A stretch of 64,000 nt of DNA from the NCBI GenBank assembly GCA_963855995.1, contig OY979726.1, positions 709,001 to 773,000 of the forward strand, written 5' to 3'. Numbering within the stretch: position 1 is the first letter of the stretch; every line of letters starts with the position of its first letter. The position numbers were made by a program, and so were the translations under genes. The stretch is from Muricea muricata. Taxonomy: Eukaryota > Cnidaria > Anthozoa > Malacalcyonacea > Plexauridae. This document shows positions 1 through 64,000 of the stretch, piece after piece. Below the pieces are notes generated by a model that saw only the letters and a program-made list of their open reading frames with translations, was not told the origin of the DNA and ran no database searches.

Positions 1-597
1 GGGTCGATTCAAAGAATGCTAGAACATGTGACAAGCGCTGTACCAGCTTCTCGACTTGCGTTGCACTGTCATGACACATACGGTCAAGCTTTGCCAAATA
101 TTCTGACAGGATTGAAGGTATGTTGTATTCTAGGTGAGACTCTACCAAATACAGGAAACATAATTTTGCTATCTCTTTGTTTTTAGTTTGGTATTACAAC
201 AGTCGATTCATCAACAAGCGGGCTGGGCGGTTGTCCGTACGCAAAAGGTGCTTCAGGAAATGTTGCTACAGAAGATGTGGTTTACATGCTGCATGGCATG
301 GGCATTAAAACTGTAAGAATTTTTTCTTTAATATTATTTTTTGCATTGCTTTATTATAAACCAACCGACTTCAGTTATATTGAACAATTTCTAAATGGTC
401 ATGCATTATCTATTAAACATAAATTAGTATTTGGTAGAATCCAACTGGAATGTATTTTATCTAGCGTTTGATTTTGACCACTCTCATTTAAGGGTGTTGA
501 TTTGGAAACCATAATCGAAGCAAGCAATTACATTTCAACAGTGCTCAAGAAACGTTCCGCATCAAAAGTTACGCTGGCTCATAATAGCAAATCATGA
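1..597 (+). CDS. HMGCL: HMG-CoA lyase, 3' end (partial)
   Basis: The last three coding exons are 1-117, 187-312 and 493-597, all phase 0, ending in TGA at 595-597. The enzyme splits HMG-CoA into acetyl-CoA and acetoacetate in the mitochondrial matrix (leucine breakdown and ketogenesis; family knowledge). Exon 1-117 has the metal-binding [12 protein letters not shown] block. Exon 187-312 has the lyase signature [14 protein letters not shown] with the active-site cysteine, followed by ATEDVVYML. The last exon ([14 protein letters not shown]...) matches the helical C-terminus of the family. The protein ends AHNSKS, so there is no canonical C-terminal SKL-type peroxisomal signal. The 5' part lies outside the window. 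It is convergent with ATP5IF1; a possible poly(A) signal AATAAA is at 747-752. Confidence 0.95.
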
Positions 598-1145
598 TAA
601 CGACATTAGAAAACGAGTTCGAAAGATGTTATCGTCGATTTCAGGTCACTTTTTACTGTAAGATTCCAAATTTCATTGCAAAGGTCAAAAGTTCATTTCA
701 GAATTCGCAAGTCGGTTTGTAAACAAAGGCAGTAATTGGTCCCCAAAATAAAAATGGCCAATCAAATGCTTAGATTACAAACCAGCTTGCAAATTCTGAA
801 ATGAACTTTGCCACGAAGTTTGGAATCCTACAGCGAAAAGTTAGGTGAAATTGACAATAATAAGTTGCTGTAGTTGTTATCATGATCCAGAGTTGCTGGT
901 AAGCTGATGTGCTGGTCTCAGTCTTTAAGCTGAAAATGTGTCAAAACATCACGGCCCAGAGTGTGTGGTATTTTAGAATAAGCTGTTGTAACTTGTCAGA
1001 AATATGAGAGACCTCGAATATTGAGGCCCAGCATATTTAACTGGGCAATTATCATACAAGGATAAAACAACAAAGACAAGCCATATAATATTTCTGCTAC
1101 CCATAAAAGTACAAATTATAATCAAATTCTGTTTAAGGATTATGC

Positions 1146-1151
1146 TTTATT
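1146..1151 (-). terminator. poly(A) signal AATAAA of ATP5IF1
   Basis: A canonical AATAAA on the minus strand lies about 130 bp after the ATP5IF1 stop codon. The sequence shows only the hexamer; its use is inferred from position. Confidence 0.5.
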
Positions 1152-1282
1152 TGCCAATGATTTAGAGAAAAATTAATAGGGCAAAACACTGAGTTCATAA
1201 ACAATGCTGACAAAGTCAGCTCAATCCTTGAGACATGTCTAGTATTTGAGCAATATTTCAGCCAAATAGACATGTTTGGCAA

Positions 1283-2373
1283 TCAGTCTTTCTTGTCTTC
1301 AACTTCTCTCATTGTCTCAATGATTTTATTTTTCATCTTCTTAGCTCGTTCGATTGCTTCCTCGTGTTTCCTGATGCTTTCTTTATGCAGCTGAATCTCG
1401 TCTTCATGGTTTTTAACTGACTCTCGGTGATGGTCGCGCAATGCCTGTAACTGTTCTTGTTGCTAGAAAATGAGCTTAGTTTGTTGTAGATGTTTCATAG
1501 ATGAGTTTTGCTGAATGTTAAACTAATGGTTAGGGCCAGGCCAAAAGAGGATGAGTGTTTGCAGTTACTTGAGACTTTCCCAACACAATCATTCAAATAA
1601 AAACATGCTCAAAACACATATTCTTGTATTTTGTAAGCTTAAAATGTAACATTAACTTTTTGTGACTGCTAACTCTCAACTTTGTTTGACCTGACCTTTA
1701 GTATGAACAGTACAGATTTCCTCAGATGGTATCATATGTTCAAGGGGGCCATGGTGGAAAGTTTGCTTTTCCTGTGTCAGAGATTGTGATTCTACTGCAC
1801 CAAAATATACTGACATGGCTGTATGCCACGCCAAAGATGTCTGGCACAACTGACCAAGGCAGGGGGGGGGTGATTATTTTGAAATGTGAAGTCCTTTCAA
1901 CCTACCTTTTTACGGAAGTATTCTTCCTCTCTTGCTGCCTCCATCTTACCAAATGCACCACCAGCAGTCCTAGACAAAAAATAGAATTCAAAAAATATTG
2001 TCGGGGGGGGGGGGGGTCAGCAATATTTTGCCAAGAACCTTTTTGTACAAGCAGAGCACTGTCATTACAAAATACGACAGTTTATTTGAGAAATAAACAC
2101 ATCAAACCTTACGGAACCGCCGCCACCACCGCCCTAATAGTAAACAAAGAAAGAAATCATTGCTTTACAAACCAAATTTGCAAGCATGATGGATGGGGGT
2201 AATTAGTCAAAATTGATGTAATAGTACAAAAATTACAAGATATTTTGAAGTGTATTTAAACTGCAGACCTTTCCCTCTCCGCTGCCGTATTCACTGGTCA
2301 TTGTCCTCACTTTTGGACGGAGAAAAACTAAAGATTGCCTCACAATATTGATTCGTCTTGCAACGTGCGCCAT
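1283..2373 (-). CDS. ATP5IF1: mitochondrial ATP synthase inhibitory factor 1 (IF1)
   Basis: There are four coding exons, 2373-2269, 2133-2108, 1969-1906 and 1462-1283, totalling 375 bp (124 aa plus stop). IF1 binds F1-ATPase at low pH and blocks ATP hydrolysis (family knowledge). Residues 1-25 (MAHVARRINIVRQSLVFLR...) are basic and lack acidic residues, as in a mitochondrial presequence. A glycine run (GGGGGSVR) and GGAFGKMEAAREEEYFRKK form the inhibitory segment. QQEQLQALRDHH carries the paired histidines expected of the pH switch. A long charged antiparallel coiled-coil helix follows (HEDEI...HKESIRKHEE) and ends EDKKD. The C-terminal helix looks somewhat longer than in vertebrate IF1 (about 106-109 aa). 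Intron 2 has a 14-G run at 2003-2016. Confidence 0.95.
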
Positions 2374-2622
2374 TTTGGAACCGCTACAGAAAAACGTTCA
2401 ACTACCCCCCCGTAAAACAAGCCGCAGATATTATGTCCGAGTTGGTTTTGCAAAATTTCCAGGGGGGAAGCTAAATTGCCTGAGGTGTCTCCGGATGTGC
2501 CTGCTTGACGAAGGCTATATCGTTTATGGCGTTCAAAAAACGAGTAAAACTCAAATGAAAATGACGATTTTTTGTGCTATAAAGGAAAGGGCTTAACATA
2601 GGCTACGTGTTGATGCAGCAGA
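2374..2622. promoter_or_regulatory. shared head-to-head promoter, ATP5IF1 / OSBPL1A
   Basis: Only 249 bp separate the ATG of ATP5IF1 (minus) from that of OSBPL1A (plus), so both 5' UTRs and core promoters must lie here unless there are undetected upstream exons. I see no clear TATA box. This is inferred from gene geometry. Confidence 0.6.
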
Positions 2623-5600
2623 ATGTCCGAGAAGAGAGATGAGAGGGGTGAAAAGCTCATCACAGCCGCGAGAAGGGGTGACCTTCATGTACTCTTGGTG
2701 AGTTCTGATTTTGGCACGCAAAGTTTTGTCTGTGAAATTGCACACCGAAAGCTCTCGAATTCATGCAGTTTGTACAATTCTTTTTGTACTTTCATGTGCT
2801 TTTCCAATTTTCTCGATCGGTCGTTTTCCCAAGGTGTGCCAGGTATTTATTAAACGTGTTTCAAGCACAAGTACGCTTGATTGTTGCTGAAATATATTCA
2901 TCGCAACGACTGATTACATTGATGATTTCGCCTACTCAATGTGAAATCTTGAACAGACTAGAGAAGAAAAAATACTGTAATAATAGTGTTTTATTGCTAG
3001 AACATTCTGGACTGTACCATTTGTGTCTGTGAAGCAAATGGGACCAGCGATAAAGGTCAAATTATACATAAAGGCGAGTGTTTTCTTCTGGTCAGGCGGT
3101 TTTAATTGCCCTTTGTCGGAATGATTATGATTATGAGGAAGGGGAAAATTTGTTTGTAGATTTTTATCCCTGGAGATGTTCCAGTTTGTGTCCAAACGAG
3201 AAGTCAACACTACAATCAGTTTGAAAATATTTTAACTTGTTGCAAAAGCCAACTTGAGGCAAACATTAAGTGATTACTGGAAAAGCTTTATGTAAACAGA
3301 ACGGCTTTGCTCTCTCAAATGTGAAGAGTGGACATAAAGAAATCGCCTTTCTTGCAAAGATGCTAGTTTCAAAGGAGTATCAGCGAGTGGCAATGAACTA
3401 TCGCTGAGAAAACATATAAAAAACAAGCTTTGTTGTCAACTGAACATTGGCATAAGTAAAACTCTTAAAATCATGGGGCTTATAAAACATGAAACAGAAG
3501 AGAAGCTAGATTGTTCTTTTTAAGGATATTCAGTGTACAATGTGCACTTGAGTATAATTGTGCTGGATTTTTTGAACAAAATACTGTATTGTCCTTTTTT
3601 GTACATGGTTCATTTTCTAGGTAGAAGTGCTGCATTTGTAGTTTTATTTTTGTTTTCTAAGAAGTAATTTGACACTAGATTTTTGCACAGCATGACAAAT
3701 AAAGTTTGAGTAATTATTCTCTTCATAGGTAATCTAGCAGTGCCACCCCCCACACGCCCCAAAATCTCTCGAAAAGGGCTAATGGTTATGGAACTGATCC
3801 AATCACACCATATTCGTTCATTTGTCAGCAAATGTTTTTTGGTCACTGCATAGAAAATGTCTGCCTGTGTAATATAATATTTCATGTGCACAATTTATTT
3901 TTAATATATGGTCTCTCTGCCCAACCACTAATCTGCCCAATCACTAATCCTATTATGAAGCATCCTTGTTATTAAGACATGGTGAACTATGCAAATTTAC
4001 AAACTAAACTACAAGAAACAAATAGAGTCGATAATTCCCAGAGTGTTTATTTTAAAAACATATGCAGACGGATAATCCATAGCAAGAATTATAATTGGGT
4101 TATGTGTCTGCTATTTTTATGCATTAACAAATTGTTTGACATTGGCTGTGCATTGAAATTGCAATGTAGAAGGCTTGCAAATAGTTAAAATTAATTTTTA
4201 AGGGGATCATCAATGCTAAAGAACCATCAAGCGACCTCAATGTCAATTATAAAGGTAAGAATCCCAGTACTAAATGTTGGCTGTGGTCTGAAGTTGACAA
4301 AACCACTTTTCATTATGATGTTTTGAATCACTTGAAACTTTCCATAAATTACTGAATAAGCTTTCTTTCATTGAAGAGAAAATGATTTTAACCTGTCAAA
4401 ATCATTTTTGAAAGATCCAAAATTTCACCTACCCTGTTGCACTTTCCTACAATATCTGAAATTAATAATTGCTGACTTCACTTGATGTCTTGAAATCAGT
4501 TAAAACTTCACAGAAACGACCGAATTAGGCTTCTTTCATGAAAAACATTGGAACTGTCAATTGAAAACACCTTTGACAAAACATGTTCAAAATATATTTT
4601 GCCTTGATATCTGCAGTGAGTTTTGATAACTTGACATGAAGTCTTGTAATCACTTGAAATTTTTCGTAAAATCATTTTTAGCTACTTAAAATAATCTGGT
4701 AAATCTCCCAAATTTCCCCTTTGTGACAGGACAAATAAAATCTTCATTTGGATGGACTGCCTTGCATATGGCTGTACATTCTGAAAATCATGAAATAATG
4801 GAGGCATTGATAACGGTATGTTGTACAAACAGCAAGCTATCCAATTTATTTAATGTGTTTGCACAAGCATTTCCAAGATTATAACTACTTATGCACAGAG
4901 AGAAATGGCAATCGTACCAGTATAGCAAACATTTACAAATATGTGCAAAAATTTGGCTGTCCCAATATACAATTGAAGCTACATTGTTTATGGCCAAAAG
5001 CTCTGTTAAAGTTAACAGATAAGATTAGAATGCATTTTTATCTGTAACTCTGTTGCCTTGCATATAGGCTGGAACGAATGTAAATTTGAAAACTGATTGT
5101 GGTGAAACAGCTTTGCATAAAGCAGCTATGATTGAAAAACAGGTTTGGTTTTTTCTCTCAAAAAAACTACCTTGTCAGTAACTGTCATGGCTTTGTAAGG
5201 CCGGTGCTCGCTTGAAATTGAATTATATGCATTTTATTACTGATTTTAAACAGGAGTTTGTCAAAACGTTGCTTGAAAACAACGCAAATCCCCTGATTGT
5301 TAACAGCGAGGGAAAAACAAGCTCACAGTTAGCCAAGAACGATGCAGTGAAGAGTTTATTACAAGGTAATTCTACAAGCAGATGAAAAGAATTGAACAAA
5401 CTGACAAAAAGACTAAATTGAAGCCTCAGGCAATATCAATGTTTCCCAGTTTGTCCTCCTCAGGAAACATTGTGGCAGAAACAAACAATATTTTGTGGCT
5501 TGGCCGCATGTTTTGAGTAGGAGAAACATTGTCTGTATGATGAGTATCTTGCAAAGGATATTTCAGAAGGTCTGTTCAAGCAAGATCTATTTAAGACCTG

Positions 5601-8600
5601 TCTATGTCTTACAGAAGCAGAAAGACAAGAAATGGATAAGATCCAAAGACATTTCTTTGCTGCCGCTCGAGAAGGAAACATCAAGCTACTAAAAAGTTTG
5701 GTAAGTTGGGATTCATCGTTTAGTAAATCGACCAACACATGCCTTAACCAGATTTTCCTGTTCTCTAGCTTTTTGGGGAATACCCGCCAGACATCAACTG
5801 TACAGACGATCAGGGCAACACCGCGCTACACTTGGCTGCGTATAGGTAGGATGAACGAGAAAAGAAGTATCACAATATTACCTAAACTTAACGAATGGCC
5901 AAAAATGATGAGTTGTTACAGCTCTCTGAAAACAGAATGCTTTTTTTTATCAAATATAAGATGAAACAAATTCCTGAAATCGTCACCTTGTAAATATTTG
6001 AGAAACCAGACACAGAATTCTGGTGATATTTCAACTTGATTTTCCCGCTTCTGATTTTTGGTCAGATATGAAGAAACTTCTATGGAAATTTCTTTTAGAC
6101 GTTGCCCCGAATTCCAAATGGAATCAATTGGAATTCTCGTAGAAATCTAAATTTTCCAGTGGAATCTACTGATTAAACCTCGCATGTGAAAAGTAATGTA
6201 AAATTCTATTTTTTTCGCGCAGAGGGAAGAAAGAAGTTGCGGTAATGTTGCTGCAGAATGGTGCAAATCCAGCATTAAAAAATAACAGTGGTATGACACT
6301 CCTTCAATGTATCATTGAGAATAATTTGTATGGGTAGAACTGAATCAGGGGAAGAAGCACTGACGGTTAGAGCGTTGCATCTCAGTAAAGTTGGGCGGTA
6401 TACCAGTATTCTAAGACCCCGTTTACACTATGGCAAAAGATTCCTGATTCGCCGCTAATCCGGAATGTTTTGACATCGGATTCGTTTCACCGTTTTCACT
6501 AAGGAACATGAATCCGACACAAAATTATCACAGATAGATTATGAATCCGGAACTTTCGAATGCGGAAAGGTTTGTAGGATCTTTGTGTCCGAGAAAATTT
6601 GAATCCGACAAAACTTCTCGTGTTAACTCTTTCCGTAAAAGAATTTTGTGAATTTGCTTTCTTGTATTGTTTTCGAATATATTGTCCCTCAATTTCAACT
6701 ATCAAAATCGGTCAAAAAATCACAAAATAAGATTGGTAGAGTCACGGTTGTGTGTTCATCTTTTTATTTGAACTACAAGAATAGTTCACAAACGAAAAAC
6801 AAACACGTTGTATGTGTGATAATCCAAACACGAGTAGGAGGACTTCCGATTTCCAAACACAGCGAGTGGAGTTGAAAGTATAAGGCGAAGCCGAGTGTTT
6901 TTAACGAACGTCGAGTTGTTTGAAGGTACTTCTCAACGAACCAGTGTTAGGCGTGATAACGAACGAGAAAGCTAGTCTAATTTATGTAATATCTTCCTCC
7001 GATTTCTAAGCGTTTTCCGCGCTATCCATTTTCTTTGTTCATTGCTTTATGAATTATTACTGAGCTTGAGGATGATGTTTTAGGTCAAACAGCATTGCAC
7101 TTGACTGATGATGTGAAAATGAAGAAACTCCTTGATGTTCAACCATTGCAGGTTATTAATACTCATATAAATAAACTGTAGAATCTTTATGATTCCTGCT
7201 GAACAGACCTGGAACTACTGTAACTTCCGGAAGCGAATCCATTTTCCTTTTTCCAATCACTTACATCTTATTTTCCTGTAAAAAACTTGTTAAAACTTAG
7301 CAATCATGTTTACTAAACAAAATTATAAGTCCACCAGAAATTGGCAAATGAAGTCAATAATTTTTTAGTAGTTTAGCTCGAAAAACGGATTACTGTTTGA
7401 CATCTAGCGGCAGTACACTTTCACCTGGTCATCTATTAGTTTCATTGGCATTTACCTCCTAAGACATTATATAATATCTTACTTTCCAGATTTCCCGAAG
7501 CAATTCATTCCGTAAATCAACAAAGTCATTCAAGGTATGACAAAGAATTGAATCAAACTATTATTTTGATAAGTCCCGCACCTAATTTCCCTCCGTTTCG
7601 CTGGCTATATTTTAGCGATCTTTATAAAATATGCTGTTGTTTATGGTAAAATATGCTGGATTTCGTTTTTCGCAAGGTTTGGCAAAGAGTCGCGCCAAAG
7701 TTTGAAGGATATCTTTTGAAGAAATCGCGCTTTTTTGGTTGGAAGAAATACTGGGTGGTTCTCGATAACGGCGTAATATCTTGGTTTTCTAAAAGGTAAT
7801 TTTTGAATCACTTTAACTGTTTACTACAACAACAATTGAGTATATATCACGTTGGTCACTTCAAACAGACATGCTTTACCCAATATGAGTTACTTCTTCT
7901 TAAATCGGTTCGACTATTAAAGCCGTTTTCCACTTCAACCGTGTGGTAGCAAAACGCAGCGTCGGTATTTTATTCTAGACAATTTATAATGAAATCACAA
8001 ACGGCTTTACAACTACACATGATCATACTTCAGCAAAAATGTTAAATTTTTTTCGTATTGTTTCATTCTAGGGTAGATTCCGTCAGTGGTGTGAAGCGGC
8101 AAGGTTTGAGACATCTGGAGAATTCTGTTTTCGCGGTAGGTTTTTCGTAGTTTTTTTTTATTAAATCATATTTACTTGGGCAACATGGCTATGCAATCAT
8201 ATATAGCATTGTCACGTGTGCAGTTCTAAATTATTGCTACGTGAATTTTTTAGGTTTCCAAGAGAGACGAACATAAAATCAAAATGCAATTTTCGGATAA
8301 CTCAATTCTGATTTGGAGCGTTAAATCTGGTGGAAATGCTGTATCTAGACAGGTATATATGTTTAGTTTAGGTTCTTTCTGTAGTAACACTGGATCAATA
8401 AGAGATGATTCTTACTGGACCTCTAGGAAGAACAGTTTAGAACTGATAGCGCTATCCAGTATAAATAAAGTTAGTTTAGTTTAGGTTTCCTCCTGTAGTA
8501 ACACTGGATCAATAAGAGATGATCCTTACTGGACATCTAGGAAGAACAGTTTAGAACTGATAGAGCTATCCAGTATAAATAAAGTTAGTTTAGTTTAGGT

Positions 8601-11600
8601 TTCCTCCTGTAGTAACACTGGATCAATAGATGATCCTTACTGGACCTCTAGGAAGAACAGTTTAGAACCGATAGAGCTATCCAGTATAAATAAAGTTAGT
8701 TTAGTTTAGGTTTCCTTCTGTAGTAACACTGGATCAATAAGAGATGATCCTTACTGGACCTCTAGAAAGAACAGTTTAGAACTGATAGAGCTATCCGGTA
8801 TAAATAAAGTTAGTTTAGTTTAGGTTTCCTCCTGTAGTAACCCTGGATCAATAAGAGATGATCCTTACTGGACCTCTAGGAAGAATAGTTTAGAACCGAT
8901 AGAGCTATCCGGTATAAATAAAGTTAGTTTAGTTTAGGTTTCCTCCTGTAGTAACGCTGGATCAACAAGAGATGATCCTTACTGGACCTCTAGGAAGAAC
9001 AGTTGAGAACTAATAAGGGCTATCCGGTATAAATAAAGTTAGTTTAGTTTAGGTTTCCTCCTGTAGTAACACTGGATCAATAAGAGATGATCCTTACTGG
9101 ACCTCTAGGAAGAACAGTTTAGAACTGATAGAGCTATCCAGCATAAATAAAGTTAGTTTAGTTTAGGTTTCCTCCTGTAGTAACGCTGGATCAACAAGAG
9201 ATGATCCTTACTGGACCTCTAGGAAGAACAGTTGAGAACTAATAAGGGCTATCCGGTATAAATAAAGTTAGTTTAGTTTAGGTTTCCTCCTGTAGTAACA
9301 CTGGATCAATAAGAGATGATCCTTACTGGACCTCTAGGAAGAACAGTTTAGAACTGATAGAGCTATATCCAGTATAAATGAAGTTAGTTTAGTTTAGGTT
9401 TCCTTCTGTAGTAACACTGGATCAAGATGATCCTTACTGGACCTCTGGGAAGAAAAATTAAGAATTGATAAGCTATCCAGTATAAATAAAGTTTTAACAA
9501 ATGATATATTACATTTTCAGTCTTGGCTCAACTCCTTGCACGAACATCAAGCATATAGCACGTATTTCATCAACCAACATTCAGGCCTAATTGATGACGA
9601 GCTGGAAGACGATATCTTGCCAGTGGAAACTATGGAAAATGCTCTGAAGGCAAGTGAAGGACAACAATTGAAATATGTTGATTTCAACGTTTGACTTGGT
9701 AAATTATATCGTTATTCTAGGGTGCTCAAGCCCATCAAAATCTTCTAAAGAAACAAGTATCGCTTGTGGAGGAACTACTGAACGGACTTAGCGAAGACTT
9801 GAAACGATCCAAAAGTGAGTTGATTATTTAACCTGTGTAAGAGCTATACAAATTCGTTTTTATTGAATAACGGTATTTCTTTTCTCCCATGCTTTATCAG
9901 ACACTCCTCCGATGCTTTATTAGGTACTTACTTTTCTCCCATGCTTTATCAGGTACTTTTCTCCCATGTTGTATTAGGTACTTTTCTCAGCATCAAAGAG
10001 AAGTTAACCCAAGTCTTGGCGTCTGCTAAAGAGATGTACAGTTCTCTCAACCATTGTTTAAGTCTGGTTTCACAGCAAGAAGAGGTGGGTAACTTGTGCT
10101 TTATGACGTCATCATTTAAAGGTGTCAATGACATTGAACTATAAGTGAACTGGAGTGATATATGGGGAGGGGTAACTAACTTGATTAGTGATTTGTGGAT
10201 TGATATTTTGCGCTCGTCCATCCCTCGAATCCTGCTCCTTATTTTTTCCAGGCACGCAGGTTGCAGCTTGATGACGAGGCAGAACGACGGCGTGTACTGG
10301 AGGATGCGCTTCATGTGTTAGCTGCCGAACATCATGTACTCTCGTCATCGCTTGCACAGTTGCCTGAAGTACGAAATATCCGTAAACAGAAACTTTAAAT
10401 TCCGTCTCTTTTACACGTGACAAAACCTCTAAACCGTGCTAAAAATAACACTGGGTCAATAAGAGATTTTCCTTACTGGGCCTCTAGGAAGAACAGTTTA
10501 GAACTGATAGAGCTATCCAGTATAAATAAAGTTAGTTTAGTTTAGGTTTCCTCCTGTAGTAACACTGGATCAATAAGAGATGATCCTTACTGGACCTCTA
10601 GGAAGAACAGTTTAGAACTGGTAGAGCTATCTAGTAGAATTAAAGTTAGTTTAGTTTAGGTTTCCTCCTGTAGTAACACTGGATCAATAAGAGATGATCC
10701 TTACTGGACCTCTAGGAAGAACAGTTTAGAACTGGTAGAGCTATCTAGTAGAATTAAAGTTAGTTTAGTTTAGGTTTCCTTCTGTAGTAACACTAGATCA
10801 ATAAGAGATGATTCTTACTGGACCTCTAGAAAGAACAGTTTAGAACTGATAGAACTATCCAGTATAAATAAAGTTAGTTTAGTTTAGGTTTCCTTCTGTA
10901 GTAACACTGGATCAATAAGAGATGATCCTTACTGGACCTCTAGCTAATTCATCATTGATTCATCTTCAGTCCTCCGGCAAGGTGTCAAGCTGGGAAGCGA
11001 GCGAAGCTGAAGAGTACTACTCTCCTCAAGAAGAACTCGATTTTCTGTCCGCCAGTGACCAGGAAGAGAACGATGACTACGCCGTTCAGAAGCCTGTTGT
11101 CAATGGCAACAATGGCGTAGAACACGAAGCAAATGCCTTGAACCACAGCGAAGGAAACTCGGCATCCCCTGAGTTCACTGTAGCTAATGATACGACCTTC
11201 GAGTTGCCTGAAGGCAGACACAGGTAAGACTGTAATGGCTTGTTATCGCCACCAACCTATACGAAATGACTTTTGGTATAATACAGCGCAGCACAGTACA
11301 ATAGAACACAGCACAGCACAAAACAACACACTCATCAGTACATCTCACAGCACCACAGATATCTCATATACACTAGATAGCGCATCTGTATATCAAAAAG
11401 TGAGGTTAAAAACCTCAGCGGTATCTCCTCATAACAATAGGCGGCGGGCATATTGGTCGTTCCCACTCATTAAATAAATGCTACAGAAAACACTATACTT
11501 TTCTGCGTTTGTGTATGAAATACTTTTTAGCTGCATAAAAGAGGACTTACTGTCAGCTTTGTCCATTTCCGCAATACAAAATACACAAATTATCATGCTC

Positions 11601-14600
11601 CGTGGGAACGACCAGCGCCTGCGATCTGGCTTCAGTTTTCGCCTGCCCACAGTGTGGGATGCACCATCTAGTGTTTTTGAGGTATCTATGCAGAGCACAG
11701 CACACTTCACAGCACATTTAAGCACTTTTTCTTTTCCTAGAACAAGTCTACCTGTGCCGATGTTGTCGCGAGACTTCAGTGTTTGGGCAGTGTTGAAACA
11801 CTGTATTGGAAAGGTAACGTTTCCTGTTTTCTTAGTATTTCTTCGAACTCTGATAACTGCAGGTCCATAACTACTAGCCAACGTTTATTAGGATCTGTCC
11901 AGGATAACCATGCCGGTTATATTCAACGAGCCAATCACATTTCTTCAACGTATCTGCGAGTACATGGAGTATGGTCACATATTACAGACTGCGCAGACGA
12001 AAGATGATCCACTGGTTAGAATGCAGGTATCTCCTCTTCTACACTTGCTTAAACCTACTTTTACATACTCAAGTATACAAAGACGTGCAAATTGGAACAT
12101 GTCAGTTGACATCTTGCAACAGACTTGTTATCAACAAGCCGATATCAGGATACTGTTTGTCTGGCTTGCCACCGCTTGTTAACAACTGTCTACGGACTTT
12201 TTGAAGTTGCTTGTCAAAACTTGTTATCCACAGGCTTGCTGCAAGTTGTTTCAACAACTTTTTTAACAAGTTTGCAAATGACATGTTGCAACAAGCCTGA
12301 TTTTAACTGACTTGTAGCAACTTGATGAAACTGGCAAGTTTTTTGCAACAAGTAATAGCGTGTTTTCTTGTATGTTTTTTCATGTATTGAAATCTCGTTA
12401 CGAAGTAAAGGCATCTGAGTGTTGTGTATTTTAGTACGTCGCAGCCTTCGCAGCGTCATCAACGGCATCGAACTTACATCGTGTTGGTAAACCTTTCAAT
12501 CCACTCTTGGGAGAAACATTTGAACTTGTGAGGTGAGTTGTGGATATTGTTTGCTTCATGTGTCTTCATACACGATCACCTGGTTTAAAACATGGCCAAT
12601 GAAAATCGTTCTTTTGAACTTTCTAACCTCTCTCAAAAATGCTTCTCTCTAATAAGCACGCCTCCAATAAACTCCCTTTCTAATAACTCCCCCTTTCTGA
12701 TTACTCCCTTTCTAATCAGTTCCCTCTCTAATAAGCCCATCACTCTAATAACTCTTCTTGCTTCTCAAATAATCCCCCTCTCTTAATATTCCCCCTTTAT
12801 GAACTACCTCTCTGGTAAGACCTTCTCTAGTAACCCTCCTTCTAATACCCCCATCTAACACTCTCCCCTGCCTAATACCCGCCCCCTTTAATGAAACACC
12901 CTTTAAAAAGCATGTATCTTTTCTGTTTGTAACAGGGAGGATCTTGGATACAGAATAGTCACTGAACAGGTAAATGAATAATATCTTTAGCTTAGTATTG
13001 GTTGGCTTTTGCAATACCGATATCCATGCAAGCAACAGTAAATGATAGCGTATCTATTTATCCTCCATTTAACCGTCTTATCCCAGGTCAGCCATCATCC
13101 ACCGATCAGCGCACTACATTGCGAAGGCAAGGGGTACAAATTCCACTGTTCAGTTCAACCGAAGCTCAGGTTCTGGGGAAAGGGAGTCGAAATTGTCCCC
13201 AAAGGAATTGTCACTTTAGAGTTTACAGAGTAAGTATACATGATGTGATAGTCGTTCATGTGTTATGGTGTTGTGTACACAGGTAAAAATGATGGATAGT
13301 GATTTTTTTAACTGCCGCACAAAGTCATAAAAAGCAATGACACAAGCCATACAGAACTCGCAAGAGATAAAAAGTAACTTTAACTCGAAAATGCTGAACT
13401 TTAATATGGGTTTTAACAGTTACTGAATAGTGCACTATTCAGTGGATAGCGGTATTCACCTTTCGTACAACCGATCCCTGTAAATTAAAGATATGAGCAA
13501 GTGAATTATAAACATCATGATGTATTGTGTCATCGTGTGATTGTGCAGAAACTAGTGAAACATTTTGTTTTTATTTAGTTTGCAAGAGTCTTACACCTGG
13601 AGCAACATCAATGCATGTGTACATAATATCATTATTGGACAACTGTGGATTGAACAGGTAACTGAGGGTTACGCAGAGGTAGCCTCTCATTGAGCGCATA
13701 TCGTTGAGAACTATGTTAAAACATCTTCAAACTTGCATTCTCTTTGTGTTTTCCAGTATGGACAGATGGAGATCACTAATCATGCTCACGGTGTGAAATG
13801 TATTGTTAATTTCAAACCTTGTGGATGGTTTGGCCGCGAAGCAAATAAAGTAGAAGGAACCATCTATAGTAAAAAGTATGAGAAAGAAAGATAGCTCTTT
13901 CATTTCTAAACTGTTCTTCCTAGAGGTCCAGTAAGGATCATCTCTTATTGATCCAGTGTTACTACAGGAGGAAACCTAAACTAAACTAATTTTATTTATA
14001 CTGGATAGCTCTATCAGTTCTAAACTGTTCTTCCTAGAGGTCCAGTAAGGATCATCTCTTATGATCCAGTGTTACTACAAGAGGAAACCTAAACTAAACT
14101 AACTTTATTTATACCGGATAGCTCTTTCATTTCTAAACTGTTCTTTCTAGAGGTCCAGTAAGGATCACCTCTTATTGATCCAGTGTTACTACAGGAGGAA
14201 ACCTAAACTAAACTAACTTTATTTATACTGGATAGCTCTGTCAGTTCTAAACTGTTCTTTCTAGAGGTCCAGTAAGGATCATCTCTTATTGATCCAGTGT
14301 TACTACAGGAGGAAACCTAAACTAACTTAATTTTATTTATACTAGATAGCTCTATCAGTTCTAAACTGTTCTTCCTAGAGGTCCAGTAAGGATCATCTTT
14401 TATTGATCTAGTGTTACTACAGGAGGAAACCTAAACTAACTTAATTTTATTTATACTGGATAGCTCTATCAGGTCTAAACTGTTTTCCTAGAAGAGTGTG
14501 TTACCAGCATTCATTTATTTTCTTATCCAGTGGCGACAAAGAGTACATCCTTCAAGGTGACTGGACAGAACAACTCTACTGCTATCCAGCAAAGCGCAAA

Positions 14601-16296
14601 TCAAAAACAGACCACGATTACAAGACGCCATCAATGGGTTCAACGACTGGCAGTGCGTTGATAGTACCAAGCATTTCCAGTGCGAGTGCTGATAGCTCAG
14701 ATGACGACGAGGAGGATGATTGTCGAGTCCTTCTGTGGAGGGTCAACCCCCGGCCACCAAATTCTAAGGAGGTAATTGTGTAGACTTAGGGTAATTTTCA
14801 AGCGGGGGGGTACTTGTAAAGAGTGAAGGATGCCGTCCTTATCAGTTTTACAGTTAAATTGAAAAAGTGATTTTTTTAGATGTACAATTTTACCTCATTT
14901 GCGATGCAGTTGAACGAACTGCACGAAGATCAAGCTGACAAGGTCAGTATAAGAAAGAGAGCATTTTCCGGACAGCGTTATTTAACTTGTAAGTCGGCAT
15001 TTGTGGGGTGGTGATTTGAGCCAAGTGCTTTAACTTCCAAGATCGTGGGCTAAACTTCTCAATGCGGAAACACCTTAGTCAGAGGTGACTGGCATTCGCT
15101 GGTATTCTCCCGGTAGTGTGGTTGCCTCCCACAGGAAATGTTGACAGGGTGGGTTACGACTAGCCCCTAACTGATCCTTCCGTCGTAGCTGTGCTCGGTG
15201 ATCAGACATGAGTCATTGGACGGCTGACTGAAGGCGCTTTGGAAAGCCTTCAAGTGGACCAGGTTGAACAGCGTCCTTCGTGATTTAGCCTCGCTCTCAG
15301 CTGCAAGAAAGGATGACATGCCCAAACTCTTCATATTCTCTCTCTTTATCATGTTTCAGCTTCCCCCAACAGATGCTCGCCTCAGACCAGACGTTCGTGC
15401 ATTGGAAACGTTGGACATAGGTACATCAAAGAATAAATATAACTATTGTAATTGGATATGACTGTGTTAAATAAGAAGCCAGGCGGCAGCCTCGTGTTTT
15501 TTAGGGAAAAACTATTGAGACTTAACAACTGTTTATTCAGATTATGCTGCTGATGAAAAGAGAAGATTAGAAGAAAAACAACGAGCGACCAGAAAAGAGA
15601 GACACAAGAGAAAAGAAGAGCATATCCCGAGGTAAAGAATGAAATAATCAGTGACATAAGTTAGTTTAGCTTAGGTTTCCTCCTGTAGTAACACTGGATC
15701 AATAAGAGACGATCCTTACTGGACCTCTAGGAAGAACAGTTTAGAACTGATAGAACTATCCAGTATGAATAAAGTTAGTATAGTTTAGGTTTCCCCCTGT
15801 AGTAAGAACTGGATCAATAAGAGATGATCCTTACTGGACCTTTAGGAAGAACAGTTTAGAACTGATAGAACTATCCAGTATAAATAAAGTTAGTTTAGTT
15901 TAGGTTTCCTCCTGTAGTAAGAACTGGATCAATAAGAGACGATCCTTACTGGACCTTTAGGAAGAACAGTTTAGAACTGATAGAACTATCCAGTATAAAT
16001 AAAGTTAGTTTAGTTTAGGTTTCCTACAGTAGTAAGAACTGGATCAATAAGAGATGATCATTACTGGACCTCTAGGAAGAACAGTTTAGAACTGATAGAG
16101 CTATCCAGTATAAATAAAGTTAGTTTAGTTTAGGTTTCCTCCTGTAGTAACACTGGCAGACCACGTCTTCATTCAACACGATTCTTTGTTAAGGTGGTTC
16201 AAAGAGGGGCCCAATCCATGCAACGGACAAACGGATTGGCTATTCATGGACAAGTACTGGGAACGAGACTTTAGCAAATGCCCGGATATATTTTAG
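2623..16296 (+). CDS. OSBPL1A: oxysterol-binding protein-related protein 1 (ORP1L type)
   Basis: The 30 coding exons total 2967 bp (988 aa plus stop): 2623-2697, 4203-4254, 4730-4815, 5068-5142, 5254-5365, 5615-5700, 5769-5845, 6223-6290, 7084-7151, 7490-7534, 7677-7795, 8072-8135, 8254-8352, 9521-9649, 9721-9814, 9978-10084, 10252-10368, 10970-11223, 11741-11813, 11892-12026, 12435-12532, 12936-12969, 13087-13229, 13579-13657, 13757-13875, 14531-14771, 14880-14942, 15360-15420, 15541-15631, 16194-16296. All phases agree. Ankyrin repeats come first ([29 protein letters not shown]). A PH domain follows ([20 protein letters not shown]), then coiled coil and an acidic linker. The C-terminal ORD has [28 protein letters not shown], the OSBP signature [28 protein letters not shown] and CHNPDIF-like ending SKCPDIF. 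Family members move sterol and phosphoinositide lipids at endosome-ER contacts. Length is close to human ORP1L (about 950 aa). Intron 14 is GC-AG; introns 13, 17, 25 and 29 are filled with 114-bp repeats. Confidence 0.95.
6405..6965. repeat. possible dispersed repeat in OSBPL1A intron 8
   Basis: The interior of intron 8 (6291-7083) has repetitive-looking short motifs: repeated AATCCGA/AATCCGGA words at 6455-6615, and AAACACGAGTAGGAGG followed by AAACACAGCGAGTGG at 6825-6872. No terminal inverted repeats or target duplications were found, so the family and boundaries are unknown. Confidence 0.25.
8361..9492 (+). repeat. 114-bp tandem array A1 (about 10 units)
   Basis: Head-to-tail copies of the 114-bp unit lie in OSBPL1A intron 13 (8353-9520). 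The forward unit starts near GGTTTCCTCCTGTAGTAAC and ends near GTATAAATAAAGTTAG. The array begins 8 bp after the intron's GT and stops 28 bp before the 3' splice site. Variant units (AACGCTGGATCAACAAGAG with ACTAATAAGGGCTATCC) recur at about 8950-9055 and 9180-9285, a spacing of two units, which is a higher-order pattern. Confidence 0.95.
9893..9977 (+). repeat. duplicated 3' splice-site motif before OSBPL1A exon 16
   Basis: A short degenerate repeat (TTTCTCCCATGCTTTATCAG, then GGTACTT) occurs about four times. Each copy ends in a usable AG (9900, 9923, 9952, 9977). The homology frame uses the last AG. Use of 9923 would add 54 bp (18 codons) in frame without a stop. Confidence 0.6.
10446..10943 (+). 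repeat. 114-bp tandem array A2 (about 4.4 units)
   Basis: The same unit and orientation as A1, in OSBPL1A intron 17 (10369-10969). It ends 26 bp before the exon-18 acceptor. Some units carry ATCTAGTAGAATTAAAG in place of ATCCAGTATAAATAAAG. Confidence 0.95.
12090..12352. repeat. CAACTTG/CAAGTTG-rich degenerate repeat
   Basis: In OSBPL1A intron 20, words of the type ACTTGTTAACAA, GCAACAAG, CAAGTTG and CAACTTG recur in both orientations over about 260 bp, giving many short overlapping inverted repeats. I cannot assign a family. Confidence 0.5.
12610..12900. repeat. degenerate CTCTAATAACTCCCC repeat
   Basis: A pyrimidine-rich stretch in OSBPL1A intron 21 where CTAATAA(C/G) with CCCTCTCT-type spacers recurs about every 17-22 bp. 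It looks like a decayed minisatellite. Confidence 0.6.
13889..14491 (-). repeat. 114-bp tandem array A3 (about 5 units, reverse)
   Basis: The 114-bp family in reverse orientation (CCTAAACTAAACTAACTTTA ... TTATTGATCCAGTG) in OSBPL1A intron 25 (13876-14530). It starts 13 bp after the donor and ends about 40 bp before the acceptor. Confidence 0.95.
15660..16156 (+). repeat. 114-bp tandem array A4 (about 4.4 units)
   Basis: Forward orientation in OSBPL1A intron 29 (15632-16193). It breaks off inside a unit (GTAGTAACACTGG) 37 bp before the acceptor of the last coding exon. Confidence 0.95.
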
Positions 16297-17613
16297 CATC
16301 GTCGGGGCACGACCAGAATTATTTTGAAATATTTGGAAATGAAATAGTGAAGAGGAAGAGCGAATTTAAATTTGATACAACATGTTTCAGAATAATTTTA
16401 AGGAATGACTAGCCACTCTTATTAGTGATACCAATGAATCTTGGTTAAAATGGACCTACTTCTTCAGCCGCGCTTTTGTTGTAAAATAGCACTAGGTATG
16501 CTAAAATGGCACCATGGTGTCGCGTATCGGCTTGCACTGCAGAAAGCTTATGTAAATCGCCGTTGGAATGTGCTTCTATTACTCTATATCATACCGTATC
16601 AATCAATCAAGAAAATATTCTATATCGGGGAGTAATTGAACCTTGTGTATATCTCAAGACCACATTATATTGTAATTTCTGAGTAGTTTTGGTTTATTGT
16701 GTCTTAACTCGTAGTCTTTAAGGATATTTCACAATCGTCTTTCCCACACAAATATCTTTTTAGTGCTTAAAGACAGCTTATTGTAGAATACTACCTACAT
16801 TGGACCACCACGTTTGAGATATCTTTTTCAGGTAGTTCAGACTCAAACCACCACAGCTTATTGTAGAATACTAGCTACACTGGACCACCATTTTTGAGAT
16901 ATCTTTTTCAGACACAAACCACAACAGCTTGTAGAATACCACCTACACTGGACCACCAAGTTTAAGATATCTTTTTCAGGTAGTTCAGACTCAAACCACG
17001 ACAGCTTATTGTAGAATACTACCTACACTGGACCACCGCGTTTGAGATATCTTTTTCAGGTAGTTCAGACACAAACCACGACAACGTAGTGTCTAGTGTA
17101 ATACTTTCGATGCGTCTGTATATCAGCGAGATTCAATTTGCAACAAAAATTACCAAGCTAAATGAGGCTACGAACAAAGTAACGAACGCAAACGATACAT
17201 AAGTCGCCCGTGCGATATTTCTTTCACGTCGCGTGGGAGTTAGCGACATCTTAAAATAACAAAGGCCGACTAATAACTGATAGGCTGGCAGTTTGACCCG
17301 TAATGACACGGCCGCTAATTGTGGTACAAGAACAAGAGTTGAAACATGTCCTCACGGTGATTTGCATTCGAATTCGTCAATTTCTTAGCGAAATCATCGA
17401 CGATCTTGCAGAAATTAATGGCTAAATTGCACCACGTTCCTGACAGTCGTCATTTAATAAGACGCAATGTTTTAAACACGTTTTGAAATTCACCGGATAT
17501 GAGTGTAATTAGCGTCGGCTGACTCCGTTCTACTTGAGGTGCTTTGGTTGAGGTGATATTCAGTACGTTCTTTCGCTCGCGACAGTACCAGCTTCGTGCT
17601 CGGGTTTTGGACT
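16297..17613. other. OSBPL1A 3' flank and TET 5' flank
   Basis: No coding sequence is recognised here. It should hold the OSBPL1A 3' UTR, the 80-bp repeat array at 16774-17093 and the TET promoter/5' UTR. I found no clear AATAAA soon after the OSBPL1A stop and no clear TATA box before the TET ATG. Confidence 0.5.
16774..17093 (-). repeat. 80-bp tandem array B1 (about 4 units, reverse)
   Basis: The unit, reverse of B2, reads CTTATTGTAGAATACTACCT, ACACTGGACCACCA, GTTTGAGATATCTTTTTCAG, GTAGTTCAGAC, AAACCACGACAG. It lies about 520 bp upstream of the TET start and is inverted relative to the array in TET intron 3. Confidence 0.9.
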
Positions 17614-20600
17614 ATGAAACGGCCGTTGAGGACAGTAAACGTCCCTAAAGACGAGATCGAGGCACACGCGAACGGCGGCGCTCAAAATAGTCGTAAGAAA
17701 CGCCGACGTTGTGGTGTTTGTGAACCTTGCCAGACGAAAATCAACTGCGACAAGTGTAGCAACTGCCTGAATCGACGGACGGGACACCAAATTTGTAAAT
17801 TTCGCAAATGCGTTGAGCTCAGGAAAAAGGTATGTGTGCCTGTGATTGTACATAGCTTCGTTCAGATTCTCGTCTTCATTGTTTACTGTTCGATTGCAAG
17901 ACAAAATTTGTTTGGGGAGGTCGAACGTATTAATGATTCCATGGCGTACGTATTTTGTATGAGGCTTAGATGTTTCGAATTGCCTCTGTACCTTTGAAAA
18001 TCCTGACCGATAGTTGAAATAACGAGTGGTGCTGCAACGGTGTTATTGTAAGGTTTCTACGAGAGCAAAGCTATAAAAAATAGCGATGGTCTCATATATT
18101 TGATCGTCTGATGTGTTTTGTAGACAATAGAAGGCGAAGTGACAAGCGGCACTGACAGGGAACGAGCAAAGGATGGCGAGTCAAATCAGATCGCTGCAAA
18201 AGATCGTTCCATTGCGGAGAAGGTAATGTGTATAGGAGCAGTCGCTACAGCACGTTTCCTGAACTGGCGTGAAATATCAGCCCGCTTTGCATATTCGTTG
18301 ATTCTCGTCCTAATCGCGGTGATATTTCGCCTCGCACTTAAATTTGAACGTGGCAATTGAAGACGACGTTAATTTATACTGCAATTAATGGCCTGAGATA
18401 GGTGTCCATTCGTAAGGTTTTAATACTGTTTATGCCTTCGCGATATTTAACGCAAGCGGGCAAACCGCAAAATTACGATTTGGTCGCCTGTCGCTTTGCT
18501 GGCGGGCGGCCTACAGGATTTCTCTCGACAGGTTTTATTTCTTCAGCGTCATGCACGCTTCGTCCGAAAGCCTCCGCGCCGAGTTTAGGTTTGTGCATGC
18601 AAAGACGCCAGCGCTAACTGATTGTGTTGCTTGTCAATTTTCAACCGAGGACACGATGAATGCTTGTGTTGACCTGTGTTTGGTGTCGCATTATGAACTA
18701 GAATACGTGCTTTTGTTAGCGAATTGAATCAGTTCCAACGTGAATGTTCAATTAGTTTTACGTTGTGTTGATGTTGAAGATAATGAAATCGCACATGATG
18801 GGCATTCGGGGAAAAAGGTCTAGCTCAAAGATATTGGCATATTATTGCTTTGCCACGACAAATTTAGCATCACAAGTGTTTAGGTCTTCTTTTTTCCGAC
18901 ACGCGGAAGACATGCACGAAACTCCCGTTTCCTTAATCCAATTTTTTATTTTGCCCCCGTGAACTGGAGTCTAGATTTAACGCATTCGGATCTTAACTAT
19001 TTTGCCAACATTTGGTAGGAAAAGCAAGTTATGGCCGACCAGCTATAAACGTCAAAATAGGAAATATACGCACGAATTGTCATTTCAAGATCTTTGTATG
19101 CACTTAACACGCAAAAAATTGAATACAATACAAATATTTGAAATTGCAATAATACCTTCGCTGTTAACGTTTTTCCTAAGGCTAAGTCCTAAGACTTTTT
19201 TACTTTGCCTCGTCGAAGTTCTTAACGTGTGTGTATCTATTTGAAAGGGCAATACGGCCTGGTCGCGACATTTGTCGTGTGTTGAATTATTTAAAATGCA
19301 TTTCGAAAGTGATAACTCTCTTGTCGTGGTTAAACTTTAATTTCAAGAGGCAGAGAGACAAAGCGTGTAATATAAACATCGGCCGCTTTAAACGCATGTC
19401 TAAACTTGTGCTAAAAAAACCTAATCTCAAGACTCGTAGATTCGTCTATCTTCTCGACGCTAAGAACTCGGAGTTTGGTGTTTAGACTCGTGAGAACTAA
19501 ACACAAAAGACGTCTTTCCAAAGCCCTCGAATGACCCTCGTATCAATATATTTCTTTGTTTGAAACTGTTTAGATATAGGCGCTTTGTATAACTTCATTT
19601 CTCTTCGGCATTCGTGATGCGATGCTTACTATTGTGCGCAAATAAGAAGCCTCGTTTTTTTTAAAGATAAAATGTTAATGAGATATGATTTCGTTATAGC
19701 TGTCGCCTAAAACGCAGAATGCAACGCCGTCGGAAAGTCAAATTGCTTCGCCTAAAAGTCCGCAAGGAAAAAAGGCGTCAAAGAGCCCCAAGACAAGTTC
19801 AAAAAGCGAACGAAAAGTGGGGAATAGCGAGAAAAAGACGACAGGAAAGCGTAGGGAAGGAATGTCAAAAGAAACTAAAATTACGGAAGGGAGAAAACAA
19901 GCGAAAGACAACGAGGAAATACTAAATAAGTCTCCTGGCGTTAGTACTCAAGAGGTGTCGGCATGTCACCCTGATCAGAAAACCAGCGCCTCCATCCAGT
20001 CACAGAATTCTGGCTCCGTTCATCTTTCGTCAAATCCTGAACAATGGTGTTCCTGTAACGGTATGTACATCTCCACAGTTGTACTTTGCTTTATTTTGCT
20101 GTGGTTTGTGTCTGAACTACCTGAAAAAGATATCTCAAACGTGGTGGTCCAGTGTAGGTAGTATTCTACAATAAGCTGTCGTGGTTTGTGTCTGAACTAC
20201 TTGAAAAAGATATCTCAAACGCGGTGGTCTAGTTTAGGTAGTATTCTACAATAAGCTGTTGTGGTTTGTGTCTGAACTACCTGAAAAAGATATCTCAAAC
20301 GTGGTGGTCCAGTGTAGGTAGTATTCTACGATAAGCTGTTGTGGTTTGTGTTTGAGCTACCTGAAAAAGATATCTCAAACGCAGTAGTCCCCTGGCCCTG
20401 TAGTATTCTACAATACTAAATAAGCCAAGTCGTTGTCCGAACTACCAGGAGACCACATCTAAAAAAAAGGGGTTAAGTCTGGGGCCAACTACTCGTCAAT
20501 TACTCAATCTCTTAATCTCGGCATGCAATTCACGATCTCTTAGATTAAAAGATTTAAGATATGATAAGCTTGTCGTTAATGTCGCTTAATTGAAGTTAAT

Positions 20601-23600
20601 TGAATTCCCATTGCGCAGAAACCCACGACATTTTTCACAAATACACTGAGTTGCGGGAAAAATGCCACTTTTGAAGCAATGCTTTGCTTTTTATGATCGT
20701 TTCACGTGGTCAAAGCCTTTTGAGTCCAGAGACTGGATTTGTAAGAAAGTGTTAGTGTTATTGTCTCGAGATTATCACGTCTACAGACAACAATTTGCTC
20801 GTTTTTTTAAATTAGACTTCCCACTGTCAGATTGGCAACACCTGTATTCAAATCTTTCGACAAATATTTTCCTTTCAATGCACTTTCTTTAGTTTTTAAG
20901 TTCAAAATATTAAGTAGACAACATGCCATCTTATGCTGATCGGGACACATTTGACAGCGCTGTCTCATAATGTACTTAACGTTTGTTTAGCAACCGGGAT
21001 GTATAACCGTTTTGAAGAAACGGCCACGCTTTCGCTATACGCACTGGTTCCGTGGTTTTAAACTGCTTGAAAATTGTAGCTACGCCATGTTTTGGTCCAA
21101 CGATGATAAATTTGATAATAGTTTCATCTCATCAACTCTCATGTAACTCTTGTTCTCGTTTGACCAAGACATGAGAGTTGAGAAAACTCTCATGCAAACT
21201 CTCGCTTATCAACTCTCATGCAACTTTTGTTCCCGTTTGACCACATGCACCAAGTTCAGAAAACTCTCATACAGACTCGCTTATCAACTCCCATGTCACT
21301 CTTGTTCCCGTTTGGCCAGGAAATGAAGTTCAGAAAACTCTCTCATAAACTCTCTCTTGCCAATTCTCAATCAACAACTCTTAATCACCTCTTCTGGGTA
21401 CGCGAAAGTGGAGAAAGAGAAGTCTTTCACACATTTGCTTCTCATCATACGAGCTTCATGACAAATGCAGGTCTGTCTCGCTGTTTGATGCGGCGCAGCG
21501 TGCGACCTCCTAACTTCCGCTGTCTCTACGCAGTCAGATCGCTATATTGCTCAGTTCTAAGACTATCATGCAGAGAACTGAGTAAAAATATATACAATCT
21601 CACGGCACTTTTAAACAAAACACATGCTGCTGGAATAAAACATCGGCCATCAAAACACAAAGGACGACAACATTGCTCTTTCGTTGCAAAAACCTCAAGT
21701 AGAGTCTTGACGCTGGTGCTTTGTTCTCGTGGAGTCGTAGACAAATGTTGTTCAATGTAGTCCAGATATAATTGTGTCTTGATTCCTGGCGCGACCGCAT
21801 ACAGTATGCAGTTACAACATTGAAAATAGGTTGGAAAACGTCGATAACGCGTTGGGAACGTTATTCTGACGTTGTCTTATAAAAACTGGTTGAACATTTG
21901 AAAGCAGGCGTCGATATGTGCAAACTCGATTCATGGTTGATCATATGAAGACGAGTTTAAATGTAATTTCGACGTTAAGGTGTATGGCTGCTGAGATGGG
22001 CAACGTAATGTCAACGTTGTTTTAACATCAGGAAAGTAATGCCACTGATCCAATTTGCGTTTTGAATAGCTGTCAATGTTTAACGTAATTTTACAAGCTG
22101 GCTTCTGATGGAGGTTATCCCTGGGCGATTGTATCAAAGGTGCTTAAGTGGATAAACCGAAATTATAAAGCAAGTTTATATTACATTTTAAACCTGTGAA
22201 GAACAAGAATATATAAAACTATTTCATAAAACTAATATAGGTTCATACAAAATGTAAAAGTGCTTTTGAAAGTTGACTTACACACCGTTTTACTTTAAGC
22301 TGAACACCTTTGATACAACTGACCCCAGTTGAGTAGCAAAGATTGAATAGAAACGTTCATCAACTCTGAGAGTTGACAGTCAATCTTTCATAACATTCAA
22401 TTGTGGTTGCTTTATTTCTTCTGCAGTGAGAGACGAAGGCAGCGTCTACAAACACCTTGGTACCGGTCCAAGCATCTCTCACGTTCGTTCAACTCTGGCT
22501 AAAAGGTAAATTTCGTTGTCTCATCGCAAGAATCTTTTCATCATTAGCTAGTTCAGTCTAGCAATATAATGTGCTCAATCGTTTTCAATTTTGAAAATCC
22601 TTCAGTTTAAAAAACTCGCCAGGTTTCCACCAGCGGCATAAACACAAGGACAAGTCAAAACAAAAAACGACGTAAAGATATGTAGACTACCATCAAAATA
22701 CATCGTAGGACAAAAGCAAAAATTTTTTCTGCTTTGTCTTCGTAAACCTCGAAGGAAAAATTATTCTTTGCAATGTTTTAAGCTTACAGTACGTCGCTAG
22801 TGAGGACCAGGGTGACAACATCGTTCAGGAAACCTCTGAGAATGCAGATTTCTCAAAGTCGAGTTTGCATCACATCCGACATTGGTTCAGCTGCCTTAAA
22901 GGGCGTCTAAAGGACGTCTCTTTGAGTGCTAAGTTACTGAGCACTTATCCTGACAAATTTCTGACAGTTTAGTGCACTTTATGACGTTGGAGGCCTTAAG
23001 CTCATATTAAATATGCTTCCGTCTTTTAGATTAAATTTAAATCCGGAATCAGTGAGGATAGAAAAGGTGAGTTGTCTTTTTTCAAATTGGGGTCAAAAAA
23101 AGGGCAAGAGTTGATGAAAGTCGGGAACCACATTACGTTGCACTATTTGAAGTCTCATTTCGAACTTCAAGTTCGTTTGTTCTGTGAGAGTCGAGGCGAG
23201 CGTTACTGCACGTTTAATACAATCTCATTATTGACTCTAACAAACTGTTGATGTCCAGACGATAACGAGGGTTGGTAGGAGTTAAGACACTCTACTTCGG
23301 TTTCATTGCCAACTCTCATTAACTTTGCACTGGTACAAATTTGATTTATTCGCTCCTTATCACTCACCTCTCGTGTAGAAACACCCTCTTCTTAATTCTA
23401 GCTCATACTGCTTTTGTTCTCGTTTGAGAGTTGAGGAAACTCTCCTACAAACTCTCGCTTGTCAAGTCTCGCCCAACTCTTGTTCTCGTTTGACCAGGAC
23501 ATGAGAGTTGAGAAAATTCGCATACAAACTCTGGCTTGTCAACTCTCATCAACTCTCATGCAACTCTTGCTCTGGTTCTATCAGGAGGACATCAGAGTTA

Positions 23601-26600
23601 AGAAAACTCTCATACAAAGTCTCGCTTTCCGTAGAAATAACGTTTTTAATTTACAAAGGTTGGTCAGAGCGAGAAGGAAGCGAAAAATCGCCATGGGTGT
23701 CCGGTGGCGAGATGGGTAAGTCACAGTTAAATCTTTATCACTGATCAGCTTATCACGGCACTTTGTACGGAGAATGATACGTGGACGTGCGAAAATACCA
23801 GATTTATTTGAACATGATATTTCACGAGTGAGAATTGTCATGTTCAACATCAGAAAAAATGGTATCTTCGACCAGCCACGAACTTCTCCGTTTACTGTAT
23901 CATAGAAACTACAATCTACTAGCGATCTAAAATATCCATAAGCTGTGTTTGATCATTGTCTGCAAACTATCATAAATGATCTCACATGTAAGATTATCAG
24001 CTTTGTCAGTGCCCGAAATCCCTATAATTATAAAGTACTAAAACTGAGTAATAATCATCGATCGTGCTTTCAATGATTCTGCAGGTTCTGCGTCGCAAAA
24101 GTGCTGAAGAGAAAATCCTTAGTGTTGTTCGTCAACGGCCAGGACACACCTGTGATTTCGCTTACATTATTATATGTATTGTCCTTTGGGATGGCATCGC
24201 TACCGACCAGGCTGACTCATTGTATGCAGAGCTTAGCAGCACTCTCAGTGAGCACGGAACGCCTACCACAAGGAAATGCGGTACCAATAAAACGTATGTA
24301 GAGATCGTAGTCTAACCGTTTTTCCTAGAGATCCAGTAAGGATCACCTCTTATTGATCCAGTGTTACTACAGGAGGAAACTTAAACTAAACTAACTTTAT
24401 TTATACTGGATAGCTGTATCAATTCTAAACTGTTCTTCCTAGAGGTCCAGTGAGGATCATCTTTTATTGATCCAGTGTTACTACAGGAGGAAACTTAAAC
24501 TAAACTAACTTTATTTATACTGGATAGCTGTATCAATTCTAAACTGTTCTTCCTAGAGGTCCAGTAAAGATCATCTCTTATTGATCTAGTGTTACTACAG
24601 GAGGAAACTCAAACTAAGCTAACTTTATTTATACTGGATAGCTGTATCAGTTCTAAACTGTTCTTCCTGGAGGTCCAGTGAGGATCATCTCTTATTGATC
24701 TAGTGCTACTACAGGAGGAAATCTATTTATTTTGGATAGTTTTAACAGTTCTATATTTTTTATAATGCTCTCGTTTAGAAAACAATGTGCGTGTCAGGGT
24801 AGTGATCCTAATACTGCTGGGGCCTCGTTCTCGTTTGGATGCTCGTGGAGTCGTTTCATGAACCGCTGCAAGTTTGCACGAAGCAAGATACCACGCAAGT
24901 TTAAGCTTCGAATTCAATATCAAGAAGAGGTAAACTAAGCTAACAATTAACTTTATTTATACTAGATACTCTATCAGTTCCAAACTGTTCTTCCTAGAGG
25001 CCCAGTTAGGATCATCTCTTATTGATCCAGTATTACTACAGGAGGAAACCTAAACTAAACTAACTTTATTTATACTGGATAGCTCTATCAGTTCTAAACT
25101 GTCCTTCCTAGAGGTCCAGTAAGGATCATCTCTTATTGATCCAGTGCTAGCACAGGAGGAAACCTAAACTAAACTAACTTTATTCATACTGAATAGCTCT
25201 ATCAGTTCAAACTGTTTTTCCAAGAGGTCCGGTAAGGATGGTCTCTTATTGATCCAGTCTTTTGTGGCGTTGACAGTTTGTTTTCTCAATTTTTTAGGAA
25301 GATACGATCGACAGTCTTCTTCAAAATTTAGCCACACAAGTCGCGCAAACATACAAAACATTGGCTCCTGAGGCTTTTGAAAATCAAGTAAGCAATGTTG
25401 CAGTTTACAACAAGAGCTTACAGTAACTCTTGTAAAATTTAGAAATATTTGATAAGGTCATAAACAAATCACGGTGCGGTATTTAGGTTACGTGTGTACG
25501 CTTGTAAACTGCACAAGATCAGAAAAAGGAGTTTTTTATGAAAGCTAACGATACTAATTGAGACTCTAATAACACGCTAATAAAGCATGGGATTGTCCCC
25601 ATGGACTCATTTTACAAGTGCGTTAAAATAGTCGTAAGCTGATTTTTATTGGGATGAAAACAGGCATGCGCTGCATGCTCGCCTTCGTTCTTTTAATCTC
25701 ATCTATTTAATTACACGATTGCAGGCATGAATATGAACTACCGCGGTTCGAACAGAAAGACTTAAAGAAGTGTTTGTTAATAGATGCTTTTTTAACTTAT
25801 ATGATATTCTACAAATTAGAGTTTCTCCCTCCTTGGAAAATTATAACTAATGTAAATTGATAAGTACAAACTGTAAGCTCACACATTTGTTGAGAGGTTA
25901 TTGTTTTAAGATCCTGAGATTCATATATATAGAGGATATTACACGGCGGTGCGAAGATATGAATTTTATCTTCGAGTGGTTAAAACAATATTTTATGAAC
26001 GAGCGCAGCGAGTGAGTAAAATATTGTTTTCAACACGAGTAAATATTATTCATATCTTCAAGCTACCGTGTAACGTTCTTCTTATTATATGGTCAGAAGT
26101 CGGAACAAGCTAACGGAGAACATGTAAATTTCGCGGGAAAACACATGCGTTTTTTATGCGTTACATATCTTTTTTCATATCTTCACTAGTGAAAATATTG
26201 AAAATACGAGTGTTTTAACCATATGAAAAATATATATATGAAAGACGCCAATTTAATTCTCACACCTCTCACATAGGCTCGCCATGATTCTGAAGGGGTG
26301 GAGTGTCGCATTGGCAGCAGCAAAGATGGCACGAGACCGTTCTCTGGGATCACGTGTTGCGTTGATTTTTGCGCGCACAATCACAAAGACGATCATAATA
26401 TGGAAGATGGCGCAACTGTGGTAAGCAGCTATACTTACGATAAAACACAAAATTATTTTAAAAGACGGATCTTTAATTGTTTCTAAACTGTTCTTGCTAG
26501 AGTCCATATCCAGTGTTACTGCAGGAGGAAACCTAAACTAAACTAACTTTATTTATACTGGATAACTCTATCAGTTCTAAACTGTTCTTCCTAGAGGTCC

Positions 26601-29600
26601 AGTAAGGATCATCTCTTATTGATCCAGTGTTACTACAGGAGGAAACTTAAACTAAACTAACTTTATTTATACTGGATAGCTCTATCAGTTCTAAACTGTT
26701 CTTCCTAGAGGTCCAGTAAGGATCATCTCTTATTGATCCAGTGTTACTACAGAAGGAAACCTAAACTAAACTAACTTATTTATACTGGATAGCTCTATCA
26801 GTTCTAAACTGTTCTTCCTAGAGGTCCAGTAAGGATCATCTCTTATTGATCCAGTGTTACTACAGGAGGAAACCTAAACTAAACTAACTTTATTTATGTT
26901 GGATAGCTCTATCAGTTCTAAACTGTTCTTCCTAGAGGTCCAGTAAGGATCATCTCTTATTGATCCAGTGTTACTACAGGAGGAAACTTAAACTAAACTA
27001 ACTTTATTTATACTGGATAGCTCTATCAGTTACACAAATACGAATTTTAAGACATATGAATTAATCACTGTATCGCCAAAATATTATTTAGGTGTTGACA
27101 TTACTGGGCAAAGATGCTCGACAAAATGAAGACACTGAAATCGACGAGCAGTTGCACAGTCTTCCGCTGTACCATCTCCTTGACGACAATGACAACATCG
27201 TCCCACCCAATTACGTCATACCTAAACATCTTCTGACGTCACCAATGGCCCCCAGTCCTGTTGCAGATCATTCAGATACAGTGGACTTGCTCCGTGATCA
27301 ACAATTCCCTGAGAGCAATATCACCGGTAATATAAACCCCGAAGTACATGACATTCTGGATCGGAATTCCGATATGAAAGCTCCTGGTGTACAGAACTCG
27401 CAGCATCGCAATTCGACGGTTTCAAATTTCGGACATCAAAACTTAAACTCAAGAATGTCAAATATTCCAAATTCTGGTTATGCCAATAACGCAATAAATG
27501 GTAGAGAACCTCAGAAAGAACATTTTTCCGGGGATAATGTTCCCGTGAGAACAAATTCGGACAGCAATTTTTTACAAAACAGTTTGCTGAACAAGCCAGC
27601 GAACGGCCACAACAATGCGTTACAAAAACAGCATCATTCTGGCGAGTTCGCAACAAGTAATTCTGTTAGGTCGAACAGCTACAGTCAAGAATTCCTGAAA
27701 GTGCAATTTCCGGGGTATCCTTTTCCTACGGGACAAAATCCCGGGATTTCGGCAGTAAACGGTTTCCGTGATATACGGGAAACGACCCCAGGGATAGGAG
27801 AAATGAATCCGAACCCACGAGAAACGAACGATGGTGCGCGTAAAACCAACCCAGTTATCGAAGGCGTGAACATGGGAAATATCGACTCAGGACAAGAGAG
27901 AATTTTGAACGGAAGTTATAACAAGCCTATGGATGCCTTTGATTTCTTTAGCAAGTATATGAACGGGAACAAACACCCGGGACATGTTAACCGATGGGGG
28001 AATGCTACGCAAGGATATAACGGCTTTCCGTTTTATGGCATGACCAACGGATTGGTCAAGAATGGCTACCACTTAAATGGTTTGGTGGGGCCTGAGTCGA
28101 TGGAGAATTCTGAGAAATCGATGTGTCCTGAGAAATTCCTTCAGGAGTCTAAATCACAGAATTCTACAGCACAGAATTCTACGAATTCCACGGAGGATGA
28201 CGTGAGATGGATCGATAATTCTATGGGTGGCGTTGGCATAGCTTTGTCCCATGGCTCGATTTTCGTAGAATGCGCGAAACAGGAGGTGCACGCGACGACG
28301 AGGATCAAGAATCCGAACCGGAAATCACCAACCAGGCTTAGCCTGGTGTTTTACCAACACCGCCTGATGAATTCCAAGAATCATGGCTACGAAGAGTACC
28401 AGAAAGCTTTGGAACAAAAGGCTGCTGCAGCGGCAGGCTCCGATGGCGAGTCGACTGATGCCTTTGATCTCCGGATGTTAGCTGAGACGGCGGTGAATTA
28501 CCCCAGCCCAGCGGGGAAGGCGATGGTAAATATAAATAATTTCCGCGAAGGAATCCCGCAGGCCACTCAGAACGGACTCGGCGACCTAGGAAGGACGTCA
28601 TCAATCAATGAAAATAGGGGCAATCATCCGAAACCAACCGGTCCATTTCAGTCCAATAGGACAGCAACTTACCCTGAAAAGCAGCTGCCGGTGAATAAGA
28701 TTGTGGGCAGTAATCAATTTGCGCAAGCAAATGGCGAATCCAGGCCATCCATTAGTGCGCATGCTCTGGAGTACCGCCTACCGCAGACCAATGGTATCGC
28801 CAAGACATATCTCAAGGGTTCAGTTCTAAACAACCAGAATTCCTCCAATCCATTATCCGACTTCTTCCGCAGGTTGAACCATAAAGATTACAGCAACTAC
28901 GCACACCCTTACCCCACGTTCCCATATCCGAACACCCTTCCCCCATCTTCGTTCATTTCTCCAATATTCCTACACCCACCTCGGCACCCGATGTTCAACC
29001 ACTTCACCCCCGCGGGTCGCGGCTCGTTTCACGTGCTCAACTCACAACACCAAACTGGACTACCAGGTCACGAAATCAACCCGACTCCGGAGCCTAACCT
29101 TGTGCGCAACACGTTTCAAAACCCACTAACTCATCCAGCGGGAACGGTAGGATATAAAACTTCCCCAAACACACAAAGACAGCCAGCACCGGAGATGAAG
29201 AAGACTGCTGAGCCTAAACTACCGCCAAGCACAAATCGTGTCACGTCTTCCAACGACGTAAAGTCCAACTCTCACCTAAAGACTTCACTGAATACGAACA
29301 ACTATTCGGTCGAAGCGTTGCTAGATAAAAAGCGACAACACAATGGACTTGTCTCCAACGGCGTTGGTGAGAGCAATCCGGGTAAACAAAGACGACTTGA
29401 CCGAAAAGATTTGAGCTCATTTGTTAGCAAGCAGCATGACATACCCTCCCGCGCCCTTGGCTTCCTCTTGCATCCAGAAATAACGATGAATCATTCGGAG
29501 TTTTCGTCGTGTAACCTGCCGTACAGGACTGGCACGCCGACGTACGGGACTGACTCTTTGGTGAACATGGCACCGTTCACCGGCACGTTAGTTGGCGGAG

Positions 29601-29617
29601 GTCACTATCAGTGGTAG
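17614..29617 (+). CDS. TET: TET methylcytosine dioxygenase with CXXC zinc finger
   Basis: Coding segments are 17614-17829, 18124-18222, 19700-20060, 22427-22505, 23030-23066, 23659-23715, 24085-24293, 24779-24929, 25298-25387, 26277-26420 and 27092-29617, totalling 3969 bp (1322 aa plus stop). TETs oxidise 5-methylcytosine to 5-hydroxymethylcytosine and beyond, using Fe(II) and 2-oxoglutarate, in the nucleus. Segment 1 has a CXXC finger ([17 protein letters not shown], then [12 protein letters not shown]). The Cys-rich and catalytic part has [61 protein letters not shown], and [13 protein letters not shown] with the iron-binding HxD. The last segment has [17 protein letters not shown] (second iron histidine) and [11 protein letters not shown] (2-oxoglutarate arginine). 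A low-complexity Asn/Ser/Gly-rich insert of about 360 aa splits the double-stranded beta-helix, as in vertebrate TETs. About 400 aa of Pro/Asn-rich tail ends GGGHYQW. The start is the first ATG before the CXXC. Confidence 0.95.
20100..20428 (+). repeat. 80-bp tandem array B2 (about 4 units)
   Basis: In TET intron 3 (20061-22426). The unit reads GATATCTCAAACGTGGTGG, TCCAGTGTAGGTAGTATTC, TACAATAAGCTGTCGTGG, TTTGTGTCTGAACTACCTG. Each unit contains AGGTAGT...ACTACCT arms and CAAAC/GTTTG arms that could form a stem. Confidence 0.9.
21130..21385 (+). repeat. 77-bp CTCTCAT array C1 (about 3 units)
   Basis: In TET intron 3. The unit contains AACTCTCATGCAACTCTTGT, TCTCGTTTGACCAGGACATG, AGAGTTGAGAAAACTCTCAT, ACAAACTCTCGCTTGTC. 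ATGAGAGTT and AACTCTCAT are perfect 9-bp inverted arms around a GAGA loop. Copies are diverged. Confidence 0.85.
22128..22321. mobile_element. possible short inverted-repeat element in TET intron 3
   Basis: TTGTATCAAAGGTG near 22127-22141 is matched by its reverse complement CACCTTTGATACAA (22307-22320, with one inserted/altered base nearby). The ends then continue as GCTTAAGT and ACTTTAAGC. No clear target duplication was seen, so this could also be a simple palindromic repeat. Confidence 0.35.
23400..23630 (+). repeat. 77-bp CTCTCAT array C2 (about 3 units)
   Basis: In TET intron 6 (23067-23658), the same family as C1, including CTCGTTTGACCAGGACATGA. It ends about 30 bp before the next exon. 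Confidence 0.85.
24311..24753 (-). repeat. 114-bp tandem array A5 (about 3.8 units, reverse)
   Basis: Reverse orientation in TET intron 8 (24294-24778). It begins 18 bp after the donor and decays to 25 bp before the acceptor of the exon carrying CACQGSDP. Confidence 0.95.
24930..25259 (-). repeat. 114-bp tandem array A6 (about 2.9 units, reverse)
   Basis: In TET intron 9 (24930-25297). The intron's own GTAAACTAAGCTAAC is already repeat sequence, so the 5' splice site lies exactly at the array edge. The array ends 38 bp before the acceptor. Confidence 0.9.
25937..26075. mobile_element. near-palindromic MITE-like hairpin
   Basis: In TET intron 10. TTACACGGCGGTGCGAAGAT at the left is matched, inverted, by ATCTTCAAGCTACCGTGTAA at the right. 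The inner arms also pair (AACAATATTTTA with TAAAATATTGTT), leaving GAACGAGCGCAGCGAGTGAG at the centre. No target duplication is evident. Confidence 0.55.
26480..27031 (-). repeat. 114-bp tandem array A7 (about 4.8 units, reverse)
   Basis: In TET intron 11 (26421-27091), reverse orientation. It ends 60 bp before the acceptor of the large last coding segment. Confidence 0.95.
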
Positions 29618-30131
29618 GCTGGCCAGATCATGCAACCATTAAACCAAGGGGAAGCACTCAGACAGGTTCAAACAAGGAGGAGTTAAAAGGCGCCATCTTA
29701 CAATTCGTGATTGCTAACTCCCATTCTTGCTTGACCCGAATTTCTGGCCATATAAACAGAGCCATCCTGTGCCATACAAAAGGTACTACACTCGACAGTT
29801 ATAGCGTCGCTGTAAGCATGAACACTTTACATCAAAGTGTTCAAGTCATTTTATTTGCATGTGTGTACAAGCGAGCATCGACATTCACGAATATAGGCGA
29901 ATCTTCAAATTATTTAGGCATTTGAATTTTTTTATTGTAGAAATGGTCTTTTGCTGACGTCGGGTAAATATTCCTAACTGTTGCGTCTGGCAACAGTCTA
30001 AAAATTTTGACATATTTCCTATTTATTGTGATCTCGGAGAATTTTACTGTTCAATGTAGTATTTTAAACTAGGTATTTTAAAGATTTTAGGACATTTGTG
30101 GAATTATGGGGGACATGATTTAATTTTGGGG

Positions 30132-30137
30132 AATAAA
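30132..30137 (+). terminator. poly(A) signal AATAAA of TET
   Basis: A canonical hexamer 515 bp after the TET stop, before array A8. Only the motif is seen; its use is inferred. Confidence 0.5.
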
Positions 30138-30203
30138 TGCTATACGTGCAAGAAAAATTGGTTTGAGTTCTTTTTAAAAGTAATGAATTAATCTCTACTA
30201 AAT

Positions 30204-30750
30204 TGCTATCGAGCCCTAAATTGTTCTTCCTGGAGGTCCAGTCATTTCTTATTGATCCAGTGTTACTGCAGGAGGAAACCTAAACTAAACTAACTTTATT
30301 TATAGTGGATAGCTCTATCAGTTCTAAACTGTTCTTCCTAGAGGTCCAGTAAGGATCATCTCTTATTGATCCAGTGTTACTACAGGAGGAAACCTAAACT
30401 AAGCTGACTTTATTTATACTGGATAGCTCTATCAGTTCTAAACTGTTCTTCCTAGAGGTCTAGTAAGGATCATCTCTTATTGATCCAGTGTTACTACAGA
30501 AGGAAACCTAAACTAAACTAACTTTTTTTATACTGGATAGCTCTATCAGCTCTAAACTGTTCTTCCTAGAGGTCCAGTAAGGATCACCTCTTTTCAATCC
30601 AGTGTTACTAAAAAAAGGAAACCTGAACTAAACTTACTTTATTTATACTGGATAACTCTATCAGTTCTAAATTGTTCTTCCTAGAGGTCCAATAAGGATT
30701 ATCTTTTATATTGATCCAGTGCTACCACAGAAGGAACTCTATCAGTTCTG
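30204..30750 (-). repeat. 114-bp tandem array A8 (about 4.7 units, reverse)
   Basis: An intergenic array of the 114-bp family starting about 70 bp beyond the TET poly(A) signal. Outer units are more diverged than inner ones. Confidence 0.95.
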
Positions 30751-30904
30751 GATTATAATTAATTATTCCCGCGAGAGACAAATCACGTGACAAATAATTG
30801 TTTTTTGTTCCGTCGTCCTTGACGGTCAGTGGTTTCTCGTCGTAATGGCGTCAAAATGGCGTCAATTTTAAAATTCACGTGTATTTGTAAAACTCTGTTT
30901 TGAG

Positions 30905-31833
30905 CAGTGAACTCTAATACAACTGGAACGATAACTCCTATGTTTTCGTCCTATGATTGGATGAAGCCAAATTTGAAGCAAAAGGCGGGAACCGCGCGGG
31001 GAAAATGGCTTGTTCGAAAGGACTGGGGAAAGTTACGAGGAGTGGAAAGTTTGTTTTTGAGCGAAAATATGCTTGAAAAATGAGAATTTTCATCACAAGA
31101 CTTCAATTTTAAAGATTCGATCCTGGTTTTCTGGATAGTCCTGACTGTTCTACACTTTGTTACGGCAAAAATTGTGGGCTATCACTTTTTTACTCTGGAA
31201 AATGACGAAAGTTTCAACGTGCCGAAGCAAACTACGAGGCAAACTACGCTCTTCAATTGAAAAATATATTGCTTTAAAACATTTCAACACTTCCAAAACG
31301 TCTCTTGTGCTAAAGTCCAGGTATCGTTGTCTATTTTGAGCTTTTAGTCTTTGCTGTAGCCCTTCTAATACGTGAGTAAATTGAGGTTTTCGAAGTGGTG
31401 TATTTGTATGGTTAATTCAAAAATATGTATAAAACTTACATTTTTCGTCAGATAGCATTAGTTTTAAAGCTTTAAACTTCGGTTACGGATAGTTCTTGGC
31501 AGCCTCTTCCATCTAACTGTTAAAACTCGAGAGGTAACATTTGTTTAAAAAAGATATTTCGTGGCAAAGTTTTCGCCGGAACTGTTTTTCATTTTTAGCA
31601 GCCAAAAAATATTTTAAAACCTTTCTGGACGTCCTAGAAAGTTGAGGTACATGAAATTTCAATCTATCTAGAAAATATTTAGCACCTAACTGGCTCTAAA
31701 ACACGAAGTTAAAGGGTCGAAAAGAGCTTTTGAAAATAGGTCATATTTTCGCGGCGTGACGTACATGGCGGCCTTCAATTTGGCTTCAAAGATGGCGGCC
31801 AAGTTATCGTTCCAGTTGTATTAGAGTTCACTG
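30905..31833. mobile_element. non-autonomous hAT-like element, 929 bp
   Basis: Terminal inverted repeats of about 32 bp begin CAGTGAACTCTAATACAACT and GGAACGATAACT at the left; the inverse runs to 31833 at the right. Both ends are flanked by the same 8-bp duplication GTTTTGAG (30897-30904 and 31834-31841). The CAGTG end and 8-bp duplication are hallmarks of the hAT superfamily. The longest open frame inside is about 60 codons, so no transposase is encoded. Confidence 0.9.
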
Positions 31834-32920
31834 GTTTTGAGTGAATTTTCTTGATTTCATTAAAATAAAACGACAAACGATGAAGTTAAAAACAAGGAGA
31901 ACATTCTGGGAGTGAAACGATGCAACAAAACTATAGTATTTCGCTGAATTTGATGTCGTGATTGGATAATTTTCTGACATGGCGAATGTGTATAAACAAA
32001 CCTCACGTCGCTTTGAAGTTCTTTTTTGCTGTTCGCGTTCTTTGTAAGTACAAATAAACCTACTTAGATATGTATATAGTCTGCATGCATGTTACAATGT
32101 CTTGTTTTTGACAGAGCTGCCAAAGCATTGGCGAATACGTTGGATATAGCTTAGTTATTGTTAGCGGCCTTACTTTGTGCCAGACAGTATTGATGGTACA
32201 TTGGGGCCTTCTTTGGCAAATAAATCTATTTTGGTACAGTACAAAGATGAAATGAACTACCCAATCTAAAACTGCTATTAAAAATCCTGCGGTTCTTGTT
32301 TACCAAAACAACTCTTAGAAACTATTTAATCGACTAGAGACATCACATTTCGTGTCTTTATGTAGCTGAGTATAGTTTTAAATAGTCATATATTATATTG
32401 TAAACTTTATTGGTGATAAATTGAGCAAACTCAAATGGCACGAGCGCAAACGGGACTCGAAGTCCCATGCGACGCACTCTACCTTTTTTACACACAATAT
32501 AAACTACTTCTACTAAATAGATTATACAGGCCTAGCACCAGTCGTGCACTCCAGAGCTCTTGGTTCATCTAAAGACCTTCCAAGTTTCAGCCTTATGCAT
32601 ATTCCGGGGGCATAACTAGAACATGGGAGGTATCCGCATGTTATTGCGCTGTCCTGACGAATTTATTTTGAAATCAGTTGTTAGTTACTAGGGTTGATTT
32701 GAAATTAGTTAGGCAGAACAGGAATATATTAATATGCACCACTGATTTGAAAGGTCTATTCTATGTTTTTCATATACACTCTGTATTGTCTCTACCGCGA
32801 AGAGGTGTCGCGTTCGACCGGCTTTGGGGCTCATCTGTCCCTTTATATTCGTTCAAGGTCAATAATTTAATCTATGATATATGTTCTACTATACAAAGAC
32901 CTGTCCGTCTGTTCGTTATT

Positions 32921-35900
32921 TCACCTTGAACACGTCGCAGTGATCACTTTTCTCTCGCATTCCTCGCACTTTACAAAGCAACACCAGACGAATTTACAAT
33001 TGCATTTCTGCTTTCGTATGACCATTTTATACTTCATTTGCAGTCCACAATCTTTGCAAAGTTTCTTGCAGTTTTCCAAGCCTGCTCCGTCGTCCGCCTC
33101 GCACACTCTGTTCACGACGCCAGGGAATTTGAGTTCCTCGTTCGCATGACAGTAATTCGGCGAGGGCTTGTAATACGCTAACTGGGTCTTTTTTGTTTCT
33201 TGCTCGTTTGCTTCGTTGATAAGGCTGCCGTTATTGAACTGAACTCTTTTTGCCTTGTGATATTTCTGCCACAAGGCCTCGCCAACTTTGTCGAAGCTTT
33301 GCAACTTTTTCATGCACGTTTTCATCGTGCAAGATGAGGAAGAGCCGTGACATTTGCAAACTTTCTTTGTCGCTAATTTCACAACCTGAAAACGATAAAA
33401 CATTGTGGTCTCCACATATAGGCTCAACAAGTATTACTGCTGGAGATAACTTGAATCAAACTAACTTTATTTATACTGGATAGCTCTATCAGTTCTAAAC
33501 TGTTCTTTCTAGAGGTCTAGTAAGGATCATTTCTTATTGATCCAGTGTTACTACAGGAGGAAACCTAAACTAAACTAACTTTATTTATACTGGATAGCTC
33601 TATCAGTTCTAAACTGTCCGCCCTATGGGCCAAGCCAACAATTACCTTTCTTCCAACTTTGTTATTATGTAAATTTAATGTTCTTCTTTCTTCGTTCAAG
33701 TCTCCTCGTTTTCCTTCAAGCGCATCCACAAAATGTCTGGTTACCAGGTCTCCAAACGCCACGTTGTCACTGCATCCACCCCAGTGCCAGCCTGTCACGC
33801 TTTCGCCCGACTTCGATCGCACCTTTTGCCGGCTTTTCGGTTGACACCGACAGTTTTCCAAGTGGCCCAAACTGCAGTTGACGATCACGGAGTACATTAC
33901 GCCAGCTGATGTGATCGCGTGAATAAATGCGGCTTCTTTATTGGCTGCAAATAAAACAAATATAGTTCAGACATGTCTCAGGCTTGGGCAAATGAGGATG
34001 AGAGTTGATGAGAGTAAATGCCTTGCTAAATTTAGCTGCCATCTCTGGTCAGCTCTTAGAACTTTTAGCTGGTAATTCAGTGACGAAGCCAGCCCGACAT
34101 TTGCAAATGCAAATTTTTCTTTGTTTTTGACCGTATAAGGAATCAATTTGTAAAGAAATGAATAATGATAATGATTTAAATTTGCATAGCATGGCCCATT
34201 TGTCGGGCTGGCTTCGCCACTGGCTGGTATAAATGTCATAGAAAATTTATGAATTTTTCTGCTCATTTGATCAGCAAGGTGTTTTTAATAGATTAGCTTG
34301 GCAGCCATCAGTCCTTCTGTTGAATTTACGAGCAAAGCGATTTGAGAGATAAAGCCACCAAATATAAAAACACCAAATAACGTTTTACGATACTTTGAGA
34401 TTATGGAACAGGGGGGTTCTTGCTCCACAAGTAATATAACCCCCCCTCCCAGCCCACTGTTGCTTGGCCGTTGTGAAAGTATTATGTAAACCTTTTTGGT
34501 GCGCAAACTTTATTTCGCATTGCTTGTATATTAATTGATGTCTCCCAAACGAATCGCTTAAAAATGCCCAGCCAGTAATATCAGTCGACTCTCGCCCACT
34601 TTTTATGCATTCTTATTAATTTTGAACCATTTCCATTGAAACTTGTTGAGAGTTTTCGGTTCGCGCACACTAATAAACAAAAACGTCAATTATGCATTTT
34701 TCAGACTTCTGCTTGGCAATATCTGATGGATTTTTGAACAAAGCTCTAACAAGAACGATCGCCCTAATAAGGAAACATTTTCTGGTAAGTGATTGATGTT
34801 TACTGATAATTTTTATCATAATTACCACATGTGTAAAATTTTGGACGTTCACAAAAATGTTTGGCTGAGAACGGAGGTTATGATTTAAACTTTGCTAAAT
34901 GAGTCAATCGACGATTATCACATGACAACCATCCAGTAAACAATGGGTCATATCGAAGTCATTGGCAGCCTAGACCCTCTGGTCGTAAAACATTTATGGA
35001 TTGTTTAGGAGGACAACTCGAACTGACAGGAAACTTTGAAACTTAAAATTGGAGCAAGAAAATATAAAAGATCCCTCAATATCTCTTAAAAAAGGCTGAA
35101 AGGTTGTCCACGCTATTCGTTCCATGCTCATGACCGGTTCTCTCTATCACCCTGTCCCTCCAAGCAATCCATGCATGCTTTGCGGTGCCAAATAGGAAAT
35201 GAAGAATTAGATTAAGTACTTAAAAGGCCGCGATCAAGCTGCGCCCGCATTCCTACCTTCTGGTAGCCGAGCCCGGTTCACAATTGGCATCAAATGAACG
35301 TTCTTTGGAACGAAGCAATTCCACGGCTCGTATCTGAAGAGCTTTTGGCATTCCTGCAGGCCCATCTTCGCGCCCGCCATTACGCTCTTCGAGTACTTCA
35401 TGTAATCCTAGATAAAGATAACATTGCAAGTTGGTAACATGCAGTAAACACTTAGCAACATTTGGTAAAAATTTATTTTAGATCTATTATAATACGCAGA
35501 AAATATGGGAATTTGTTAAAAATGTAGCAATCATACCCAAGTTCGGTTACGGTTACGCGCTATCTTAACTCAGAGTTGTAGAGGAACGAATGAAATACAT
35601 AAATTGGTAACATTTACGAATAAAATAAGACAATTTGTCAAAAATGTAGCAACCGTGCCCAAGTTCTGTTACAAATATACGCTAGCTTAACTTAGAGTAG
35701 CAGAAAAACGCGCAAAATACATGAATTAGTAACATAAACAAAAGTATAATATAATAAAAGTATATTATAATACATATAACTACATAACTTATTAAAAATA
35801 GCAAAATGCATTTCAATCTTGTTGCTAATTCTAGGAATTTTGCTCAAGATCAGCTGATGTTTTTCCCAGTGAAATGATATCAACAGATTTTAATAATTAT

Positions 35901-38900
35901 TAGGGCATATCATTCGAGACACGGCTACAGTCTGTATGAATTACAATACCACATCTTTCGCTAATGCCAACCGTATGGACATGTTTTTATAAGCAAAAAC
36001 ACTTGTGCCACGGGGGAGTGGAATAAATAACATTCTGAAAAAACAGTGTTTACTTTTCGATGAATTTGATCAAAGGTTTTTTATAATATTTGCAGAGAGG
36101 GGCACTTCAAAAGTGGGAGTTGCGATACTCGAGTAAAAAAAGCACTGCAGACTTCGTGTCGATTTTCAAAACAAGATGACGTGATCTCTAGAGTCTTTAA
36201 AACATGAAATAAACAATGACGCCGTTTAGGCAACTGCGATATCCTGTTATCTTAGTATAAAATACATCAGCAGGAATGTACTGTAAAATAACAAAGTATT
36301 TAAACCTAATCAAGGAAATTAAATCAAAGCACGTCATCACCACAGGTTCACAAACTGAAAGGTTTCATCTCGCGAAGCAGAGAGCTTGTTTTTCATTAAA
36401 TGTGATTAAATCAAGATGGATTACGACTCGAACTACACAATGCCTATGTCTAAACGTATTGCATGTAAAGCTTGTCTAACCGGAGACTTGTCCAAAAAAA
36501 ATTGTCGAGGAAAAATTGTTGTGTAGGCCCACTGGATTTAATATCTGTTCGAATTTCAGCCAAATATCAACCCACATACGTTCTGGAACTGATAAAGTAC
36601 CCATACCATATGCAATCATTCATGATACGGGGAGCACTCGTAGCTTGTCATGAGATATCTCAATAGATTTCCTGTGGGTGTGAACTAAGGAGTTTGAGTT
36701 CATGTGACAAGATCTCAAAAAATAATATTAATATTGGCATCGTCTACGTTAATTCATCTTAAACACTCTTAATGTGACATTAACACAACGTAATAAATGC
36801 AATGTTTCAATTTTTTTGATTTTCCCAAATAGAATTTCCTTATCCCTAAAGGGATATGGCAATGCTTCGGGCAAAATAACTACCCGTGCGTCAGAAGTCG
36901 TACATTGAAACAGATATAAGGATCAAACTATCAAAATTAATATACTCTTCGAGTACTTGAAAACTTCAACACTCTATGTTTCTGATGTTTTTGCTAACTT
37001 TATTGCCCAAACAACGCATATTACAATATATATAATAGCAAACCAACGAATATTATTAAGCATATATAGACTGATGATCAATCAAATAGTGATATCTTAA
37101 TTACGATTTTTTTAATGTTTCTGTCATTCCCCTTGCGTTATTACAGTGTGTGTGGGTAATTTATACTGTTGCAATTATGCATCTGGCAAAAACTTTTGAT
37201 GGTAAACGTCGTTACACTCAGTCAATAAGAAGTTCTCCTAACTGGACCTCCAGGAAGAACAGTTTAGAACTGATAGAACTATCCAGTATAAATAAATAGT
37301 TTGTGACCTATATGCATCGACTTTTTAAGACGTAATTGCCACATAAAGCGTTTTGTTTTTATAGCATCGTGGTGTTTACTCGATAATACTGCTCAAATCG
37401 TTTGCATGTGGCTGGGAAAATACAGCGGCTCAAATAAAAAAAGCTTTCTGTCTAAGATGCCTTCATTTCCTCGAAAAGTAACCTCTTTACTTCGCTGTTT
37501 ATACCCTCAAAATGTCGTGAGAACGAAATCAATTAGCCATCCGGACCGACAGTTTAATTGCACGATATTTGGTCTAGCGGTTAGCATAGATTACGTTAAG
37601 ATGGTCGTGGGACTGCGTGGGACCTAGCTCCCTATGGTAACGAAGTTGGGCTGCACATGTAATGTATTGTAAGAGAATATAGCATTACAAATAACTAGGA
37701 CGCAACATATATTTGATTGAGTCACTGACACCTAGTCAGTCACGAGAGAACTTTATTTAGGAAGCAATCTTTCGGCTTATTTAGGCATATTTTTGCACGC
37801 ATGAAATTTAAAGAGATATTGGGAAAATACGAATCAAACGAAAATTGCCAGTCGAAAGAGCATATTTTCACTTGTCACGAAGAAGAAATTAAATTAGGTA
37901 ATAAGATTCTATTTTACTATCTAAATTTGTCAGTTTTAATCCCGAAATAGGAGTAACTTTCAAAGGGCCAAAATTTCCCACGGTGAAAATATGCGATTTC
38001 AAGTGGCAAATTTCATTCTACTCGTATTTGCTCAATTTTTCTTCAAATCTTGTAAAAACGGCGAAATTCCAAGGCTAAAAGCCTAGGGCCTTCCTACTGT
38101 GAAAGAGGTATTTCTGTTGATTAAATATTGACAATGCCAGAGTACTCGAAAGTTTGAATACCTAATTGTAACACATGTATTTCGGAGCTCCCGGTAAATC
38201 TTCTTATTTAATCAGTTCTATCTACTGTGAAGAGACAGGGTAATTATCCTGGTTGCTTTCGCCATAAGCCTCTGGCGACTTTGATAAAGATTTTCTCACA
38301 CCTTAATGCATATGGCTGTTGCAATGTTGAATGAAATTATGAGCGGCAGACTGTTACAAATGAAATAAATTGCCAGGCATGAGAAAGAACTGTTGCAAAT
38401 TTAATTTGCTCTAAACTCCTTCTAATTGCTTCTAATTCTTCCAAATTACCATAACATTCAATGGAAACGGTTCGGAATCTCGAGCCGAAGCGAAAACATG
38501 GCGTAATGCCACAGAACTGTAATAGTTTTAATTGCCGTTTTGTTTCGTGCAATTAAGTAGAATTTTCCTCCCAGATCTTGTCTCTAATAGGAATTAGGCC
38601 AGTCATTTGTCTTGAAGAATTTTTCAATCAACGGCATATGATCCTTGCGGCAGATTGTCTCGCCTTAGAGAAATACGCCCTGCCTAGAATGAACAATGCA
38701 CGATATGTACTACAGCTCAGTAATTTATAAGCAGATTAGCTCAACATTTGTTGGACATGACTTGGTTTAAGCCTTCGCTTGTGATTTATGAAAAAAATTG
38801 TATTTTTACATCCCCAAATTATAGGTTATCAGATTAATGTTAACTTGTTCCCGAAGGCGAAATTAAGGGGTTCATTTTCATTAGCTTTTGAGCGCATTGC

Positions 38901-41333
38901 CTACACATGCAACGCTAATTCGAGAAAATAACCTTGAATACACGGAAATTTGAAATATTACTTCGACCTAATCGAAGAGAGCTTTATGCTCTGGGTACAT
39001 ATCAATTTCACTCCCTAGCATACGGTATTCATCATTTTAGGCGCAACATTAAGGAAAACTTAAATATATTATTGCGTGATTTCTCATTTACCATTGGACT
39101 TGATTTATCTTTTAACGAGTATACGATTTTTAACTTTACGCTTTTTAATCTAAATTCACATTGCATGCTGAAAAAGAAAACAAGCCATGCATCGCACACT
39201 GAGCCCTCACTGCATCAACACCTGTTCCCATTTGCTGCTCGTGAAAACAAGCCGTGCCATAATATTTTCCCAAACTGTCACAAATAAGGCAGAACGACGG
39301 CACAGCAGAGCCAGCGACCTACGGAGATGGGCTGTTGCTTAGCGCGAGGTCAGACAATAAACGTTCTCAGAGGTTTGTTAAAGACAGGGCATTACATGCT
39401 GCTTAGGTGTACCCACATGCCATGAACGTAACCCTTGGAGGCTTCGTACTGAAGTGTCTATTCGTCATAACGAAGTGCCTGTCTTTGCCTACTTGTGTCA
39501 ACGGTAAATGGTCTTTTATACATAATGTCCTGTTTACTAGACAACAACGAAATACAGGCGAATTATTCTATTCATGCCGAATATAGCTCAAACTATTTGG
39601 TCGATTTTTGTGTTAATCAGCCCAAAAACTATAAAGTTCAGCATTAGCAAAAATATTTATCCATTTTTACCCCTCGCAACAGTAGCTAATATCGGTTTAA
39701 GCTCGAACACATAGGAGAGAATGCGGAATTGGGTGTATTTCTGTACATTAATAAATTTTCCCTTGTTAATATAACTAGGAAAAAATCGATTGAGTGTATA
39801 TATTGGGCTGGCAATCAGTTTTACATTGAAAAACAAAAAAATACCAATCTAATTGTAAAAATTTCTTAAACTCGTAACGAGCGAGCTTGTTGCTAAATAA
39901 TCTATCGCTTAGCGATAAAAGATATTTCCCTTTGATCAATTTTGATACCACAGCATTGTATAAAAGCGCGTGGAATGTGGTTATTTCCAGGGCGCTCTAA
40001 TTGTAAAAATTTCTTGAGCATGTAACGAGCGAGCTTGTTGCTAAATAATCTATCGCTTAGCGATGAAAATATTTACCGCATAAAATATTGCATTTATTGC
40101 ATTAAAACGCGTGGAATGTGGTTATTTCTGACCATAGCATATTGTTCTAGTTTACAAATAACAAACCCACCGCTATCTGGCCCGGTGTGCATGCATGCAT
40201 TTATTTTGATGAACTGTAAATCTAGTTACGGTTTCAAAATTTCAACACGTTTCCTCGTTGTATAGTGACGAAATATAAGCTTGTTTATGACGCACACACG
40301 ACAAGCATGTAATAGAAGAGTTTCTGACTGATCTACGTCAAGTTTTGGACAAGCAAATTCAAGAGCAACGACACACAATATGCTTATTATCCTGTCAGTG
40401 ATATCAACAAAGATAACCGTGTTTGAAAACAGAGAATTTCCTTGGAGATCTTACGAGCATTGGCGGAAATTCAGCAATTTAGATTCATGCAAAGACTCGG
40501 TTTGGGTCCATTTTGACGACCGTATTGCCTAACAGCAAGTGAAATAGCGATGTTAAGCACAAAAACGCCGTCCAAAAGATGACAGCAACATAAGAGATAA
40601 AACAAGAGCGAAATCTTAAAAGCGATTTAGCAACGTCTTTCGTGAACTGCGCTATTAATTGCTCTGAGAATTAGACGTAAGCACGCATGTCCGACCTAAC
40701 AGGACTTCCATCCATACATGCAAATCTAGGTCAATGAATTAAAACTTAGTTGAGGCACTCTGTTCCCGCTAAGCCATGCCGGATCCAGGCGTTCTGGCAG
40801 AGACACCTTGCATCAGTTGCATGTTTCGAAAATGAAAGTAGCTGACCAATTTAAGTCGGATTCCATTTAGCTTTTTTTTTTGGCCGCAATGTCCACAAAT
40901 ACGGCTATATTTAACAGCTAAAACCCTCAGCCCAGAATGCTAAGGACGGATTACTTATCTTTTTTAACGTCCTGTACACTTCTAGCTGCTTTCAACTTTC
41001 TATGCACTGGATCTCGCAGTTGGCAAAGTTAACACAATCTTAAGTGTGTATAACGATTAATGTCATGATCCTTCCGTTCAAAAGTTATAAGCCCTTTAAT
41101 TGAAGCATACCGAACATACAATAAAGGTACAGTTGAATATATCACAAACCTTGTGTTGTAACTTGAGTGTTTCCCTGTAAAATAAGTTGAAAAGAGAAGA
41201 TTTAAAATTTGAAATATCCTGCCAGGACTCTCCGCTCCAGGACAAAATGATATAGATCAAATCGTTTCTCGTACCTTCCTAGAACCGCTGTTGATAATAT
41301 CATGCAAATCACAACGCTTATTAAGTATGCCAT
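32921..41333 (-). CDS. WNT8: Wnt8-class secreted signalling ligand
   Basis: Five coding exons (41333-41275, 41174-41150, 35407-35257, 33944-33646, 33385-32921) give 999 bp, 332 aa plus stop. Exon 1 encodes a signal peptide (MAYLISVVICMILSTAVLG). Exon 2 is a 25-bp microexon. Exon 3 has YMKYSKSVMAGAKMGLQECQ and RYEPWNC. Exon 4 has FIHAITSAGVMYSVIVNCS, GWHWGGCSDNVAFGDLV and LNLHNNKVGRK. Exon 5 has CKCHGSSSSCTMKTC, the site of the lipidated serine, and the Cys-rich end CKKLCKDCGL...CNCKFVWCCFVKC. The pattern HAI(S/T)SAGVMY, WGGCSDNV and CKxLCxDCGL is typical of Wnt8, including the missing early Cys. Intron 2 is 5.7 kb. An acceptor-like TTTATTTTTGCAG stands 13 bp before the ATG, implying a 5' non-coding exon. 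The a/b paralogue is not resolved. Confidence 0.92.
33430..33618 (-). repeat. 114-bp array A9 (about 1.6 units, reverse)
   Basis: Fills most of the 260-bp intron 4 of WNT8 (33386-33645). Relative to Wnt8 transcription the unit is in its forward (AATAAA-bearing) sense. Confidence 0.9.
34078..34222. mobile_element. short hAT-like MITE, about 145 bp
   Basis: In WNT8 intron 3. CAGTGACGAAGCCAGCCCGA at the left is inverted as TCGGGCTGGCTTCGCCACTG at the right. Flanking sequences GCTGGTAA (34068-34075) and GCTGGTAT (34223-34230) look like a slightly decayed 8-bp target duplication, with two extra T at the left. There is no open frame. Confidence 0.75.
35505..35740. repeat. two-copy 122-bp direct repeat
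   Basis: In WNT8 intron 2, about 100 bp upstream of exon 3. ATTTGTTAAAAATGTAGCAA and CCCAAGTTCGGTTAC recur 122 bp later as ATTTGTCAAAAATGTAGCAA and CCCAAGTTCTGTTAC. Confidence 0.7.
37211..37300 (+). repeat. solitary partial 114-bp unit A10
   Basis: A single truncated unit (CACTCAGTCAATAAGAAG through CCAGTATAAATAAAT) in the long WNT8 intron 2. It is the only non-tandem copy in the window. Confidence 0.85.
39848..40128. repeat. two-copy 148-bp direct repeat with palindromes
   Basis: In WNT8 intron 2. Each copy has TAATTGTAAAAATTTCTT, AACGAGCGAGCTTGTTGCTA, ATCGCTTAGCGAT (palindrome) and GCGTGGAATGTGGTTATTTC. The second copy is shortened near its middle. Confidence 0.75.
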
Positions 41334-42501
41334 CTTGCTTTTTTCACTGCAAAAATAAAGAAAAGCACATGGATTTAATACCTCGCTGTTAACACTGTTA
41401 ATGTAATCATGATATAGGAAACAAATGGCCCAGACGTAGAAGAAATCATTGGTCAAAAAATCGGTCAAAACATCCAACCTCCTTATCCAAGTCAAGAGCA
41501 AACGTCAAGTTTGAGAAATATAACCTTGTTCCTTGCTCAGCATAAATAGATTAGGCAACAAAGGTCAATATGTGCATTGATAGTTTACATCAAACGTTTT
41601 CCCTAAATGTCTCCTTATATAGTATTTGGCTATGTCTTTGCAATCACAAGTCACCTTTTTCTGTTCCAAAATGTTCTCAATCTTTCCGCGTCTACTCTTT
41701 GCTATTTTGCGAGTTTGAAGAGCATTTATATGGACATATATCACCTTGGAATGTCTAAAGGAATGACCGTTAAGACTGCATATGCGATTATGGGATCTTG
41801 AGTGGAGAGAGAGTGTGTGCTATTGGTATATGGCAGTTTGCTGCCAAAATGCGTCATGGAAAAAAGATATCACAACATCAATATGTCATGCCTGGAAATT
41901 GACAACAACTGCAGAAAAACAAATACGCAAGTTGTTTTGCTGCGACATCCAAGAAAATGTATCGAGAATTGCCAGACGTATTAAACTCAAATTAGCTAGG
42001 CGCATTAAAATAACACAAATCAAACGATCCAAACAGCGGACAGCTAGCGAGAAAGGCAACGCGACAACCTGGTTTGGGAATACAACGGAGAAACGAATGA
42101 ACGAAAAGCGATTGAATAAGCTGTGAATATCTCAGCGTAAACTCATCAACATTTGGCATCCTCCCCTCTGTTAGAAAAAAAACGAGACATGAGCAATTCC
42201 AGCAGGTATCGCCGCATGCTTGTGGCGCCCTTTAATTCGACGTAGCCTCCCATCATTTAAACTCTCGACCCGTATGGCCGTATTTGATAAATTTCAAATT
42301 TCAAAACAAATTCGTAGTCGAGAAATGAAAAATTGAAAAAGCTGTATTTCACTTAAACAAAACAATAATGTTTTACACACTTTATCGAAGTCCTACGTAG
42401 TTTAAGAAGGTACTAAAATTCAAATGATCTTAGGTCCTTGACGAGAAATGAAAGACAAATCCCAAGTAATTATTAAAACATTCAAGTAATGTCCCACCAA
42501 C

Positions 42502-42556
42502 CTTTCGAAACTCGATCAAATCTATCCACGTTTCGGTCTTCTTCTCCTTGTAACGT
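42502..42556 (-). other. candidate 5' non-coding exon of WNT8
   Basis: On the minus strand a 55-bp segment is bounded by TCGTTTTACAG and by AAG|GTTGGTGGG. It lies about 1.15 kb upstream of the ATG exon, which itself starts with an acceptor at 41346. Both facts fit a spliced 5' UTR, but there is no coding signal to test it. Confidence 0.35.
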
Positions 42557-44160
42557 CTGTAAAACGACGAAAACGATCGACTTAGAATATCAAATTCGTT
42601 TAAACACACAGCTACTACTGATCTTATCGCGTTCCCCTCTTGCTTGACTGTTTGTGGTGCGATATGAGCCTCGAAGGCTGACGGTGTCCTTATATATGTT
42701 TAATTCGATAAGTGATAAAGATAAGGCTCACACAATAATCTGTCTCTAATCTGTTTGCGTTAGCACAAATATATACCCAGCTCTAATTACATACCTAGTT
42801 GTTAACTGAAACCCTCGGTCCTATATCGCGTAAATCACGGATGTGTGCTCTCATGAGCTGCCTTAAAAGCTCGCCTGTCAAGTAGCAACCGCGTGTAGCG
42901 CGAAGGCAGCGCGTTTTTAAAAATAATCTGTTATTTTCGCCACAAACAAAACATCGGCCAAAAATATTAGCACGGGCATTTGTATCGCAGCATGCAATTC
43001 ACGAACAACCGGTTGAGTTGGTTGCAATAATAAAGAGCTACCGTAGTTTATATAATCGTGTTGTGGACATGCTGTGTAACTATTACTCATTCCATATAGG
43101 CATATTGAGATATTGGGCGCACTAAGGAAATATACTAATTGGCGGAATTGCCTTGTTAAGATGACTTGTAGGGGTGCGGAGTTACTTGAAATGATATCAT
43201 GCTTAAATGCCTTTAAAAGGATGTTTGAATTATGAAAATGTTTCGGCCGAGCATTTAAGAGTGCTTAAAATGTTATTAAATGCTGTTATCTGTTCCGTTC
43301 TCTTCTAAGATTTACCAATGGTGTCTTCTTTTAAAGTTCCGTATTAAAATTCTTGATATTCCGCTTAAACATGCTGCTTTCCACGAGCGCTTAGGAATTT
43401 GCGCCACCTCCCTTGAACGATAATTTCTAAACGCTAAATTGTGCCTTAGTTTTCGAGTGAAAATCAAATCATACGCACGTCAAGATTCAAGCCGGGAACA
43501 GTTGAGGAAAATTTATCAACTAAAGGTCAGTGCTCCCACATGACTACAACCTACGTCTTCGTACGGTTCTTACCGGAGGACCAGTATTTTATAAATTCCC
43601 GGCTGGAATTTCGACATGCAAGTGTATGATTTAGGCACCACTATATAGAGATTAAGGCACAATTTACACAAAAACACGGGTTCTTTCGCTGACTGAAACG
43701 ATAAAACAGGAATCGAGGTTTTGAGCGAAAGCCTTCATCGGAAAGTTAGTATAAAGTACGTCACAAAACTACCTTACTGACGAAACCTCGACCCTATGTT
43801 TTCAAGTGCTTTTGACTGCACTATCGACATTGACGTTAACCTTAGTTCAAAACATTTACCCCGTACTTTAACACGTTTACTTGAAGAAGAAAGCCAATTA
43901 TTAAGTCAAAGCCAATGACTCGCAATGGTTTTTGTTCTTCTACGCTAAAAAATGTCTTCATAATGATATTTAATGATTATACATGATTAGCATGTCTATA
44001 CACTGTTGATTTTATTTCAGACACTTGAACTGGAGTGTTATGATGGTATCGTAGCATAAAAAATCAAATCAAAATACAAGCAAATCCGTCGAAATATTTT
44101 TGTTTTAAATTCACTCACACACAAATATTCGAGTGCAGTCGTCGCTACATATCATACGTA

Positions 44161-44526
44161 GGGATCGTTCATTATTTATTCCTCAGGGGGGGCACCGAAG
44201 AGAAATTAAAAAAGTATATATAAAAAAATCACCCAACCGCTTTGGGTGTTCAAACTTTTTTTACCCATCCTCTAATAGAAATCCAAGATTTTAAAGCTGC
44301 CTTTGTAAACTTAACTCGAAATGAATGTTTTGTTTGTTTTTGTCATTGCGTTTTTCACGTATATGTTATTAAATGCGTTCGCTTATTAGCTATTACTATT
44401 CATTGTAGTATGTTCTCGTATTCTCATTGGTCTTTTTTTCACCCAACCTTTTAGAGGTTTCAAAAATCAGTTACCCACCCAATTTCTCTTCGGTGCCCCC
44501 CTGAGGCATAAATGATGAACGGTCCC
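44161..44526. mobile_element. 366-bp MITE with 46-bp terminal inverted repeats
   Basis: GGGATCGTTCATTATTTATT, CCTCAGGGGGG and CACCGAAGAGAAATT at the left are matched inverted at 44481-44526 (one base length difference in the G run and a few substitutions). The flanks are GTA and TTA, compatible with a degenerate 3-bp T(A/T)A-type duplication, but the superfamily is not settled. No coding capacity. Confidence 0.8.
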
Positions 44527-45351
44527 TTATCCCTCTAAACTTCAATTTCCGAATACTTTTTTTTAAATGAATGCTTTGTAAGACATGTTAATTGCATTTA
44601 TAACTACAGTTCTACATCGTTAGCGTCTCATAACCATTTTGTTTTTTTCTAAATAATTAAATCCGCAATCATTGCTTGCATATGAAACTTGACTTTAGCC
44701 ACAAAAATAAGTTGCCCGAGACTTGCAATACATTGCAAATGGCAAACACACATAATATATTGCCCTGACAGTGTCTTGTTACACATTGTTTTTTAAAAGT
44801 TCTATAAAAATGTCTTTCATCAGCTGTGCGCTTAGTTTTCCCAATTTTGATTGTGAATTGTATCGAAAAGCTATATACATGGGCAGTAAACTGCATTTTA
44901 AAGTGATACTAAAAGCACCGCTACATATTAAATTGGATTAAGCCCACAGGCACAGCTACATACATACATACACACAAACACAACTGTACCTCTACAAAGG
45001 AATCTCAGAATTGTTTTGTTTTTAATTCTGCTTATCCCAACCTATATCTCATCGAGTTTTGGCTAACCTTTCTTGACCTAGGTTTCTGCTATGCATTGTT
45101 TAATCGGGATATTGAGACAAAATTGACCGAAATATTTTGACGGGATTTCGTAGAGAGAAATTGATCTCGCGCCAAATTCCCGGTGATACATAAATATTTT
45201 CGGTAACCTGACCAGCTGGATTACTAAGGCTTGTTAAGTTGTTATTGAAAAAAACTCCAACGTCGCAAAGTTCATCGGTAGGCGTTGGACACGAAAATGT
45301 CTCATGTTTTCATCTACTTGTCCCTAGTCCTAGGAGTTGCGCTGTTTTTGA

Positions 45352-45980
45352 GTAGTAAATAAAGTTTGTTTAGTTTAGGTTTTCTCCTGTAAATATGATC
45401 CTTACTGGACCTCTGGGAGGAACAGTTTGGAACCGATAGAGCTATCCAGTATAAATAAACTTAGTCTAGTTTAGGTTTCCTCCTGTAGTAACTCTGGATC
45501 AACAAGAGATGATCCTTACTGGACCTCTAGGAAGAACAGTTTAGAACTGATAGAGTTATCCAGTATAAATAAAGTTAGTTTAGTTTAGGTTTCCTCCTGT
45601 AGTAACACTGGATCAATAAGAGATGATCCTTACTGGACCTCTAGGAAGAACAGTTTAGAACTGATAGAGTTATCCAGTATAAATAAAGTTAGTTTAGTTT
45701 AGGTTTCTTCCTGTGGTAACACTGGATCAATAAGAGATGATCCTTACTGGAACTCTAGGAAGAACAGTTTAGAACTGATAGAGCTATCCAGTATAAATAA
45801 ACTTAGTCTAGTTTAGGTTTCCTCCTGTAGTAACTCTGGATCAATAAGAGATGATCCTTACTGGACCTCTAGGAAGAACAGTTTAGAACTGATAGAGTTA
45901 TCCAGTATAAATAAAGTTAGTTTAGTTTAGGTTTCTTCCTGTAGTAACACTGGATCAATAAGAGATGATCCTTACTGGAC
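45352..45980 (+). repeat. 114-bp tandem array A11 (about 5.5 units)
   Basis: An intergenic array in forward orientation. The variant AAACTTAGTCTAGTTTAGG followed by TAACTCTGG occurs at about 45468 and again at about 45809, three units apart, showing amplification of a multi-unit block. Confidence 0.95.
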
Positions 45981-47739
45981 TGTGTGTTTCCTTATTTGAC
46001 TATTCATAATACATCCGCTCGTTCCCATCCTTCACAAGAATAAAATCCGAGCAAAAAATTAATACGTGATGCGTTCATGAAATTTTTTTGATGATCACGA
46101 AAATTCGGTTTCCTTCTAAAGCGAATTAGAGTACATGACGTTAACGACCAACTCCCGTGCTAGAGTTCTTGTAAGACTGTTTTCCAGCTACTCATATTTC
46201 ACACCGTTGAACATACACACACACACGTCAAAATCTGGCCTGCTGAGGTATTTGTAAAGTGAAGTAGAAAACTTACAACGTAGAAGCTTGCGTATATTAG
46301 GTCACTCGATCCGCACATTGCAGCCCAATATCCGACAGATCGTTGGGATTGTTAGAATTAGGGTCAGGGTCATGAAAACACAATCCCATTGCGTACGTTA
46401 TTGGAATTGTTACCAATACGTCTGGCCAGTCTAGGGGAATAGAGCTGAGATAAAGCATCTGGACACTCGCATGGCTGAGATATGCAAAGACCCAGAACTC
46501 CCTAGTGAACACAACCTATCTCCCATACGATATAGTGCTGGCATTAAAGACAGTCTGTAAGCAATCTATTCATTACAAGCTTCTCTCAGACAAAATATGC
46601 ATAGTTGCATGAAACATTGCTGGTCTTCGAGAAGGTCCAAAGAGTCTCAAACCTCTTGCAAAACAGAAAGACATAAAAACTCATTCACACCCCGGTCTCG
46701 CTGTTGCAAAGATTTAAACATCCTTTGAAAAGCCAGTGATAACATTGGTTATATATTTACTCTTACGACCGTATTTGGAACCTCTTTCTTTATTTTAAGT
46801 CTATGACAATTAAGAAATATTTTAACTGTAAAATTGTAGTGTTACACTTATGTGAATCCATTATATTTTCCTCAAAAGATAAGTAAATGAATTATTAATA
46901 TCATCATCATTATTATAAACGTTTTGATGGATGGACGCAGCATTCCCTACGATACATAGTTTTGTAATTCTATTTGTCAAATAGAAACTAACTAACCCCA
47001 GGAAAGTAAATTAAATTATTTTCGGCTCGTGTGCCTATGTGTAAAAACGCGTGATGTGATGCAATCTATTCGACATAAACTCTTTCTTCTTTGAAAGAAT
47101 TGGGTAGGAGTAAGCCAACAAATTAAGGCTCGAAAACTCGAAGTAACGTACACCACAAACAGGTCACTTAAAAAAATCATGGTATATAAGACAACAGAGT
47201 TTCAAAAGTGTTCTCGGAAGATACTTTGTCGACTTTATTTCATTCTGTTTGATGGTGACATCGATATAAAGTCGAAAACTTACTATCTCAACTGCTTAAT
47301 TGTCTTGCTTTATTCACATTTTGAATCACAATACGTCTTTATTTTTCGGAATTTGTCACTCTTTATATATCTTCCAAAATTGTCAGCTGGCCGTGTATTT
47401 ATGTCGTGTATATATTGAGTGCTTTTGTGTTTATCATAACATTCCCAACTGCTCCACACGCTTACAATCATCCCAGCTTGACTCTGAATTGCTTGTTTAC
47501 ATCTGTGACAGGCTATTTGTTATCTCAACTTGATCTTTATACATGTAACTCTAGAGCTCAATGCTTACTGCATTTATATATTTCACGTCTGCTCCAGTCA
47601 ATATACCACCCACCAAGGGAGTTAGATCTATATATGTACCGCTGTGCTATTTACTGGAGCGAATAATCAGAGATTCTTCACTTCTTAAACTTTGAGTGGA
47701 AATATCTAAGTAGTTTCGTTCTGCTCAGTCAGGAGACAA

Positions 47740-48175
47740 GCTGTTGTGTTTTTTCATATTACTTGAAAAGGATATCTCAAATGTGGTGGACCAGTGTTGG
47801 TAGTATTCTACAATAAGCTGTCGTGGTTTGTGTCTGAACTACCTGAAAAAGATATCTCAAACGTGGTGGTCCAGTGTAGGTAGCATTCTACAATAAGTTT
47901 TCGTGGTTTGTGTCTGAACTACATGAAAAAGATATCTCAAACGTGGTGGTCTAGTGTGGGTAGTATTCTACAATAAGCTGTCGTGGTTTGCGTCTGAACA
48001 ATCTGAAACGTAATGGTCAAGTTATGTCTGGAAAAGAAGTTAAAGAACTTGAGATACCTTTTCCAGGTAGTTCAGACACAAACCACGACACCATATTGTA
48101 GAATAGTGCCTACTTTGGACCACCACGTTTGAGATATCTTTTTCAGGTAGTTTAGACACAAACCACGACAGCAAA
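47740..48175. repeat. 80-bp array B3, forward then inverted
   Basis: About three forward units (47740-48008) are followed, after a roughly 40-bp spacer, by about 1.5 units in reverse (48048-48175: GAGATACCTTTTCCAGG, AGTTCAGACACAAACCACGA). This makes a large inverted repeat. Confidence 0.9.
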
Positions 48176-50860
48176 TTACAAAATTACAGTCATACACCTT
48201 TCTTATCTACGCACACAACAATACGTTATCACATTCTTCTTGACCGTACAAAATCAATGGTTCATGAAATATCACTCAAAACAATGTAATCTCTGCGGAT
48301 TAAGGCAGGATATTGTATATAAATGTTTAAAAACGTCTACAAACCTTGCGCTTTGTCTTTGACACTCGAGCTTCTCGAATCTTTGTGTGCGATCTCTAAG
48401 AGTACGTAATCCCTTCTGATTCAAAGAAAATGCAACAGTCTAGATTGCATGTAAGAAACCACCGAGCATTACCACAAAGCGTCCGCGAAATTCAATAGGT
48501 ATTCTTCCCCGATTGCTATTCTTTCCGTTGAAACACAATTACCGAAACACAATCAACAAATCAAAGTTAAATTAAAATGATCCGTTTAACGTTGGAGCGC
48601 TTGATTCACGACGGTAAGCTGCTGTGCTGACTGGATGTGTAAAACAGAATGTAAATGTTGCAAACGCTCTCAAAATTGCTTGCAAAGTCCTGTTGAAAGA
48701 CCGCGTGTTTGTATGTCGGGCGGCAAACGTCACTGCTAAAAGGATTAATAGCATCTCAGAGATTTATTAATTAATTAAATCTCCCGTAATTGCCTGCTGC
48801 AGTTCTTTGGCATAAATGCCAAAAGGCAGAACTCTTCTTTTCAAATTCAAATCTGGCGGCAAGTGTTTCATCTTGTTTTCAATTCGGCCGTGGTGCACAA
48901 TAGTTCAAAATGAGGGGGGAAGACGGCAGAAAAGCGATTATCGATACCGCTTGAGTTACCTACGTTATTTGAGACCTTGACCGACACTAATAAAATGCTA
49001 CGTGCTTTTAATAGCCACTTTATTGGTTGGTCTATGAATCTTTCTGCACCTCAATGAGCAAGCTTTAGATCCTGTGATAAGCAGTTGTCTGATTATGTTT
49101 TCAAGTTGGGAAGATTGCTCCCGGCTCTTACAAACACCGTTGTTTATCACTCAAAAACATAGGATCCTTCCCTACCTAAGTCTAAGATGGTATGAACATA
49201 ATCCGACGCTTCAAGCTGAGACCCTCCGTCCAAAAACGTCAAATCTGTTTATATCGTTTTAGGCGCAGTTAAAGATGTTTTTCTGTGTCCTTGTTCGTGA
49301 CCAATACGTACTTCTAACGTTTATAGTTCAAGACTGCCCAGCACCACTATCCTAAGCTGACGTACTAGTGAAGTGTAATTTTAAATGTCTTTAACCGTGC
49401 CTTGACCCTCAATCAAGCAAGACTTTATTTTGACAAGTGGCCGGTACGTTGTTCTGCCAGACACTTAGCCCTTCGTATTAATTCAAACAAACACCTTTAC
49501 AACTTCCGGGAATATTTCATTGCAGTTTTCTGTCCTCAAAATACAAGTTACAGTCAACTCCCTTTGCAGGCACCCTGCTATTAAGTTTAGTGTCAATCTG
49601 GTGACAATTTTTAAATCCCCGGCCAAAGCTATTTTAAACTGTGTTGCGATCACTACCAGCATTTTGTTCCTTCGCGTTGTTACAGCATTGCAGACACTTT
49701 ATGCGTTCCAAACAAATATTATTATTGTTTTCCCGTCGTTACAATGGACACCTTAAAATTATTTTTCTCTTAATGCAACGCGATGGTAAGTTAATTTCTT
49801 TATTAATTCAGCGACAACCGACATGCTTTTGCTGGCTCTGTTAATTGGCGGAAGTATACTTATTGCACAAACCTCAACTAAAAGTTAGAATAAACTAGAC
49901 ATTTTAAAACCAAAAGCACGATTATTTTATATGCTTACATTCTGCGTCCTGTAATTGTGAAGTCTCTGCAGTTTACGAGTCGACTAAATGGGCTAAATTT
50001 AACAAATATTTTCTGTAATCGGCAGCTTGCTTGAAAACAAAACCCTAATTTTTTTCGATGCAGCGCGCCAAGCATTTTGGGATCGTCTGCTGTCGACAAC
50101 TGAGGAAATCAAGGAACTTTAATAATCCTAGTCAGTTTTATCACACGACTGCACAAAATATATAATCGTTCAAATTGTTTGGCTAGCGGTGCGTCTCAAA
50201 GAAAATTGATTGATCCAGCAAATGCTCTATAACTTCACAAGTCCGTCGCGATCTTTCAACAGTAATTTATCATACTTTAGCCACCTGCTCTGCGCACAAA
50301 ACGATATCTTGGCTTAACACCGGTTTTCGTAGTCTTAAACTATTCTAAATAATCTAGAGTATGTTCTTTAAGCCTTAAGATCTACACGACCTGTTTGTCG
50401 TATACAATTCTTACTCTGACGCATAGAAACGAGCGCTGATGTCAGATTTTTACTCTTTCGCTGATAGCGAAATTTGAAATCAAAATATCTTATGTTTTTT
50501 ACGCGATCACATATACAAGAGTAAGAATCGTATATCGTAGATAGGCCTTAAGAAGATAACTTTTTATATAAAGAGAGTGACATGTGAGTTTCTTAACGAT
50601 AGAATTTAAGCTAAATATGCCTGGCTGCGAGATAACAGGACGTGAGGTATTAGAAAACTAAAATGACCATTAATTCCTCTACTGTAGCATTCTGCGATTT
50701 CATTCTACGATTTCATTTTTTGTGGCGTGATTGTTTCATGTTTGCCAGAATATCATAGAGGCTAGGCGGGGCTCCATTTGTGGACCTGGGACAAGAAATA
50801 GTAATGAGTGCGCCAGCAGCCATCAACGCAGTGTATTTTATACTGAATTCAAACAATTAT

Positions 50861-51348
50861 TGTTAAACTAACTTTATCGTAGCTCTATCAGCTCTAAGCT
50901 GTTCTTCCCAGAATTCCGGTAAGCATCATCTTATATTGATCCAGTGTTACTACAGGAGGAAACCTAAACTAAACTAACTGTATTTATACTAAATAGCTCT
51001 ATCAGTTCTAAACTGTTCTTCCTAGAGGTTCAGTAAGGATCATCTCTTATTGATCCAGTGTTACTACAGGAGGAAACCTAAACTAAACTAACTTTATTTA
51101 CACTGGATAGCTCTATCAGTTCTAAACTGTTCTTCCTAGAGGTCCAGTAAGGATCATCTCTTATTGATCCAGTGTTACTACAGAAGGAAACCTAAACTAA
51201 ACTAACTTTATTTGTACTTGATAGCTCTATCAGTTCTGAGCTGTCCTTCCTGGAGGTCCAGCAAGGATCATCTCTTATTGATTCAGTGTTACTACAGGAG
51301 GAAACCTAAACTTAACTAACTTCAGTTCTAAACTGTTCTTGGAGGTCT
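50861..51348 (-). repeat. 114-bp tandem array A12 (about 4 units, reverse)
   Basis: Intergenic, reverse orientation, with decayed edge units (left TTATCGTAGCTCTATCAGC, right missing its middle). Confidence 0.95.
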
Positions 51349-52726
51349 CACCGCTGTCTTATCGGATTAGCATCGCTGCCGGCAAATCGTCCAAACAAAA
51401 GTCAGGAAGAACACGACTTCACTTCAGAAAACAAACATCTCCTCTATATTTCAATCATTTTGACAAACATTTAAACAAAACATGTACAAAAAGAAAACAA
51501 TAATCAAAAGTAACTTGCCTCTATTTGTTCCGTCGCGAGCACTTTCTCGGCCGAAACTTGAATTCCTTGCCTCGCGAACCAATACAAAAACACTGAAGTC
51601 TTTCTGCCGTATTATTTCAGGTGCGTTTGAAATCAACGAACGCTTCAGCTGGGGTTTTATGCACGATGAAAACATAAATCATCTTGACAAGCTTTATTAA
51701 AAAGTAATAATCAAAAGAGCGCCATGGTTGGATCGAGACAGAAACAAAACAAAAAGAATTAAATCTCTGCGTGAAAAACATAACTTTAGGTCGAAAAGCA
51801 TAAATCAAACTGGATGCTGTGAAAAGGTACGTAATTTTACCATATTTTTCTTAAAGTTTTTAATAAAACTGCGCATCTTTGAGCCGTTACTTAAGATAGG
51901 GTCTGCATTCCGGTTACAGCTAGTTATATATAGCTTTATGCATTCGAAGTATGAAGTACAAAGTATTTTCTAAAACAGACAGGAAAGCTGAAGTTTGAAT
52001 TTTAGCGATGTACACACGCCTGACAACTTAATTTCAGTGATGTCGGGAAGCTGTCAGCACAGCTGGAAAGAGGATTTTCAAATTAGTAAAATTGCAAAAT
52101 TTGGTTCGGAAATGTTGTAAAGTACGGAAAACATAGCCTTGAGAAGTTTGCAAAGTTCGCGTTTATAACCCTGCGCGGGACATAGCATAATTATGCATAA
52201 TAGCATTGTTAAACTCGCGATAGTTGTGGGATATTCGCGTACGAACTGAACTGATGACGTCAATTCGACGTCATGATCAACCATGGATGAACTTTAGGCC
52301 ACCAACCTATACTAACAGACTTTGTGAGTGGTTGGTTATAACCATGAAAGACAAACTATAGAAATTGGTTTTCTAAAGAACGAATCATAAACACTGATGA
52401 CTTTCAAAAAGTCTAATCATAAGGCCTGAATAAGTCGACCAAGTCAACCTCGGCGTAAACAAATCGACCTCGACGTAACAAATAGCCTGCTTTGCACACT
52501 GAATTTCCATAAATGAATTTTCAAATTACAGGCTAATGTCTTACGTCTATGTATACTTTAAAAGACATCCATTTCTTTTCTTCAAAGTCTGGTCATCACT
52601 GCGACATAAACATGAGCTGAATAACAAAGGACAACTTTTCGACAGAGGTTTACGAAGACGAAGCAGAAAGAATTTTCTTTTCAATTTGCTTTTATTCTAC
52701 CATAGCTTATGCTCGTAGTCTTATGT

Positions 52727-52855
52727 TTGTGCTTATGTCGATGTTTATGTCCGATATGTCGCGCACTTCATCGCATGTATTTCTTTGTTTTGTCTTTTGT
52801 TTTAATTTGTGCTTATGTCGACGCTTATGTCGCACACTTCACCGCATTTCTTCGT
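52727..52855. repeat. two-copy direct repeat, about 75-80 bp
   Basis: GTGCTTATGTCGATGTTTATG, cut here to its first part, and CGCACTTCATCGCAT recur as GTGCTTATGTCGACGCTTA and CGCACACTTCACCGCAT. Function unknown. Confidence 0.55.
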
Positions 52856-54157
52856 TCTGTCGCTAGTGTAGATCAAGCATAGAGGATTTTTACCGCAATG
52901 CATTACAGAGAAAATGCACATCCGTCATCTTTTCCGCACTCGTGACGTGTAGATGGAATATACTACTTCAAAGATCCACCCACAGCTTCATTATCATCTC
53001 GTCAACAAGGCAACTAATTTCCATAGACTTGCAGGTGGCATTGCCTCATATTTTGAAAGTTCTCGTCCATCATTTAGCGCGTCTGGGTTTTTTTCCAAAC
53101 ATCACGTTCCGTTTTATACGGCAAAACAGCGTATATGTCTATCTAAATATATAATTTACTACAAGTAAGTATGTATATTTTCTATCATTACAGCTGCAAT
53201 TACTTTTCATAGATTTTAATAAATATGCATTGCTTGGATGTTTACATAGCGGGGGCTTTAAATATTGTTTAACTATATATAACGACAGATTGCCGGTATT
53301 TAATAAAGTTTCATATATTCGACACGTTCCCGTGTGGCTTAAACCGGTTACGTAATGGAGTTGTGGTGTTACGTGTAGTGGTTGAGTTTACTATAATATT
53401 CTCGCGCGTTTTTTGGTAGGAATAACAGTGAAGTTTGGAGCTAAGATATTTTTTAAACGTCCCGTAGAAAAGATAACTTGAAAAATAAAGGAGGTAGGTG
53501 TTGTTCATTATATATAATTTCGACATAGTGTTTATGGACATGATATATTTAAATATGAATGCACGTAATTGCATGCCCGAGGAATAGTTCTGCTGCGTGT
53601 GTTATAGCGAAGAGCTAGTTGGCACAAATTACATATATGTATTTACTGGGACTGCATGGGATTCATTGACCAAAAAAGATAGAAAATGGAAATAGGATGA
53701 AGACTCAAGCGCAACAGCCACTAGGAATATGGGATTTGAGCACTTGTACATTGGGATTTAGTCAAAATTTGATCTGGGGGAATGGACCCTGTTTTGAGTT
53801 TCATTCAACATTATCCAACAATGTCGCAGGCCATCAATGCCTACACTTCTCTACTGCATTTCAGACGTCCACTTCCATTTCATTATAGGACCCTTTTATT
53901 ATTATATCGTTAATTTACCTCTTGTGGAGTTGTGCTTATTATTCCAGCGTTAAATTGAGCTCAAAATAATTTTACTATATTGAAGTTAAATTTTAAACGC
54001 CTTAAACCTGGTGAGTTGAACTTTTTACATGTTTTATATGTGTCAAAACGCGTCTTCGTGTATTTTTCAGGTGGTTGATCATCACAGCTGTCGCTACTTT
54101 AGACCATGAAAATTGTATTTTGTATTTGAATCAGGTTCTAACAAGCTTCGGTAGCTC

Positions 54158-54697
54158 ATGGCGTCTATTTCGTCGAGACTAGCCGAGGTTCATCTACAAG
54201 ACACAACTACAAACACAACTACGAACACACCACAGAAAAGCAGAGACCAAAAGCATTCGAAGAACACGAAGGCGTTGGAAGAGGGTAAAGTCCTTCGAAA
54301 GAAGATTCGTCATCTTCGACGTGAGGACGAAAAACAAGCGAAAAGCTTAACCCAAGATCTAAAAGACATCCGAGAATCGTTATCTGACATCAACAACTTG
54401 AACAAAGTCCATAAAGAAACTGTTTATGGTGATCATTCGACGAGAACAAGACGAGCGCAAGAGAAACATTACCCGGTAAAATCGAAAGAGAAAAGAGAAG
54501 CGAAAAACCCTAGCATTGGATACGATAACCCCGAGGAAAAATTGCCAAATCGTTTTGAAAGGGAAACTACGCCATCGCAACAACAAAAGGTGGTAAAATT
54601 TGAAGATGGCAAGCTGGTCTTGGAAAACGAGAAGTCAGAAGATTGGCGAAAAGACAATAAAACTGTTCTGTCATTGTCGAGTATCGACTTAAAATAA
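54158..54697 (+). CDS. unrecognised single-exon coiled-coil protein
   Basis: The frame runs 179 aa from ATG at 54158 to TAA. An AATAAA at 54873-54878 could end the transcript. I do not recognise the family. After a Thr/Asn-rich start (TTTNTTTNTPQKS), residues about 45-85 are a charged likely coiled coil (RKKIRHLRREDEKQAKSL). The rest is polar, Lys/Glu-rich and probably disordered (KSKEKREAKNPS; KFEDGKLVLENEKSEDW). The frame is unbroken and its codon use looks coding. An acceptor-like ...TATTTGAATCAG precedes the ATG by about 24 bp. Its helix resembles that of the next gene (RSHQRLKQQL ... EQSKSLSNINRDL), so it may be a diverged tandem paralogue or an alternative first part of it; this is inference. 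Confidence 0.6.
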   Translation: MASISSRLAEVHLQDTTTNTTTNTPQKSRDQKHSKNTKALEEGKVLRKKIRHLRREDEKQAKSLTQDLKDIRESLSDINNLNKVHKETVYGDHSTRTRRAQEKHYPVKSKEKREAKNPSIGYDNPEEKLPNRFERETTPSQQQKVVKFEDGKLVLENEKSEDWRKDNKTVLSLSSIDLK

Positions 54698-54872
54698 ACG
54701 GTGATATAGTTGGACATTCTTTGATCCAATAGAAATGCTTAGTTTTTTATTGCATATCAGCTAGCTTTCCTTAATGATTCTGATGTAAAGCTTTTGGTAA
54801 TATGATAGTACAGGATGTATTAAAATTTTGATACGTACAGTAACGTAAAATTAGAAGTAAATGTTCTGTATA

Positions 54873-54878
54873 AATAAA
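54873..54878 (+). terminator. possible poly(A) signal after the 54158 gene
   Basis: AATAAA 176 bp past the stop codon. If real, it separates this gene from the one starting at 55229. Confidence 0.4.
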
Positions 54879-55228
54879 AAGGATTTACTAAGCCCAAATA
54901 CTGCATGGCCATCGTAAAATATAGACGCTTGATCCGAGTCGTGTTTTTACCATGTATAGCTCGTTTGAATTTTTTGTTTTGATTTTTTTATGATTTTTTG
55001 TTCAAGCTTAAATACAGGTGACGATGTAATGAGATAATTAAGCAGCGATTCAGAGTGTAATTAGGGCATTAATGATCCACCAGACAAACGCCTTTCGCTT
55101 AATTGCATGTATGAAGACTGTGATAGCCTTAGCTACAATATGTTAATTTTACCAGCGTTTCTTAAGCGTTTGATTTTGCTGTTACAACAAGCTACATATC
55201 TCAACTTGAGAGGATTATTTTTGTGCAG

Positions 55229-58079
55229 TCCAGTGATCAAGTGGTCAATTTTGATTTGGTAAAAGCGATGAATTCGAACATAAATGTAGACATACCTAAA
55301 AGTAAGGTAAAACAGACCAAAGCCATGGTCTATCGCTCTCATCAACGACTGAAACAACAGTTGACAGCGATCGATAGTGAGCAGTCAAAGTCTTTGTCAA
55401 ACATCAACCGCGATCTGGAATTAGCCAAAGATGCTTTGAAGGCATTCAGAATAAACCAAAAACAGGCAAGACGTGAATCCATCGCTCGAACTAGTGCCAG
55501 TGCGCTTACTGGATTAGATTTTGGACGGAAAGTAATGTCGGGTACATCTACTCCATCATTGCAGCGAAGGCAAGGTCGTTTACTGTTTGGAAGGGATAAT
55601 TCTTCAAATTCTCCTGGACGTGGGGGTACTTCTGAGGTGAGTTCATGAAACTTCACAAACGTTAAGCCTGATTCATTCACACTAAGAGAGTTGTCAATTT
55701 TGTTCTCGTTTGACCAGGACACGAGAGTTGAGACTGAAAACTCTCATATAAACTCTTGCTTGTCAACTCTCATCAACTCTCATGCAACTCTTGTTCTTGT
55801 TTGACCAGGGTACGGGAGTTGAGAAAACTCTCATACAAACTCTCGCCTGTTAACTCTTGTTAACTCTCATCAACTCTCATGCAACTCTTGTTCTCGTTTG
55901 ACCAGGACATGAGAGTTGAGAAAACTTATACAAACTCTCATTTCATGATAATAATAATAATAATAATGGTACTGTGTAATTACCAATATTTATGCACGTT
56001 AACTCGTTCAGAAACAGGACATTATGATATCCATCGATGGATGCCCTGTGCTTACATTCGATTATTGATGTTCATTACCAGGCCAGTGTTCCTTCTGAAG
56101 TGCGAGCAAGAAAATTAAAGCTTTTAAAAAGGAACAAAGATGGGAAACAGGTCCATAGAAACATGGATCAGGAAGAACTAAACGGACGGGAAAGTCAACC
56201 AGATATGAAAGATGATAAGAATTATCAAAGCTCGAAAGAAAATGAGTTGAAAGTTGAGCAATTTGATGAAGAAGAGAAAGAATACCCAGGAATGAGTGAA
56301 GACATCGAGGCGAAGAGCTCAGAGGAGATCTGGCAAGGGGAACTGGGAACAATTGTTATGACAGGTGTGCAAGTGGACCTCGCGGAGGGTCTGGACACGA
56401 ATATCGCTGGAGATCTTGACACGAATGCTGTGGAGGTGCGACTAGATCCCAAGGCACTTGGAGAACTGGATCTCCAAATCGAAAAAGTCCTGGACACGAA
56501 TGTTGCTGGCATCAGAGAAGATCTAGAGATGGTCGAGAATCGACCCAGGGAGCTTGGTAATGAGAATGACCAAGGTACCAAACCAAGCATTCCTAGACAC
56601 GAGGAAGATGCCAGCGAACAGGTGGATGTTAAAGAAGCGTTGGGAAATTCTTTGAAAACTTGCGAAGACACCCAGACTGAAGCTACCAAACAACTGCTGA
56701 CTGCTTTGCAAAACACGCGAGAGAAGCCCGTCTATTCCAACCTTGTTTCACCCCGCAAACAAAGGCTGACTCGCCGAGCAAGCACGCCTAACATTCTTAA
56801 CACACCAAGCCAGGCGGATTCGACTTCGAGGACAGTTTGCGAGCGCACATTAAGTTTAACATGTATCCATGGAATAAGCCACGGTGATCATACCATTAGT
56901 AGTTTTCCTGGAAAAGAAGGAATACAAAACAGATCGGTAAGCTCGCCTGAGATGTTATGCAATGCAAAGGCACAACCTGAACAAACAGCAGATCAAGCTG
57001 AACTTAAATCAGAGCACAGACTAAGTTTGACGGGTATAAAAAAGCCATTACAAAACGATGCCAAAAGTGGCTTTCCTGGACGAGAACGAATACGAAATAG
57101 ATCGGTAAGCTCGCCTGAGATTTCATACAATGCAACAGCACAGCCTGAACTAACAGCAGATCAACCTAAACTTAACTCGGAGCACAGACTAAGTTTGACG
57201 GGTATAAAAAAGCCATTACAAAACGACGCCAAAGGTGGTTTGCCCCCACGGGAACGAATACGGACGCGAAGAGCAAGCTCGCCGAATCTTTTATTTACCA
57301 CAAACCAAACAGAAGCGTGTAAGCTTAAACGTAGCTCAGGTTTGATAAGTATAAAAAAAGTCAACCAAAGTGATGCCACAAGTGCTCTTCCCTCACGAAC
57401 ACGGACTAGAAGAGCGAGTTCGCCTAGCTTGTTATGTACAGGAAATCTAACAGAGCTCGCTGCAGGTAAGGCTAAACACAGCTCGGAGCACAAATCAAGT
57501 TTGATGAGCATAAAAGAAGTGAACCAAAGTGATGGTCTTCCCGCACAAGAGCCACTGCGGAGCAGGCGGTCTAGCTCTCCTAGCGTGCTGTTTACAAGAG
57601 AACCAACAGCAAGTACACCTAGATTTAGTTCAGAACGCAAACCGTATCTGATGAACATACAGGAACTAGACAAGACCTCGTTGAAAAATCATCCACCTTC
57701 GAGAGCGGCTCGTCGTAGCTCCATAGCAGTCATGACCGGAGTTTCGAACTCCGGGTTCCAGGCCTCCAACCAGACACCTCGCAGCTTTCCCGAGCTCAAT
57801 AATTGCTCTCAAAATTTTGAGAAGAACGATTTCAAAAGAAGAGATTCCGTTCAAGAGAATGCCATACACGAATCGTTACGGAAAATTAGTACGAGATTAG
57901 TAACGCCGCTGACCGGAGCTCAGTTGGAAAAAAAATTGCTTACTCATCGTGTGCCAGCGATCTCAGCGGTTTTACCAACTACTTTAGCAAGCACGCCTGG
58001 TACTAAGTCACCTAGCCAGTTAGATATGAGTGACCTAGAGGAATGTCGGTATATAAGAAGACGTACTTACAGTAAATAA
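55229..58079 (+). CDS. unrecognised protein with tandem RRxSSP repeats
   Basis: Exon 55229-55636 joins exon 56082-58079 in phase 0 (GGTACTTCTGAG|GTGAG ... TTACCAG|GCCAGTG). The first exon begins at an acceptor-like TTTTTGTGCAG, so a 5' exon may be missing; otherwise ATG 55268 gives 788 aa. The N-terminal part has a coiled coil (YRSHQRLKQQLTAIDSEQSK) and GTSTPSLQRRQGRL. The middle is acidic with LDTN(V/A) repeats. The region 56760-57720 has seven copies of a basic-serine motif: RRASTPNIL, NRSVSSPEM, NRSVSSPEI, RRASSPNLL, RRASSPSLL, RRSSSPSVL, RRSSIAVM. They are spaced 45-56 aa, and two intervening blocks share SEHRLSLTGIKKPLQNDAK. The motifs look like targets of basophilic kinases and possibly 14-3-3 proteins (inference). 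No enzyme domain is seen and the function is unknown. Confidence 0.7.
55690..55945 (+). repeat. 77-bp CTCTCAT array C3 (about 3 units)
   Basis: In the only detected intron (55637-56081) of the RRxSSP-repeat gene. It is the same family as C1/C2 (CTCGTTTGACCAGGACATGA; CAACTCTCATCAACTCTCAT) and is followed by a short (ATA)n run near 55950. Confidence 0.85.
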
Positions 58080-58109
58080 GAAGCTCTTAATTTGGTCAGT
58101 AAAATCTTT

Positions 58110-58243
58110 CACCACAACGCAAAATATGTTAATTTCACCACAGCGCAAGGTATCTTAAAAATCACCACAACGCAAAATATGTTAATTTCACCACAGCGCA
58201 AGGTATCTTAAAAATCACCACAACGCAAAATATTTTAATTTTC
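58110..58243. repeat. 53-bp tandem repeat (2.5 copies)
   Basis: Begins 30 bp after the RRxSSP-gene stop. The unit, CACCACAACGCAAAATATG, TTAATTTCACCACAGCGC, AAGGTATCTTAAAAAT, starts at 58110, 58163 and 58216. Each unit has two related halves (CACCACAACGCAA / CACCACAGCGCAA). It lies in the probable 3' UTR. Confidence 0.9.
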
Positions 58244-58496
58244 ACATTTCAGTTTTAACCAATATTCACTTGACAATTTACAATTAGTGCCCAACGAATG
58301 TACTGAGTACAAAGGGTTAGACTTAAAAATGATAAGTATATTGTAAACTCCATATTAAAAAGCGATGGAAGTAGCAAGCACAAATGTTAGTAAAAATATG
58401 TACACATCTTTTCTAAATCAATAGAATATAGCACTCAAGTTCTAAGTAAAGCATATCAACCCGTATCGCAGATTTCATTAACGCTTTTTCAGCTTA

Positions 58497-58502
58497 TTTA
58501 TT
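58497..58502 (-). terminator. possible poly(A) signal of LRMDA
   Basis: AATAAA on the minus strand about 180 bp after the LRMDA stop codon. Confidence 0.45.
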
Positions 58503-58683
58503 TCCAGTCCATTTCTCTGATTGCACTTGCTCAAGCTTACTTTGTACAGCATTTTTATCTCTTTGAGAATTGTACTCTGTTCAATAATTTCTCGCCGAAC
58601 GCAAAGCGGTTCCGGAGCGAACAATTCCGTATCTCTACACCCCCCAGTTCAATGATATAATTTATAATAAGTTAGCATCTCCA

Positions 58684-61600
58684 TCAGAGATCAGAATTTC
58701 TTATGAATCGATTTCCCTCCGAATGTTTTCCAACGTAGACGTAGCGATTTCGTGAGTAGGTCCCGTGATGATCGCCGGCATCCGTCAGCCGCTGAGGTAA
58801 TGGCGTATAGTCGTGCTCATTTCTTCGTTCCTTGTTGGCATTCTCCTTCTCTTCCTCCTGAGGAAAAATCGCAAAATCCGTTAGGCCAAAAAATATGTGA
58901 CGGCGGTTTACGGATTTGTTACGGGTTTGCGCACTTTCGGGTCAATTGTGGCACGCTAGTGCAGAAGCAATACGATTTTTTGAAATATATTTTATAAAAG
59001 TAACCAATCTTTGCAATTTTACTAATTTTAAGATGCTCTTTCCAAAACTGTGCTGTTAGATTTCAATCGTCTTGTTTAGCTCAAAATCTAGCCTATGATG
59101 GGAATTGTCCATTCAATCTAATCCAGGCTATGGAGTTTCGTTGGGACGCCTGGCACCCACTTTATGACTCTAGTCACATAACAGGCAGCCATGCAGAAAC
59201 TATAATCACGTTGGCACTGTACTTACTGTTATTTCTTCTCCTGGAGCAACAACCTTTAAAAATGCACCTCGTTTTATCCCTTCTTGGCGTTCTTTGTTTG
59301 TAACTTCTTTCGAGTCCAAGAATTTTAAATTTGGTAGCTTGTGGAGGACAAAGTATCTAAGGGAATTACAAGAAATTTATGGTTTATACTAGGTTAATAC
59401 CATACAAGATGATGGTCTCTATAGGAAGAACTGTCTCGAACTGATAGAGCTATCCAGAATAAAAAAAGTTAGTTTAATTTAGGTTTCCTCTTGTAGTAAC
59501 AGTGAATCAATAAGAGATGATCCTTACTGGACCTCTAGGAAGAACATTTTAGAATTGATAGAGATATCCAGTATAAATAAAGTTAGTTCAATTTAGGTTT
59601 CCTCCTGTAGTAACACTGGATCAATAAGAGATGATCCTTACTGGACCTCTACGAAGAACATTTTAGAATTGATAGAGCTGTCCAGTATAAATAAAGTTAG
59701 TTTAGTTTAGGTTTCCTCCTGTAGTAACACTGTATCAATAAGAGATGATTCTTACTGGACCTCTAGGAAGAACAGTTTAGAACTGATGGAGTTATCCAGT
59801 ATGAATAAAGTTAGTGTAGTTTAGGTTTCCTCCTGTAGTAACACTGGATCAATAAGAGATGATTCTTACTGGACCTCTAGGAAGAACAGTTTAGAACTGA
59901 TGGAGTTATCCAGTGTAAATAAAGTTAGTTTAGTTTAGGTTTCCTCCTGTAGTAACGCTGGATCAATAAGAGATGATCCTAACTGGATCTCTAGTACAAA
60001 CAGTTTAGAACTGATACAGTTTATAAGTAAAGTTAGTTTAGTTTACCTATATCTTTGATAGTCTGCCTCATCGTTTTCCTTGTGCGACAATTCATTCGGA
60101 CATGCAGTATTGCCAAGAAGACTCAAATAAGTTAGTGACGGGAGATTTTTGGATATTTTCTCAAGAAAAGATTCTAGATTTGTTATCTAAGTGAGCGTTA
60201 AAGGAACACCTTGGAAAACGAGAGCTAACTATTTGGGTTAGGAGAGGAAGAGGGGGGGGGGGTGATTGGGAGGCTGAAGAATAGAGAAGGGAATAGAGGC
60301 AGACATGAGGGGGATGGATGGTGGAGAGAAGAAAGCTGGGAGAAATGGAGAGTGGTGGTATAGAAAGTGAAGGAAGAGGTGGAAGAAAAAGTGGAGCGAG
60401 AGGGGAATGAAGGAGCAATAGGGGGGAGAGCAATAGGGGGGAGAGGAAACATGGAATAGGGGGATTGTGAAATGGAGAGTGGTGGTATAGGGTGATATAG
60501 GGTGATATATGGTGGAGCAGGAGGGGAATGAAGGAGGGATAGGAGGAAAAGAGGAAGCATGGAAAAGAGGGAGACAGGAATAAGGGGAGACAGGGGGAAT
60601 AGAGAAAGAAAGAAATGATTGAATGTGGTGAGGGGAAGACAAAATTGAGAAAGAGAGGAAAAAAAGAAATGGGTGGGAAATAGATGAAGGAGGAGGGGGA
60701 TGAATGGAAGATAGATAGGGGTGGAAGAGGAAATAAGAGAGGGTGGAAGAAATGAGAGGGGGGACAGGAATACAGCTGAATGGAAGGGGGATAGAGAGGG
60801 TGTGGAACAAGAGAGGGAAGGAGGTGGGAAAGAAAGAATGAAGGAAAGAATAAAGGAGGGGAGAGAGGGAGAAAGAAGAGTTGTAAAAGGTTCGGATAAG
60901 AAATGGGTTTTGGTTAGGGTGCAAGCTAAGATTAAGCTTGTTGTTTCAAGGATACTTTATTTTTATTCATAGTTAAAGTATGAACATATTCTAAAACTGG
61001 AAAAATCACATCATCATCAATTTCGTTTCCATCTAAAATCAATTCTCGAAGTTCAGTAAAGCCCTGGATTCCCTCCAAATCACTGGAAATAAAGAAAGAA
61101 AATAAAATGAATGTTAAATGGCTGAGAAAGCCAGTGTTGAAGCATCCACAATCATTATGAAATAAGTATTGACTCTTGACTTGCCGCAGTCTATTAAAGC
61201 AAAGATCTAATCGTAGAATGTTTGGTCCATATGTGATCCCTAAATCTGGCGGGATGACCAAGGCATCTCGTCCTACCATCGAAAGCTGAAATGGAGGAAA
61301 TACTGGTACATAAGTTTATGCCCTTTCGTATCGATTCCACTCAACTCATGATTTGTATCTATCTTTGTGTGATACTCAGGTAAAAATGATGTTGGTAGTG
61401 TTACTCTGCATTTATATGCATGCTGGGAAATGTGTCAGACCACAGCAGAAATCTAACCTGCAACAAACATTCTCCCAACAGACTGTATGCTTCAGTATAT
61501 AGTCCAGGGTGCATTCAATGCATGTTTTGTGGAAGATCTTTGGCGTGAGTTTTGGATTGCTGGTGCACAATCACATTGAGGTTGGCGCACAAATTTTGAG

Positions 61601-62318
61601 CTTTGATCATTGGTGCAGCATCACTTGTTCAAGTGAGACTCTGAGTTATAATAATTGCCTGGTCTTACGGAGTTGATAAATTTGAGTGCCTTATTAATAA
61701 TTTTCGGTTGTAATATGTCTTCGTACCCTGGGTACGAGGTTGGCGATGACTAGGGCTGGCGCACAAGTTGATGTCATTTGGCACACGGAAAGACAACCGT
61801 GTCTCCGATCATCTTCGGCCTGAGGTTTGCACAGAATGCACCCTGGTATATAGTGAGGTTCAGAACTGAGCTTACTTGTATCAATATTCAAGTCTAAACA
61901 ATTCATTTTATTGTTGATAATTGTGTACCACCACTATATTACCAATTCCAGGGGGGTTTTTAGGTAGAAATAACACAATAACTATCCGATTAAAAAAATT
62001 TTTACAGTCACATGACAGCTTATGTCTACACTACATGTAAACACAGATTAAATTCCGAATTTATTTAAATTTATCAATTATTATTATAAAGTTATGTTTT
62101 CGAGCACATTTTCACAGCAATCGGTTAAATTATGCATTTGTAAACAACCATACTCCGGTTAATAATATGCGTGTGGTATTAGTTGTATTATTCCATTCAT
62201 GAAATTGGAACGTATGAACTGGCGAGAATCTGCCCAAAAACAACAATTTAAATAAGTTTATTTTTAAAATAAATCTTACCTGCGTCCCACTAACCACGAA
62301 ATTTTCCTCGGTCTCCAT
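58684..62318 (-). CDS. LRMDA: LRMDA homologue (leucine-rich repeat protein)
   Basis: Six coding exons (62318-62280, 61285-61185, 61082-60956, 60186-60047, 59356-59227, 58791-58684) give 645 bp, 214 aa plus stop. The protein starts [13 protein letters not shown]. Leucine-rich repeats follow: [58 protein letters not shown] and [16 protein letters not shown]. The LRR cap [20 protein letters not shown] and [18 protein letters not shown] come next. The C-terminus is [20 protein letters not shown], which matches the end of vertebrate LRMDA (C10orf11; linked to albinism and reported as a Rab32/38 partner in lysosome-related organelle traffic). Length is near the vertebrate protein (about 200-226 aa). 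Intron 2 has a GC donor; the donor of exon 4 abuts a 114-bp repeat array. Confidence 0.93.
59405..60046 (+). repeat. 114-bp tandem array A13 (about 5.6 units)
   Basis: Fills LRMDA intron 4 (59357-60046), antisense to the gene. Its right end, GTTAGTTTAGTTTAC, is itself the reverse complement of the intron start GTAAACTAAACTAAC, so the splice donor is made from repeat sequence. Confidence 0.95.
60240..60895. repeat. 650-bp polypurine tract
   Basis: In LRMDA intron 3 (60187-60955). The plus strand is almost all A and G (GGGGGAGAGGAAAC, GAAGAAAG, GGAGAGAGGG), with a 10-G run near 60253. The transcribed strand therefore gives a pyrimidine-rich intron RNA. Such tracts can form triplexes (general knowledge). 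Confidence 0.9.
61504..61846. mobile_element. 343-bp hAT-like MITE
   Basis: In LRMDA intron 1. Terminal inverted repeats CCAGGGTGCATTC / GAATGCACCCTGG are flanked by a perfect 8-bp duplication TATATAGT (61496-61503 and 61847-61854). No coding capacity. Confidence 0.88.
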
Positions 62319-64000
62319 AATTCATCGAAAATCCCTGAAAAATCTGATCTATTTTATAAAAAGGTTGCGAATTACTCGGACTTGGGACTTTCTAAAACTT
62401 CGGCAGGTTTCGGAAAATTCCGTCATGCGATACGGGTAAAGTATGCATATAAAGTGTTATGTTTCATTGAATTCTGTCTCTGACGATCACTTTGAAATAA
62501 AGTCGAAAATTTACCGTTTCAATTGTTTGTCTTGTTTTTATTCATATCTTGAATTGCAAGATGACTTTATTTTTCGGGATTTGTTTCTTTTTATATTTTA
62601 AGTTAAATGTCGCGCGAAATTTATGACCCGCGAAATTCATGACTATGACAGATCTGCACATGCGCACACGATGCGCATGATTGACATCGGCTCAGATATT
62701 TCGCAACTCCACAACAACAGCACGTGTGTTTCTTGTTTTGGTGGAAATCTTTCCTCGCTTTTGAAGTCATGTGATTTTAATTTTGAATTATCAATTAATT
62801 GATGCGATTTTTGACGGGATTATCATGTGTATAGCGTGTATGGGGTGTATAGCTTAGTTTATACGCAAAATCCTCTTAATTCAAAGGCAAATTAACTGCT
62901 GTAAATTTTGGGTTATGTATCCATGTCACGCATCTAGACTGAGTGTAACAATATGTCCTATTAAAATGCCCCTTTTCATCATGCGCTCTTTCATGCTTAA
63001 AAGGTTAGGTGGAAAACGCGGACATGCGGACTGCGGACAGCGGACTGCGGACACGCAAATAAGAAAATTCCTTACGTGTCCGCATTAAAACAGAACAAAA
63101 CAGAAAAACTCTAAGAATAATTAATGAACAAATATAGCCTGAATAAAATTCATAATTTAAAGCCCAATACGCCACACGCATTCGTGCACGTAATAGAACA
63201 AAATTCTCATAAAGTTGGTTGACCTATCCCTATTGTAACAAAGAAAACGTTCATGTACAGTTTTACTACATGGTGTATTTATCCGACGATATCGACTTTT
63301 AAATGGTGTATTTTACCCTGGCTCAACAACAAAACGCGAGAAATCAAAGTAACCATAATAATGTGCTATATGTAGTTTTTTATAACCTTTTTGATGACAT
63401 AAAGGATTTTTCCAAGGAATAAATCTGAAATTTCGTCTTTTTTGTCAATAATATAGTTTTATAGAAAATTCAAGGAAAAACGTGTTGGCTGGAACCCACA
63501 AGAAATTTTATCGCATTCAATATCCAGAAATATACTTATTAGACCCGAAGGTACAATATAAACAGGAAATGAAATTGCCCCTCCATATGGTAAGTAAACA
63601 TGTACTTTCGCACCTTTGCCTCCCTGACTTTATAACAAATCGCAGATATCACGTGGTAATCTTTGAAATGTGTAGAATTGTATTTAAACTTTTGGTTTCT
63701 GTATCTTTGGTTTCTGTATCTAAGTCACTGTATCTTCTTGACACTAAAATTAATTGGCTTAATATAAAAAATCCATACATTCTAAAAGTAGGAAGAAAAA
63801 TATAATAGAGAAATAGCATAGTCAGCCCAATGGCTAGGCAGGATTGTTTTTTGAATGAAAATTCAAATAAAACTATCATCATGTTTTACTATGTGGTTTA
63901 AAACAACACGAATTTGAATAATTCGCTTTATAATATCAAAATTCTTGTTGCCTGCGGCGGACAACGAACGTATACTGACAGTAATCAATCTGTGTGTAAT
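62319..64000. other. LRMDA 5' flank and right edge; no firm gene
   Basis: The LRMDA promoter should lie just right of 62318. Otherwise I see AT-rich sequence and a short GCGGAC-rich stretch (63018-63055). One possible exon is listed separately. Confidence 0.45.
63482..63591 (+). CDS. possible exon of an unknown gene
   Basis: A frame reading FYRIQYPEIYLLDPKVQYKQ, then EMKLPLHM, ends at a strong donor ATG|GTAAGT at 63592. Acceptor-like TCAATAATATAG lies upstream near 63455. The translation looks protein-like but I recognise no family and no adjoining exon is certain. Its start is unknown because the listed frame opens with GTG. Confidence 0.3.

Follow-up and report, generated by a model that had tools for sequence, protein, structure and literature searches.

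Arrays of a 114-bp repeat fill introns almost up to the splice sites in a 64-kb window of the Muricea muricata genome

In the 64-kb stretch of Muricea muricata DNA analysed here, which is called the window in the following, nine introns of four genes are occupied over 75-97% of their length by arrays of one 114-bp unit. These introns apparently keep little beyond their splicing signals, and it seems that a gene can survive the overwriting of an intron's interior. We think there is about an even chance that a dispersed minisatellite, inserted in the form of concatemers, has displaced the intron DNA down to what splicing tolerates.

TRF together with unit mapping gave 13 arrays in the window, 95-1133 bp long and seven of them on the minus strand. 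The first-pass annotation had placed nine of the 13 in introns, which was borne out by spliced protein alignment for OSBPL1A, TET and WNT8, and by a reading by eye for a gene with leucine-rich repeats that may be LRMDA. For this LRMDA-like gene, a PDB search returned leucine-rich repeats only and a Pfam search gave no match. In OSBPL1A, an array of about 10 units at 8361..9493 (+) lies in the phase 0 intron 8353-9520 and leaves a remnant of 8 + 27 bp (here and below donor side + acceptor side), and further arrays are found at 10446..10943 (+) in intron 10369-10969 (77 + 26 bp), at 13890..14492 (-) in the phase 2 intron 13876-14530 (14 + 38 bp) and at 15658..16156 (+) in the phase 2 intron 15632-16193 (26 + 37 bp). 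The acceptor of intron 10369-10969 was set by hand, replacing the introns 10369-10773 and 10787-11030 of the aligner, which had a false exon within the array. In TET, the array 24314..24725 (-) lies in the phase 2 intron 24294-24778 at the place of human TET2 c.3803 (20 + 53 bp), the array 24927..25261 (-) in the phase 0 intron 24930-25297 at the place of c.3954 (0 + 36 bp), where the donor coincides with the start of the array, and the array 26481..27031 (-) in the phase 0 intron 26421-27091 at the place of c.4182/4183 (60 + 60 bp). The minus-strand WNT8 gene carries the array 33430..33625 (-) in its phase 0 intron 33386-33645 (20 + 44 bp), and the minus-strand LRMDA-like gene the array 59419..60045 (+) in intron 59357-60046 (1 + 62 bp). 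The remaining arrays lie in no recognised intron; these are 30206..30736 (-), downstream of the large TET coding exon, a single degenerate unit at 37208..37302 (+), 45351..45980 (+), and 50864..51340 (-), whose score of 14.5 is the top among these four.

The arrays begin 0-77 bp from the donor and stop 26-62 bp before the acceptor, so that the gaps of 0-70 and 25-60 bp given in the first-pass annotation were nearly exact. The remnants of the nine introns measure 35-120 bp (median 63), compared to 68-1505 bp (median 312) for 32 array-free introns of the same genes (one-sided Mann-Whitney p=2.8e-5), and they are also shorter than the 13 array-free introns of <=170 bp (p=0.002). Six of the nine (35, 36, 52, 63, 63 and 64 bp) fall below the shortest array-free intron, versus 0/32 (Fisher p=1.9e-5). 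The comparison contains two array-free introns of the LRMDA-like gene of about 767-769 bp and 102-108 bp, and the OSBPL1A intron 7137-7525 was changed before the counts to 7137-7489, which has a weak donor and is doubtful; as unsupported, all TET introns upstream of 22506 were excluded, together with the first intron of WNT8. When nine length-weighted random intron insertions were simulated, a total as small as that observed was reached in 0/200,000 draws, in agreement with the earlier view that the pattern in the window is more regular than random insertion. Introns make up 22% of the non-array part of the window as measured, compared to nine of the 13 arrays that are intronic (p=4e-4). As the long 5' introns of TET and WNT8 do not enter into it, the 22% is too low, and we do not lean on this value.

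The sequences of the units indicate in which form the arrays arrived. In the window, units differ by 7.5% between arrays (96% of the star expectation) and by 6.1% within arrays (84%), and in a set of 61 arrays the corresponding values are 11.8% (94%) and 9.6% (86%). As the divergence within arrays is close to that between arrays and star-like, local growth of the arrays out of a single inserted unit does not explain them. For the 61 arrays, neither the end phases nor the length modulo 114 show a departure from uniform (KS p=0.58, 0.70 and 0.46), and together with the near-equal divergence this suggests that the arrays probably came as ready-made multimers. Multimers from a homogeneous pool fit these observations, and an excess of similarity within arrays is present as well. 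Nearest-neighbour units share an array at 0.28, compared to a shuffled mean of 0.09 and above all 500 shuffles, and therefore some local copying occurred. No repeats were detected within 150 bp of an array in the array-masked window, the 114-bp unit showed no relation beyond shuffles to the 80-bp and 97-bp units, Rfam gave no match at the gathering score, and exact 26-mer scans of a viral and a prokaryote collection gave 0 matches in each.

Across the genome, 1,633 exact 26-mers of the repeat were counted (control 0), and copies in either orientation are scattered over many contigs. A dispersed minisatellite is defined by units of one family that are joined head-to-tail and occur at many separate loci, and this is what is found here; one TET exon that was searched is single-copy in the genome. 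The genome sample comprised 76 array rows from 48 loci, of which 49 rows were tested. It is a non-random sample, drawn from the first listed places on contigs C2-C6, the majority of them on C6 below 2.6 Mb, and from the closest matches to a single array. Dropped from it were 21 rows (14 loci), namely the window copies L001 and L004, the multi-kb repeats L009-L014, L016 and L017, the near-identical duplicate L036 and the seemingly duplicated L024-L026 near the start of C6, whereas L027 was retained though it has 1.2 kb at 92% in common with L024; six further rows shorter than 95 bp or close to a locus end were removed. Pairs of a splice site and coding sequence flank 19 of the 49 arrays outside the window (39%), compared to 10.2% of 1,440 controls (score 15), and for DNA ligase 1, annexin and UTP20 a protein alignment runs gapless over the predicted junction. 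Outside the window, acceptor-like sites are most frequent at a distance of 30-60 bp from the ends of the arrays (17/98 flanks versus 5.1% in controls). The donor-side excess there is weak (p about 0.05 in the 30-90 bp bins and p=0.25 at 0-30 bp), and at a strict single-site threshold none is seen, with 0/98 flanks per bin to 160 bp and about 1% in the control. The first-pass annotation had named a match of these distances to random intronic placement as what would refute it; run in part, on this non-random sample without gene models, the comparison did not do so, with a clear signal for acceptors and a weak one for donors. Judged from the pair test, about 20-32% of the sampled arrays look flush with splice sites, far below the nine of 13 in the window, which is an extreme case relative to the genome sample.

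In two introns, donor bases are partly derived from the array, and in the LRMDA-like gene all of the donor GTAAAC from base +2 onwards belongs to the array. Donors are weaker in array introns than in 28 array-free rows (median 6.7 versus 8.55, one-sided p=0.005) from which two doubtful rows had been removed; with 30 array-free rows the two-sided value is p=0.03. Acceptor strength does not differ between the two groups (p=0.93). The positions of the array ends, which reach or nearly reach the donor and lie 26-62 bp short of the acceptor, together with the two donors partly derived from the array, support the strong selection on the remnant that had been considered before. Unit-like sequence is significant in one of 15 remnant pieces of at least 12 bp, namely on the 3' side of TET intron 24294-24778, where about 35 bp still resemble the unit. 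An RNA structure that draws the splice sites together was also considered and is unsupported, as the folding of the unit is no stronger than that of shuffles (z -1.06 and -1.30).

The mechanism that we favor, at the even chance given above, would begin with ready-made concatemers of the dispersed 114-bp minisatellite, cut at random phases. These would probably stem from rolling-circle or extrachromosomal circular DNA, whose copies would have been captured at chromosome breaks. A copy landing in an intron would displace the unique intron sequence, either by deletion at the break ends during insertion, as we infer, or by a subsequent loss of sequence adjacent to the array. Survival would be limited to events that retained a working donor, branch point and acceptor, and therefore ancient introns would now be almost wholly array. 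Should the array-free introns of <=170 bp represent the ancestral state, not much DNA would have to be deleted.

Introner elements are repeats that fill introns nearly end to end in unrelated genes; they give rise to new introns, and their fixed ends bear the splice signals. A birth of this kind, with an array that bore or made splice signals and formed new introns in exons, could account for remnants shorter than the array-free introns of the window and for the two donors partly made of array. However, each of the TET array introns has a human TET2 intron of identical position and phase as its counterpart (c.3803, c.3954 and c.4182), and all three therefore predate the split of this animal from vertebrates, whereas the divergence of the units from their consensus is as low as about 4% in the window and 6% in the 61 arrays. 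The intron birth from a repeat that the first-pass annotation had considered is thus contradicted at these three introns, and is refuted for TET. Unlike introner elements, the testable introns are old here and the array ends fall at random phases; remnants vary among introns, no common splice signal was found at array ends and no common terminal sequence is visible among the nine window-intron remnants. We therefore consider intron birth barely credible. An improbable, though somewhat better, candidate is a transposon body such as a MITE or a Helitron with a tandem core, whose defined ends have decayed by now. Dispersal over many contigs in both orientations would be expected from it, and within two sets of multi-kb repeats the family is represented by a segment whose phases are fixed. 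The first set is L009-L011, to which L016 is more distantly related (phases 34-96, with L017 deviating at one end), and the second is L012-L014 (phases 105-75). Against it, the end phases of the 61 other arrays are not constant but compatible with uniform, the window arrays have no repeat within 150 bp, and no target-site duplication was seen by eye at the nine intron junctions.

That the nearness to splice sites is accidental, arising from random intronic insertion with loss from exons, is very improbable: the simulated draws never reached the observed total and the acceptor peak at 30-60 bp recurs outside the window, although in the genome sample arrays flush with splice sites are the minority and donors are in weak excess. 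Insertion may have been targeted to introns, and arrays could prefer short introns or delete intron DNA on insertion. A less probable yet serious reading than ours assumes preferential insertion into introns of already about 70-120 bp, for example because these are open or break-prone, with small deletions and the flush fit as a by-product. It is attractive as 13 of the 32 array-free introns are <=170 bp long, the shortest being 68 bp, and as remnants of 63-120 bp require little or no deletion, but six remnants lie below that shortest intron, the array abuts the donor itself in two introns, and the remnants are shorter even than the <=170-bp class. More unlikely, we think, is that intron interiors are overwritten as a class, with a repeat family that is preferentially captured in introns and replaces all that splicing can do without. 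Intron sequence would then turn over continuously, with concatemers taking its place, instead of through point changes or transposon insertions, and breaks linked to transcription or splicing might guide this process.

For the displacement of intron DNA by inserted concatemers, partial parallels exist. Drosophila euchromatic 1.688/Rsp-like satellites form arrays spread through euchromatin, with circular DNA proposed as the vehicle, but we know of no replacement of intron interiors by them. Our literature search of titles and abstracts found no report of intron-filling arrays in cnidarians. The euchromatic TCAST satellites of Tribolium are likewise dispersed and enriched in introns, with very rare exon overlap, but they are mostly single repeats with units of 294-1771 bp instead of arrays of 4-10 units, and the part of that paper used here reports no relation to splice sites (PMC5844308). 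Interstitial telomeric sequences of human and horse, inserted at double-strand breaks, are also ready-made tandem arrays inserted in one step, and their flanks have often undergone deletion, with Table 5 of that paper assigning 20 of 66 loci to deletion alone (PMC7215372). Some are intronic, at a share of 31% that was called compatible with random insertion; they differ in being telomeric hexamers for which telomerase was proposed, and the sections considered report no intron that they occupy as far as its splice sites (PMC7215372).

In introns that this animal has in common with humans, a single repeat family can apparently take over the entire interior without any change in position, phase or reading frame. 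The introns with minimal remnants form a natural set from which the true requirements of splicing in this animal can be read, and they provide an example of intron replacement that is recent, can be dated and is open to a direct test by comparison of related species.

The window corresponds to C11:709001-773000 in a genome of 453 Mb and 74 contigs, and the 114-bp unit forms 13 arrays in the window, of 95-1133 bp each and in both orientations. Gene positions come from spliced alignment with animal protein sequences together with PDB comparison, which identified OSBPL1A/ORP1, WNT8 and TET, the last also by Pfam Tet_JBP and CXXC matches. At 59-61 kb, PDB comparison recognized a leucine-rich-repeat gene on the minus strand, with exons delimited by eye; we take it to be LRMDA-like. 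GC-AG introns were seen at 9650 in OSBPL1A (by the aligner) and at 61184 in the LRMDA-like gene (by eye). The OSBPL1A intron 9815-9977 has a short tandem duplication (9872-9988) of a 25/52-bp piece, which includes an acceptor-like CAG|GTA and spans the acceptor itself. The long open frame at 56028-58079, which has no Pfam match, contains a 168-bp repeat (56904-57262).

Nine of the 13 arrays are intronic and occupy 75-97% of their host introns, four in sense and five in antisense orientation relative to the gene. The stretches left between donor and array and between array and acceptor measure 8/27, 77/26, 14/38 and 26/37 bp in OSBPL1A, 20/53, 0/36 and 60/60 bp in TET, 20/44 bp in WNT8 and 1/62 bp in the LRMDA-like gene. 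The remnant outside the array thus totals 35-120 bp (median 63, n=9), compared with 68-1505 bp (median 312) for 32 array-free introns of the same genes (one-sided Mann-Whitney p=2.8e-5), a few of whose boundaries are uncertain, which changes their lengths by anything from several bases to some tens of them. Remnants are also shorter than the 13 array-free introns of at most 170 bp (p=0.002), and six of the nine fall below 68 bp, as does none of the 32 (p=1.9e-5). Under length-weighted placement of nine insertions, the observed sum was met in 0 of 200,000 draws.

Genome-wide, an exact 26-mer of the unit occurs 1,633 times and its backward control not at all. A sample of 48 loci held 76 array rows, of which 49 were scored by their best pair of donor and acceptor, sought up to 90 and 75 bp away and required to have coding-like flanks. 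A score of at least 15 was reached by 19/49 arrays, compared with 10.2% of the 1,440 intervals that served as controls, and one of at least 18 by 12/49, compared with 5.1% (rank test p=3e-7), which suggests that about 20-32% of the sample lies flush with splice sites. In the window, the nine intronic arrays all score at least 18 and the other four at most 14.5, but the coding score had been trained on the host genes of eight of the nine. Acceptor-like sites are enriched 30-60 bp from array ends (17/98 flanks versus 5.1% in controls; p=9e-6, for one of the 16 bins tested at this threshold) and fall to control level beyond 150 bp. The excess of donor-like sites is weak; at a strict threshold no donor excess was found beside the sampled arrays, and the acceptor excess within 80 bp persists (p=0.001). 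Spliced flanks of the 20 best-scoring loci gave Pfam matches over the curated cut-off in seven (UTP20, annexin, LDL-receptor class A, PLAT, TAF1A, DNA ligase and Tub), clearly crossing the predicted junction for UTP20, annexin, DNA ligase and Tub, and PDB alignments, made for three loci, cross it without a gap in each (DNA ligase 1, annexin, UTP20). As the choice of loci already depended on this score and its distance limits, they confirm real introns and not the distance distribution. The claim of the first-pass annotation, that arrays fill introns up to the splice signals, is confirmed and not restricted to the window, which is an extreme case.

The first-pass annotation had also considered introner-like intron birth, which is rejected for TET, because its three array introns match human TET2 c.3803 (phase 2), c.3954 (phase 0) and c.4182 (phase 0), in a protein alignment without gaps around the junctions. 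The human positions were compared with published variant and exon data: c.3803+2T>G is listed as a variant (PMC12173198), c.3954+ is the donor of intron 7 (PMC10435687), and c.4183G>A is p.Val1395Ile in exon 10 (PMC8917718), which supports the c.4182 boundary and is no proof alone. The array introns of TET are old, and intron birth is considered unlikely for those outside TET.

Old introns may have become filled by deletion at insertion, by preference for short introns or by later loss beside the array. That arrays displaced intron sequence is favored by remnants shorter than the local minimum intron length, and by the arrays that begin at the donor in TET (24930) and the LRMDA-like gene (60046), where donor bases from +2 onward are array sequence and, by eye, both donors enter the same stretch of the unit. 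Displacement is also favored by weaker donors in array introns (median 6.7 versus 8.55), the one-sided test giving p=0.005 against 28 array-free rows and the two-sided test p=0.03 against 30. Acceptors are of similar strength in both groups (p=0.93). A precedent, as described in PMC7215372, is telomeric-repeat insertion at breaks, in which an array is inserted in one step with frequent flank deletion.

Local multiplication from one inserted unit would leave within-array differences far smaller than those seen. Units of different arrays in the window diverge by 7.5% and units of the same array by 6.1%, which is 96% and 84% of the expectation for independent divergence from one consensus; the genome sample (61 arrays) gave 11.8% (94%) between and 9.6% (86%) within arrays. 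The nearest neighbor of a unit lies in the same array in 28% of cases (shuffled mean 9%, highest of 500 shuffles 23%), a real excess, consistent with some subsequent local exchange. Phases at both ends and length modulo 114 showed no departure from uniform in 61 arrays, a test that left out the multi-kb repeats at array loci L009-L011, L016 and L012-L014, and the array-masked window held no repeat within 150 bp of any array. Ready-made, randomly cut concatemers, as from rolling-circle products, fit these data, and circular DNA may have been their source. Against this simple picture speak the two multi-kb repeat sets, L009-L011 with L016 (contigs C2 and C3) and L012-L014 (C2), in which each repeat has one piece of the family at fixed phase; they are possible carriers of it. 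Likeness is about 95-99% within L009-L011, 82-90% for L016 and 94-99% within L012-L014, and long open frames are few.

Locus L030 (C6:1449700-1457700) holds six array rows in 8 kb in both orientations. Array spacing and strand patterns are alike near the starts of contigs C3, C5 and C6, which suggests duplicated subtelomeric blocks there; loci L024 and L027 share 1.2 kb at 92%. Another tandem family, with units of 80 bp, occurs at 16772-17092, 20080-20415, 47736-48008 and 48049-48188, and also at loci L018 and L008; its unit resembles the 114-bp one no more than shuffled sequence does. A seeming third family, of 77-97 bp units, lies at 21127-21375, 23402-23630 and 55692-55945, and its copy in the TET intron 23067-23658 stops 28 bp short of the acceptor.

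A literature search, in its result listings, returned no report of arrays taking over introns in this way. In kind, the 114-bp family is already known, being a dispersed minisatellite; what is unusual is the near-total takeover of old introns by its arrays.
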